NCBI GenBank assembly: GCA_902702965.1 | Contig: CACRXP010000568.1 | Coordinates: 4,146-68,145, forward strand | Direction: 5' to 3' | Origin: Spirometra erinaceieuropaei | Lineage: Eukaryota > Platyhelminthes > Cestoda > Diphyllobothriidea > Diphyllobothriidae | DNA length: 64,000 nucleotides | Shown here: positions 1 through 64,000 of the stretch, piece after piece | How positions within the stretch are numbered: the first letter of the stretch is position 1 | Layout: every line of letters starts with the position of its first letter | Translations under genes and position numbers: made by a program | Notes under the pieces: model-generated | Databases searched by the model: none | What the model was told of the DNA's origin: nothing | Seen by the model: only the letters and a program-made list of their open reading frames with translations

Positions 1-7
1 AGACTGA

Positions 8-170
8 ATGCTATTATCGACAAAGACGAGGGGGATTGGAATGGCCACTTCTGGATTATTGGCCGTCGTAAGTCAGTCTGCTTTTATCATGCGCCGCTGT
101 GCGGCTGCTAGTTGGGCTCCAGAGAGAGCCCGCAAGGCACAAGGAACGAGTGAGTTCTCTATGAACGTGC
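8..170. repeat. Composite short interspersed repeat (modules A and B)
   Basis: Two short modules recur in the window. Module A (about 60 bp, here reverse-complemented at 11-76) reappears near 914-975, 16131-16196 and 42803-42866. Module B (86-168, a GC-rich block containing a gcgccgctgtgcggc palindrome) reappears at 16213-16295. Here A is inverted relative to B, whereas at 16.1 kb both are in the same orientation. No protein is implied; the short ORF across it has no recognisable motif. It is a non-autonomous interspersed repeat, cut by the window start. Confidence 0.6.
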
Positions 171-913
171 GATATTGTAGGTACTTCGTTTACTAATTTA
201 TACGGATTAGAGATCTTATTTTGTATTTCATCACATCATTTGTGGGCTATATGTATGAGCCAGCTGTACGATTTTACAACCAAATATTTCTGAATTGCCA
301 TGATACCCTTTATGCCTTCATTGTCATTGCATGCATATTCTGTGTTTCTAGGTGTAGTGCACTGGGTGACCCATATCATCTAATCTAGAGTGAAACCTTT
401 TCTCATTTTGTTTTGCATAACAACCAACATCCCAACATTTTCATGACTCAGTTGTGGAGCATTGGGCTTGAAAACTCTCACTGACAGAAATTTGTCTCGT
501 ATCTGTTATGACCCGGCGTGGTACTTGAAATTATGTGGAGCGTATGCGAACTCTACTGCACAATACAACGCGTCAGAGAAGGAGAACACGACGGGCCACG
601 ACAAGGTATATTAGGAAACTGCAAGTCAAGTCTAACTTGAAAGCAACGCGCATTTATATCATCCTACTGGGATTTGCCTGCATTCGGCCCAATGCACTTC
701 GAGAAGAAAATAGTGGACGAGCTGGTCGATAACTCGCATACACGGATCGATTAGGCTCGTGCGGAACAGCCACTGGCGAGGCGCCACGATTATGCTGACA
801 GCGCTGTAGAGATAACGCACGTGGCCTCCAGTAATTTGCTGGCTCATGTTTTGGGGTGTGTAGGCACTCCCAGCAGTAGCCGCGGTCACGTGGACCTCGG
901 GTTGGGTATTGCC
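171..913. other. No gene seen
   Basis: AT-rich to neutral sequence with only short ORFs. The arginine-rich ORF at 535-732 has no recognisable domain or neighbour support. I see no RNA gene or repeat shared with the rest of the window. Confidence 0.5.
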
Positions 914-975
914 AACTGACTACGACTAATAAACTGGAAATGGCCATCACGGTCTCCTCGGACTTTGTTGGTACT
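914..975 (+). repeat. Short repeat module A, copy 2
   Basis: It matches 16131-16196 and 42803-42866 at the block reading ctaataa..ggaaatggccat. It is degraded and has no module B beside it. Confidence 0.5.
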
Positions 976-1039
976 CCGTCTCACATACTAATCCTTCCCT
1001 GACATACTGAATATACCATTGAATCCAGCAAGCAGAAAA

Positions 1040-1625
1040 CCAAACTTTATTCCAAAGCATTGAAACACCTTGCAGCACGCCGGAAAATAAAAGGGCCGAA
1101 TAACTGTACCTTCAGGACCTCTTTGCAGCTAATGTTTATCCCAGATATTTTATTGAGAGAAGCAGGCACCGAGCGCTTAGACGACGGCCAAATGGGCAGC
1201 AACCCGAAGCCTGGGGCCCATTTCCTACGTTAAAGGGGTCTCCGAGGCGGTGTCTCGATTGTTACAGACCGCCAGAGTAGGCATAGCCTTTCGACCCTAG
1301 GCAACACTACGGCGCCGTCTGAGGCAACCTAAGGACATACTGTCACTCGTTGAAATCTCAGTTGTTTACAAAATTAGTTGCAATAAGGGCGACTGCAACT
1401 ACGTTGGGGAAACCGGGTGCAAACTGCAGATCCGCTTACAAGAGCACAAATCAACGCGGCATGCTACTTGAAATTTCTGGTCTATTAGGTGCACTTAACG
1501 CTTTGGCAATGGAGAGCCGACCAAATTCTTCGAAACGTCAGCACTTAAATAAATCCGTTCCGGTGAGCCCATCCTTTTCTCCAAATCATCAACCTGGATC
1601 TCGCAAATGTTCAATCTTAGTGAAG
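1040..1625 (+). pseudogene. PLE-2 3' fragment (end of RT, GIY-YIG endonuclease, 3' end)
   Basis: This is a decayed Penelope-like fragment. At about 1075-1460 the plus strand matches, with frameshifts, the post-RT linker and endonuclease start of the better copy at 13.8-16.7 kb. The zinc-finger-like and GIY-YIG entry motif is visible at 1380-1415 as CNKGDCNYVGE. After about 1460 the rest of the endonuclease is deleted and the sequence jumps to the family's 3' end. That end has the conserved stem and gaaacgtcagc block (1508-1545), then AAATAAA, and finishes near 1625 inside what would be the next unit's start, as in other family members. The 5' half of the RT is absent. The copy is dead. Confidence 0.8.
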
Positions 1626-1639
1626 CAAACGTAGCATTT

Positions 1640-2131
1640 CTGTAAAATAGGGTAATAAAGGGCCAGTTTGCATAAATTTTTCACTATTTCTAACTAGAAC
1701 ATTAGTCGAATTACCTTCATCCCATTGGAGCAAGTCTACTAGGTATGACTCGTTCCTAAGTATTTTAAATGCATATTTTGTCCCATTTCAACGTTATATC
1801 CAGAGTGTTTGTCATAGTGATATGCTTATAGAATATAAAAATATTGTTAATTTTAGATTCCGGTTTGGGCGAACAAAGTATCTGAAGCGATTGGAATCCT
1901 CTTTTTCTTCTATTGGAGGAGGCAACAGTTTCAAAAGTCGTGTTTGGAGCTTATTTCATAAGTTTTTGCGTAGTGTTGTAGGCCTCAGAAATGTTTGTCT
2001 GAGAAGACCTCCATCTGTTACGAAAGGGCCTATCGGGACTTACCTTGACAGTTCGATCTGGTGCAAGCATCCACCTTGAAAGTTTCGTCCACAACTGATA
2101 ATCGTCTCCTGTCTAACGCTAGGTAAAACTT
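1640..2131. other. No gene seen
   Basis: The region has one 85-codon ORF (1822-2079) with no recognisable domain. I find no repeat shared with other parts of the window. Confidence 0.5.
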
Positions 2132-3117
2132 GCGTGCGTGACCGATCTCATGAAATGTTTGCCGAAATTATGAAATGCGTTTCCGACTAGGAAGGAGTAA
2201 TAAGGTGGCGTTGTAAGAATAGTTATCACGTAGCATGATCCTATAGTATATCGGACTCACCATGATGTCGGCTTTTGAATGCACTTCTTTCTGATCTCTC
2301 GGAGAAACCAAACTCGGTGAAAAGTGGCTACCTAAGTAGCATGCATTTTTCACACCTATTTTGAATGGTCATACAAATTTAAATATACTTTATAGAAAAT
2401 ATGCACAAAATATGCTTTCTTTTACTTCTTTGATAGAAAATCACATTTTCTGCATATTTTATACATGAAACGGTGTATATTTAGGTTTTGAAAAGTCTCC
2501 CACTTCCTGAATAATTTTGAGCCTCATCAGCCGTTGCATTAGCGTTTGACAATTTCAGTCAACAAGCTGCATGCGTTACGCGTAAGGAAAATCATATATT
2601 CCTCTATGCCTTTCAGAAGATACTGTATAGAGTTCATAAAATTTTGCAATGGATACGGGCTACGTTGTACACTCAAAGAGGAACATTGGTAAACGCGCAC
2701 GTACCACGATGTATATACAGACATCGCACGGTCTTAAAAACCTCATAATTAGTAACTTTTTTAAAACCGAAAGATAATCTGTCCAAGGGCATAAGATATA
2801 AAGACAATGTGGTTTTCTACCAAGCAAGTAAAAGAAAGCATATTTTGTGCATATTTTCTATAAAGTATATTTAAATTTGTATGACCATTCAAAATAGGTG
2901 TGAAAAATGCATGCTACTTAGGTAGCCACTTTTCACCGAGTTTGGTTTCTCCGAGAGATCAGAAAGAAGTGCATTCAAAAGCCGACATCCTGGTGAGTCC
3001 GATATACTATAGGATTATGCTACGTGATAATATTACAACGCCACCTTATTAATCCTTCCTAGCTTAAAATGCATTTCATAATTTCGGCAAACATTTCATG
3101 AGATCGGTCACGCACTG
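2132..3117. mobile_element. Long-TIR non-autonomous DNA element T1, copy A (Tc1/mariner-like ends)
   Basis: The element is about 986 bp with inverted arms of roughly 290 bp (about 2132-2425 and 2830-3117). The outer end reads CAGTGCGTGACCGATC in the best-preserved arms, followed by TCATGAAATG. A second copy lies at 58001-58980. The right end is followed by TA; the left end is slightly mutated. Ends starting CAGT with TA target sites are typical of the Tc1/mariner superfamily, so I infer a non-autonomous relative. The centre (2430-2830) has no transposase ORF. It is inverted relative to the centre of copy B, as expected if arms recombined or the copies lie in opposite orientation. Confidence 0.8.
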
Positions 3118-3773
3118 TATAAAACTGTGTGCCAGATTAAGTAACTTAACTGCAGACTGGAGGTCTGCCCAGAATTAATCATAAGACTTGTTAACGTTTA
3201 CAATGTGGAACGAGTCTTGTATGGTAATAAAGAGAGAGAGAGAGCTGAGCACTCGGTTGGTGTTGATGGAACATGGAAAGGTGCACCAAAAACACTTTAT
3301 AACTGAACGAGATTACGGTAGCTTATTAGAAATACGTTTTGTATTTACTCTAAGAAAAAGCGTGTCTCATTTACGTTTTCACCCCCGCCTGCCCCGCAGG
3401 ACAAAGCGATGGTTATTTATTTTGTTCTCATTTGATGCTGCACTCGCCAGTGAGTTTGTTTCCTTCGTACATGGGAACGGGCCTTTGCACATTATAGCGT
3501 GTCCGTAAATGTCGGCAGCATGGCTCTCTAGGCATTGATTGCCTGATTCATTACGCAGACGTAGAACCAGCAAGGCTACTCTGCTCTCTATCAGTCAGCT
3601 ATAGTCTCAGGTACCAGTAGACTAATCGTGTAGTAAAGTCCCACGATCACGAGCAAAACCCACATAGAGCTCTCAACTGAGGGGTCCTGTAAGTCAAAGT
3701 AATGACGGCGATCATTTCTTTCATTGTCGGAGGACGTGCAAACTGTTCCTTTAGAGTTTGCTTAAGGATGTAG
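3118..3773. other. No gene seen
   Basis: The ORF at 3188-3508 has no recognisable domain. A short GA run lies near 3231-3244. Nothing else is supported. Confidence 0.45.
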
Positions 3774-4910
3774 ATGCCGCTGTCGACCATGAAGGCATTG
3801 CTTGACATGCTCCGGCCCTACCATCCGGTAGTCCCGAAAGACCCACGAACGCTGTTGAGAATCCCGAGAACTTGCAGCAGTAAGGTCCTCGCCAACATCA
3901 ACTTTGTCAATTTGGACATTAAGCGTGCTTTGCTAAATGAGCTTAACTGCCGTCAAGCAACTGAAATTCCTGTAATGCTCATCCAGTTACACATTGATGG
4001 GATGAAGTCGTTTAAAGGTTCCGGTCAATGCATCTGGCCAATCCTTGCGCGAATCAATCACCTGCTTATTGATGAGCCGTTCGTAGTTGGAGTATTCTCC
4101 GGCTTTGGCAAGCCCGAGTCAGTGGATGAGTTTCATCAAAACTGTGTTGGTAAATTAAAAGGACTGCTGGATAGTGGCCTGCGGGTCCCACGTACATAGG
4201 ATATTTTAAAAGTTGGATTAACAAATGTTATTGGCGATGTCCCAGCCCCCTCTCATATCCAACGAGTCAAAGCTCACAACGACTACTACAGATGTGATAG
4301 GTATGTTATTTCATAGAGGTAACCTAAACCATCCCAGGTGCTGTCACGTTGGACTTCCCATAACAAACCGTATGACATTTCCTCCATATAGTGGGCGTCC
4401 TCGGCACGATATGTCATTTCGATTGCCAAGGCAGGCTATGCATCATAGGGGCATATCAACATTCGAGGATTTATCCATCGACATGGTAGCCTGCTTTCCT
4501 ATGGACTACATGCAGCTGGTATGTCTGGGTGTGATGCGCAAGTTGCTGCAAACGTGGCGGCTCGGAGTGAAGAAGTTTTCTTCGGCACTCAATGAGGTCA
4601 TTAGAAAATGCTGCGGATGTTTGAATGCCGCATTTGCACGCAAGTGCAGAACGCTGGATTGCCTCGAGCATTGGAAGGCGACTGAATTCCGGCAATTCCT
4701 TCTCTAAATCGGCCCGGCAGTCTTAGAATCTTTTTTAACCAGGACCGCTATCAACATTTCCTCCAGTTGTCAATCGCCGTGTAAATATTTTGTCATTCCC
4801 ATTTACACAAAACTTTAATTGACTTTGCGCGTATTCTTTTAAACAGTTTTGTATCAGAATTTGATATGTTGTATCATCCCGCTGATGTTAACAATTCCAT
4901 TTCCTGGTTC
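3774..4910 (+). pseudogene. CACTA/EnSpm-like transposase, N-terminal and middle part
   Basis: Three pieces in different frames read as one decayed transposase. The first (3774-4199) begins near a LRPYHPVVPKDPRTLL motif. The second (4225-4707) holds MVACFPMDYMQLVCLGVMRK and HWKATEFRQFLL. The third (about 4708-4870, another frame) continues with RPGSLRIFF and DFARILLNSFVSEFDMLYH. This order resembles animal relatives of the tnp2/Transposase_21 group assigned to CACTA (EnSpm) elements. The superfamily assignment is from memory and tentative. Stops and at least two frameshifts break it, and the C-terminal third is missing. A C-terminal part of the same protein type lies on the minus strand at 49163-49758, so the two fragments come from different copies. 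No terminal repeats were located. Confidence 0.65.
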
Positions 4911-4974
4911 ACATGCGCAGGGATGTTGCGCGGTTTAGAATGCTAGATAACAATTACTTACACATCTACCATTT

Positions 4975-5330
4975 GAATGGATTATAGATAAAACGTCTGG
5001 CTATCATTGGCAGCCGAAATCAGAAAGAGTTTGTCAGGAATCTCCTGACTGCTCTACTCGGTCACCCCCCACGCCTCAGACTTTGCTGGGGTGGGTAGAG
5101 AGAAGAGCGGGTCTTCGTCGGCAGCCCCCTTTATGGCCTTCTTATTGGTACGTTATATATTAAACTTTACTTGTTCTGCTGCAATTCGTGGGCACGCCGC
5201 ATTCTCAGGTTGCACCGTAGATTCAGTTCGCAAGAGCGAAATTGACTGGTTCCATGGGACGCGAGACAGATATAGTGGCAGAACCAGACGTCGGGATGAT
5301 ACTATGAAGGTAAAGTCATTGCGTTGAGTT
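4975..5330 (+). repeat. Repeat R, copy 1
   Basis: About 350 bp match, in inverted orientation, 51960-52335. The match runs from gataaaacgtctggc to a conserved tgaaggtaaa end. Translations of the two copies share CTCSA.IR.HAAF and DWF.G.R..Y.GR, so a decayed exon is possible; the conserved AAGGTAAA at the end looks like a splice donor. It follows the CACTA-like fragment by about 65 bp and is cut off by the PLE-1 array at about 5340. It could be part of the same DNA element or an independent repeat. Confidence 0.65.
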
Positions 5331-5365
5331 GTGAAAATCCACCTAGCAATATTCAGAAGACAAAG

Positions 5366-5406
5366 TGGCGAGCGAACGTTGCTTTCGATAACTTCTCGTC
5401 AGGCCA
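5366..5406 (-). ncRNA. Hammerhead ribozyme motif, PLE-1 (intact core)
   Basis: On the minus strand the core is UGGC, CUGACGA, a two-pair helix II (GA..UC with a 5-nt loop), GAA, helix III AGC..GCU, cleavage-site C, then GCCA. Helix I is UGGC/GCCA. All conserved core bases of the hammerhead fold (CUGANGA, GAA, NUH as CUC) are present. The helix III loop contains the palindrome AACGUU. Hammerheads of this minimal helix-III type are described from PLEs. It sits in the extra partial linker monomer at the 3' end of the array. Self-cleavage is inferred, not shown. Confidence 0.75.
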
Positions 5407-5453
5407 GTACAGTTATATGGGATGGGGTACAGTGAGTGCAGAAATCGATAAAT

Positions 5454-5830
5454 CAGAAGACGAGGTGGCGAGCATACGTAGCTTTCGATAAATTCTCGTC
5501 GGGCCAGTACAGTTATATAGGAACGGGGTAGAAGTAAAACATGCAAGCGATAAGAGAAGTCGATAAAAGTACTCCTTAAACAAAGGCGGGGTGGGGGACT
5601 GTGGGGGGGGGGGGGGGGGTAATGATAGTCATTGTCAGGGGCGGGGTGAGAGCGCAAGTGCGCGGGGGGAGTTGCACCGTTAGTTAGCCGTCGACCACTG
5701 TAGGCGCGGAGCCTGAACGTGGTTCTTCTGAGCGCATAAGGTTGGCTTTCGTAACCTAATGGCGGCCGCTTCCGCTGTCGCTAACAGGCGCTGGCCTAGT
5801 AGCTTAGGGTATCTCGATGGGACCTTATAA
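5454..5830 (-). repeat. PLE-1 pseudo-LTR, copy 1
   Basis: Near-identical direct repeat of 7575-7950. It covers the end of the endonuclease, the linker, the hammerhead and the lead-in to the next unit. It contains a 17-G run at 5603-5619 where the other copy has an interrupted G tract. A third, more diverged partial monomer adjoins it at 5345-5453. Confidence 0.85.
5466..5506 (-). ncRNA. Hammerhead motif, PLE-1 (core mutated)
   Basis: Same 41-nt layout as 5366-5406, but the first core segment reads CCGACGA instead of CUGACGA, which should disable catalysis. The helix III loop is UACGUA instead of AACGUU, still a palindrome. Confidence 0.7.
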
Positions 5831-6457
5831 ATCACACGAAAAGCTTCGTTGGGGTCCACACGATGTCCGGAATCGACAACATGCGCGAGAATGGCGCTGC
5901 TTATACTCCTCGTTTCGCCTTTTCCTAGCCATGCCGGGAGGTGTTCGCGTATTCTTTTGGATAAGCGCCGACTCGTGCGACCAATATAACCTGCTCCACA
6001 GGAGCAAGTGAAGGAATATATGCACATTGAGGTGGTCTGCGGTAGCAACTTATCCTTACCTCCTCCGCGTAAAATAGGGTTAGTAGAGAATGATATTTGA
6101 ACCCTTGCTGCTGGGAAGGTTCGCGAGACAGCTTGATCAAGGCGTCTCCTAAGGAGTTCACTCGTCGCGTCCCCTTGGAAAGGGACTTTGAGGAACAAAG
6201 TTTTCTTTTCAGCGGTCGGTGTGGCGGGTTTGATTGGTCTTTCGACAATGTTCTTTGCAATGAACCTGTCAGGATACCCGTTTTCTCGAAGGAAGTCCTA
6301 GATTTTTCTGAGCTCCTCCTCGATGCTATCTGTTGAGCAAATTTTTCTTGCTCTTTGTGCCAGACATCGGACTAGATTTCGTTTTTGTTGGAGGGGTACG
6401 AAACTGGCAAAGTTCGTGTATTGTCCAGACCAGGTTTTCTTCCGATAGACGCTTCTT
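5680..6457 (-). pseudogene. PLE-1 unit B: RT thumb/linker and GIY-YIG endonuclease
   Basis: The C-terminal part of the Penelope-like polyprotein in unit B. The endonuclease core is in the 5680-6198 ORF: CIYSFTCSCGAGYIGRTSRR followed by RIREH, a Cys-rich GIY-YIG variant. A helix-rich tail follows (LLGQRLLATAEAAAIRL). The preceding connector (5925-6260 and about 6260-6457) is in other frames, so at least two frameshifts break the gene. In living PLEs this domain nicks the target DNA for reverse transcription. The same domain recurs nearly identically at 24.2-24.5 kb on the plus strand. Confidence 0.85.
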
Positions 6458-7001
6458 CAGACACTGCCGTCAGGTCTCCTGCTTAGAAGAACATCTAAGA
6501 AAGGTAGCGAACCGGCCGTTTCGATCTCCAGCGTGAATTTGATCGACGGATGTGCCTGATTTGCCGCATCTAAGAGGGTAGCTACGTCGGTTTCTGCAGT
6601 GGCAATTGCAAATATATCATCAACGTAGCGACCGTAATGTTTAAGCTTATCGATCTGATCGCTTAGTTGGAATCGCTCTAATTTGCCCATGAAGACATCT
6701 GCTAGGAGAGGTCCAAGTGGTGAGCCCATAGCAACGCCGTCTACTTGTCTATAGAGTTGGTTGTCGAACAGGAACTGCACATTTAATGTGCATTTTAGTA
6801 ACAGTTCCTTGAGTGCCTTCGTCGGGAGTCCTATTTCCTGCTGACTGGCAGATAGAAAATCACAGATGTAATCAACTGTCTCGGTGACCGGAACGTTTGT
6901 AAAAAGTGGTGAGACGTCTAGCGAGAACATCACCATGCCATTGACGTTAAGGTCTTTGATGTCGTCAATGAATTCAAAGGTATCTCGGTAGCTGCGTGGT
7001 G
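6458..7001 (-). pseudogene. PLE-1 unit B: reverse transcriptase
   Basis: The 159-residue ORF at 6457-6936 shows RT palm motifs in order. These are FSLDVSPLF with the first catalytic aspartate, GVAMGSPLGPLLADVFM, YVDDIFAI with the catalytic Asp pair, and GSLPFLDVLLSR. The order and spacing fit a Penelope RT, and the GIY-YIG endonuclease downstream confirms the class. Upstream, 6937-7001 stays in register as a short lead-in (FEFIDDIKDLNVNGM) and then meets the deletion junction at about 7005. The RT finger region is therefore absent in this copy. Confidence 0.88.
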
Positions 7002-7568
7002 CTAGCTGACGCTAGCAATTTCCAATTCTAACTGATTAACTTTTCGACGAGGTATGCAAAACTTAGGACCAAGGGATAATGCTTCAAGTGATGTTTTATC
7101 AAGTGTCATATAAGAGTGATTGTGTACGTACCGACTTGGATCTTTCGGAAACCGTGATTGTGGTTTCATTTCATGTACACTTCTAAGGAGCGCATAACTT
7201 TTTGCCTCTCTGCGTTTCCTTCCTATGGATTGAGTGTAACTGTCGAACTCTTGTCTTTCGTCGTCTGTCAGGGTGTCTAGGACGGCTGTGCGTTGACCCA
7301 CGTGACGCTTCAGTTCTTCTATCTTTACGAGGGTACTTTCCAGTTGATTCTCAGCGTATCTTTTCAGAGTTTCTGTGGTAAGGACTGTACGGCTACGCCG
7401 CAGCGCTCTCCAGTAGTGGTTTGGGTATTCGTTTCTCTCAATGCATTCCCCGATAAACTTGGCCATTACTTTCGCCTCCACAGGCTTGGTGCTGAAACGT
7501 AGGTACCCATTGAGTGCCCTCAACACCGTGGGATCTTTGGACTGTTTTAGAGTTGCGAAAATTCCCAT
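7002..7568 (-). pseudogene. PLE-1 unit B: N-terminal region
   Basis: The likely start is the ATG at 7568 (MGIFATLKQS). The open frame extends further upstream only through the linker and hammerhead, which is incidental. The region is basic and helical, with FLxR-like segments, and ends at PRRKVNQLELEI before the deletion junction. It corresponds to the N-terminal part that precedes the RT fingers in Penelope-like proteins. The same start codon and the next few codons appear, truncated, at the end of the plus-strand insertion at 24681-24698, which supports the start choice. Confidence 0.75.
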
Positions 7569-7574
7569 AGCAGT

Positions 7575-7950
7575 AATCAGAAGACGAGGTGGCGAGCATA
7601 CGTAACTTTCGATAAATTCTCGTCGGGCCAGTACAGTTATATAGGAACGGGGTAGAAGTAAAACATGCAAGCGATAAGAGAAGTCGATAAAAGTACTCCT
7701 TAAACAAAGGCGGGGTGGGGGACTGTGGGGGAGGGGGTGGGGGTAATGATAGTCATTGTCAGGGGCGGGGTGAGAACGCAAGTGCGCTGGGGGAGTTGCA
7801 CCGTTAGTCAGCCGTCGACCACTGTAGGCGCGGAGCCTGAACGTGGTTCTTCTGAGCGCATAAGGTTGGCTTTCGTAACCTAATGGCGGCCGCTTCCGCT
7901 GTCGCTAACAGGCGCTGGCCCAGTAGCTTAGAGTGGCTCAAGGGGACCTT
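7575..7950 (-). repeat. PLE-1 pseudo-LTR, copy 2
   Basis: Direct repeat partner of 5454-5830, separating truncated unit A from unit B. It differs by a few substitutions and by the G-tract length. Confidence 0.85.
7590..7630 (-). ncRNA. Hammerhead motif, PLE-1 (core mutated)
   Basis: Same layout as 5466-5506, with the CCGACGA change and UACGUA loop. Helix III is AGU..GCU, with one G-U pair. Confidence 0.68.
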
Positions 7951-9012
7951 ATAAAGCATACGTAATGCTTCTGCGGGGTCCACATGATACCATGAATCCA
8001 CTGCATGTGCGAGTATGGCGCTATCTATTCTCCTAGTTACACCTTTTGCCAGCCTTGTGAGAAGGTGCTATCGTGTTCTTTTGGAAAGGCGCCGACTCGT
8101 ACGGCCAATATAACCTGCTTCACGAGAGTAAGTGAATGAGTAGATGCATATTGATGCAGTCTGAGGTGGCAGCCTATCCTTGCCTTCTCCGCGTAAAATA
8201 GGGTTAGTAGAGAATGATATGCAAAGCTTCACTGCTAGGAAAGTTCTCGAGACAGCTTGGTCAAGGCGTCTTCTTATAGGACTTCACTCGCAACGTCTCC
8301 TTGGGAAGGAACTTTGAGGAACAAAGTTTTCTTTTCGGTGGTCAGTCTGGTGGGTTTTGTGAGTTGTTCGTCAAGGCTCCTAGCAATGAGCCTGTCAGGA
8401 TACCCGTTTTCGCAAGGCTTGTCCTGAACTTTTTAAGCTCCTCGATACTATCTGTTCAACAAATTTTTCTAACTCTTGGTGCCAACCACCTCACTAGATT
8501 TCGTTTTTACTGAGGAGGTACAACACTAGCGAAATACGTGTTTCGTCCAAACTAGGTTTTCTTCTGATAGACGCTCCTTTGGATGCTTCTGTCAGATATC
8601 CTGTTTAGAAAGATATCTAAGGAAAGAAGCGATGCGCCGATTCTATCTCCAATGTTGATTTTATCGATGGATGTGCTTGGTTTATAGCATTTAGGAGGGC
8701 AGCAACGTCGGCTTCTGTGGTGGAAATTGCAAAGATATCATCAACGTAGCGACCGTAATGCTTGAGCTTTTCGATCTGATCGCTCAGTTGAAATCTATTC
8801 TGCTTGCCCATGATGACGTCGGCTAGGAGAGGTCCGAGAGGCTAGACAATAGCAATGTCGTCTTTTTGTCTATAGGGCTGCTTTGGCAAAAAGGAACTGC
8901 ACATGAAATGCGCACCTTAGTAATAGTTCCTTGAGTGTGTCCGTCGGCATTCCTATTTCTTGCTGATTGGCAGATAGAAAATCACATTTGACTATATCTG
9001 TGATTTGGGTCT
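7804..9012 (-). pseudogene. PLE-1 unit A: truncated RT and GIY-YIG endonuclease
   Basis: An older, more diverged PLE-1 unit upstream (minus strand) of unit B. The RT palm with GRYVDDIFAIST is in the 8617-8811 ORF. The endonuclease tail (LLGQRLLATAEAAAIRL) is in 7804-8001, and the core between lies in broken frames at about 8017-8300. Its 5' end stops near 9012, inside the RT, so it is 5'-truncated. Its 3' end runs directly into the unit B linker, giving the head-to-tail junction. Confidence 0.8.
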
Positions 9013-9189
9013 AAGATAATATTTACCAATATCCTAGCGTTGCTTTGCCGTTTAACCCCTGTGGGTTTTTTACATCTTCTGTTTCTAAGTAGGGGTGTAG
9101 GAGTGTCAGCGGTGGGTTCACGTGATGGTCGTAGTGGTCGCTCACTTGCTTGCAGGTTAGACTACGCCTAGCGTCCATTTGCTGGCACC

Positions 9190-9840
9190 CAACTCTAACC
9201 TGTGGCTCCACGTAGCTGGGTTCTGCTCAGCGGCCACACCCCAGGCAACCGCCTCGACCGGCGGGCTAAATCAGGTGAAGGCGCTGTGCCCGTTGTGCCG
9301 CGTGCACAGTGTATCGCGGACTCCACCGGATGGATGGTCGGATGGAACTTCGCGTCGGCACCGTCGTGAAGAGGCTCCGTCTGGTACGCGGCTGGACAGC
9401 CGGTGACGGGTTGGATCTCCACATCGACATCGCCTTAACGCGCCCACCTACGCCGTCGGAGACCGCGGCTTACGGCAAATCAGAGTCGTTCTCCACTACT
9501 AACAAGTAGTCGTGGCCCTATAGTTGAGCTCGGCCGCGCCACAACGGCACATGGGCAGCCCTATTCAGGGATGACACTGCCTGCCCTCACGAGGGGATGG
9601 GCCCGGAAAATGTGGCCTAAACATTGCTGGCCACCACGTCGTCTGCAGGCTAACCAGGGTCGCAGATGTCATAAACATGGTCGAAACAATCAAAATCAAA
9701 ACAACAACATATTTACTCGTTCTCCTCCTCATCCTACCTCTTCTTCCTCTTCCTCTGGCTATTCTTCTGCCCATTCTTCTCCTTCGGCATCTTCTTCTCC
9801 ACCTCCTCTACGCCGCCCTACTCGTCGCCAGACTGGCAGG
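9190..9840 (+). other. LINE 5' leader
   Basis: GC-rich non-coding leader followed by a pyrimidine-rich, TCT/TCC-repeating stretch (9718-9800) just before the endonuclease start. The ORF beginning at 9571 runs through it in the endonuclease frame, so part of it may encode a Ser/Pro-rich N-terminus. Confidence 0.55.
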
Positions 9841-10654
9841 GTGAGTCCGCTCACTCTGGCAGCCTGGAATGTTCGTTCCCGAGGAGCCACCTACCGGAAC
9901 GGAGGCCGGCGCTAGTGGTCCGGAAACTGGCGCACTACAAGGTGGACGTCGCCGCACTCAGCGAGACTCGATTCTTCGAACACGTCCAACTGGAGGAGGT
10001 GGGTGCCGGCCACACCTTCTTCTGGAGCGGTCGTCCCAGGGCAGAGGGACGAGATGCGGGCGTCGCCTTCGCCATCCGGAACGACATAGTGGGACGACTG
10101 CCCTTTTTGCCGCAGGGCATCAACGATCGCCTGATGAGCCTCCGTCTGCCTCTCCGGGGGCGGGCGGCAAATTCGCAACCATCATCAGCGCCTACGCACC
10201 GCCGATGAGCAGCCCCGACGCCACAAGAGACAAATTCTACGAGGACCTGCACGCCCTCTTGGCGACTGTGTCGGAGGCGAACAAGTTGATTGTCCTTGGT
10301 GACTTCAACGCCCGCGTCGGCACAGACCATGCTGCTTGGAGAGGAGTGCTGGGTCCCCATGGTCTCCGCGGCTCAAACGACAATGGTCTGTTGCTTCTCC
10401 GCACCTGCGCAGAACGCCGCCTCATCCTGACGAAAACCCTCTTCTGTCAGCCGGAGCGAGAGAAGGCCACCTGGAGGCATCCTCGGTGGCGTCAGTGGCA
10501 CCTGCTGGACTATGTCCTCGTCCGGAGGCGAGATCAGCGGGACGTGCTGGTGAAAAAGGCGATCGCGGGCGCTGACGGGTGGACCGACCATCGCCTCGTC
10601 ATCTCGAAGATGCGTATTCGCCTACAACCTCGCAGGAGACCACAAGGTATGTGA
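9841..10654 (+). pseudogene. LINE EEP endonuclease domain
   Basis: The apurinic-type (EEP) endonuclease that nicks the target for LINE integration. Motifs in order are [10 protein letters not shown] at the start (9850), VAALSETRF (about 9945), [11 protein letters not shown] (about 10171), [12 protein letters not shown] (about 10285) and [11 protein letters not shown] (about 10590). These are the family's metal- and phosphate-binding motifs, including the Asn-Val, Ser-Glu-Thr, Gly-Asp-Phe-Asn and Asp-His signatures. They lie in three frames (9841-9915, 9915-10165, 10165-10654), with a deletion near 9890-9915. The copy is broken. Confidence 0.88.
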
Positions 10655-11258
10655 CCCCCAGGTAAGCTGAATACTGCCTTGTTGTCTTTGCCCGCTCACC
10701 ATCTTCATTTCAGCATTGAGCTAGCTCAACGGCTAGACAATCTTCCCATCGCTGCCGCCGCTGCCGAGAACGCCTCCGTGGAGAACCGCTGGTGTCAACT
10801 GCGAGACACGGTCCAGTCGACGGCACTAGCCGTCCTCGGTCGCGCACGCCGCCAACACCAGGACTGGTTCGAAGACAACGACGCCGTCATCAGAAATCTG
10901 CTCGCCGTGAAGAACCGCCTGCACAAAGCCTACGTAGACCACCCTACGGACGACAACAGACCTACTTTCTACCGCAGTCGCCGCCAACTTCAGCAACGAC
11001 TGCACGAGATGCTGAACGCCTGGACTGCTCTCAAAGCTGAGGAGATCCAAGGGTACGCGGACCGCAACGAGTGGGAGAGCTTCTTCTCTGCGATCAAAGC
11101 TGTCTACGGTCCACCGAAGAAGGGCTCTGCTCCTCTCGTCAGCGCCGTCGGCAGTACCCTCCTGACTGAGAAGACGAAAAATTCTACAGCGATAGGCTGA
11201 GCATTTCCGAGGCGTCCTCAACCGCCCCTTCGCCATCTCCGACGACGCCATCGCCCGT
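10655..11258 (+). pseudogene. LINE connector between endonuclease and RT
   Basis: Continues the endonuclease frame after a stop at 10652-10654. The 10679-11200 ORF is helical and basic, with RARRQHQDWFEDND and AEEIQGYADRNEWESFFSAI, the pre-RT region of EEP LINEs. A frameshift near 11185 moves the reading into the RT frame. Confidence 0.8.
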
Positions 11259-12443
11259 TTGCCGCAAGTGGAGACCAACGTGGACCTCGACCTCCCGCCA
11301 TCTCTTCAGGAAACCATCAGGGTCGTGCAGCAGCTCTCCAGAGGGAAAGCACCCGGATCGGACGCAACCCCTGCTGAGGTTTACAAGCACGGAGGTCCTC
11401 GACTAATGGATCACCTGACTGCGCTCTTCCAAGGGATGTGGCGTCAAGGTGAAGTCCCGCAAGATTTCAAAGACGCACCCATCGTGCATCTCTACAAGCG
11501 AAAAGGGAATCGCCAAGTCTGCGACAATCACCGCGGCATCTCCTTGTTGAACATCGCCGGAAAGATCTTCGTTCGCACCCTCCTCAACCGCTTGAATAAT
11601 CATCTGGAACAGGGCCTTCTGCCGGAAAGCCAATGCGGCTTCCGTCGTCATCGTGGGACCACGGATATGATCTCCGCAGCCCGTCAACTTCAGGAGAAGT
11701 GCCAGGAGATGCGGACCCACCTGTACTCTACCTTTGTGGACCTGACGAAAGCCTTCGACACGGTGAATCGTGAAGGAATGTGTAAGATCATGCAGAAATT
11801 CGGCTGTTTGGAGCGATCCATTTAGATGGTGCGTCAGCTGCACGACGGTATGATGGCGCGAGTCACGGACAACGGAGTCGTCACAGAGGCATTCGCAGTG
11901 ACCAACGGAGTGAAGCAGGGATGCGTCCTGGCGTCTACCCTCTTCAGTCTTATGTTTTCTGTCATGCAGATGGACGCCTACCGTGATAAACGCCCCGGTA
12001 TCCGCATCGCCTACAGGACGGACGGTCACCTTCTGAATCAACGGCGGATGCACTCCCGATCGCGCGTATCCACAACCACCGTTCACAAAATTCTCTTCGC
12101 CGACGACTGTGCCCTGAACACCACCTCTGAAGAGGAGATGCGACGGAGCATGGACCTGTTCTCCGCCGCCTGCGAGAACTTTGGTCTGGTCATCAACACG
12201 CAGAAGACGGTAATCATGCATCAACCGCCACCCAACACAGTTACTCACCCCAATTCGCCGCCGCCACAAATCAGCGTGAACGGAACACAAATGCAAGTGG
12301 TGGAGAACTTCCCGTACCTGGGCAGCACCCTCTCCGTAGCATCAAAATCGATTACGAAGTCGCTCGCAGGATTTCGAAAGCCAGTCAAGCCATTGGCCGC
12401 CTCCAAAGCACAGTTTAGAATCGTTATGGTCTCCAACTGAGCG
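11259..12443 (+). pseudogene. LINE reverse transcriptase domain
   Basis: RT of the LINE, in one frame split by a TAG at 11823-11825. Motifs are GKAPGSDATPAEVYK, IVHLYKRKGNR, NHRGISLLNIAGK, QCGFRRHRGTTDMI, TFVDLTKAFDTVNRE, NGVKQGCVLAS and LFADDCALN (catalytic Asp pair), then VENFPYLGSTLS. The C-terminal connection domain is absent because homology stops near 12443. The 297-codon minus-strand ORF at 11403-12296 is an antisense shadow. Confidence 0.92.
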
Positions 12444-12468
12444 ACAGTCCGTAGATTTAGTCGCAAAC

Positions 12469-13771
12469 GTGCTGGGATATTTTATGCAATGCACAGTGAA
12501 GGAAACTTTTCCTGGAGAGCGTGAACATTGCCATTTTGAGGATGTTGATATGTCCAGAGCATGTACTGAAAGTCTGGTAGTTACCGGTTTAAAACTGTAC
12601 AAGGTCGACTTGTTCTGTTTTAACAGTAACGCTAATCATTACTGGAAATTTGTACGCCAGTTCGAAGTGTGCGTGGACAGCAAAAATGAAGAGGCTGGAC
12701 AGGAGCTCCTGCACTCGACTTACTATTGTAGAGGTGATGCGGAAGTTGCAGTATAATATTGTATCATGTTGCCCTCATCGCTAGCTTATTCTGGAGCACG
12801 GAAATATTGAGGAACTTGTTTAACCAATCCCAAATTGTGGCCTGTTCTCTTCTGGATGGTGACCTCGGGCAGGCACGCCAAGTTAACTAGACCTTAAAGA
12901 CACTTTCAGACCTGTGCATGGAGATAAAAGTTGTGAAGTAACGCTTAAGCAAATGAACTAAGTGTTCGAATTACAGTCGCTAAATATCCTGGAGTAAACA
13001 GTGCGCTGTCCACCGCTCTACATGCAAATCCAGAGAAATAAAGAGGCTGACAGAATCCTTATAAGTGGCAGAGATCCAGATTTCGCAGATCTCATGGAAT
13101 TAGTAAATATTCGTGCTAGGATAGCGAGGAGTCGTTCCCGGCAAACGTCTAGATACAAGAATGACAAGCGGCCTCAACAGTCCTTTATCGTCAGTTCGCA
13201 ACATCGAAAACGGGAAAACCTTAATAATTTCGTGATTCCCGAGTGTGAAGCCTGATCGGCGACCATGTTACATATCCTCTTTAGCATACAAAGTGGCAAG
13301 TCGTTCACCTTTACTTTCAATGGCTTTCGCAGATAGGTATGATGGCGTGCGGGACCACAAAGCGTGTTTCGTTTGTCTTAGTAATATGCACTTTGCCAAG
13401 ATGTGCAGGTCCAGAGAAAGTCGTATTTAGTCCGGCTGCAAAAGACGTCATCATACGCTTTTGCATATAATGTTATCAGAGAACGATCGACGGACATTAA
13501 AAGATAAATAGCTTCGTGACCCGACTGGGATTGCGTACCATTATGTCTAGGGGTTATTTGCTCCAAATTAGCAGCCCTAACAGGAAACGTCGAAACTTAG
13601 GCATTTTGGACAATGGCTCGGACGTCACCGTGAAAAAAAAAGACAGCTCCTCATCGACAATAGAGTGTTCACAAACCAACGGCCTTGGCAATAAAGGGCT
13701 TCAGCGGCCTAGTCTAATGTAACTCTGAAGTCAGAAGTTTAAGAGTGATACACAAGAATAGAATTGAATCA
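12469..13771 (+). pseudogene. BEL/Pao element: gag and start of protease
   Basis: Decayed 5' part of a BEL/Pao LTR retrotransposon. The 12469-12756 ORF holds HYWKFVRQFEVCVDSK, like the Pao gag core. The 13245-13430 ORF carries a zinc knuckle CFVCLSNMHFAKMC (C-x2-C-x4-H-x4-C). The protease start is LDNGSDVT at about 13606-13630. Frames shift repeatedly. No 5' LTR is visible, because the element joins truncated LINE sequence at about 12443. The reading is interrupted at 13771 by PLE-2 and resumes at 17638. The gag assignment relies on motif resemblance and on the Pao pol that follows. Confidence 0.72.
13760..13771 (+). repeat. Target-site duplication, left
   Basis: AGAATTGAATCA, repeated at 17626-17637, flanks the whole PLE-2 insertion inside the BEL/Pao protease region. 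Confidence 0.75.
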
Positions 13772-14126
13772 TTTGAAGACGAAGACAGGCTCTCCGGAAG
13801 AGGTTTATTTAAGTGCTGACGTTTCAAAGAGCTGGGTGGGCTCTTCATTGTCAAAGCGTAAAATGCACTTCTTTGATCAAAAATTTAATTTAAAGTGGCA
13901 GTTGTATTGGCCGGCCTCATGCTGATCGATTTTTTTCCTTCTCTCGCTGCCTCGGCCTCTCGGGAGATGGTTGACGGGCGTTTTGCCTGTGTGCTTTGTG
14001 AGTCACTACTCCGTCAAGGGGAACTGATTGGACTTTAGTCGGATGGTCGGTCTGGCGGTTCTTCTTCTTCCTCACCGAGTAAACTCAGCGTCGGGCTATC
14101 TCCGTGCGGCCTTCTTAAGTCCGGTG
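13772..14126 (-). repeat. PLE-2 pseudo-LTR, left copy
   Basis: Near-identical to 16720-17073. It holds the 3' UTR, a hammerhead-like stem (13815-13857, minus strand) and AAATAAA just downstream on the minus strand. Confidence 0.85.
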
Positions 14127-15340
14127 TGTTTGCTTGGTCCTGAGCTCTACGATTGTGATGACGTAAGACGTTGAAAGCTGCAGGAAGGTACAGATGCTTG
14201 TTGATAGGGTGGGCATCGGAGAACCACGCCTCGAGAGTTAGCCGTTCTGGTTTCGTGTTGCCTCGGCCTAAAATGGTAGCCTTCTGGAGATCAAAAGTAT
14301 GCCCGATTCTCCAACGTGTGTTGCTAGTTGAGAGTTAGGGTCTAACCTCCGAGTGGCCGATTTGTGTTCTTGTAGGCGAGTTGGCAACCTCCGCCCGGTT
14401 TCGCCCACATAGTTGCAGTCACCCTCATTGCAATTTATTTTGTAGTTGACTGCTGAGGTTTCAGTGGGTGACAATGGGTCCTTAGGTTGCATTTGGCGAC
14501 GTCGAATTGCTGCTTGAGGTCGATGGGCTATGCCTACTCTTGTGGGTTGTAACAGTCGCGAGACCGCCTCAGGGACCCCTTTAACGTAAGGAATGGCCCT
14601 CCAGACTTCGGGTTGCTGCTCATTTGGCCGTTGTCTGGGCGCCCAACGTCTGCTTCTCTCGATGAAATGTCTGGGATAACCATTGGCTGCAAATAGGTTC
14701 ACAAGGTACAATCGTTCGGCCCTTTTATCTTCTGGTGTGCTGCAGTGTGTTTCGACTCTTTGGAATAGAGTGCGGACACAACTACGTTTGTGAGACACAG
14801 GATGGTTGCTTTTGAAGTGTAGGATCTGTCTCGTGTCGGTGGATTTTCGGAATACTGTAGTTTGCAGCTGTCCAGTGGTACACCGGCGCACAAATACGTC
14901 AAGAAAAGGCAGTCGGTTGTTTGTTTCTGCTTCCATCGTAAATTGGATATCCGGGTCAACCGAGGTGAGTAGTTCCTTTAGGTGTTCAATGTCAGTTGTT
15001 TTGACAACGACGAAGGTTTCATCAGCATAGTGGGCCCAGAACTTTGGTTGATACTTGGTGAGCACCAAATGTTCTACCCGTTGAAGAACTACTTCAGCGA
15101 TTAGGCCTGATATAGGGGAGCCCATAGGAGTGCCTTTTATTTGTTCGTACATTTGTCCGCCGAAGGTGAAATAGGTCTTGAGACAGTGTCGCAGAAGCTC
15201 GAGCAGATGCTCAGACTTCAGGGGTTTGTCTCTCTCCTTATAACGCTCTGCCAGTAGTTTGTCCACAACGTCTATCGCTAATTGCTGTGGAATGGAGGTG
15301 AAGAGCGAAACGACATCAAAGGATACCATGGACTCGTCTG
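14127..15340 (-). pseudogene. PLE-2 reverse transcriptase and GIY-YIG endonuclease
   Basis: The longest open PLE frame in the window (14268-15329, 353 codons). RT motifs are MVSFDVVSLFTSIP (first catalytic Asp), QIKGTPMGSPISGLIAEVVLQ, HYADETFVVV at the catalytic-pair position, and NRLPFLDVFVRR. The usual YxDD reads YADE, so the second catalytic Asp is lost. The endonuclease follows at about 14450-14330 with VNYKINCNEGDCNYVGETGR and RLQEH. A one-base frameshift at about 14295-14330 separates it from its own tail, which continues in another frame to about 14127 with KATILGRGN. The copy is near-complete but inactive by sequence. Confidence 0.9.
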
Positions 15341-16093
15341 GCTCTAACCTCAGATGTTTTATGCGTTCGAGGAATTGAAACGCAGATTATACTGTTGTTG
15401 GTGAGCCTTCGGCCAAAAACTTAAGACGACCGAACATCCATTTTGTCAAACCGTACGTCGGAGTTCCACGAAGGTATACGATTGGCCTGAGTGGGACATT
15501 TGCCTTGTGCACCTTCGGTAGACCGTAAAAACGAGCCGTGGCGGTGTCAGTGGGTTTCATGCATGAAACCAGTCGTTGGGTGTAATCGCCCCCTTGGCCC
15601 TTAGATTTCCTAGACTTTTGTTTATCCTAGTGACTAGATTTTTCATTTCGCTGGCACGGCATTGTTTGTATGAATGCTGGTCTTCGAATAAGTCCTGTAC
15701 CTTGTTCTTGTAATCCGATTTGTCCAGTACAACTGTTGAACATCCTTTGTCAGCTGGCAGAATAATTATGTCCTTGTCTGCTTCTAGGCTTTTCAGTGCT
15801 CGTTGTTCCATATTGCTAAGAGTTTCGCACCTCCCGTGTCGCATAAGCAACGAGGAGGTTTGGTGACAGATCAAATCTTTAGTCTCTTCTGATGCCTTTG
15901 TTAATTAAAGAACAGATTCGAAGGCGGCAATAAACTCTGTGGGTGCGGCATCTGCTGTGTTAAAAGTGGCTCCACGTTCCCGGATTGCGAGTCGTGTGTT
16001 CGTAAGGGTTTTAGATGAAAGGTTGTGAACAAGGACGCCTGTCTAGTTGTCGGAGCTTGGTACTCGAAGTTCTTCCAATTTTATAGATAATTC
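15341..16093 (-). pseudogene. PLE-2 RT fingers region
   Basis: The 15557-15874 ORF holds DIIILPADKGCSTVVLDKSDY, the characteristic fingers motif of Penelope RTs. It is preceded on the minus strand by VHNLSSKTLTNTRLAI at about 16020. 15341-15556 links it to the palm in broken frames. The frame is broken by a stop near 15905 and by the short insertion at 16094-16316. Confidence 0.82.
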
Positions 16094-16316
16094 GAGGCTC
16101 GGGTGTTCCACACTTCGCGCTTGGATATGGCTGGCTGACGACGGCTAATAAGCCAGAAATGGCCATTCTAGTCTCCCTTGTCTTTGTCGGTAATACCATT
16201 CTGCCTATATAGCATGCGCCGCTGTGCGGCTGCTGGTTGGGCTCGAGAGAGAGCCCTTAAGGCACAACGGAACGAGTGAGTTCCTTATGAACGATCGGTG
16301 AGCGCCCCCTACCATT
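16094..16316. mobile_element. 223-bp short interspersed insertion (modules A+B) inside PLE-2
   Basis: Flanked by the direct repeat ATAATTC (16087-16093 and 16317-16323). Removing the insert and one repeat copy rejoins the PLE-2 reading frame without a shift, so this is a clean insertion. The insert holds module A (16131-16196) and module B (16213-16295). It has no coding capacity, no clear terminal inverted repeats and no poly-A. It is a SINE-like or otherwise non-autonomous element. Confidence 0.72.
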
Positions 16317-16323
16317 ATAATTC

Positions 16324-16720
16324 CTTGTTTCTTTTGGCACGTACTTTCTGAGCATGTCTGAGAATGGTCAGGTCTATATTGTTCGATTCTTCACCGGCAG
16401 CTCTCCAGAGATAACACTTAGATTGGTCTATCTCTAAATTGTAGCGTTTAAGTCTTTAATGGCAATCGTGAATTAGCACTCTTGTCATTTTTCTGCCAAG
16501 TCGGGCTACAGTCTCCCTTGCCAGAGCAGAATTCACAGGAGGCTTTTAAGTGACGCTCTTTGGAGTCAATTGATTGTCCAGGCAGCGGTGGAGGAAGTCC
16601 AGTTGTGCTTGAGTTGACGCAATCCGCAGGGCGAATTTTTCCCAACGGCGCGCTGCACGGAGCACTGATGGCTCAAAAAATCTGTTCAGATTGGCAAAGT
16701 TAAGATATCCGGGTTAATTA
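16324..16720 (-). pseudogene. PLE-2 N-terminal region
   Basis: On the minus strand it reads NFANLNRFFEPSVL, then QAQLDFLHRCLDNQLTPKSV, typical of PLE N-termini, followed by a stop and KRNKEL just before the short insertion. Its first codons coincide with the point where other PLE-2 insertions end (17625, 1625). Confidence 0.72.
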
Positions 16721-17073
16721 TTTGAAGACGAAGACAGGCTCTCCGGAAGAGGTTTATTTAAGTGCTGACGTTTCAAAGAGCTGGGTGAGCTCTTCATTGT
16801 CAAAGCGTAAAATGCACTTAATCGATCAGAAATTTAATTTAAAGTGGCAGTTGTGTTGGCCGGCCTCATGCTGATCGATTTTTTTCCTTCTCTCGCTGCC
16901 TCGGCCTCTCGGGAGATGGTTGACGGGCGTTTTGCCTGTGTGCTTTGTGAGTCACCACTCCGTCGAGGGGAACTGATTGGACTTTAGTTGGGTGGTCGGT
17001 CTGGCGGTTCTTCTTCTTCCTCACCGAGTAAACTCAGCGTCGGGCTATCTCCGTGCGGCCTTCTTAAGTCCTG
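16720..17073 (-). repeat. PLE-2 pseudo-LTR, right copy
   Basis: Direct repeat of 13772-14126, with a hammerhead-like stem at 16764-16806 (minus strand). It ends at the inversion point near 17074. Confidence 0.85.
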
Positions 17074-17075
17074 CA

Positions 17076-17625
17076 GAGGGCTACCATCCTAGGCCGAGGC
17101 AAAACGAAAACAGAACGGCTAACTCTCGAGGCGTGGTTCTCCGATGCCCACTCTATCAACAGGCATCTGTACCTTCCTGCAGCTTACAAAGTCCTACGTC
17201 ATCACAATCGTAGAGCTCAGGACCAAACAAACACACCGGACTTAAGAAGGCCGCACGGAGACAGCCCGACGCTGAGTATACTCGGTGAGGAAGAAGAAGA
17301 ACCGCCAGACCGACCATCCGACTAAAGTCCAATCAGTTCCCCTTGACGGAGTAGTGACTCACAAAGCACACAGGCAAAACGCCCGTCAACCATCTCCCGA
17401 GAGGCCGAGGTAGCGAGAGGAGGAAAACAATCGATCAGCATGAGACCGGTCAACACAACTGCCACTTTAAATTAAATTTCTGATCGATTTAGTGCATTTT
17501 ACGCTTTGACAATGAAGAGCTCACCCAGCTCTTTGAAACGTCAGCACTTAAATAAACCTCTTCCGGAGAGCCTGTCTTTGTCTTCAAATGATCAACCCGG
17601 ATATCTCAACTTTTCCAATCTGAAC
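17076..17625 (+). repeat. PLE-2 inverted 3' arm
   Basis: A plus-strand copy of the minus-strand sequence at about 14290-13772. It starts in the endonuclease tail (GRGKTKTERLT) and runs through the 3' UTR, the stem and gaaacgtcagc block (17503-17546) and AAATAAA. It continues about 40 bp into the next-unit start, ending before the target duplication. With 16720-17073 it forms a large palindrome. Confidence 0.85.
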
Positions 17626-17637
17626 AGAATTGAATCA
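17626..17637 (+). repeat. Target-site duplication, right
   Basis: AGAATTGAATCA, the partner of 13760-13771. Confidence 0.75.
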
Positions 17638-18340
17638 GTCATGATTGAAGGGACTTTAATGGTTAAAGACTTGTCATTCCGTGCAGAACCATCAATAAAA
17701 GTGATAACATCTTTGTGGCCGCACCTGAGCGGTATGGCGCTCGACGAGATTACGGATTGCAAGGTTAGCAAAGCCATCGGAAATGATATCGCGGAAGCTC
17801 ACTGGGTGCCTAACCAACGTCTGGGTGGCAAGAATGGGCCGCTCGCCGAAAAAGCATTTCTGGGCTGAATGCTGGCTGGATCTTCACATCACAGACGAAA
17901 GCAGAACTCTGTCCGTGACGCGCAACATAAAAATGGTATATGGCTCGGAGATTTCGGACATTTTGACAATGACTGCGAGCCACCCATAGGAAAATAAACT
18001 GATACTGGCTATTGCGCGATCCTTCGTTGTACACATAAAACTGTATAATCAGCCGCCAGTCCTTTGGCGAGACGGTAAGCTGAATTTACCAGAAAATCTT
18101 TAGTTAACGAGTAAACGGCAGATCTATCTCAAAAATAAATTTGGTTGAGAGAACGAATCATTTCAAAAATAATAGCAAGCGTTCCTATCCTACATTACTA
18201 AGGGGTACATCGAGTGAGTTAACAGCACCAAAACGTTTTCAGTTCTCAGACACTGATACCCACTTCACTACCCCTTTGTCAAGCCCCAGAAACCAGAAAA
18301 AATCCGTGTCGTATTAGACTGTCCTGCCAAGTGCTAGCGC
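17638..18340 (+). pseudogene. BEL/Pao protease and protease-RT connector
   Basis: Resumes the Pao polyprotein after the PLE-2 insertion. 17638-17868 reads through SLWPHLSGMALDEI and EAHWVPNQRLGGKNGP, the conserved stretch between protease and RT in Pao-type pol. It continues with stops and frameshifts to the RT start at about 18340. Confidence 0.8.
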
Positions 18341-19640
18341 GTGTCTCCACATCGCAATTTGTACCAACGACCTGATGTAAATGCAAAGTTAGTAAGTGCG
18401 TTGTTTGGTTTCCAACTTAAGCGAATTGCATTGTCAGGGGATATAGAAGAATTGTTCCTGCAAATGAAAGTGGACCTGATTGATCGACTTGCTCTGGAAT
18501 ATTTCTATTGGAAAAGTGACGAGCTTGAAAGAGAGCCAGTTGGGTTCCAGTGGACACCTCGCTCGTTCAGATTTTATTCTTTAAAAAAAAAACTAAAAGA
18601 GTTCGGTACATTCTACTTTTCATCAGTTTGCAGAACGGTGCGTCAAAGTACATACGTTGATGATTGCCTGCTTTCGTTATGCGATGTCGATTTCGCCAAA
18701 CGTTTTGTGAACAAAATTTGTGAATTCCTCCCTCAGGCTTGCTTCCTTATGCGAAACTTGGCGTCTGACGACTGCCGTGTACTCTCAGCCATCAGTACGA
18801 CCGGACGTTCTTCTGGTATACGAACTGAACGAACTTTAGGGCTGTAGTGGAATACGAATTCCGATAAGCTTCAATATGCCTACAAAACCATCCACTCGTA
18901 GGTGTATTCTGGCTTGTTTCCCCTCACTTTATGACACTCTAGGTTTCGTTTCCCATTGGGTGATACCAGGGAAGCGTTTGCTGCAATCTTTATGCAAAAA
19001 CAAATTAAGTTAGGATGAGCACCTATCTGTCACTGAGGGCTCTCGTTGGGAAACTGGATCTGTGGTTTACGGAGTCTGAGACCTCTTAAGTTAGATCGAC
19101 GTCTATAGTCCAAAGGTGTCAGCGATGCAGTGCGCGTCGAATTCCACGTGTTTTGCGATGCGCCAAACGTAGCAGTAAATGTATTATTATATGCTAGCTT
19201 CACTAACGACCCAGGGTATTTATAATGTTCACTCGTTTATTCGAAAGCACGTGCTGTACCCCTCAAATCAGTCTCCATACCACGTTTACCGTTGGCAGCT
19301 GCAACTCTGGCGGTACGCGTGTCTGATCTCACCTATATGTACTTTCAAACGATAACTTTCTGGACCGACTACATGATAGTTCTATATTATATACACAATG
19401 AATTAACCAGATTCTGCAAATTTGTGGCCAACTGGCTGACGGTTATACGTGATCTGTCCGAAACTTCTCGGTGGAGACACGTGAGTTCGGACGTCAACTT
19501 AGCGGACATTTATTCTCGAGGCACGTGAAACTTCGTGCTCGTACGCAGATTTTTGGGTTACTCACGATTTTTGGTTTGACCTGAAAGCGAATAATGTACA
19601 GCCTCCGGTTGGACAACCCGAGGTCCTGAATAGGTTTATT
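18341..19640 (+). pseudogene. BEL/Pao reverse transcriptase and RNase H-like region
   Basis: The RT ORF (18341-18847) has YQRPDVNAKLVSALFGF, IALSGDIEELFLQMKVD and the catalytic TYVDDCLLSL (18653-18664). A segment between them is deleted, since the usual hinge before YVDD is short. The ORF at 19292-19528 reads TFWTDYMIVLYYIHNE and WRHVSSDVNLADIYSRG, the RNase H-like end of Pao pol. Homology fades at about 19640, where the CR1-bearing interruption begins. The order fits one decayed element in line with the gag to the left and the integrase to the right. Confidence 0.88.
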
Positions 19641-19984
19641 ATAGCGCCCCTGGGGCACTGTCAGTCCCCTTTGAACTCAGGAAGAACACCTAAAACAAAC
19701 TCATCCATTTCGTCTGCACTTTGGCTTCATTTGTTATGGGTGTTTGTTCGTCGAAGTGTGAATAAATAACCTACAGAGGGGTTCTGTAGCGGTTTTCTAG
19801 TTATTTTTAGTTATGCTGAAAGAAAGTGTGGGATTAGTGATTTCTTATACGGGAGTCTTTCGTTTATCAAGGTATCTCGAATTATAAATAGGACAGAGTA
19901 CAGTAGATTACTTGCTTCCATAGGTGATGTTGTTATAAGATATGGGCTCCAGTCTATTGACTTAATTTAGTTATTCATGGAGTC
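19641..19984. other. Boundary between BEL/Pao and CR1 sequence
   Basis: Neither element is recognisable here with confidence. The exact insertion point and any target duplication could not be placed. Confidence 0.4.
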
Positions 19985-20660
19985 AACGTCAATTTTTTGG
20001 GTTTAGGCGGGTGTTACTAAAATGGGGTGCAAATTTTGCCTTTAATGGGAACGTTGATATTATTGCGTTGTGGTAACTTTCAAAGGTTACGCAGTCGTAG
20101 TACATATGGAGGGGCCAGATATCGTTGGTGAGAATAACGTCTAGTTTATTGTCTCCTCGGGTGGGTTTGTCAACTATTTGTGCCCAGTTATTAAAGATAT
20201 TTATTGCTAGCAATTCTTCGTGCCTGGTAGTTGCCGATAATTCGATTCAGTTTATTTCTGGGCGGTTCAGGTCACCTGTGATTATCTTATATTCAATTTT
20301 GATGTTTGCTATATTATTTATTATGTGGGTGAGGCTTGTGTCATCATTACTACATTCCGGAGGGGAGTCGAGGCATCCGACTAGTATGTTTTTCTGAGTA
20401 TGAGATTTTATTGTGGCAAAACACGCTTATCCAGTAAAGGTTTCGGCTGGGACATCAGTACCACTTTGTTCAATGCTAGTATTGATATAGATAAGACAAC
20501 CTCCGCCTCGTTTAGTAACACTGTCCTGTCGATAGAAATTATAATTTAGGCCATTTAGTGAAACATTAGATATAAGTTCATTTGCCCATGTTTCTGTAAT
20601 GCAAATTATATCGGGATTATATATTTCTACAAAAGTTTCACTTTGAGATATTTTGTTGAC
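19985..20660 (-). pseudogene. CR1-like LINE: EEP endonuclease
   Basis: On the minus strand, PDIICITETWANELI (about 20620), RGGGCLIYIN (about 20500), IITGDLNRPEIN (about 20270) and IVDKPTRGDNKLDVILTND (about 20150) are the EEP motifs in CR1/jockey order. Single stops break it. The 3' side (RT) is absent, so only the 5' half of the LINE is present. Confidence 0.82.
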
Positions 20661-22010
20661 AATCGATCTCGGATTTATAGGAGCTATCTTCAGGATGTGA
20701 TATATGGAAGAGGTGGCATGTGGTGAAAAAAGGATTTCCGAGGGTGCGTTGATTGAGTGATGGACTAACTGGAGGTAAGTGTGTGGTTCTTGGAGGATTT
20801 GGTGATGGGTATGGCGAAGCGTGAGTGCATGGGCTAGTGTGTATGGATTGAGTGTACATATGGGGAGGTGGGCTAACTAGGTGGTAATTGTACCTAAATG
20901 GAGTTTCAGTTGGGAGATGTAAAAGCTAAAGTAATTTGTGGGGTTGTCATTAGGTGGTAAGAAGTTTGGAATGTTAGTGGTTTGACTTATTCTATGCCAT
21001 GCACGTGAAAATTGGCGAGTCGAGGTACAGTTGTAGAAGCTTATTTGTTTTTGGTAAAAGTTTAGAGAACTCCTATTTGCTATGTCTACATACTTAGGAC
21101 GTTATGGTTGTGCTGGTGTGCTTAATAAGGCCTTTTGGTCTCTGTGCCTTGTTCGGCAGTCGATTTCTAGTACTGGTTTATCGGTTTTCGGGGGCGTAGT
21201 AAAACCTATATTGTTATCTAATGGTGTCATATGACTTGGTTTGTGATTCGCGTCATCGTTCTGTTCTAGTTGAACGTTGTTGTTTTATTGTGCCTCTCTT
21301 GTTCCTTTCTGCCCAGCAGTCATAACTGCTTTTTCATTTACGCGTTTTTTGTCACGAGAACTAGAATCAGAAGTACTTGCTGGAGGTCCCTCTACGGGGG
21401 CTGTGGGTTTATTATCTTGTTTACGCTGGTCTGTGCATTTCTTTTTATTATTGCCAGAAGTAGAGTTATTAGCTATAGGTTCATTTGTGGGACCGGAGTG
21501 CTGATTACCGTGTTTGTAGCTGGTGTCTGTTTTTCGAAGTTTACGTTTTTGCATCGGTGTCAAATCCGGACCTATAAATGCGTTTCGGTTCCTCAGATTT
21601 CTGTTTAACTCGGGGTTTTGTAAGACAAGCTCGGATTCGGTCTGTGAATAGAAGGTCACTAAGACGGGTTTATTTTTGCTTCTATAGTGAAGTCTTTTGG
21701 TGGTAGCTACTCGGATGTTTAGGTAACATGAATGTATAAGTTTTTGAATTGATGGTGTTGGGTTGGCCATGTAGGGTATATTGCGGATAATCAAAATGAG
21801 TCTGGGTTTTTGTCTATCCGCGACTTCTGATGAAACCAAATGTATAATCGATTCTATTTGAGGTAGGCTCGTTAGGCTGCTCGTGAATGTATTTCAGTTT
21901 GTTAGGGAGTCGAGAATCGCAAAATGTGTTCATTTTTCTTGATAACCCTCTGTAAACGCACGATGACCGAAAGATGTGCTTTGTCGACAGCAAACTTAAC
22001 ATCGTTCATG
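20661..22010 (-). pseudogene. CR1-like LINE: ORF1 protein and spacer
   Basis: The 184-codon ORF at 21285-21839 has LILIIRNIPYM, VLVTFYSQTES and FIGPDLTPMQKRKLRK, followed by a Ser/Lys/Thr-rich tail. This is an RNA-binding-like fold as seen in ORF1 of CR1-type LINEs. 21840-22010 extends the similarity in a broken frame. 20661-21284 is the AT-rich ORF1-ORF2 spacer with no clear coding. ORF1p would bind LINE RNA in the cytoplasm. Confidence 0.68.
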
Positions 22011-22430
22011 GTTAATTGGAGAGAGTGTAAAAGAAGGTATGTGTTATTTTCGACACCTACTAAAAATCGGTTGAAAACTAAAGCAGAAATATGCCAAATG
22101 TTTCAGTTATAAGCAAATTTCAACTTATCTCAGATCTGAGGATTTTGAACGATTGTGCACAAACGGGCTAGATATCCTGAATTAAGGAAGACACAAGTTT
22201 AAGTTCATGCATTAATTCTATGGGATTATTTAGGCAAATTATACATTTTTGCAGCTAGGTATGACTACAAGGCGTTTTCGCATGGCTCATGCATTCCAAG
22301 CAGTTCATTGTAACCTCTACTGGCGAGGCACCTCAAGACACCTGTCCGAGTTTCCGAAATGCGCCGAGCCAGCATTAGTGTAATAAAGGTTACAAAAAGC
22401 CCTTTTTCGAAGAATTGAGTATTCTGCAAT
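22011..22430. other. No gene seen
   Basis: This lies between the CR1 5' end and the recognisable Pao integrase. It may hold decayed Pao pol but I cannot support that. Confidence 0.4.
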
Positions 22431-23661
22431 CTGCATCAGCTGATCACCAGAAGAAAAGTCCGTGGGAACCATCAGCTTTAAAAGCTTAATTTTCAGATGA
22501 AGAAGAAGTGTGTGTTGGTGGTCACCTTAAATACTTGGATTTTTGTGAATCGTTAAAGCACTCATCAGTCCCGCCGTAAATCGTCCCGTGGTGAAATTAA
22601 TCATCCACTACTTTTAATGAATCGGAAGGCCACTCAGGGACAGCAAATTCTAAGCACAGTCCATCAAAAACTTTAGACTCAAAAAGGAACCGTTTCTGTC
22701 AAACGTGTTACTGATAGGTGTCCACTATGAAAACAGAAATTTCGACAACTTCAGAGGCAGATGATATCCCCGCTTCCTTTAAACTGAACGGGAGTGGTTG
22801 ATATTCTTTCAAAGGCGTTGGGTTGGATTATTTTGGCCCATTAATGGTCAAACGTGGATGGTCTTCCGAGAAACGTTATGGTTGTGTGTTCAGCTGTTTA
22901 CAGCCGAGAGCGGCTCATCTTGAGATAGCCGCTGGCTTAGCCATAAAATCTTTCGTTTAGTGCCTGATGAGATTCGTGAGCAGATGCGGACGGCCCAGTG
23001 ACATCTACAGTGACAACGGAACCAATGTCTGGAGCAATAACGGAACTCCGAAAAGGCTTGCACAATTGGGATCAAAAGAGAGTGTCGGCTTGACTGCTAA
23101 ATCTCGAGACACATAGGCACTTTAACCTACCTGCTGTCAGCCATCGTGGAGGTATCTGGGAACGCAGGATGAGGTCTCTACGGCGGATTATCCTGGTTCT
23201 ATATAAGGAGCAGTTTCTAACTGATGAGCAGCTCATTACCCTCCTCGTGTAGGTTGAACGTATATTAAATAACGGTCTGCTTATCCCGCTAACATCTAAC
23301 AGTGGGAATTTAGGATCGCTTACTCCGAACAGCTTATCGTTTATGAGAAACTGTCCGTCGCTGCCTAGCAGTGACAATTAGGTAGCGCAGTACCACGTCG
23401 GACTGAATCAAGTTCACCACCTCACTGGTGTGTTCTGGGAGCGTTGGGCAAACGAATATCTTTCAAACCCTCAACAATGAACAAAACAGCTTAGAGAATC
23501 TGAGAACCTGAAACCAGGCGACGTTATTTTTGCGTCCGGAAAGCGTTCTTTTTGAGATAAGTGGCCTTTAGAAATGACAGATACGTGCAAAGAGTCACGA
23601 CGGTCTCGTTAGAACCGTATATATTAGAACGGCGGGCTGTCTCTTAGGAAAGGATGTTGGA
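22431..23661 (+). pseudogene. BEL/Pao integrase (interrupted by PLE-1)
   Basis: The 22470-22560 region resembles the pre-integrase motif (EEVCVGGHLKYLDF). The HHCC region is degraded. The catalytic core shows VGLDYFGPLMVKRG (22817), RYGCVF, and DIYSDNGTNVW (about 23000), giving the first two acidic residues; the third is not recognisable. 23096-23661 carries the C-terminal region with many shifts. At 23661 a PLE-1 fragment interrupts it, and the last codons resume at 24699 and end in TAG at 24745-24747. Confidence 0.82.
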
Positions 23662-24508
23662 GATGGAGTCGGCTGGTTCGCTTCCTTTCTTAGATGTCCT
23701 TCTAAACAGGAGATCTGACGATAGCATCCGAAGGAGTGTCTATCGAAAGAAAACCTGGTCTGGACAATACACGAACTTCGCTAGTTTCGTACCTCTCCAA
23801 CAAAAACGGAATCTAGTCAGGTGTTTGGCACACAGGGCTAGAAAAATTTGTTCGAAAGATAGTATCGAGGAGGAACTTAGAAAAATCCAGGACTTGCTTC
23901 GCGAAAATGGGTATCCTGACAGGTTCATTGCAAAGAACCTTGCCGAACGACCTGCAAAACCCACCACACTAACCGCCGAGAAGAAAACGTTGTTCCTCAA
24001 AGTCCCCTTCCAAGGAGACGCTGCAGGTGAACTCCTAAGAAGACGCCTTGACCAAGCTGTCTCGGGAACCTTCCCAGCAGCAAGGGTTCGCATATCATTC
24101 TTCACTAACCCTATTCTACGCGGAGAAGGCAAGGATAGGCTGCCACCTCAGACCGCCTCAATGTGCATCTACTCATTCACTTGCTCCTGTGGCGCAGGTT
24201 ATATTGGTCGTACGAGTCGGCGCCTTTCCAAAAGAATACGAGAGCACCTTCCCGCATGGCTGGCAAAGGGTGAAACTAGGAGAATAGACAGCGCCATCCT
24301 TGCGTATGCAGTGGACTCAGGGCATCGTGTGGACCCCACCGAAGCATTTCGTGTGATTTACAAGGTCCCCTCGAGCTACCCTAAGCTACTGGGCCAGCGC
24401 CTGCTAGCAACAGCAGAAGCGGCCGCCATAAGGTTACGAAAACCGACCATATGCGCCCAAAAGAACCTTGTTCAGGCTCCGCGCTTACCGTGGTCAAAGG
24501 TTGACTAA
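23662..24508 (+). pseudogene. PLE-1 RT end and GIY-YIG endonuclease (open frame)
   Basis: One uninterrupted frame of about 280 codons, the cleanest PLE-1 coding stretch here. It starts after the catalytic palm at ESAGSLPFLDVLLNRR, then has the thumb and connector. The endonuclease at residues 165-250 shows CIYSFTCSCGAGYIGRTSRR, RIREH and the LLGQRLLATAEAAAIRL tail. The start at 23654 is artificial, because it begins in BEL/Pao sequence. Without the palm it cannot act as an RT. The open frame suggests a younger insertion than the 5-9 kb array. Confidence 0.9.
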
Positions 24509-24616
24509 CCATATGCAACTTTCGGCGCCCTTCCGCTCTTGCCGAGCCTGTAATTTAAAACCTAACTTTTATCGATTTTTGTTTCACTCACTCTACCCCG
24601 CCCTATGTAATTGTAT

Positions 24617-24657
24617 TGGCCTGATGAGAATTTACCGAAAGGAACGTTCACTCGCCA
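24617..24657 (+). ncRNA. Hammerhead ribozyme motif, PLE-1 (intact core)
   Basis: UGGC, CUGAUGA, GAAUUUACC, GAA, helix III AGG..ACU, cleavage-site C, GCCA. The core is intact; helix II is reduced to one sure pair and helix III to two. The loop has the AACGUU palindrome. It is at the same position relative to the endonuclease stop and the next-unit start as in the minus-strand array. Confidence 0.72.
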
Positions 24658-24698
24658 CTCTCTCTTCTGAATATAGTGATGGGAATTTTCACACATTT

Positions 24699-25746
24699 AA
24701 AACTTGTTTGCTTGAGTCAGAGCGGCCGTATACTTTCAAAGCCGTAGCCTGATCTCAAAAGCCGGACTATATGCAAAGTGGAGAATTGGCGGCAGTGTTA
24801 CATCCACTTTGTCAACAAATTGAAAACACCACGCCCCTTTCGCAAGCGTTTCCCTTTTTCGCTCCATGTTGATATTTCCCTTTCCTCTTTTGTGTCCCCA
24901 TTTCAGGTATGAACTGCGTTCTTTTAATTTACCGGTTTCATATTTTTGCTTTGACTTGAAAATCCAATTTGTTCGAATAGTGACAAAGGAATTCTTTAAA
25001 TTGGGGTATACATCGCTGAAGTTTGTATGCTTTTTTAATTCCTACATATATTCTATCAATAGAACCTTATAAAAAAGGAAATCTTTTTTGGCTTATTCGC
25101 ATCGCTCGGATTAGCAAAGAATTTAACAATACTCCTGTTGTGATCGATTAGCCAGGCTTCATGAAATCATAGTGAAGCGCAACTGCGCCAGACGATCGTA
25201 CCTTCGCTATCGGTTTTTTAATTTATATTGCCTTTTGGGTTGCGTTTTAATGGCCTGTCTTCTTTCAACTTCTGTGCTGAACGTCTACGGTTATCCTGTT
25301 TGCTATGACCAGACAGGTGAACGGAATTGAAAAAGAACGGGTCCGCGAATGGAACGCTTTCGTTACAGCCTACGCACATGAGGTTTTTCTCTTATCCAAA
25401 CTTGCCTTACTTGTTTGCGTGAGCAAACGCAACACGCTGCTATGAGTTACCGTGCCGCAGCCGGCTTGGCCTACTGCGCGACACGGGGTTGCATCGTCGC
25501 CTCGCAATTGTTTGTGACTCGGCGCCATTCCCGCTCTCAGCAATATATTGTGTCCATTTCTCACCGGACATCACGATCCATGTCAATAATAGGTCATTTT
25601 TGGCGAGAGGGCAACACCATGCTGGTTTCCAGACGTTGTTACTACTGCTTCTCATTCGATCCTTGTAGGACCCACGTATCAAACTTTTTCACTTTACCGA
25701 ATTCAGCTAGGTGTGTTAGTATTGTCCGTATCATTCGCTTGTTAAT
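24699..25746 (+). other. BEL/Pao 3' flank (possible 3' LTR), duplicated at 27456-28504
   Basis: Begins with the last codons of Pao pol, then non-coding sequence that should contain the 3' LTR. No 5' LTR partner exists in the window, so LTR limits cannot be set. It ends at the assembly gap. Confidence 0.5.
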
Positions 25747-26651
25747 NNNNNNNNNNNNNNNNNNNNNNNNNNNNNNNNNNNNNNNNNNNNNNNNNNNNNN
25801 NNNNNNNNNNNNNNNNNNNNNNNNNNNNNNNNNNNNNNNNNNNNNNNNNNNNNNNNNNNNNNNNNNNNNNNNNNNNNNNNNNNNNNNNNNNNNNNNNNNN
25901 NNNNNNNNNNNNNNNNNNNNNNNNNNNNNNNNNNNNNNNNNNNNNNNNNNNNNNNNNNNNNNNNNNNNNNNNNNNNNNNNNNNNNNNNNNNNNNNNNNNN
26001 NNNNNNNNNNNNNNNNNNNNNNNNNNNNNNNNNNNNNNNNNNNNNNNNNNNNNNNNNNNNNNNNNNNNNNNNNNNNNNNNNNNNNNNNNNNNNNNNNNNN
26101 NNNNNNNNNNNNNNNNNNNNNNNNNNNNNNNNNNNNNNNNNNNNNNNNNNNNNNNNNNNNNNNNNNNNNNNNNNNNNNNNNNNNNNNNNNNNNNNNNNNN
26201 NNNNNNNNNNNNNNNNNNNNNNNNNNNNNNNNNNNNNNNNNNNNNNNNNNNNNNNNNNNNNNNNNNNNNNNNNNNNNNNNNNNNNNNNNNNNNNNNNNNN
26301 NNNNNNNNNNNNNNNNNNNNNNNNNNNNNNNNNNNNNNNNNNNNNNNNNNNNNNNNNNNNNNNNNNNNNNNNNNNNNNNNNNNNNNNNNNNNNNNNNNNN
26401 NNNNNNNNNNNNNNNNNNNNNNNNNNNNNNNNNNNNNNNNNNNNNNNNNNNNNNNNNNNNNNNNNNNNNNNNNNNNNNNNNNNNNNNNNNNNNNNNNNNN
26501 NNNNNNNNNNNNNNNNNNNNNNNNNNNNNNNNNNNNNNNNNNNNNNNNNNNNNNNNNNNNNNNNNNNNNNNNNNNNNNNNNNNNNNNNNNNNNNNNNNNN
26601 NNNNNNNNNNNNNNNNNNNNNNNNNNNNNNNNNNNNNNNNNNNNNNNNNNN
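25747..26651. other. Assembly gap (905 N)
   Basis: A run of undetermined bases. Long reading frames across it are artefacts. Confidence 1.
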
Positions 26652-26890
26652 TTGAGGGTCATCTAGTCTTATCCAACACAATGTCCATCACTTAATTAGC
26701 CTATATGAAGTTATGCTAAAAGACCAGGATCAGTAGATCGCCTTGAAGGCAGGTTTTGAATTGAACTATCTGTTGAGATTGTCACGTCAACACTGGTTAA
26801 CTTGCCTTCAAAAAGTTCATCAATCAATCCCCAAAGTAACACTCTGAAGGCTTCTGCAAAGACACCACAAAGACTGAATGCGTAGCGAGG
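26652..26890. other. Unassigned sequence between gap and duplicated block
   Basis: This sequence does not match the left neighbour of the first copy (before 23096), so it marks where the two copies diverge. Confidence 0.5.
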
Positions 26891-28504
26891 GCTAAATCTC
26901 GAGACACATAGGCACTTTAACCTACCTGCTGTCAGCCATCGTGGAGGTATCTGGGAACGCAGGATGAGGTCTCTACGGCGGATTATCCTGGTTCTATATA
27001 AGGAGCAGTTTCTAACTGATGAGCTGCTCATTACCCTCCTCGTGTAGGTTGAACGTATATTAAATAACGGACTGCTTATCCCGCTAACATCTAACAGTGG
27101 GAATTTAGGATCGCTTCCTTCGAACAGCTTATCGTTGATGAGAAACTGTCCGTCGCTGCCTAGCAGTGACGATTAGGTAGCGCAGTACCACGTCGGACTG
27201 AATCAAGTTCACCACCTCACTGGTGTGTTCTGGGAGCGTTGGGCAAACGACTATCTTTCAAACCCTCAACAATGAACAAAACAGCTTAGAGAATCCGAGA
27301 ACCTGAAACCAGGCGACGTTATTTTTGCGTCCGGAAAGCGTTCTTTTTGAGATAAGTGGCCTTTAGAAATGACAGATACGTGCAAAGAGTCACGACGGTC
27401 TCGTTAGAACCGTATATATTAGAACGGCGGGCTGTCTCTTAGGAAAGGATGTTGGAAAACTTGTTTGCTTGAGTCAGAGCGGCCGTATACTTTCAAAGCC
27501 GTAGCCTGATCTCAAAAGCCGGACTATATGCAACGTGGAGAATTGGCGGCAGTGTTACATCCACTTTGTCAACAAATTGAAAACACCACGCCCCTTTCGC
27601 AAACGTTTCCCTTTTTCGCTCCATGTTGATATTTCCCTTTCCTCTTTTGTGTCCCCATTTCAGGTATGAACTGCGTTCTTTTAATTTACCGGTTTCATAT
27701 TTTTGCTTTGACTTGAAAATCCAATTTGTTCGAATAGTGACAAAGGAATTCTTTAAATTGGGGTATACATCGCTGAAGTTTGTATGCTTTTTTTAACTCC
27801 TACATATATTCTATCAATAGAACCGTATAAAAAAAGGAAATCTTTTTTGGCTTATTCGCATCGCTCGGATTAGCAAAGAATTTAACAATAGTCCTGTTGT
27901 GATCGATTAGCCAGGCTTCATGAAATCATAGTGAAGCGCAACTGCGCCAGACGATCGTACCTTCGCTATCGGTTTTTTAATTTATATTGCCTCTTGGGTT
28001 GCGTTTTAATGGCCTGTCTTCTTTCAACTTCTGTGCTGAACGTCTACGGTTATCCTGTTTGCTATGACCAGACAGGTGAACGGAACTGAAAAAGAACCGG
28101 TCCGCGAATGAAACGCTTTCGTAACAGCCTACGCACATGAGGTTTTTCTCTTATCCAAACTTGCCTTACTTGTTTGCGTGAGCAAAAGCAACACGCTGCT
28201 CTGAGTTACCGTGCCGCAGCCGGCTTGGCCTACTGCGCGACACGGGGTTGCATCGTCGCCTCGCAATTGGTTGTGACTCGGCGCCATTCCCGCTCTCAGC
28301 AATATATTGTGTCCATTTATCACCGGACATCACGACCCATGTCAATAATAGGTCATTTTTGGCCAGAGGGCAACACCATGCTGGCTTCCAGACGTTGTTA
28401 CTACTGCTTCTCATTCGATCCTTGTAGGACCCACGTATCAAACTTTTTAACTTTACCGAATTCAGCTAGGTATGTTAGTATTATCCGTATCATTCGCTTG
28501 TTAA
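26891..28504 (+). repeat. Second copy of 23096-25746 without the PLE-1 insertion
   Basis: 26891-27456 matches 23096-23661 without indels. 27456-28504 matches 24699-25746 with one or two single-base indels and few substitutions. Pol runs in frame straight through the insertion point and ends at TAG 27502-27504, so this is the empty-site state of the BEL/Pao 3' end. Integrase upstream of 26891 is missing here. Confidence 0.9.
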
Positions 28505-31500
28505 TATTAAACACAAATGATAATTCATGCGCAATTTGGAATGAATCTGACTGGGGGAGGTTTTCAGTTTGTCCTTACCTCCTTTTTATTCTGGCCGACA
28601 AGGTGGCTTATTCATAAAGCCAAGGTTACCAGAACGAAATTCTTCGGACCTATTTAATACCGTCTGCTGTGCCATAGTATTAGACTACAATTCACCAGTA
28701 ATATTCCGAGCTCTCTGTCATGCTGTATATTCACTGAAAAACTCATACTTCATGCTTTTAAGAATTTTCGACTTTTACCGTCTTCAAATAATAGTATAGA
28801 GTCAATCTTTATATTTGAGGGCGCAAAGTGACTTCAAACGAGCAAATATGCTTTGTTCTAACAAAAAGAAAATAAAGTCCTAATACACTACTTCAGTGAA
28901 GCAAGGAGCTACCAAGGCTGACCATATTTCATGTTTGACGACACAGTATTTATTAGGTGGGCGGTTTCCTGGTGAAAGACCTAGAGACAAGAGACGTCTG
29001 CTTCATTCCGGCCAGACGACAACCAAGTAGCTCGCTCACTCTGACCATGTTACACTTTTGCGAGTCGAAAGGTCTTATTTCGCTTCACCTTTCGCCTTGT
29101 CAGGCGCTATGGTTATGGTGTACGTCAACTGCTATCTGACAAACATTAGCTCGCTCTTTTCCCACTCATAATTTTCAATTTCGTTTGTAACGCTATCTTT
29201 ATCCAGCAGCTTATGACGCGATTTTGTTAATGGGGGACAGAAGTTTCCAATTCTTTGCTTAACATCAACTGAAAGGCAAGTTCCTGAAGACCCTATTTAA
29301 ACTTGCATGGATGACATGATTTTGAACTGAACGCCACTTTCAGCTGCGTATTCTAATTTACCGCCAGTTAAACTTTGCGATTTTATCTCAGAAACTTTTC
29401 TCGTGACTCAAACACGTCTTATGTAATAGACAATTTTCTTTTCACGGCCAGTGTTGTGGAACCAGGGGGTGCACCACCAAAGATAGTTTTATGTTTTTGT
29501 TACTCGCGGCGTTGAGCCAAATGCAAAAAGTTTGCGTGTTCCGCACCAAATTTTACTTATGCAAACTAATAGTATATATTCGGAAATTCGATCTTCTGTT
29601 GACGGAGGACTGAGAAACTATGCGTGAGAGCTCTGGTTCATTTCCCGGCACCAGTCAAGCAGGGGGGTATATAAGCATTGAATTGATTACCAGTCTGTCA
29701 TTGAATCGCACGCTCCATCACTAGCAACCGACTCGTTTCTTGTAACTTAAAATGGCAGCGGAATCCACCTGTTTATTCTGACTGTGTAGTTGAGGAAACT
29801 GTTTTGAGAATCTGACGATGAACAGAAACTGATTGCCGTATACTGCCAAGCTAAGGGTGTCAGCTGATTCAAAAATGACATTTGAGCGTGACTCTTTTTT
29901 AATGGTGGCGTTTCTTGCTTTAATTTTTATTACCATTCGCGTCGGCGCCAGACTGAGGACCCTTAGCAAAACAAAACGACTATATTGTGCACTTAATCTG
30001 AATAACCCGGCAGATGACCCCCCCCCCTCCAGGTGATACAGTATACGAAACGCCATACATTATATTTTTGTCCTGGGATGTCTAATAGATTTGTGTTTGC
30101 CAATTTTTACGTAAAGAAGTATTTGATCTATCTAGACAACCTGCCAGAGAGCAAGACGCTCATGAACTTCGAAACGATTGTGCTGTCGGCTTATCTGTTA
30201 GACCTCCTCTGTGTATAATGCACGAAACATGGATATGCATGCTGTGGTTAGATTGCGGCTGTTGGTCAGAGGCATTGCTGGACAAAGATTTTAACAGTAA
30301 GCGCGAACCGTCCACTTTCTTCCCCTCGCTTCGCTCTTGTCAGTGATACAATTCCTAAATTGTTGCTGCAGAGAGTTCGACAACATCAGCTCAGCCTAAG
30401 CTAAGCTTCTAGATGGAAGGAAAGTGACTGATCATTTGACTGTGCAACCCACATGGATGGTACTGTCACTGCATTTGCGGGCGTTAGGAAAATTAATGCA
30501 CTCACGTCCACGGTTGGCATCAATTTAAAATTTCATCAGAAACTTCTTTTATTTATCGAGACCAGGGAACAAATAGACAAATGCCGATAAATAACCTGGT
30601 CTTAAATAGAGCCGCATAACTAGTACGGAGACAGTGAGTGACTCAGTTTCTGAGTTTCAATCGCGTCACACACATTATATTGTGACAAAAACGGTAGTAC
30701 GAAATGTTAATATGCCGAAAGACAGTGCATAGAGCGAAAAGACTTCGCACCAATTAATTCAAAGGGATTCATGTGGTAAAAGTCATCCACAATTCTGTCA
30801 GCAAATTGTCTGACTGCTGTTAAATGTCTTGATATAATAAAGGCGATTAAAAGGAAATAAGAAACGCCGATATCAGTGGAGTGAATTCTAAAGACCCGTC
30901 TTAAATTGAGACCATTTTTCTTATTCAATGTAGGAAAAAGAATAAAAACAGCGATAAATGGGAGGAAGACTGTAGGCATATGCAAATCACTAAATTAAGG
31001 GTCAGTGTATGTGTCAAAATTAATAAGCGAGTTTACGAATTTTATTAAAAACGACTACAACATTGAAGGAGAATTAGAGCCTTGAGGACAGAGTAACAGC
31101 CAGCTACCGGAAAAATGATACTTCCTTGGGAACAATGTCGAAGGTTTCAGGAAAGAGAGACGGTTATGATAGAAACACACACTTGACTGATTTCCGGTTA
31201 TTAAGTAAAAAACTGTCTTCTAAAGACCGTAAAGAGATGTGACCCAAACAATCATTGAGAAACTACCAATGAGTCTCATTATTAAGGTGGAAAGTGACAG
31301 TTTTTCACCATTCTTAACGTAAATTTGGGTATTGGACAGTCTTAGACTACCATTTGTGAGCGAGGAGAGGTAAACGAATAAAATAAGACCAATATAAACT
31401 TCACAGTCCCAATGGATAAAACAAAATTTTCAACTATCTGACTGGGCAAACAGTGTACGGTTTGCAAGTAATCCTCAAGCAAGGACGAAGTTCAACCAGT

Positions 31501-32384
31501 ATACCCTCATCCAGATATTTTCTGAAGGATATGGCTCGAAACGGCAATCAAGGCAGAAAGGTAATCAAGAAATGCACATGCGTACGTTCAACCTCCATTG
31601 TCTACTTCCCTTATAGCAGAGTGAAGCACATTAGCAGGAGCGTTCATAGCAATACACCCGGCTTTATAAGCAAATTGTTGAAGGTTCGAGAGATGGGAGA
31701 AGAATGTTGCGAAGGAGGTTTCTGGAGTGCAGGTGAACATGCTATTTGGCGAAAGTATTAAAAATCACAATTATTAGAATTAGTAAGAATCAGAGTAATT
31801 CTTAGCTCCAGAAAAGACATGTCAATAAGATGCGCTAAAACACCATATGTCCGAGCAGAGCAGAACTCCAGGAGGAATGGTAAGGCACCATCGGTCACAG
31901 TAACTGTTAAACCGCTGATACATTGAAGATGTTTCTCCTTTACGACGACGGACGCAGAACGGGAGACATTTGACGAAAGCGAAAAATCATTTGAGGGACG
32001 ATTGGACCCGTTGGATGCAAAGACAACATTTTCTTTTAGTGGGTCCAAATTAGGGTCAGCATGTATTAGTAGGCTATGATAGCTAGTAAAACGTTAGGAA
32101 TTTTTCCAACCATAGGTAAAAAAGGAATAAAAGGTGAAGAAAAAGGCAATAATTCGAGTGATAATCCCATCTCTTAGACTGGACATCTTCCCTTTAGCAA
32201 GGATTTAAACGTCCTCTGGGCAGTCATGCAGTCTCAATTTGTAAAGGGCGTCATTTCGACGCCCAAAGAACATCACGTATAGGGAAGGCAGTCTGGTGGG
32301 TCTGAATATCACAGTTTTAGGAGGATAAAAGTAACAAAAATAACGCTTAAAATGTCGCGAGTTTGCTAGAACACGATTGCAGCT
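28505..32384. other. No gene seen
   Basis: AT-rich sequence with only short ORFs that lack recognisable motifs. A C run lies near 30020. I cannot link any part to other repeats in the window. Confidence 0.45.
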
Positions 32385-32830
32385 TTTAAATAAATAGATA
32401 ATTTTTTTTAAAGACCCGTCGGGGACCCATTAAAGCAAGTAAAACCAAGTTAACATACGAATTTTAGACGAGGTAGGCAGAATCTGTAAAAAATGTTATT
32501 CATAGTTTCTGAATTTGTAGTTTGTTAAGAAAAATGATGAGCGAGCGGTAAAACATCACTTAAAAATTTTAAAATGATTGGATTAATTATACAGGACAAA
32601 AAACTCTCATAATAATAACACGAAAATGCGGGCAGGGCTGGCCTGCATGTGGCGGTATATAAAGGATCATAATCGGACATCGTCAGGCCAGAATTAATGT
32701 CAGCCTTGAGGGGTACTATGCGGGTCGGACAAGACTGGCCTGCACGTGGTATTGTATATGAGATTCAGAACGGACGTCGTCAGGGCAGAATTATACGCCG
32801 GATGAGGCTGTTCGCGTCAAAGAGGCCACT
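32385..32830 (-). repeat. Repeat Q, copy 1
   Basis: Inverted match to 62035-62490 over about 450 bp, including gacccgtcgggg and gacgaggtaggc blocks and the region with two internal TATA..CCAGTCCTG-type subrepeats. In its own orientation it should end at the left in a short AT tail. Confidence 0.75.
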
Positions 32831-33599
32831 TTAAGGAAAGTAGGGGCGGAACCAGTTACAGGACCCTAAAAAAACACGTTTTGATGAGGAATTGTTGCAA
32901 ACCGTGATCTTCCCCTCATCTTTTCGTTAAGAATGTACACTAACAAACAGAGGCGATTTTTAAAAAACCAATAACAAAATGATCGGAACCAAGCAATGGA
33001 AATCTATCTTAAGTCCAAAGATTTAGGATGACTTCTTAAAGTGTTGCAAGATCGGCGTTTGCACGAGTACAGAGGGGGCCTAGGTCCTTGAAGTCTAAGA
33101 GAATGGGGAACTTGGGGTTTTCTGCTTCAAAGTGATCGGCATTGCCCGGTTGCACGCCTTCAAGGTTAAAGTTACGAAATTTTTGAATTATGGATATCAT
33201 CACCCGAACGAAGCTCCAGAGGTAGACGCAGCCAAGGTAAACTTTCTCTCCCAATGGACAACTAGTCACCGCGTTAGCAAACCAGGATAACTCCTTGACC
33301 ATTTTCTAAACACCGCCCTTTTCTGTACATCTAATGAAAGAAAATAATAGCTGGAAATAAGTGCGTTACGTCTCCTTTCTTTGTTTCCACCGCTGTCGTA
33401 GTTCTTCTGCATCGTTATGGGCCACGTCTCCACGTCATAGTTCATTGACTGTTCTCATGTAAACAGAAGTTTCAGAAATTCTTCGTCATTGCAAAATCCA
33501 AATACAAGTGGCTATCGTAAGACCACTCTTTCCGTACGAACTCATAAGTAAAAACGCCTCTCGATTTCGCCATTGAATTCCTCGGTTACGCAATCTTCA
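32831..33599. other. No gene seen
   Basis: The 88-codon minus-strand ORF at 33036-33302 has no recognisable domain. Confidence 0.45.
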
Positions 33600-34740
33600 G
33601 CGATCAGGACAGGTGGTTGTATATGTATATGATGACACATTTGTCATTGTCAAGAGTAACCAATTAGACCAACTTCACACGAATCTTAACTCCACATTTC
33701 CAGGAATTCAGTTCACATTTGAAACAGAGGTTGACGGACAGCTCCCATTTCTAGATGTCCTAGTATGCCGAAAAACTAATGTATCCCTTCAGACTTCAGT
33801 TTATCGCAAAGAAGCATACTCCGAGGTCATCGTACACTTTGAGAGTAACCACCCCATCTCTCACAAGAGGAGTACTGTCTTTAGCCTACTAAACCGACCT
33901 AAAACACACTGCTCTGATGAAGAAAGTTATCAAGCAGAAGTGAGATACCTTTTCAAATTATTTTCCCACAACGGCTACCCGCGCCACTTTGTGCATCATT
34001 GCATGAAACATGAGTTTAAACAGAAAGGTATTTCGAAAACAGCGGCCACCCAAGCACCAATAAACTTTCACCTGGCGGACCCTCCCATACATCAAAAATG
34101 TATCTGAACTCGTCGAAAGACAACTGAAAAAGCATCAGATACACGTAGCACACCAACCTACAACCACCTTGCGTACACAGCTTGTACACCCTAAGGACAG
34201 GGTTGGCTATCTTGATGGGAAAGGTGTTGTCTACAAGATACCATGTTCCAGTTGTGATGCCGTGTATTGTGGCCAAACTGGGAAATCCGCCTCTACCCGC
34301 ATACATGAGCATCAGTTAGCGGTGAGGAGACGAGATCATTTATCCCAGGTGGCTATGCACACACTGGACACTGGACACAAATTTGCATGGGAGAACACCC
34401 GCATTGTTGGCGCCTGCCCAATAAGGAAAGGCCGCGAATTCCTGGAAGCAATGCACTCAGATGAGGCATGCATCAATCGGCATATCGATCTAGATGCCAC
34501 ATACAAATTTCTCAAGGACAAATGGAAGCGAGCACAGCCAATGCCGAGGGGATGACGAAATCGTTGACGCGCATTGGCGCAAGCTTCGGCCAACCATAGC
34601 ATCACTTGTTTGACACGGTTAAATAGTTAACTGTTTTTGTACATTGCCCAAAAGTCTGACGACGAGCTGGGGAACCAGACTCGAAAATTTACGCATTAAA
34701 GTTCATTCCCTTCCCAAAGAATCTTACTTATTTTCAATAT
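33600..34740 (+). pseudogene. PLE-3: RT end and GIY-YIG endonuclease
   Basis: A third PLE family, 5'-truncated in the RT. The first ORF (33613-34107) has YDDTFVIVK (catalytic Asp pair; the preceding residues are mutated), GQLPFLDVLVCRK, HPISHKRSTVFSLLNR and HNGYPRHF. A frameshift near 34090-34110 leads to the second ORF (34169-34555) with VYKIPCSSCDAVYCGQTGKS, RIHEH, LDTGHKFAWENTRI and a terminal KFLKDKW. Domain order fits Penelope elements. The 3' UTR contains a hammerhead-like block (34655-34691). Confidence 0.88.
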
Positions 34741-34989
34741 GTATAAGTATATATTTGGAGGGTTAAAGGCAGTGCCCATGATGACCCTAGTTATGTACAG
34801 TGCTTTCACTGATCAGCCCTCAAAAATAAAACTGCAGGCATTTACAATGTGATCGGGTCAGAGTACAATTGTAATTATAAGGAATTGCATAAGGTTCTGT
34901 AAGTCAGTACGGAGGGATTGTATATGACAGTGTTTTGCAGAACTGGTTGTGGGTAATCGTGCTGTTAAAGCCTATTTCTGTCGAAACTT
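34741..34989. other. No gene seen
   Basis: Short AT-rich spacer between PLE-3 and the CR1-like copy. Nothing is recognisable. Confidence 0.45.
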
Positions 34990-36640
34990 AGGTGAGCAAG
35001 TTTTCTTTTTAACATTCAAGTTGTGTTAGCCGTCACCATGCCGCTTGGAAGCGAGTTCCACGGTCGGACAACCCGCTGGCTGAATGAAAACTTTCTACGG
35101 TCTAACCGCGTGCGCTCATTCTTACCTTCGCAGGCATGACCGCGTAGTTGGCTTGTATGGGCAAACTGAACGAAGTCCTCTGCTGTTAATGAGCAACCCT
35201 GGCCGCGGACAATCCGGAACGTCCAGAGTAGACTACAGTTTATTTGTCTATAAGAGAGATGGAATAAGCCAAGCAAATTTAGCCTCTCCTGATAAGACAA
35301 ATGCTTTAAACCGTCGTCCATCTTTGTCGCTCTGCGTTACACCTGTTCTAGTAGGTCGATATCCTTCCTCATCCATGGTGAAGCTGCTGGCATTCCATAC
35401 TCCAGATGAGGTCTTACAAAGACACCAGAAAGTCTTTTGAAGAGTTCGGAAGGAAATATTCTAAATGCACGTCTGATCCAGCGTATAGTACTAGTTGCCG
35501 TCTGGACCATCTTTCTACAGAGATCTGATGGCGATAGATTTGTGGTCGTACATACACTTAGATCTCTATGTGTTTTCACAGCTTCTAACGCCGTGCCGTC
35601 AATATAGTACTAGTGTTTGGGAGAGGCATTTTGACCGGTGTTCAGGTGCAAGACCACGCCTTTGGATACGTTACACTTCAAAAGTCACCTGTTCGACCAA
35701 GCACACAGTTTCTCGATGTTTGACTGCGAATTCTTCGCGTCATCATCGCACTTGACTTCACTCCATATCTTTATGTAATCCGCGAACATGAGGGCCTCGC
35801 AATCCACTTTGCTGATGCCATCATTAACATAAATCAGGAAGAGTACTGGGCCTAAGTCAGAACGTTGTGGAACACCACTTTCCACCTTTGCTCATCCCGA
35901 CGTTCAGTTATCAACGACGATTCTTTGTACTCCGGAGGACACAAAACTCCAAGTCCATTTGAACATTCTTCCTTCAATTCCTACATCCCAGATCTTATGT
36001 AAAAGAAGCCGGTGCGGGACACCGTCAACAGCCTACTTGAAGTCAAAAAATATGACATCCATTGGAAAACCCTTATTTGTTCTGTTCCAGATATCTCATC
36101 AAGCGTTTTTGATAATGTGTTCCATTATTTTACATGAGATGCAAGTAAAACTGACGGGACGATAATTTCTGCAGTCAAGTCTTGAGCTTGCTTTATGGAT
36201 CAGAGTAATGAGTGCTCATTTCTATCACTCCATGAGCTAGCCTTCTGTAAATGACTTTTGAAATATTGCGGATAATGGTTTGCACAGTTCATTAGTAAGT
36301 TCACAAAGTGCTAGTGCGGTTATCCTATCTGGTGCAGGCGATTGACGGGACTCAGTCGGAATAGCTCGGCCCTAACTATGGTCGATGAAAAGAGCGGTTC
36401 CTCGATTAAGGAGGGTAGGGAGGGGTAGGAGGGGGGAGGGTACTAGGAGGGGAGGTTGGTTAGCGAACGGATGGAGGGGCAAATATGGAACTAGGTTCTC
36501 TGATGAAGATGGACTGAAAGAAGTTAGAGAGGAGGGACGCTTTAACCTGGTCATCAGTCTCCACTTATCTATCTTCAGACATAGGGACAGGAATCAACTC
36601 CTGAGTTCTTTTAATACTTCGTATATAACCATATAAAATG
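34990..36640 (-). pseudogene. CR1-like LINE: reverse transcriptase
   Basis: The RT half of a decayed CR1-like LINE that continues from the endonuclease at 36950-37707. From 5' to 3' on the minus strand there is a pre-RT segment at about 36550-36372 with a C-rich, proline-coding tract. Broken palm motifs follow at about 36000, then GVPQRSDLGPVLFLIYVND and FADYIKIW (35685-35885; one catalytic Asp changed to Tyr). The thumb is at FVRPHLEYGM (35337-35579) and the C-terminus at VVRPWNSLPSGMV (35016-35321). Many stops make it inactive. Confidence 0.85.
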
Positions 36641-37710
36641 TTCGGATGCTCCAACGAATTTCGAATTATGTTCAGTTCGATCTTCCTTCGCAGCCTTGAA
36701 GCCTCACGTTTACAAACGTTTCGTTGCCGCTTATATTCCTATACGCGTTTTTCAGAGCCGGTTAGTCTGTAACGTCTCCACAGACGATTCCTTTTCTGAA
36801 AGAGGCCTTTAAGTCCGGATTTAATCATTTCGAGCGGTTTGCGATTGTCTTTCTTCCGAAAGCACAATTGGAGTAAACAATCTCTTTCAGTAAGGAGCTG
36901 AAAGTATTCCAGTTATTTTTGTCCGAACATGCAGTTCAGTCTCCCGTGATACAGCTGTCGCTTCCCTCTTTATGAGAGGATAGTCCCCTTTCCAAATGTT
37001 AATCCCACACCTATCGGGCTGAACGGTGTGGAAAACAGTGAGTACTCGAAGTAGAGCGTGATGTAGTCGCTAGAGCCCAATGGCGGTCGATCCTGCAGGT
37101 TTTACACATTTTTGCCTCTCGGGTAAAAATAAGACCAAGGCAGTTCGACTGCTGTCCTTCCCTGACCCGTGTTCCAAAGGTAACATTCTGGCAGAGAAGT
37201 TTGTCCGTCTCCCATTGTGGTATTTTGTGATTAAAGCTGTCATGCAGCCCTTGTGCAATCCACGTTAGCCAATCAATGCCAGGAGGGTTAAAATCCCCAA
37301 CGATAAGGACATCTTTATTCCCACTGACTTTGTTAAGTTCAGTTAAGAGGAATGAGATCTTGGTCAAAAGTATGGTTAGGTGAACGGTACATCACCGAAA
37401 TCGTCAGTGATCAGACATTCTTAGCAGATATCGTAACGCTTAGCAATTCCACATCCCGTACCAGACTAGGTACATCATCCATAGTGCTCAGCTTGCAAGC
37501 GACATAAATTATGACTCCTCCTGCTCGGCATAGTCTGGCTCTCCTGAATTGCTGATATCCTCTAAGTGATATTTCCGAATCTGTGGTATCCTCAGTAAGC
37601 CACGTTTCTGTAAATGCCATAACGCCTGGCCTTATTTCATCAAATAAGTCTCTTAGTTCGTCTAGTTTGTTGAAGAGGCTTTGCACGTTTGCGGAGATAA
37701 CCTTCAATGA
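36641..37710 (-). pseudogene. CR1-like LINE: EEP endonuclease
   Basis: The 37411-37707 ORF opens with KVISANVQSLFNKLDELRDL and has MAFTETWLTEDTTD and AGGVIIYV. 37011-37367 has DVLIVGDFNPPGIDW. These are the catalytic motifs of the EEP endonuclease, in order and on the same strand as the RT downstream. Frameshifts separate them. 36641-37010 is the degraded connector. ORF1 was not found upstream of 37710. Confidence 0.85.
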
Positions 37711-38619
37711 CTGTTTCGTTGGAGAGGCCCGGCCTTCATTGTGACAGGTTCTGACTGTATGAGTTAGTGCATTTGTTCAACATTTATCAGATGTCAGGTA
37801 GTCTGTAGGCAGTGACATACACTACCTCAAGCATAGTTAAGCCGTTAATGCTCTGTTTGACAAAAGTGATTCTTTCAACTCCTCTGTGTCCGTCGTTTTC
37901 ATTTTCTATGTACGGTCTTTCTCACGGTCCACATTTTTATGCATAAGACATAGATTGAAAAATGCGGCCATCCACAAAACAAAAATCTATGATTTACTAG
38001 GTAAGCATAAACTGTGAAAATCCTTTTTCTTATAGTATACTGCCTTTGGAACTCGGGTAAACACTGGAGCGTTCAGCAAAAAATATAACGAGAAGGGTTA
38101 GCGGCCGGAGGTTTGGCCTGCAGAAAAGCCAAGTTGATTAAAGCGGGTGGAAACATTAGCAGTTAAATTACAGGAAATATAGACAACTGTAATACCAGAA
38201 AATGAATAAGTGGAAAACAGGCAAAACCAATAAGGGAAACAAAATGCAAAGAAAATCTGGAAGCGTGAAAACGGACAGAACATTTACGAAAACATCTGTA
38301 AAGGAGTAAATAGTTTCAGAGAGCAATCATCTTAGTCAATCTCTCTACTGTCTTACAATGCGAACAGGGGAGTTGAATTTAACTACATCGTTCGTAGTGA
38401 TTCCCATAACAACAAAACAAAAACAACGCGCAGAAACCAAGCTCGAAAGCAGTTTAGCAAGTTTAACCAAAGTAGTGTACCATATGACATCTTAAATTTT
38501 AAACCACTCTTTCAGGGCAATAGGCCTTTCCTCTCGATCTATTTATTACTATCCAAAAAAGCAAAGACATCAATCCTAAAACAGTAATTTAGGAAAGCTT
38601 ATTAACTGTCGGGCAAAAG
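37711..38619. other. No gene seen
   Basis: The ORF at 38098-38283 (minus) is hydrophobic but has no recognised domain. Confidence 0.4.
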
Positions 38620-39340
38620 TGCCGACGCTGATACGATGTTGATTATCTTTACAGTAGTATCCCAGTAACTGAGTATCCAGTTTACATTTTGATGTTTCCA
38701 CAGGGGCAGCCCGTTCTAGGCCCCAACCATACTTTGTAGGAAGGCGTTCAGTCAGACTCCATATAAGTCATATTCACCGGCAGCTTGCTGAAGGTCCGTT
38801 CAAGCCAATTCAAATGAGTCATCAAACTCCAAGGCAGACTCACTGCCCCTAACAGTCCGGTAGGTTTTAATGAAGCCACCGATAAGTTGCCCGTAATCTT
38901 GAAGGAATTAATTAATTCTGTCAGTCTGGATTCGCAGGACAGATGACCAATATTATAAGTCATCTTCGTAGCTCATACCTGCACTCGTTCCACCTGTGAC
39001 AATCTTTTTGAGCTACAATCATCAGACCCACACGACATACTCTAAGTGAGACCGAACAAATGCCCTGTAGGTTTTGCCGAATAGGTCGTTGTCGATTTGA
39101 CAAATCTTCGCCTCAACGCAAATTGCACCTGTGTGGCACATCTAGCTGCGTTTATGCACTGTGATGAGAACTTAAACAATGAGCTCATCAGAACGCCGAA
39201 TTTCTTCTATTCCTCGACATTTGAACGGGCTCCTCTTCAAGAAGCCACGATAAAGAATACCCCCCCCCTCTGGTCTGGAGTCTTGATGAGCAAACGTGAC
39301 ATTCGAGTTTCGGCGGCAGTCCGTAAGCAGGATTGAAATT
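38620..39340 (-). pseudogene. CR1-like RT C-terminal fragment
   Basis: On the minus strand, FGKTYRAFVRSHLEYVV (about 39075-39025) is the conserved thumb motif. It is followed by RLTELINSFKITGNLS (38748-38963 ORF), the region after the thumb in the neighbouring CR1 copies. The part before the thumb (39340-39100) is in broken frames. The catalytic palm is absent. Confidence 0.68.
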
Positions 39341-39982
39341 CTCAGGTTGGCATGTAGTTCAATCAATAAATTTCTGTGCCATCTGTTACTGTATCTAACA
39401 CATTCTTAAATCGACTTTTGCAGGTTGGTAGTACAAAGCTAAACCCGACGCGAATTCGCCAGAATTTAGTTCTTCAGGTCAAGCAGAAATAAAAATAGGG
39501 ATTTCCTGGAAAAATAGTGTTCGTTTGTCCGACCCAAAAACGTTTAAGCCTCATTCAAGCATCAGGCAGCTATTTTAACTGTCACTGGCACAGAAAAATG
39601 CAAACATCTATAGATCCCGCTGCGTGGGTTTCGAAATTTGGTTTCAAATTTTCGTCCTTCGGGGTTTCGCTTTCTTTCAAATTTAAGTCTTCTGTGCGCT
39701 TTCGCAAACTGCCATTAGAAAAAGTCGGATTAAAATAAACAATGTCTTCGATTCACAAATTTGCAACGAGATTCCAACAAGAAGAACAAACCCCCTTCTC
39801 ACCGCTTCTATGTTAACATCTCGACAGACTTCTCCAATTCTACAAACGGCTGAGTCATTCCGCTATGTATTTTATTCAGTTGAGCTGCATAAATTGCTTC
39901 GTTCCACACTTAGATATGTCCCACATCCTTCGAATTAATAATAGGGGTCGACAAAAGCTTTCAAGAGAATGTGTGAAGGAGT
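39341..39982. other. No gene seen
   Basis: The short ORF at 39517-39738 has no recognisable domain. No shared repeat was found. Confidence 0.4.
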
Positions 39983-40053
39983 GGGCGCAAGTGGAATTTG
40001 AACACAGGCACTGACGCGGCGCGACCAACGAGGTTATCACTATACAATACCCC
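39983..40053 (-). tRNA. tRNA-like relic (pseudogene or SINE head), tentative
   Basis: The 71-nt minus-strand segment has a B-box-like GTGTTCAAATTC and an A-box-like TTGTATAGTGA at plausible spacing. Only three acceptor pairs (GGG/CCC) form, and the T stem is imperfect. No functional tRNA is claimed. Confidence 0.25.
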
Positions 40054-40204
40054 ATGGTGCACGGGTTGAGATACAAAAAGAAGCAAATATTAGTCTTAGT
40101 AAAAGTGGCCGCAGCTGTGCAGATTTCGTTACCAGGTCACCTCCCGCCAAAGGGGTAAGCAGTTCGATAAGCTGAATGGGTGTCAAATACGAAGACAAAG
40201 CCTT

Positions 40205-40970
40205 ATGACACGCTTCGGACTCGTTCAAAAATTTCTTCGAGTGGAGAAGGAGTCTAAGTTCCTAAAAATGAAGGTAGAGAAGTTGAGCAATCTCACCCGT
40301 CGTCCATCCAAGGTTCAGGAAAGGAGACCGGCAAATATGGCTTTCTTAGTCGTGTCAGTCGAGGAAAAAGGAAATAGTGGGTTTATGGAGCTCTATATGA
40401 ATGACAACTAGTGTCTTGTCTGAGAAAAGGATAATCACACGGGATCTCAGCGAACAAAAAATGTCTCATAACACCTCGAATAGACACAGCGGGTTAAATA
40501 AAGGTGCATGAGTTGGGAACACCGCAAAACAAAATCGTGCCAGCGAAAGTGGCAGATGGCCAAGAAACCGCAAAGAGCGGGAAGTCATACGTTAGTCCTA
40601 CCGAATAAAACCTTCCTTAATCAGATAATTGTGGCAGCCAGGATATCCGCGGTAAAGGTTCGGCATGTATGATTAAGCCACAAGGACGTCGAGTTGGTCT
40701 CAGTCAATGCATTGTCATAAAGAGCATGCCTGAGTCCTTTTCCAACAACCCAAAGTACAGAATGAATAATGATGTAGAAATATTCGAGCAATATCTTGAA
40801 TTGATCTTGAGAGTAGATGTGAAAGTAGGCGTATTAAAGGCTTTAATGATGGGCCGAATAATGGACTCAAAAGATAAGTCATACCGACCGAGACCACTAA
40901 AAACTGTCTTCCAGAATGAGGAACACGCACAGCTACTGTTGAGCAGGGAACCTCCACTCTAATACGCCCA
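40205..40970 (+). pseudogene. CR1-like ORF1 fragment, tentative
   Basis: The ORF at 40669-40962 ends with RPRPLKTVFQNEEHAQLLLSR, like the C-terminal part of CR1 ORF1 proteins. The preceding ORF (40205-40411) is Lys/Glu-rich and possibly coiled-coil. EEP endonuclease remnants follow on the same strand at 41260-41830, which supports a LINE 5' half. Confidence 0.5.
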
Positions 40971-41259
40971 TCCAACGGTTTTTTCGGAGGAACTTTTCAC
41001 TCGCGGAGAATGAGAAATGGAGGGGACTCAAATTGGGAATCCTCGGGAGGTCGAGTCTGAACGAGAAAAATCTTAGAATACTCAACGGAAAAATTATACA
41101 CGCCTAGAGACCTTTTCTCTGGAGATAGCCTATAACCCTAACACCTTAGACGTGGTGAACAGCCGTCAACATCGATCGGCTCCAACCGGCCTTTGCATTC
41201 AATCTCATGAAGTGGACAGATGCCTGTATGCCGGAGTTGCTTAGCCCGAATTGAGATTT

Positions 41260-41830
41260 TTGAATATTAGTGTTCAGTGTCTCGTTTCAAAGATAGATGA
41301 ATTCAAAGCATTAGTTTCAGAACGAAACCCGAGTGTCCTTGCTAAAACTAGACGATAGCTCGAATCCGAAACAGTCGATGCTGAAATTTCGGTACGGGGT
41401 TACTAGCCCTTTCGCAGAGACCGTCAAAATAGACAAGTCCGAGCGGTAGTCGCATGAGTAGGGACTGAAATTTTGGCAGTTGAACGAGCCGACATCCCGT
41501 CCTTTGAATATGAATCCGCCTGGATATAGTTAAATAAGAGAAATGCACAAAACCTAGAATTTTTGACCACCAAAACTTCCGACTGTAACTGATGAGCCGC
41601 TCATTCATCTAGTCAACAATGTAGCTGGCCATTAAGATGTTCTTATTGCTAGGGATTTCAAGGCGCGTTCAGTAGAGAGGGGAAGTATGGTAGTTGATGG
41701 TATGCCAAGTTCCTTCAGCCATAAGCAAATGGACCCCGTACTTAATTTCCCCCGTCACAGCATGCAGATGCGCCAACAAGATTTAGAGAGAACCAGAAAA
41801 ACTCTTAGATGCGGAACATTCTAATATTTC
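41260..41830 (+). pseudogene. CR1-like EEP endonuclease remnant
   Basis: LNISVQCLVSKIDEFKALV (41261-41320) matches the start of CR1 endonucleases. DVLIARDFKA (about 41635) is a decayed form of the GDFN motif. The intervening part is unreadable. Confidence 0.55.
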
Positions 41831-42802
41831 CTACTCAGACAGATGCCCGCTAATTAACCTAAAACTTTTTGTGAGTTCGAAGACTAGGAGCCGGCTTCTG
41901 TTTCCTCTTTCACATTAATTATAGTTCAAATCTTCCTCGGATCTCAGCCCTTACCCCCAGTAGTCACCAGTACAATCTTCGAAATTCCTCCTTCATTATA
42001 CCCCCTCCAACCTCTTCCACCTCTAGGCGTTCTATGTTTTCGTTTCCAGGTATGCGATTCTTTGGAAGAACCTTCTAATAAATGAAAGATTATCATATAA
42101 GCTACAAACCTTTAACAGAAGGCCGTGCGTTTTCCTGAATGTTGACCCGATTAAACTTTTACTTCCCTTATCCTGCCCGGGCAATTTTCTCAATGACACC
42201 GAGAAGGGGCCATCGGGAACTTGGGGCCGCCACTAAATTACCGTACCCTGTCACGTTTACCTCTCTTGTGCGTAGTTTCGCCTCCTAGGACTCCTCATCA
42301 GAAATTTCAGTTTTTTGACCTTTCAGTTCATGCACCATGTTGCTCACAGAACGCGATATCCTCCCTGACAAATGCTCTCAAAGAATTATCATGGATAGGT
42401 TAACGTGCACGCTCTAAGCCGCCTCGTTTCGCAAATCGCCGACAATTAACAGAAATCCAGCGGTTTCTAACCCTTACTCCCCAACCGTCGATGTTCGTGG
42501 ATTTTTATGTCAACTGCTCATTTAGGCCACAAATGGTCTGTTAACGATCACGCAGCGAATACTCTGTTTTCGCCACTTACTGCTAGTGTGGTCGGCATAC
42601 AAAGAGGTGTCTAGGTCGCATTCTCATCTCTACACTTCGATGAAAGCCCTAGCGTCTAGTGTCCTTTCCTCGACTGGACTCTAAGCGCACTGTGTGTGAT
42701 CGCGTCTAGGTTCCCCTATCTTGCCACTTTGAGGCAGATATCCACACCCAGCTTAAAAACCTCTGCCTTGACGATTTACGTTTCGTGGTGGGGGGTGGGA
42801 GG
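41831..42802. other. No gene seen
   Basis: The ORF at 42221-42403 has no recognisable domain. No shared repeat was found. Confidence 0.4.
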
Positions 42803-42896
42803 CGACGAGGGCTGACGATGGCTAATAAGCTAGAAATGGCCATTGCAGTCGCCCTTGCCTCTGTGTGCAATAAAATGTATTTATTTATTTATTTGA
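42803..42896 (+). repeat. Short repeat module A with (ATTT)n tail
   Basis: The best-preserved module A end: the block ctaataagctagaaatggcc, then an AATAAA and a TATTTATTTATTTATTT tail at 42878-42896. The tail suggests a 3' end generated by reverse transcription, and orients the module. Confidence 0.6.
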
Positions 42897-43559
42897 TTGC
42901 TTGTACCTTATTCTTACGAAAGCCTTCTCCAATATTAAGGAAGTGTTTTCCAGTGCACCTCTCGGTAAAACAGACTATACTACGCTACTGTGGCATTATT
43001 CGCTCTTCCTTCAACGTCAGCAGAGAATAGAAGGCCAAGCTTATATACGGAAGGCAGGTTTTAACACAATGAATAACAAATCGATGTCCGTGAACTGTGA
43101 CCATTTGCACAAGGGAGATCCGGAGGGGGACTAGAAATCGTTCAATATGATTTCACTCAATTTATTTCAGCGCTGTTGCCCACCAAAGCTGAAAATAACC
43201 ACGTGTTAACCTGCCTGGCTAACTAGGGACTTGAATAACCGTTAAGGAGGAATCGCAAGAGTTGGAAGATATTCGGGGAAAATGGGTCACTAGTACATCT
43301 CGAGGAGTTTCGTCGTCCACGAAATGAAGTCAAAAAGTGCATTCGTCAGGCACGGATGGAATATAAATCCGGAGTTATCCGACGGGCTGAACAAAATTCC
43401 AGGATTTTATTTCACTCAGGTAGTCAGTGTATTTGAGGGTAATAGGCTTACGCCTTTGAACTCCCTATTTGTACAAAAAAATCATAAATAAGCAGAATAT
43501 GAAGAAATTACAGCGCTAAGTGTAAGCTGGCATCGATTCACATATGTCACTGGTCTCAT
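42897..43559. other. No gene seen
   Basis: The ORF at 42901-43134 has no recognisable motif. Confidence 0.4.
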
Positions 43560-44594
43560 GGTTAAAAAGTCACATAGCCCGCTTGTTGCTGTAGCATACG
43601 TCTGTCAAGCCTACATTTAAATGTCGCCACAGATTGACACATGACAACCGTCTCGGGCAGATTATTCCACGGTTCCACGACACGGTTGAAAAAGAAATAT
43701 TTTCAGACATTCAATCTACCCTGGGGCACACGTAGCTTTAAGGGATGTCCCCGGATGTTAGTTGTTGTGGCGAGGTGGACCAGTTCATCGCACCGAAGGG
43801 CGCAGTCCAAGCCACGCACGATACGGAAAGTTTGTATCAAGTCTCCGCGCAACTGTCTATTACTCAGAGGATAGAGATTAAGGTTAGCTAGGCGGACCTC
43901 GTATGGCAGTGTACTTTGACCTCTTACTAATTTTGTGGCTCGCCTCTGCACCCTGTCGAGCAGATTGTAATCCTGATGTGTCCATGGTCTCCAGGCCTGA
44001 ATTGCATATTTGAGATGCGGCCTTACAAATGTGCCGAAGACTTTGGAGAAGCAGTCTTCATCCAAAACTACGAATGCCCGCTTGATGGCATATAGCATTG
44101 AAGTTGCGGACTTGGCCGCCTTACAACATTGCGTAGAAGGCTTAAGGCTGTCTGCAACCCGGAGTCCGAGATCTTTCTGCGTTTCTGCTTCTCGAAGTGG
44201 TATTCCGTTCAGATGATATTGCCGCATACTAGGGGTCTGATTTTCGAGACGCAGTATGGTACATTTGTTCAAATTGAAGAACAAGAGCCATCTGCGGGAC
44301 CACACGTCCAATCGACAAAGATTTTCTTGGAAGTTGATCTCATTGGCAGCATTCTGGATGACTTTCCAGATTTTTATGTCATCCGCAAACATGGTACCAT
44401 CACAATCCAATTATTGATGAACAAGAGAAAGAAGGCTGGTCCGAGCATCGAGCATTATGGGACTTCACTCCCTATCAATGTCCACCTTGATTGCTGTCTT
44501 TCTACGCAGACAATTTGGGAACGGCCGACGAGGAAGTTCTCGATCCATTTAAGAAGTTTGCCGCCGATACCCATTATTTTCAAGTTGTGCAGGT
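43560..44594 (-). pseudogene. CR1-like RT, palm to C-terminus
   Basis: The 236-codon open frame at 43703-44410 has CDGTMFADDIKIW with the catalytic Asp pair, then LLFFNLNKCTIL, KDLGLRV, FVRPHLKYAIQAW, RVQRRATKLVRG and LSNRQLRGDLIQTFRIV. Upstream (44594-44411, other frame) are GIGGKLLKWIENFLVGRSQ and a broken copy of the motif before the palm. This is one of the better CR1 copies here, but it lacks the first half of the RT and the endonuclease. It abuts the plus-strand CR1 fragment head-to-head at about 44594. Confidence 0.9.
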
Positions 44595-46375
44595 CGACTA
44601 AAAATAAAGGACTCGGTCGCAGTACTGAAGGATGATGATGATGATGGTGTAGAAATAGTTAAACACAGCGAGAAAAAGGAACATTTAGGACGGTACTTTG
44701 CCTTGGTGTTCATTAGGGGAACGGAGTTTAGGGGTCGCAAAGTCAGAAATGCTGTTGAGGCCGCTGGTCCTGTGCTTTAATCTATGCCCCTCCCGTCATC
44801 TATCGTGGAACGAGAACTACAAAATGTCAAACAAGCAAAGTCGTTCGGTCCAGACAATATACCGGCCACATTCTCGAAAGAATTGACAGAAAAACTCCCG
44901 GAACCGCTAACACATATCTTCCGTTCGTCGTTCGAATTAGGGAGGCTGCCATCTGAATTGAAGTAAGCAAATATCTTTGCGACATCCTAGCGTAGTACTA
45001 ACGCTGGTGCTAACAATTGACGGCCCGTTAGTCTCATATGCATCGGCTGTAAAATAGTCGAAACCATAAATAAGAAGCTGACAATTAAGTTCCCGATGCA
45101 GCACGGCTTCAGACAGAACCGCCCACGCCTTTCCAGTTTATTACTTTCAACGGAGCTGTGGGCACGCGCACTGGACGAGGGTGGTACAGTCATAGTCATC
45201 TACGTGGATTTTGCAAAGGCGTTCGACAGTGTCCCTCACAAACGCCTAACCAACAAACTGTCTGAAATTTTAATAACAGGAGGGCTGCTGATATAGATCG
45301 CAGATTTTCTTACAGGAAGACCACAAACCATGCGTGTGTTGATGTTTCGAAGTCAACTCCTACGCCGTTAAAAGTGGTTTTTCCTAGGGTTCAGTCTTTA
45401 GGGGCGTTACTATCTCTAGTTCACGTTAACGACTGCGTCGGCGACCTGGGATGCAACGCCGATAGGTTTGCTGACGACGTTAGTTGTGGAAAGCCATCAG
45501 ATTTGACGCAGACAGGTACGCGCTTCAAGTGTGTTTCAACCAGCTAAGCAGTTGGTTAGCACGTTGACTTTCCAATTATAATATGGGCAAATGTGTGGTC
45601 CCGAGACTCGGCACCAAAGGGACCAGTACGGATGGTGATTCGTTTCAATACGTCCTTGATGGGCAACCCTTCTGAAATGCTGAGGAACAGAAAGACCTCG
45701 GCGTCCTAATGACCTCCTTCCTTAAACAATCGTTACTGTGTCAGGGGCCAGCCAAACGCGCGATATGGGAGTTATTTGCACTGAGGCGAGAATTTGTGGA
45801 GATCAATAAAGAGCTCTTCGGTAAAACTGGCGGGACATTCGTTCGGTCTCACCTAGAGTATGCGGTTCAGGCCTGACGACAGTGGTACAAGAGGGATTAT
45901 CAACAGCTGGAAAGAGTACAGGAGGTAGCTATGAGGCTGGTCAAGAATCTTGATCATCGGCCTTACAAAACCAGATTTGCTGAACTAAAATCATTTCTTC
46001 TCAATTACAGGCAACTATGCGGCTATCCCATTTAAACCTACCAGATTATTAGAAGACGACAGTGAGTCGTAGACTTTGACAAATTCTTCGAATTGGCTGG
46101 GACAGACCGTCAGTGTGGTCATCTTTTTAAAATGCAAAGGAAACTGGCTTATACGGACATCCGACGAAACTCCTTCTCGCAGAGGGTGCTTGAGGCATGG
46201 TACGGTCTCTCTGATATGGTGGTTCTTTTCGAAACTGTCAAGAACTTTAAGTGCAGACTAGATGCTCATTTTCTGAGGAACTACTGTACATATAATCAAG
46301 ATTGTGTTAGGGGCGGCCGTTTGCGCCTGGCTCACATTTGCTGTTTACTTTTGAATTTCCAGATTGCCTGATGTA
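44595..46375 (+). pseudogene. CR1-like RT, nearly complete but broken
   Basis: Motifs in order are DGVEIVKHSEKKEHLGRYFA (about 44645), AKSFGPDNIPATF (44836), MQHGFRQNRP (45096), IYVDFAKAFDSVPHKRL (first catalytic Asp, about 45200), LVHVND and DRFADDV (about 45420-45480), FVRSHLEYAVQA (about 45840), RVQEVAMRLVKN (about 45915) and RRNSFSQRVLEAW (about 46165). Stops at 44964, 45294 and others break it. The endonuclease is missing upstream, replaced by the inverted CR1 fragment. Confidence 0.88.
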
Positions 46376-48159
46376 AAAATTGATTATATTGCTGTTTATC
46401 GATATAAATAGGGGACTCATTCCCTTGATAAATTGACTTAAACAGACTTTGAATGGAAAGCGCAAGGACGTCAAGAGATCTGTCGGGAATTTTAAACAAT
46501 ATGAAGGTTAGGCTGAAGACTGGCATATAGTGGCTTGTTTAAATTCAATATCGCAAAAGTGTTTCACATCTGATAGGCAAGACTGAATCTGCTTGGTTTC
46601 TCCTTTTCGGAAGGAGGCATTGTGATATCGTTAAAGATTTTGGGAGAGCTAGGAGATATCTATAATCCAAGATTAAACTGACTCACGACATAATGAAGCT
46701 GTCCCCAAGGGGGCATATGTGACGGCATTTAGTCACGAACGGTCGTTGTTCATAGATCCGTGAATTTGTTAGTCCGTTCGACCTTGAAATACTGTGAAAT
46801 TTGTTTAAATCGATAAATTCGCCTTACTAGTTATTGTGAGCTCGTGACTCGAGTGCTGGTATGCGCCTCTCCGCCGTTCCCCTTTTCTTTCTCCTGCTCT
46901 CAGTAGCCTCGCAACCTTCAGTTTATTTAAAATTGCAAAATGACGAACCAAATTGTTTTCACAACGATGTTGCCTCCGGAATCTTGATCCAAAGTATTTC
47001 TCTTTCGAAAATTAATTAGACTGTGCTATTCAACAGTTTCCTACAGACTTGAGCCTTTTGTCGACAAAATGAAAATAAAGCCAGAATACCAGAAGGAACT
47101 TTCCATCAAAGTAGTCATGTATGACCCCGAAAACGAGGTGCAACTCTCTCGCGTTTGTTGCTGGGCTTTTTTGATTTTCCAAATTCTGTCTAGGTTTACA
47201 AAGGCAAAGGTCAAATATATTACACCAGTACTCGTTCCGGAATACACAAGGCTTGCATAGAGCCTCTTTTTTCCGACCCGCATGCAGTCAATACGATGGT
47301 TTTTTCTGAATTTTCCTACGAAATTTAAAGAAAGCTTACCTAGATATTAAAAACGTTGGTGCGCATAACTATACAGAAGTCGCGATCAAAGAAAAATTGT
47401 CCAATCTACAGCTGAAGCTTCGACATACCCAAGATCAAGTGCGGCTTATAATAAGTCGACAACGATATGCTGATGTGAGTTTCGGAACATCCACGTACTT
47501 CTCTCTATAGAGAGAGGCCTCACTAATCGCTTAGATCAAATAACATATTGCCTTATTCTGTTTCACACTCCACACAGATTATTTGAGCCCGTGGAAGTAG
47601 AAGAGTCCATAGCAGGAGAGATACGAATCCTGTTTCCAGTTTTTAGTATTTATTATTTTTTACTTAATTTATTTAAGGCGTTTACTACTATCTCTTAAAG
47701 GCTTTCAGTTTCGCACAAAGTATCCTGTTCCTTAATGCGCGTAGACGTCGCATACATATAATCATAGCTCAGGGTCGCATCTACTTCCCTAGTAGCCATT
47801 CCATAGCGAGTTGACGGCGGTTCGGTGTGAAAAAGTCGCGATACGGTGCTATGCAGCTGCGGGACGCCTTTCCTTTGAGACCTTTCCCTTATAGCACCTA
47901 CGAATGCTCTTTTACGCACCTCCCATCTGATTTATTACTAAACGAAATATGTTAGCCCCACCCCCACCCCATGAAAGTTGAATGAAAACGTTATGACGAA
48001 GTAAAAAGTAAGGTTTTATTATAAAAATATAAAATAAAATTATTATTGGCGCTACTCTTCACGCGGCCGCGACGAGGATGGTTCTGTTGACGGTTCTGTA
48101 CCAACTATGTGTAATAAAAGTGTAGCTTCACTAACCATCAGAGTTATCTAAAATAGAAT
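46376..48159. other. No gene seen
   Basis: AT-rich. The ORF at 47069-47260 has no recognised domain. Nothing matches other parts of the window. Confidence 0.45.
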
Positions 48160-49048
48160 CCGGCTAAGAACTTCGTTTTCGAAGGGCGTCCAGTGATCTC
48201 TTCAGCCGCCTTGTGAAGGCGGCCTCGAGTTCATAAACGTCGACCCTCCCTCCTTTGTTCCAGGTTGTGTAAACGTCTGTTTGACATGCAGGGTTACATA
48301 TAAGCAAGTGCCTACCCTCTATTACGTCATATACCTGTGAACCACACAGGCCTTCCTTTGTCTTTTTTCCTCTGAAATTCATGTGAACAGTAGCCTCGTC
48401 GACAAATAGGGCATAAAATACCCTCTTCACGAAGTCGTCGGTGTTACGCCCACCGAGGCATACCAGGAAGTTTGTCTATGAATGTCGTAAAATTCGATAA
48501 GCCTTACCAGCTGAGACTTGACCTGAGGGTCATGCAGTCTACTGTTTAGCTCCAGGAAGTCGGACTTTGTGCAAATGGGCCGCCTTAGGGGATTGGTAGG
48601 TAAGGCGGCCTCCGAGCTTTCTGGGGCAGGCTGTCGACGATTTTCATTTGCCTGCATGGTCTGCAGGTTCTCATGGATGCTTAAATTGCTCTTTATGAGC
48701 CGCGCCAGTTGTTTACGCATAAATTCAATCGTTTTTCCCTGTCGTCCCATCTGAGACTGCATATCAGTAATCATAGCCCGGCAGGACGGGTCATGGCAAA
48801 CTACAAAGAAAATTAATGTCATCTAGCATTACTCGTGTAGTTTGGCGGTCGTCGTGCTGGAAGGGTGTCAACTGATTCTCGATCGGACTCTCTTGTATCC
48901 TAAGCAGAATCGTCGTAAGTATATGGAAACTTACTGCCGGCGACATTGGCGGCTCGCCAAGTTCCCGGAACCGCTTATCAAATGGATTGCGGCGTTGTCT
49001 AGTAGACCTTCGCCGACCATTCTCCTTGTCACTGGAAGAGGTAGCCAT
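48160..49048 (-). pseudogene. DUF4806-like transposon companion gene, probably two exons
   Basis: Exon 1 (49048-48935) codes a basic start, KENGRRRSTRQRR. A possible donor GTAAGT lies at 48934-48929 and an acceptor TTTCTTTGTAG ends at 48801; the joined frame is off by one base. Exon 2 (48800-48427) holds a coiled-coil-like stretch (RQGKTIEFMRKQLARLI) and TKSDFLELNSRLHD. After a one-base frameshift at about 48450, the 48430-48164 frame reads DDFVKRVFYALF, MNFRGKKTKEGL and VYDVIEG. The order resembles the DUF4806 domain found next to some animal transposons. It follows the transposase C-terminus on the same strand. Confidence 0.6.
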
Positions 49049-49162
49049 GGATGTCTACAACCGCACAGAGAAAAATACGAGTTAGTAGCTTCACCTATAA
49101 CTACGTCCACCACATCCCATGATGCTTGTTAACCACTAACTAGGTACTGTGTGGTTATAGGG

Positions 49163-49758
49163 TCAACGAGCGTTGTCTATGCAGAGGACGGGAGTGATAG
49201 TGGCCAAGGCTGCTTGTTCATAGCCTAATATTTTCATTAATAAGCATGAGTTATCTAGAGGAAAGCAAACGTACTTAGAGAAGGTCACGGGAAAGTGTGC
49301 ACAGTCAATTATTTTTGAGATATCACCTGTGTACACCTGTATGGCTGATGACTCTGCAAGATACAGGAAGCAATCAGCGATGTTAGTGAATTCGCTGTAT
49401 ACTGGTGAATCTGTCCTGTTCTGTCTAGAAGTATGTTCTTTACACAGACTATTTTGTCGCCGAGGGTTATGCACCGATTAGCTGAGAAAGTATCCACTCG
49501 AAAACCGGTGCCCACTATGCAGGTGAACTGTTTTTGAACATCCATGCCCTCTGGAATCGGGCCCCTAGTGTGCTTACGCAGAAGCCGAAATTGTTGACCA
49601 CTGTGCGAGCACACACCTTGTGCGTCAAATTCACTAAGTCGCCTAGCTATTTGCTGTAGCGGTCTGGATGGACCAAGTAAGAGTCTCTTCAGTCGACGAA
49701 GGTAACTCTCAAATGGGAAGGATAAAATTTGAAATTTCAAATACGACCGAATATACAT
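49163..49758 (-). pseudogene. CACTA/EnSpm-like transposase, C-terminal part
   Basis: The 49309-49758 ORF has ILSFPFESYLRRLKRLLLG and PLQQIARRLSEFDAQG, followed by ANRCITLGDKIVCVKNIL. This is the C-terminal end of the transposase type whose N-terminal part is at 3774-4910. It overlaps a second frame (49163-49474) that continues to the end. Everything upstream is missing, so this copy is 5'-truncated. The DUF4806-like gene lies 115 bp downstream. Confidence 0.65.
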
Positions 49759-51959
49759 AATGAAAGTCTACCGGGTGCCACTTTAGCGTGAAGGTCCAGC
49801 AAATTAAATCGGACGTAATGACCTCCGATGGTCACCCCAATCAGCCTAATTTTAGCTTTTATTTTCGGTACAGTTTTTAAGTGGGTTTATGGGCAGCTAG
49901 AAAAAAGCAACGACTGTTCTGGCCACATGCACTTTGCATTTTTTCCAGTGACCAAGGTAGATTTAGCAAAAATTAGTTTACTCTAGGTGGTCATTTTTAT
50001 TACAATTGTCCTTCAAGTCCGTCATACCGTACGCATCCATTGAGGCAGAGCTCTTAACGCCTACCCTGGTTCTCCACAACGAAACACTGGAATCACTATA
50101 TGAGCTCTTTTGTTTGACTTTGATTTTTAACTTTTTGAAAGTAGGCGCTCACTTTCCGTCTACAATGGCATATCGTTTATCCGTATGCCACTTAATCGAT
50201 TTTTTCCTCTAGTCACTACGGCTACGATTTAAAGCATCACGACAGCATCAATAAGTCAGCCTTCAAATTGATATACCGTTGTTTTAGGTTTATTTAACTT
50301 TTATTTAGCAAACCACGCAAAAATGCGCGCACACAGCACAGATAGTCATAGATAGATTGACCGAATGAAAGTACAATAAGCCAGAAACAGCGCTGTGTCA
50401 GTTTTTCCCCGTCTTTGTCTATGCTGACCTTGGCCGAATTCGTCCTGGTAGGTGATTTCCTTTTCTTGACCTTTCTAATTCCCAATTTATACGCTTGAGG
50501 AAGCCGATAGTTCAGCCTAAACCCATTCCTGTGAGTAACAAAGGCCCCAGTTGTGATTTTGTAATCCATGTTATCTCGATACAACTATTTGACGATTAAC
50601 TGCAAACACAAGCTCGAACATGTGTGAAACATAACAGCTGCTTCCTAATCCATCACCATACATTCACTACATTAGTATGCAGTCGCACTAGTTCCTGTTT
50701 TTATACTGTCTTCCTTTTAACTCCTTATATTAATCAAGGTTGTGTCATTCTTCTGAGTTATTCACGTAAACTTGTACTTTGTTGTTTGGAATTTCGACCC
50801 ATTAATATAGGTACTGTTGCTTACATTCTCTTGAACCACACTAAACACCACCTTATGTGTTTATCAGGAAGCAAACGTAATAAGCAGCAGGACATGTGCG
50901 CAGACAATCTGGAAAAAAAATAAATCTTAAACGCTTTAGCTTGTTGCAGCATGTTTTGTGAGAGGTGCAGCTTTGCGAATTGAGGATCGAGGACCCATTT
51001 AACCGTGACATCGTGCAGTTCTTAGTAAAGATGTTATGTTTACAATCTTCCTAACCTACGTATTTTTCGGCAACTTTTCAAGACTAATTGGAGAACTGTG
51101 CAGTCTTTAACACCAAACCTTTCAGACTTCGACTCTTATGTCTTTAAGGACTTAATGGCTTGTGACACCCGCATTAGCTTAAGCTTCGGCCGTTAGATTT
51201 TTCTTGGCGCCAAAATACGTTATTCAAAATGTGTCCGCTTTGCCTTGGTAAAGTGTGTTGAGTCAAGGCTAGTTTTATATAATTCCGTCTGTAATTTGTG
51301 AGGATAAAATTGGAACTGTGAAAATCGGACCAATCAACTTAGGCTTCCGCAGCCTCTAACCTATAATTACTTCCCACCAGCACCAGCCCCGCCTGATGAA
51401 GGGACTATGATGGGGCGCTAGGAGAGGTACCAAGAAGCCGTGGTGGGGCAAACCCCCGGTGCTGCCTCTTCTTGCCCCCACTCTGGAAAAAAGCGCAGGA
51501 GCGATACCGATTTTCCTCGCAATCCTTGCCACCTCAGACCTTCGTGTTTTATTGCAATGCTCCGAACGAACCAGATTGACGGGACACAATGGTTGTAGAG
51601 AATTTGTAAAACCAAAAAGGTAAAAATAATATGTACAATAAGTCGTGCCTTGTCACGGTACATATTGAGCGTGGCTGTCGTTATCGGTAGCGGGTTCCTG
51701 TGAGAAAAGAAAGCAGGTGGCAAGATATCTTGAAGGCTGTGGTAATAAATAAATGGCGAAAAATCATACTACTGAAGTCTGCCTTCTAGCAATGTATCCT
51801 ACTGTGCAAATCAGTATGAAGTAAAACATTATGGATATAAGCAGGTCTTAAACATATGAAGAGAGGCGTTTTTACAGTGTCTTTGGATGTAGACATTGTA
51901 AGATAAGGTGCGGCCATGGTAGTGTAGACGGGAAGCTGAAAGGAGGTTAGAACGACTCG
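49759..51959. other. No gene seen
   Basis: The ORFs at 50294-50584 (minus) and 50624-50923 (plus) have no recognisable domain. Confidence 0.4.
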
Positions 51960-52335
51960 GGGCAATTATTTTACCTTCGTAGTAGTGTCCCGACTTTTGG
52001 CTCTGCCACAATATTTGTTTCGCACTCCCTGAAACCAGTCAGTTGCACCCTCGCGATCGGAGTCTGTAGTGCAGTCGAAGGCGGCGTGTTCACGAATTTC
52101 AGCTGAACAAGTACACTTAAATATATAACGTACCAATGAGGAGGCAATAAAGAGGGTTGCCGACAAAGGCCGGTTTTTCTCTTGACCCGCCCCAACAGAA
52201 ACTGAGGCATAGGGGGTGGCCGAGTAGAGCAGTCAGACGATTCCCGACAAACTCTTTCTCGTTTCGGCCGCCAATGACGGCCAGACGTTTTATCTGTAAT
52301 CCATCGAAAAGATACATAAGCATAAATATTTACAT
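51960..52335 (-). repeat. Repeat R, copy 2
   Basis: Inverted match to 4975-5330. The minus-strand frame 52166-51966 is open through CTCSAEIREHAAF and DWFQGVRNKYCGR, better preserved than copy 1. It may be a decayed exon. Confidence 0.68.
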
Positions 52336-55300
52336 ATCGTCACCTGAGCAAGACCTTTCTTTAAATGCTTTTATATATTATTGTGCATTTGTCGAATTAA
52401 CTACTCATTTTATCACCTACTTGTAACGTTGTGCGGTAAACATGCTCAAATATCATTAGCTATGTTTACTTTTGTTTCGCGAAGTTCCTCTTATTATGGA
52501 ACTCCTACTCCACTTTGTGCACTGCTCATACGAAAGCTTTACTTTGAAACGAAAGAGGAAATGTTCGGTTATGTCTTTGTTTCCGAAGGAAATCTCCTTT
52601 GTATTTAAAATCTTAGAACTTATAATAGCATTTCCATGCCATTTTGTTGGCATTTACGTAGTTGTTTGTAACCCGTCTCCCCTCATTAGTAGTTTATATC
52701 ACTTCGTTCTCCGAACTACCTTGCCACCATTACTAGCAGCTGAATTGGTCATGCGGAAAGATTGTATTAGTTGTAATAGCAATGAAGATGCAATCCCACG
52801 TAAGGCGTACTGATTGCTTAGGAAGAACGTTATCATTAAGTTGCTTAATATTAAGTGCGGGTGTCCACAAAGTCAAAGTTTGATTGGAATTTAAACAAAG
52901 TTACATACAATATGTTGGCCACTATGGTGTGTGAGTTTACGAATACACTGCTCTTTACTTGCCCCTCAACGCCGAGTCGAAATTCTTCTTGTGGTATTCC
53001 ATGACAGGATTTGTTGCCTTTCTTTTGCTTGTTCAACTTAAATCCCACTCCAACCAGCGTCACAAGAAACAGATTTGGAACCATCGGCCAATAGTCCGCT
53101 TCTCAGAAATTCTTTCCTCGAATACTGAAAGTTCCGATTTGCAGATAGAGATAGAAATGAGTGCCAAGAAGGATACATCCTTGACATAAGGAATAAATAG
53201 GCATCATCTTGGGAACTGACCAGAAGGGGCACTTCAGTGTCTATAAGAAATCTCAAAATACTGCACTCCAAAATTACATTTTCATTGCCAAAGCTTATAT
53301 CATTTTCAGACACGCGAGCGACGTTTCAGGCAAACAACAGACGCCATCAGCCAGAAAGTCCTTCTCTTTGGAATTTGGCATGTATTGACTCTGCTTGCCA
53401 TTGGATACTGCCAACTGAGATCACTGAGGAACTTTTTTATTGCCAAAAAGCTTGTCTAGAGGATTGTTTTTCCTGATGCCTTGTGCCATGCAGAACCTCA
53501 GCGCTCTTGCCTTCATTGTTCACCTCATCTGTTTAAGTACTGCTTGAATTAACCTCTTTGGTGTATCCCTCAGCCTATTCATTCAATAGAACCACTTAGC
53601 TTTCTTAACTAATAGTAACCCTGGGACGTTTTTGCTGATGTTTCTACCCAACGCGAGACTTCTTGGATAAAGAATTTAAAAGTTTGGGGGAAGGGTTGAC
53701 AGCGAATGTGGGTAAATGGATTCAGCAATACTCCGGATTTATTTTGCCATTATTCAGCCATCCATAACCCCGACCACCAGCTGGAACCAGAAAAACATGC
53801 GCTCGCGCATGGCTCAGACTGTTTACAGTGGTTCAAGCCTAAATGTAAAGCATTATGCCTTCACTTCCAAATGCTGATTCTTTAGGTATTTTTCCTTATC
53901 CGCAAAAAACGACCAAATACAGTCTTAAACGTTAACACATGGGCAACTCTGAGTCTTGCACTGCGCACTATGTATTCCGCATGTCGATCTGACTCTTGGT
54001 TGTTATCATCGAAGGAAAAACTAGCAAGCCATTGCGATATTTTTACTTGATTATTCACTTATGAATTCAACACCCAGTACTGGGAACCTCCTTGCCTGGG
54101 ATCATTTAGTAAACTGCCTTTTTATTTTAGTTGGTTCTTTGGGGCTTTTCAGTATCTCTTACTGATAGCCTTGGGGAGCAACGCAAGGTCTCAGCTATTT
54201 CTGAGTACGGTTTTCGGTATAAGCGTTTCTTTTGACAACTGCACATAATCACTTCGCACAGAAGGCAGTGTCAACTGAAGGTATTTCAGTCAAGAAGTTT
54301 AAGACTAACTTCGTAACCTTAATACCAGACCAAAAGGTTCATATTCATAGATAAGATACAATATTTAGCGAACACAGTAGGCAACTACACGTCCTAGATG
54401 GCCTTTATATAGCCGTTTACATCCTAGTGAAACGACAGTTTGAAGTGGTGACGTTTTCGGCAGACTTCTTGTTTGTTATTTGCTGACAAGCTTCCGTATA
54501 CTAAAGTCTCATTTTACCAATTACTCGTCTTTTAGAGGAGGTCAAGGCAGGACCATCTATAGCACTAAGTTATCATCTGGTACTTAACACTTTTAAATAT
54601 TTAATAAACACTCCTAATGGTACTTGAGTTTTCCTCAAAGACCTCGTGTTTACTATCAGCCTAACCACTAAACGGGTCAATCCTTCACGCCTGCCGCGTT
54701 TGAACTGGATAGGAAGTAGAACAAGCGCCTCGCGTTTTGGGTTGATGCAGAAAGCTTTATCGAGCGACTAGTATTTTCATTGAGCTGTTTCGTGGTAGCG
54801 TGACCATAACACGAATTTTCTGCCCAATTCCACATTGTTTACATCCAACTGACAATGGTAACTTTAGACCTCATGTAAATTCCATCTACAAGTCTTCAGT
54901 AACGTGCTCTCCTAACCAAGCAGTAGCGGCGTTTGCAGTGAACAGTCATCCGAACCTTTAGAGATACGGTTCGCTAACAGGTGCTTTGTGAAGCAAATTC
55001 TGCTGTAATCCAATTTTTAAAGTTTCCGTTTGACCTCGGTATAGCAAACAGTCCTGATACTTTTAGTCCATGTATTCTGGGTACGTAAGACAGCAGGCTT
55101 TCTTGTCCGTGGGGCGATCTATTTTGTTTCTGTGGCTGACGGATAAGACGAATTTTCCTGGCATTTTAATCCTCTAAACAGTTTGAGTCGACTCAAAGCT
55201 CGCCAAACTTAGGCGAAGCGTCGCTAAGTTCTAAAACTTTGAGTTGTTCTGTCATCTGGTCATGGGGCCGGTTGGCACGGTGACAGTAATGTCTGTTGGC

Positions 55301-57280
55301 TCTGCCAGCTGGCTCTAACTTTTTTATATGTCGTAGTTGCCCCTGTCACTCTTGCTCATACTGTACTTTTTCAGTCTCTATCTGTGAACTCCGCGGTACA
55401 GTCATACCCGAATAGGTAGAATTGGGTACCACCGACGCTGTCGCCTCTTAGAGCACATTCGCGCGTTTCTCAAGCCACCTTTGCATATGCGAGTGACGCA
55501 GCGCTCCACTTCTGTGCCATTGCTGTGATTCTGTCGCATCACCATCGTGTGAATTATTTTCCCGTGAGTACAGGAATTTATGCAAAAATAAATGAATATG
55601 CGATCTTATAAAAAGATTAATTAAGAGGAGTCAGTATCGCACCACCCATTTGATGTTTACTCCGCTACAGACGCCTAGAAATATATGCACCCAAGCTCTC
55701 ATGCTAAGGTGCCGCACATACGGCTACTTACTGAACCTAGAGCATTTCGCATTGGCTTTGCAATGCATGACCCCTCCAAACACCGTCATCTTAATGACAT
55801 CGTTAATTGGTTTTCCTCGACAAACTTGACGCCATAATTCATGTCATAAATTGAATCAAGCAACGACTAAATCTCTGGAAGTTCTATTTCGTTAGTATGC
55901 ACTTTCCTTTCGTACTTATTTCGGGACAGTTTTAATTCTACTTATCAACGTCCGCGTGGCAATTGGCTCAAACAATATCACACGTCTTTGCCGATATTCG
56001 CAAGCCCATAAAGTCTGGCATGGTTGGCTGTGACAGTGAACTTGATTCGAAATTTAAGTTGCCCTGGCCAATTCATCAGCTGGTCTGCAAGAGAAAAAGA
56101 TGCAAACAAGCACTGCGGACCCTCGGTTGTCCTTGGCTCACACCACCTATGGCGAGTGGGGGCATCTCTAAGCACTTTGTCGTGTTATTTAATGCGTCGG
56201 TTTTCTGTAACAAACGGCACTCATGATGGTGTCTATGTGCCAATCCCAGACGCATAGCGAGATTTCACTAAAAGCAGGATTTTAAGATTATTCTTGCGTT
56301 TTTATCTTGAACGAGTTGGCAACCAAAAATCCCTCTTTCTACTAATCATTGGGCTCCAAGCCTGACATAATCCTCTTCTGCCAGCCTTTACCCTTGTCGA
56401 CATGTGCCGTTGTGTGCATTTCTTTCCCTAGGGATGAGGACGGTGCTGCAAATCAAAGGATAATGAGACTATCATAAGCAGCGGTGAGGAAATGACGCCC
56501 AAAATTTCTCCATGGTGTTCATTTACACTTTTCGTATTTCATACTTTAGAATGGTCCCTTGAACCTCGCCACACAAATAAGTAATTCTTATTAAAGACCC
56601 TTTGGAGTCTCGTCGTAGCTGAATAGAGCCATTGGTACTTTCTGAGGTTTTAATGTTTCATGAGAAACGGCCTCTACAAAGGTGAAATTATTTAAGGAGG
56701 AACGGACGGTTCGATCTTTGGAAAAGTGAACATTTTTATTTGACTTTTCGTACTCGCTTTCGAGTTCGTCAGCAAAACGGAAGCTTTTCACGTCTGCTGC
56801 ATATTTCCTTCGAATTGGTCCAGTTCAATCATTGGCTGGTTCGTATAGGGAATGACTTGTTGCGATCGGGCGCTCGAGTGGAGGGAGAGTGGACGACTTG
56901 GTGGGTTGACGTCTGACTGACCCGCATGCTGCGGCTGGCCATTCGTCTCTGCTCTGGCCTTCGTAACCTTTTTTATTCGTCGGGTGTATCCATGCGAGTC
57001 AGCATCTGTACCAATTTCTCGTGCGGTTGAAGAGTTTCTTATCTGATGCGTTTTTTTCCGAAGTCATTTATGTTAAGCTTGGCAAACTGGCTGCGGTTTC
57101 GCATCATCATCAGGTTGTCACGACTACCGTTCCTCTATGTGCTTTGCTGCGTCCTTAACAGTTAACTATGCCTGAACGAAGTTGAACGCGAATTGTATGC
57201 ATTTATCGCAGTGTCTGAATGTGTCTTTGCACCTCTGTATTCGGGTACTTGGGAGGACCCATATTTAATACGGTAGGAGA
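52336..57280. other. No gene seen
   Basis: Nearly 5 kb without a reading frame, repeat or RNA gene I can support. 53480-55960 has no ORF of 60 codons or more on either strand. Confidence 0.45.
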
Positions 57281-57349
57281 CAGATGACTGTTCAGATTGG
57301 CAAAGTTGAGATATCCGGAGAGCCTGTCTTCGTCTTCAGATGACTGTTC
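57281..57349. mobile_element. PLE-2 micro-insertion with 13-bp target duplication
   Basis: CAGATGACTGTTC occurs at 57281-57293 and 57337-57349. The 43 bp between are two PLE-2 terminal snippets joined at CCGG: the reverse complement of the unit start (agattggcaaagtt..gatatcc) and the 3' terminal block (ccggagagcctgtcttcgtc). Confidence 0.65.
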
Positions 57350-58000
57350 GCCTAGATTTGCTGGATCTCTAATCAACATACTCTGTGAGTGATTGCGACG
57401 CCAGGCCGATGGGTTCTGTCGACGTCAAGGTCAGCCACAGTGCCCTGTGTTGTTTCAGACATGCTTTTTATGTGCGGCAATGCGTGTCTCAACTTGCACA
57501 TCAGTTTCATGCCTAGTGTTCCTGGGTTGGCCAATGACACCGTTGGATGGATCTTCGATGTTAACAATTCTTCCTGAGTTGAACACTGATTCAGCGGTTC
57601 TCGGATTTGTCTTGCCGCATGTTACAGTATGTTCTGACTTCTGCATTGCGAGTTAACGCAGCTGCACTTGCATGACACTAGCTTGACTACTACCGCGGTT
57701 GCGCTGTTGCACCAGATCGAATTAGAAGCCAGACTGGCGCCGAGCACGTGTTGGGCAGAAACTGGCTTCTGCTATCGACGCTGCGTTTGATTTAATTTAG
57801 GGTTGGCATACACTTCCTACCAGCACGCCATAATAGGGGAGGAAGAAGTGACAACTCGCACATAGTAAATTTTGTACTCTTTTTAAGCCTCGCTGTTCTC
57901 AAAGCCATAACTTGGGAGGTTGTCAACTATCGGTATAACCCAGTTCCTCAAGGCAAACGGACGGCTTTTACGTCAACTGACTCATATGAGGTTCAAGTTA
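57350..58000. other. No gene seen
   Basis: Overlapping short ORFs at 57373-57656 show no recognisable domain. Confidence 0.4.
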
Positions 58001-58980
58001 CAGTGCGTGACCGATCTCATGAAATGTTGGCCAAAATTCTGGAAGGCGTTTCCGATTAGGAAGTATTACTTAAGTGGGGTTGTTATACTGGGTATCATGC
58101 AGCACAACCCTATAACACTTCGGACACGCCAGGGTGTCGGCTGTCGAATGCACTTCTTTTTGACCTCCTGCAGAAACCACACTCGGTATAAAATGACTAC
58201 ATAAGAAGCATGCATTTCTCCTATTGATTTTCGATGGCCTTATAAATTCAAATATATCCTATAGAGAAAATGCACAAGAATATGCTTTCTTTTGCTGATT
58301 TGGTAGGAAATCCCATCGTCTTCATATTTTATCCCCGAAAAAAGTGTGTCATTTGGTTTTTAAAAAGTTTTTAATTATGAGATTTTTAAGACCGTGCGAT
58401 GTCCATGCATGCGAGACCACACCTGTCTGTTTAGTAATGCTCCTCATGAAATGTACAACACAGTCCGGATCCATTGCAAAATTTCATGAACTCTATGTGG
58501 TATCTGCTTAAAAGCATTGAGAAATATATAATTTTCCTTACGCGGAAAGCATGCACCTTGTAGACTGAAATGCTAGACGCTGATGCAATGGCAGATCAGG
58601 CTGAAAATTATTTGGGAATTGGGAAACTTTTTTTAAAACCAAAATATACACTTTCTTCGGGGATAAATTATGAAGACGATGTGAGTTCCTACCAAATGGG
58701 CAAAAGAAAACATATTCTTGTGCATTTTCTCTATAGAATATATTTGAATTTATAAGACCATCGAAAATCAATAGGAAAAATGCATGCTTCTTATGTAGTC
58801 ATTTTATACCGAGTGTGGTTTCTGCAGGTGCATTCGACAGCCGGCACCCTGGCGAGTCCCAAGTGTTATAGGATTGTGCTGCATGATACTCAGTATAACA
58901 AACCCACTTAAGTAATCTTTCCTAATCGGAAACGCCTTCCAGAATTTTGGCCAACATTTCATGAGATCGGTCACGCACTG
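58001..58980. mobile_element. Long-TIR element T1, copy B
   Basis: 980 bp with perfect outer ends CAGTGCGTGACCGATC / reverse complement, and TA on both sides (57999-58000 and 58981-58982). The arms extend about 285 bp and match 2132-3117. The centre has no transposase and is inverted relative to copy A. Confidence 0.85.
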
Positions 58981-59909
58981 TATCTATGCTTGGTTCGGGT
59001 GTTCTAAGGAGCCGCACGTGTGGGGAATGCGTGGATGGGGCATTTGACTTGTCGTCCGTTGCGTCGAACTCCTACTCCTGTCATTCGCTCCTTCTGTTGT
59101 TAGTGGAACATACTAGGTGTGGAAAGACATTGAGGTGGTTACATCGAGGGTCTACTCTACTATAATTCATATTAGGAGGCAATCATCGCCGCGATATTTC
59201 TTGTCGGTTTAGGTGGACGAATTATGGATTGCCGCCGCAGATTCGAATCTGAGTACTGTACGATAGCCAGCTCTATGTTCCATGCTCGACTAACCCCGTA
59301 AAAACGCACACTCACGAAGCTAATGTGACGCTGGTGACAATACCGTTTGTAGACTGACGCAAACCGACTACCCAAGAAACTACCCTGATCAGCTTATATG
59401 GTATTCCAAAGGGGCTCAGGTAAGACGTTTCTCTCTGGCACATCGGATCACTCGAAAGTACTGCAACTTACGAACAGGTAAAGTGGCTGTTTCGGTGTCT
59501 CACATTTCTGACCGTTGACTCAAATACTACGACCATTTCATCAACACTATTACTGAAGAAACTTCAAGGAGTATGCCTCCTGTCAAATGATGTCATGCTA
59601 CCTGTGTCGAGATGTCAGACTAACTGACTGCTAACATTCTCATCCCTTTTTGACTATCGTTTGTTGTATCGTAATGGACACACCCCTGCAAGCCGACTTC
59701 CGCATCTCTGACGTGCTTTATGATCAAGTCTTCAGGCATCCTGAGTACATACTTTATTCACCCATTGGTTTTTCTTATTGCCATTCTTACTTAGAGCTCG
59801 TAAGATATAAACTGTTAGTTCGTGAGAACAGCAGTATTATCACGTCGCGTTTCTACTCCTCAGAATCAGGAGATTGGAACATCAAAATACTTCTGTAAAA
59901 CCAATACAA
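58981..59909. other. No gene seen
   Basis: The 82-codon ORF at 59650-59898 has no recognisable motif. It lies just before a PLE RT fragment and could be its decayed upstream part. Confidence 0.4.
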
Positions 59910-60155
59910 TAGAACGGAGAAGCCCCTTGAACATACCCAACTTCCCCAATTCTTGAAGTTCTGCCATGAAACGCACTTCAAGCTCCAGGGAACAATCTAC
60001 AAGCAAATGGAGAACTTGCCAACGAGTTCACCAATATCAGGACTCATTGCCGAAACACTCATGCAACAGTTAGAATCGCTGGTCTTCCAACAACACACTG
60101 AAATTCTGCCCTCGGTTTGTCGCCGTCCTCAAATGGGATCAGACATCAGATTATG
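59910..60155 (+). pseudogene. PLE-2-like RT palm fragment
   Basis: KPLEHTQLPQFLKFCHETHF, then GTIYKQMENLPTSSPISGLI matches the QIKGTPMGSPISGLI block of the 14-15 kb RT. The catalytic pair region (about 60120) is destroyed. It is isolated on the plus strand, opposite to the fragment that follows. Confidence 0.65.
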
Positions 60156-60399
60156 AGGTCAAAAGACCCACAACCATGCATGCCGTATATGAAGCAGTTT
60201 CGGGGGTTCTGGATAGCCACTCTGGGCATGGATGGTCGAGCGCAGAGCAGCAGTGAGGGTGAACTACGCCAACTCCCAATTCGTGACTCATTCTTCGGGA
60301 CCCGGTCAAACATTTAAGTTTGATGAGACTGAATTTCTTGCTAGAGGTTAATAAACTATGAGCAGCGAATTGCGTTCGTCATGGATTTCCGGTCCTGAA

Positions 60400-61240
60400 T
60401 CACTTAACGGGCGCAATGACCCCCATTCCTACTTTGGGTTGAGACTGACCACGCCGGGAGCGCTCTGACAAACACTCTTCTCAGTTTCTCAAAGATGAGA
60501 ATTTCGGGTTGATTATCTGAGAAGGCGAAAGAGTTTACCGAATAGCGTGATTGTGATGCTGACGCTTCTGTGGCCACAGTCGGCTCACCACTGTTAGAGC
60601 GTCCAGTGCAGAGCATCGAACAGAATTCTAAACAACTATTCAGGCCAGTCAGCGTTAAACTGACCAACTTTTTTCTTTCGCTATTTCGGATTTTTGACAG
60701 ATGTTTGGCAGACTTGACTGCCTCTTGCGTTGCGAATCATCAGCTCAATAAAGGATGGTTGAGTCTCTGCTTCCACCTCTGATGAGTTCCTCGTATGGCC
60801 GTGTCTGCTTGGTTTTCTTAAATTCTGTGTGACCGTCTAGTCCTGATTTTTGTTGATGTAATGACGCGGGACTTTATAAGTCGCATTAAATTCAAGATAT
60901 CTGTCGGCGGATTTGGCATCTGAGTACCCCGCCTTAAGTGGTAGTCGTTCTCTCGCTGAGTGCTCCGGCCTAAGATGGTAGCTCCTTGAGGGTAAAAACT
61001 ATGGCCATTTTCTCCAATGTGATTTTAATTTGCGATCACCATCACTCCAACTTATGTTGTAGACAATGAGTAGCAACTTTTCCTTAGATTGCATCAAACG
61101 GTAACGAATTGTTGACTATGTCGACCGGCTGTTTACTCTGTCGGGTTGTACAGTCTAGCGACCCCCTTGGAGGCTTTTTAGTGTAAGGTATAGCCCTCTA
61201 GCAAGGAGCCGTAGGATGAAGTGTCGAATGAAACTCCGAA
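60400..61240 (-). pseudogene. PLE-2-related 3' part with pseudo-LTR remnant
   Basis: On the minus strand, from 61240: remnants of the RT-endonuclease connector; a decayed endonuclease tail reading ATILGR (about 60975) and ATYKVPRHYINK (about 60870); a degenerate gcgtcagc block (about 60560); and the next-unit start (aatcaacccgaaattctcatc, about 60510). It parallels the 14.6-13.77 kb layout but is much more diverged, and represents a related older family. Confidence 0.6.
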
Positions 61241-61259
61241 GTCCATGTGGCCAATTAGC

Positions 61260-61600
61260 AAAGAAAGGTTACCTATGAAACTTTATCAACCGCTGTTTCC
61301 TTATGCGTCCAAAGCGGACAAACAGGAGGAAATTAACAACACTTCTGCGTTTCTTACCGTACATCTCGGAGGCAAACCAAATGTACTTGCATTAATGCGA
61401 TCGAACACCTAGTCGGGCACCTACACTGTAGGTAATTATACGGATAAGGGACCACGTGGGTGCAGGTGAGCAATTTCATATGGTTTATGAGATCCCATGC
61501 CCTAATTGTCCCGGCCAGTATAGAGGTCAGACCGCAGGACTTAGCAGACGAATACGCAGACACAATCTGACTATTTGGAGGGTTTCCGTAGCCTAATATT
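61260..61600 (+). pseudogene. PLE endonuclease fragment (GIY-YIG)
   Basis: MVYEIPCPNCPGQYRGQTAG followed by LSRRIRRHNLTIWR (61479-61585), close in layout to the PLE-3 endonuclease. One residue of the YxG motif differs. The upstream connector is unreadable. Confidence 0.6.
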
Positions 61601-62034
61601 GTTTCTCAGAAAGGAGAAAGATCGGATTTTGCAGACACACTAATGGTGACGCGGGTCGCTAAAAACACAAGGTGGGAACTGCTGGAGGTCCGGATCTTCG
61701 ACATCACCTGCATAAATTATAACATCCATTTTCTTCCACATTATATGCCGCGAGCGCGCCGCCAGATCCCGCGACTTTGTTGTCACTTAAGAACGCAAAC
61801 GATTCACTTGAGATAGGAAACCAAAATAAAATTTCACGCTAGTCACCTTTGCTTCCTTTTCCTCGATGATGAGTTCCGGTAAAGGTCCAGAAGCTCAGAC
61901 AAATTCAATGTTCGTTCTACTGAACTCTCCAGCACGGATGTAGGAGCTTAAGCATGTAGTGAGTTCTAGGAATCAATTATTTTAACTTACTTGCCCTACG
62001 GCTGTGGCCGATCGCATCTGGGTTCCTCTCGTCT
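61601..62034. other. No gene seen
   Basis: No ORF or shared repeat was recognised. Confidence 0.4.
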
Positions 62035-62490
62035 GGCCTCTTTGACGCGAATAGTCTCATGCGGCGTATCAGTCTGGCCCAGACGATCTCAATTGTGAAT
62101 CCCGTATACTATGCCACATGCAAACCAGTCCTGTCTGACCCGCATACGTACCCCTCAAGGCTGAGATTTATTGCTACCCTGACGATGATCGACAACATTC
62201 CGTTATATACCGCCACCTACAGGTCAGTCCTGCTCGCTTTTTTCTGTCATTACTTTTATTGAGGGGTTTTTTTCTCCTGTAAAATTAATCCAATCACTTT
62301 TAACTTTCTATATGGAGTTTTTGTTCACCCCTCAATCATCATGTTTCTCAACGGACTACTAATTCATAAACTATGAATTGCAGCTTGTAAAGATTCGGCC
62401 TACCTCGTCTAAAACTCGCATGTAAATTTATTTTAACTTGCTTTGATGGGACCCCGACGGGTCTTTAATAAAAAATTATCTATCTATCTA
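62035..62490 (+). repeat. Repeat Q, copy 2, with (ATCT)n tail
   Basis: Matches 32385-32830 in inverted orientation. It ends in AATAAAAAATTATCTATCTATCTA (62466-62490), a microsatellite tail typical of reverse-transcribed elements. The 5' part has two related subrepeats at about 62105-62145 and 62210-62235. Confidence 0.75.
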
Positions 62491-63699
62491 CGGCTGGCAC
62501 ACTTTCAGACTTGGGCGTCGCCGTCCCTGGTACCTGACGAGGCTTCTCAAAAAGGCCTGCAACACGTAGGAATCCTGAACTTTAAATATTGATTAAATTG
62601 CTCAGTGTGTACACCCCTATTTATACGTTAGGCTGTAGACAGTCACCTGGAACGAAAACAGGTCCCTGAATGAATCTGTGATCGAGTAATTTTGTTTGCG
62701 ACTCACACCAGTCCCGTCAAACGTTCACAGAAGCCGAATTTCAGATCCCGAATTCTGCCTTAATGTGGACATACAGGAAGTCGGTCTTAATGACATTGTA
62801 TTTTCACTAACCAAAAGTAACCAAGTCGATATTTCCTTCCTCGGCGTTTCCACAGTTAAGCGTCACTCAGCGTCTAGGTTTATGGAACGGAAAAGGTTAA
62901 AGCCAAACCAAACAATTATATCGGAGTCATCATATTGCAGTTTATGCAGACCGAGAAAGTATAGTTAGCTCAGAAATCAGGAACGACCAAAGTGTTCGTC
63001 ATGCCGCGAGTCAACCGTTGTTGCTATTATCCACGACATGATATGATCATTCGCCTGTGCCATGTCCGGACGCGGACAATCAGTGAGGATCGAAACATCT
63101 GTCGGCCTCACGGGATGACCATGTCGAGAAACAGAGTTACACACGGCACAAGCATCCGACTGACAAGGGGGTTGTGGTTGTTTGCCACAACTGTATGTCA
63201 AGCTGAATACCTTTGCCCATGGATAATCCGTGCTGTTGCGCCGAATGTGACATTGAAAATGGTCTCTATCCTCATTATTTCAAATTCCAATTGTCCGAGA
63301 ATTCCCAGAGATAGAGATTGCGGAGCATGACTTGTGCTCCAAACGTTGAATCTGGCCCGTAAAGTTGGCTCGAAATCAACCGCAAACTTACTTCACCGAT
63401 GAAGAGACTAAATTTATGATGAACGACCAGTTAGCTTAAACGTTTCATATGGATGACCTAGCAAACTTGCTGTTTCAAGTATCCAGCCCAATGATCAAGG
63501 AAGAAGGCAAAAACTACAGAAATGCGTATCTTATCTGACCAAAGTGTCTTGTGAGGTGTGACTGTGGGCCCCAGCATCCAATACGAGTAATGACATTTCG
63601 GCAATTAACAACTTGCATGCCGGCCATCAAGCAATTAGCGCACCAGCGGGCAACAGTCCTTGATGGAGGGAAGCGCGGTTAATTGCTATAGGTATGCGG
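62491..63699. other. No gene seen
   Basis: Overlapping ORFs at 62977-63330 on both strands have no recognisable domain. Confidence 0.4.
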
Positions 63700-63860
63700 T
63701 AGCATAGCGACTGCGTCCTATAAATACTGCAACTTCCTGTGCACGAGTCACCGTTTTCTGCCACTGTCTTTGATGATGGATTCAAGTGGGAACCCGAAAC
63801 GTCAGGCGAATAAAGCCCTTGTTCCAGCGATCGCTTCTTCTTCTTCTGATCAACTAGTTC
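63700..63860 (+). repeat. PLE-like 3' end with hammerhead-like stem
   Basis: 63768-63807 reads TTTGATGATGGA, a loop, GGGAACCC, then GAAACGTCAGGC, followed at once by GAATAAAGC. It has the layout of the PLE-2 3' end (stem, GAAACGTCAGC, AATAAA) with different stem sequence, so I read it as the 3' end of another PLE family. No coding part is attached. Confidence 0.5.
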
Positions 63861-64000
63861 CTGGAACTCGCATCTTCGCTTGTATCGGCAAGTTGAGTAT
63901 GTATTTTTGGAGCGAAAATCAGGAACGCGTGAGGACGAATCCAAATTAATTAGTATCCGACGCCTGCTTCCAGAGAAACTGACGAGAGTTATTGTTCAAG

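What the first reader, a model, noticed from the sequence alone, without database searches (positions are those of the whole stretch)
5366..24657. Four 41-nt hammerhead ribozyme motifs in PLE-1, two with intact cores
Motifs at 5366-5406(-), 5466-5506(-), 7590-7630(-) and 24617-24657(+) share length and position between the endonuclease stop and the next-unit start. Two have the full core (CUGANGA, GAA, CUC); two have a U-to-C change in the first core segment that should kill cleavage. Hammerheads in PLE pseudo-LTRs are established, but here an active and a dead version sit about 100 bp apart in one array.
Basis: partly seen in the sequence, partly recalled or inferred. Interest (0 to 1): 0.75.

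Follow-up and report, generated by a model that had tools for sequence, protein, structure and literature searches.

The report
Retrotransposon hammerhead ribozymes with altered core
A tapeworm retrotransposon carries tiny self-cutting RNA motifs, and the one-letter core change seen in two of these four copies is not random decay but the fixed state of a widely copied lineage, which makes it a natural test of whether such elements need the ribozyme.

Summary
The four 41-nt motifs are real, at the stated coordinates, and not chance. They are minimal type I hammerhead motifs of a Penelope-like element (PLE); protein similarity points to a Spirometra/Sparganum tapeworm. Rfam gives no hammerhead hit.

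(1) The U4C copies (5466, 7590) are not private decay: exact 35-mers occur 337 times with C4 and 387 times with U4, and C4 marks its own lineage with its own coding sequence (16 of 16 C4 against 24 of 24 U4 loci with coding; tree split 100/100). (2) "Should kill cleavage" is too strong: PMC3088659 says a U4C viroid hammerhead is slow in vitro yet sufficient in vivo.

"Active beside dead" is a mosaic: a C4-lineage partial tandem (about 7920-5451) sits in a U4-lineage element whose pLTR, with HHR 5366, resumes at 5450. In 100 of 344 C4-lineage copies sampled with the core masked, N7 (free in hammerheads) varies in 18, the nine other core sites in 1 to 5 each. This hints that the altered ribozyme is still constrained. 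Cleavage is untested; the matching U4-lineage control search did not complete.

The parts
5366..5406 (-). Hammerhead motif, intact core CUGACGA, U4 lineage (S2 subfamily 35-mer); predicted cut between 5370 and 5369
5466..5506 (-). Hammerhead motif with U4C core CCGACGA and loop UACGUA, C4 lineage; predicted site between 5470 and 5469
7590..7630 (-). Hammerhead motif with U4C core CCGACGA, C4 lineage; predicted site between 7594 and 7593, 25 nt before the ATG of the next unit
24617..24657 (+). Hammerhead motif, intact core CUGAUGA, U4 lineage (S1 subfamily); A.C mismatch in stem II and G.A in stem III; predicted cut between 24653 and 24654
5451..7920 (-). C4-lineage PLE stretch: 3' end of one unit with HHR 7590, then a unit (frames broken) ending in a pLTR with HHR 5466. 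The 5' boundary lies between 7921 and 7903
7921..8986 (-). U4-lineage PLE coding remnant (many stops) upstream of the C4 stretch; 8986 is where homology to the second unit ends
5326..5450 (-). U4-type pLTR that resumes at TATCGATTT after the C4 stretch, with HHR 5366 and a tail
7566..7568 (-). Start codon of the second unit's ORF (MGIF...); 3 of 3 N-terminal homologues found start at the same Met
6460..6936 (-). Reverse-transcriptase part of the second unit (RVT_1, E 6.8e-8)
23661..24698 (+). 5'-truncated S1 (U4-lineage) PLE insertion, no target-site duplication beyond one ambiguous A; the same site without the insertion is at 27455/27456
23693..24508 (+). Open endonuclease-end frame of that copy, 96% identical to a Sparganum proliferum protein

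Best explanation
These are minimal type I hammerhead motifs at the pLTR/ORF junction of a tapeworm PLE. Stem III is weak as a hairpin but its loop is palindromic, so they most likely act in pairs (double hammerhead), perhaps helped by the PLE protein, cutting multi-unit transcripts 25 nt before the ORF start. The PLE has a U4 lineage and a C4 lineage; in the C4 lineage core nucleotide U4 is fixed as C. The window array arose when a C4-lineage partial tandem entered the pLTR region of an older U4-lineage copy. Shown: motifs, lineages, mosaic junctions, position of the ORF start. Inferred: pairing, cleavage, the route of entry, and that the C4 form is a slow but still used ribozyme rather than a dead one (about even odds). 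In a mixed pair such as 5466 with 5366, the intact core should cut the partner's site, not the reverse.
For: Motifs beyond chance. Lineage: 35-mers U4 387, C4 337, reversed control 0; in the first 100 listed of each, loop AACGTT in 93 U4 and TACGTA in 92 C4; upstream coding closer to P0002 in 16 of 16 C4 loci and to P0001 in 24 of 24 U4 loci that have coding, of 30 loci each; tree split 12 C4 against 19 U4 plus the mosaic row, 100/100. Mosaic: 14 of 17 diagnostic sites U4-type at 8088-7921, 38 of 38 C4-type at 7903-7573. Constraint in the C4 lineage: N7 changed in 18 of 100, the other nine core sites 28 of 900, p 6e-8; N7 against position 4, p 0.0008. Pairing: stem III hairpins 0 to -1.1 kcal/mol, homodimer duplexes -7.1 to -12.1. 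ORF start: 3 of 3 homologues. U4C precedent: PMC3088659.
Against: No Rfam hit. The hammerhead fold is not the predicted minimum for the 41-mers or for the 141-nt cis tandem (double hammerhead -7.7, two monomers -6.0, minimum -22.4). Copy 24617 has mismatches in stems II and III. In the C4 lineage the flank just 3' of the motif is as conserved as the core (4% over +40..+51), so the block may be kept for another reason. The 100 masked copies are related, the first 100 of 344 by contig, and N7 is a CpG site. The masked search of the S2 subfamily did not complete; the S1 one is too uniform to test.
Confidence: 0.72

Rival explanations
1. The C4 motif is a dead ribozyme that rides along in a successful lineage. 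The block is kept as promoter, protein-binding site or reverse-transcription start region, so this PLE lineage does not need hammerhead cleavage.
For: U4 is a core nucleotide and U4C lowers activity considerably in vitro (PMC3088659). Hammerhead mutants of a lizard PLE did not affect insertion in vitro (PMC11167929). The flank at +40..+51 is as conserved as the core in C4, and a TATATAA-like box lies just upstream. Long stop-free stretches in three C4 loci show that the lineage did well with U4C.
Against: The only variable core site in the masked C4 sample is N7, the one a hammerhead leaves free; a promoter or binding site gives no reason for that.
Confidence: 0.42
2. The mosaic array came from recombination, gene conversion or template switching between two PLE copies (or from misassembly), not from insertion of a C4 element into the pLTR of a U4 element.
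For: The 5' junction (7921-7903) is in register inside shared sequence, and part of the interrupted element's end is missing. The assembly shows haplotype-like duplication elsewhere in the window.
Against: The only N run in the window is 25747-26651, not at these junctions. The C4 end falls at the pLTR 3' end (CTTCTGA...) where many fetched copies end, beside an AT-rich pLTR site of the kind a PLE protein prefers (PMC11167929). PMC3846280 describes a PLE 5' junction made by microhomology.
Confidence: 0.3
3. The U4C changes are private decay of two old copies.
For: Core decay does occur: 4 of the first 100 C4 copies listed are S2-type with C at position 4, and one S1 copy at C212 is CCGATGA.
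Against: 337 exact C4 copies, 92 of the first 100 listed with the lineage loop UACGUA; one split in the coding tree.
Confidence: 0.02
4. Chance resemblance to a hammerhead.
For: No Rfam match.
Against: Nulls near zero; thousands of related copies at the same place in a PLE; PLE hammerheads are established in other animals (PMC6155905, PMC7761336, PMC11167929; passages read).
Confidence: 0.02

Closest known systems
PLE-associated minimal type I hammerheads, some shown to cleave as dimers (Cervera and De la Pena 2014; Lunse, Weinberg and Breaker 2017; neither held, known here only as cited in PMC7761336 and PMC6466107)
   Same: In PLE pLTRs, very short stem III, palindromic loop III, tandem occurrence
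   Different: A lineage with U4 fixed as C; stem II of only one or two pairs; no cleavage data here
Hammerhead of the Anolis PLE Poseidon/PAc (PMC11167929, passages read)
   Same: At the pLTR/ORF junction of a GIY-YIG PLE; tandem units; insertions end a little past the hammerhead
   Different: [quoted passage not shown] PAc has the consensus core and was shown to cleave only with its protein
U4C viroid hammerhead (Ambros and Flores 1998, not held; cited in PMC3088659)
   Same: The same core change, tolerated in nature
   Different: Infectious viroid RNA, not a retrotransposon lineage
Amphibian retrozyme and newt satellite hammerheads (PMC7229834, passages read)
   Same: Stem III too weak alone, palindromic loop, more active as dimers
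   Different: Non-autonomous repeats of about 330-350 bp, not protein-coding PLEs

Membership tests
Type I hammerhead ribozyme | Core CUGANGA ... GAAA ... UH with the right order and spacing | tested here: met
   Met by 5366 and 24617
Type I hammerhead ribozyme (copies 5466, 7590) | Full core including U4 | tested here: not met
   CCGACGA in both; so these are filed as a hammerhead variant, not as a consensus hammerhead
Type I hammerhead ribozyme | Three stems, open end at stem I | tested here: inconclusive
   Stem I 4 bp in all; stem II 2 bp (1 bp in 24617); stem III 3 bp (2 bp in 24617); not the predicted minimum fold. PMC3088659 reports natural stems II of two and even one pair
Type I hammerhead ribozyme | Match to an Rfam hammerhead model | tested here: not met
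Type I hammerhead ribozyme | Self-cleavage | not testable with these tools
   Needs an RNA assay
PLE dimeric hammerhead | Lies in the pLTR of a PLE | tested here: met
PLE dimeric hammerhead | Weak stem III with palindromic loop | tested here: met
   AACGTT in 93 of the first 100 U4 and TACGTA in 92 of the first 100 C4 copies listed; duplex far stronger than hairpin
PLE dimeric hammerhead | Cleaves as a dimer | not testable with these tools
   Needs an RNA assay; the cis double fold is not the predicted minimum
Penelope-like element | Reverse transcriptase of PLE type | tested here: met
   RVT_1 in the second unit; relatives are tapeworm and fluke reverse-transcriptase proteins
Penelope-like element | GIY-YIG endonuclease | tested here: inconclusive
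   No Pfam GIY-YIG match in the frames scanned; a relative from Schistocephalus solidus (P0053) is named 'GIY-YIG domain-containing protein'
Penelope-like element | pLTRs, partial tandems, optional tail | tested here: met
   compared with PMC3846280 and PMC11167929 (passages)

The most novel reading that the evidence does not exclude
An autonomous retrotransposon lineage has fixed a U4C hammerhead core and kept the rest of the core, position 4 included, under hammerhead-type constraint: a naturally slowed, protein-assisted or substrate-only ribozyme that spares multi-unit RNA, with mixed pairs of the two lineages cutting one way only.
Probability: 0.4. Interest if true: 0.7.

Novelty: new variant of a known kind. 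Interest (0 to 1): 0.52.

Why it matters
PMC7761336 calls the in vivo role of PLE hammerheads a mystery, and PMC11167929 found that hammerhead mutants did not affect insertion in vitro. Two lineages of one PLE in one genome, one with the textbook core and one with U4C, each with hundreds of exact copies, are a natural comparison. If C4 RNA cuts, the textbook core is not required; if it does not, a PLE can spread without hammerhead cleavage.

Tried and rejected
Chance motif: rejected. Relatives in viral contigs: 5 pattern matches lack the rest of the hammerhead as printed, and the protein scan confirmed no relative. Start codon inside the hammerhead core (the AUG of CUGAUGA): rejected, because that frame is not the PLE frame and 3 of 3 N-terminal homologues found start at the downstream Met. 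Idea that U4C and N7C exist to remove in-frame UGA UGA stops: dropped, since I saw no in-frame ATG upstream. Gene models reading through a hammerhead copy: one of the 80 proteins (P0048). 100-nt same-strand tandems as a general feature: not supported; in the 60 loci L014-L073 no two exact motifs lie on one strand, and I saw only the window pair and a triple at C212. Fisher test of the variable columns of the four motifs, 1 of 22 core and stem I columns against 8 of 19 others, p 0.006: after the fact and superseded. Masked-core test in S1 (100 of 187 listed): by my reading 6 copies depart at a core site other than N7, one of them at N7 as well; too uniform to test. Masked-core test in S2: not completed. 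Rows dropped: one search kept 27 of 30 C4, 12 of 15 S2-like and 13 of 14 S1-like rows; one search used 29 of 60 loci plus three window rows, those with coding to the endonuclease end; loci such as L042/L043, L051/L052 and L069/L070 overlap, so the 60 are not all independent.
Full report
Observation. The four motifs are present exactly as described. The shared 24-nt pattern hits only these four places, with none expected in shuffles, and an independent hammerhead descriptor finds the same four and nothing else in 64 kb. Layout: stem I UGGC/GCCA, core C-U/C-GANGA, stem II of one or two pairs, GAAA, stem III of two or three pairs with a palindromic loop, then CUC|G. In 5366 the core is CUGACGA; the seventh core position is free (recalled hammerhead consensus), so it is intact. 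In 5466 and 7590 the fourth position is C (U4C). Rfam finds no hammerhead.

Host and element. The endonuclease-end frame at 23693-24508 is 96% identical to a Sparganum proliferum protein (P0001) and 87% to a Spirometra erinaceieuropaei protein whose cluster has 42 members (P0002). The species is inferred from this; no tool named the assembly. PMC8166898 (passages read) gives Penelope as about 10% of both genomes. The held assembly G000 (758.7 Mb, 1932 contigs) contains the window at C568:4146-68145.

Lineages, not decay. The loose pattern (up to 2 mismatches) matches 4572 places, the reversed control 0. Exact 35-mers: U4 387, C4 337. In the first 100 listed of each, by my reading, U4 goes with loop AACGTT (93; TACGTA 1; others 6) and C4 with TACGTA (92; AACGTT 4, TACGTG 3, CACGTA 1). 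Of 60 fetched loci (30 each), 40 have PLE coding upstream on the same strand; by identity of the best stretch all 16 such C4 loci are closer to P0002 and all 24 such U4 loci to P0001, some by one point only and some over short stretches. A tree of the last 360 nt of coding splits 12 C4 rows from 19 U4 rows at 100/100; the one C4-motif row on the U4 side is the unit upstream of 7590. Median pairwise divergence in the 120 columns upstream: C4 0.21 (minimum 0.01), S1 0.03, S2 0.24; some copies there have flanks that are not pLTR, which inflates the values. Three C4 loci (L044, L054, L059) have 349-369 aa of alignment to P0002 without a stop.

The array is a mosaic. The two pLTR stretches 5451-5750 and 7575-7874 are 98% identical while the coding stretches are 78-85%. 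Sites that separate the lineages are U4-type at 8088-7921 (14 of 17; 1 C4-type, 2 neither) and C4-type at 7903-7573 (38 of 38) (reference rows: four U4 and five C4). After 5451 a U4-type pLTR resumes at TATCGATTT and carries HHR 5366. So a C4-lineage partial tandem lies inside a U4-lineage element, which puts an intact and a U4C motif 100 nt apart. PMC11167929 reports PLE cleavage at AT-rich DNA just past the ORF-pLTR junction, and PMC3846280 a 5' junction made by microhomology. The in-register 5' junction and the missing end of the host element fit that, but also fit recombination or template switching. Another close series exists: three S1 motifs 102 nt apart at C212, the middle one U4C; none was found in the 60 loci.

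How it may work. The cut would fall 25 nt before the ATG of the next unit (7568; 24679 in the + copy), and the 3 N-terminal homologues found all start at that Met. Stem III hairpins are worth 0 to -1.1 kcal/mol and homodimer duplexes -7.1 to -12.1; the mixed 5366 x 5466 duplex -9.7, while 24617 pairs poorly with the C4 copies (-3.2, -4.0). That is the anatomy of hammerheads reported to work as dimers (PMC7761336, PMC6466107, PMC7229834; passages read). In a double hammerhead the core of one copy faces the cleavage site of the other, so a C4 copy remains a substrate for an intact partner; this is inference. Against it, the cis tandem is not predicted to fold that way unaided (-7.7 against a minimum of -22.4), nor do the monomers. 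The PAc hammerhead showed no cleavage without its protein (PMC11167929), so unaided folding may not be the right test.

Is C4 dead? PMC3088659 (section 8 and part 1 of section 11 read) states that a U4C variant considerably lowers activity in vitro but suffices in vivo for a viroid. To ask the genome, I searched C4-lineage copies with the core masked: 344 copies, 100 listed. Changes from the majority: C3 3, position 4 3, G5 3, A6 4, N7 18, G8 4, A9 1, G12 5, A13 3, A14 2. N7 against the rest p 6e-8, N7 against position 4 p 0.0008, CpG C-to-T alone 11 against 2, p 0.018; 77 of 100 keep all nine other letters. N7 is the one core site that hammerheads leave free, so this looks like hammerhead constraint acting after U4C was fixed. 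Limits: copies are related, the sample is the first 100 by contig, the 3' flank is as conserved in C4 though not in S2-like copies, the S1 sample is too uniform, and the S2 control did not complete. I put a still-used ribozyme and a dead rider at about even odds.

The + strand copy. 23661-24698 is a 5'-truncated S1 insertion without target duplication beyond one ambiguous A; the same site without it lies at 27455/27456, flanks 98.6% and 97.9% identical, beyond an N run. Two uncollapsed haplotypes are the simplest reading (PMC8166898 reports such remnants in a Spirometra assembly), which would make it a recent, polymorphic insertion; a segmental duplication is not excluded.

Literature. Searches of the open library listed no paper that I could see to report a PLE lineage with a fixed U4C hammerhead, or PLE hammerheads in tapeworms. 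Most entries were seen as listings, and the key PLE-hammerhead papers are not held, so this is weak evidence of novelty.

Noticed in passing
23096-25746 and 26891-28505, N run 25747-26651: Flanks of the + strand PLE copy repeat at 98% with an empty insertion site: probably two haplotypes left in tandem in the assembly, so a PLE insertion polymorphism.
   Followed up: partly
L042, L043, L047, L051, L052, L065, L069, L070: Head-to-head neighbouring hammerhead/pLTR copies in 8 of 60 fetched loci (some loci overlap), like the inverted pLTRs described for Penelope in PMC3846280.
   Followed up: partly
G000:C212:195280-195518: Three S1 hammerheads on one strand at 102-nt spacing, the middle one CCGATGA: a short hammerhead tandem like the metazoan retrozyme arrays in layout.
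   Followed up: no
5407-5430, 5507-5530, 7631-7654 (-), 24593-24616 (+): A TATATAA-like box (CATATAAC, TATATAAC, TATGTAAT) a few nt upstream of each hammerhead; a start 25-30 nt downstream would fall inside the motif, so that only downstream copies in a transcript would be complete.
   Followed up: no
P0048: A Spirometra gene model reads through a hammerhead copy whose residues imply a change at A6.
   Followed up: no
2134-3119 and 57996-58985: A palindromic repeat (arms about 90% alike within each copy) present twice in the window at about 76% identity.
   Followed up: no
13767-17631: Several 350-520 nt segments repeated at 95-97%, partly inverted.
   Followed up: no
9869-12440 (+) and 14268-15329 (-): Fragments of other retrotransposons: endonuclease/phosphatase-like and RVT_1 matches.
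   Followed up: no
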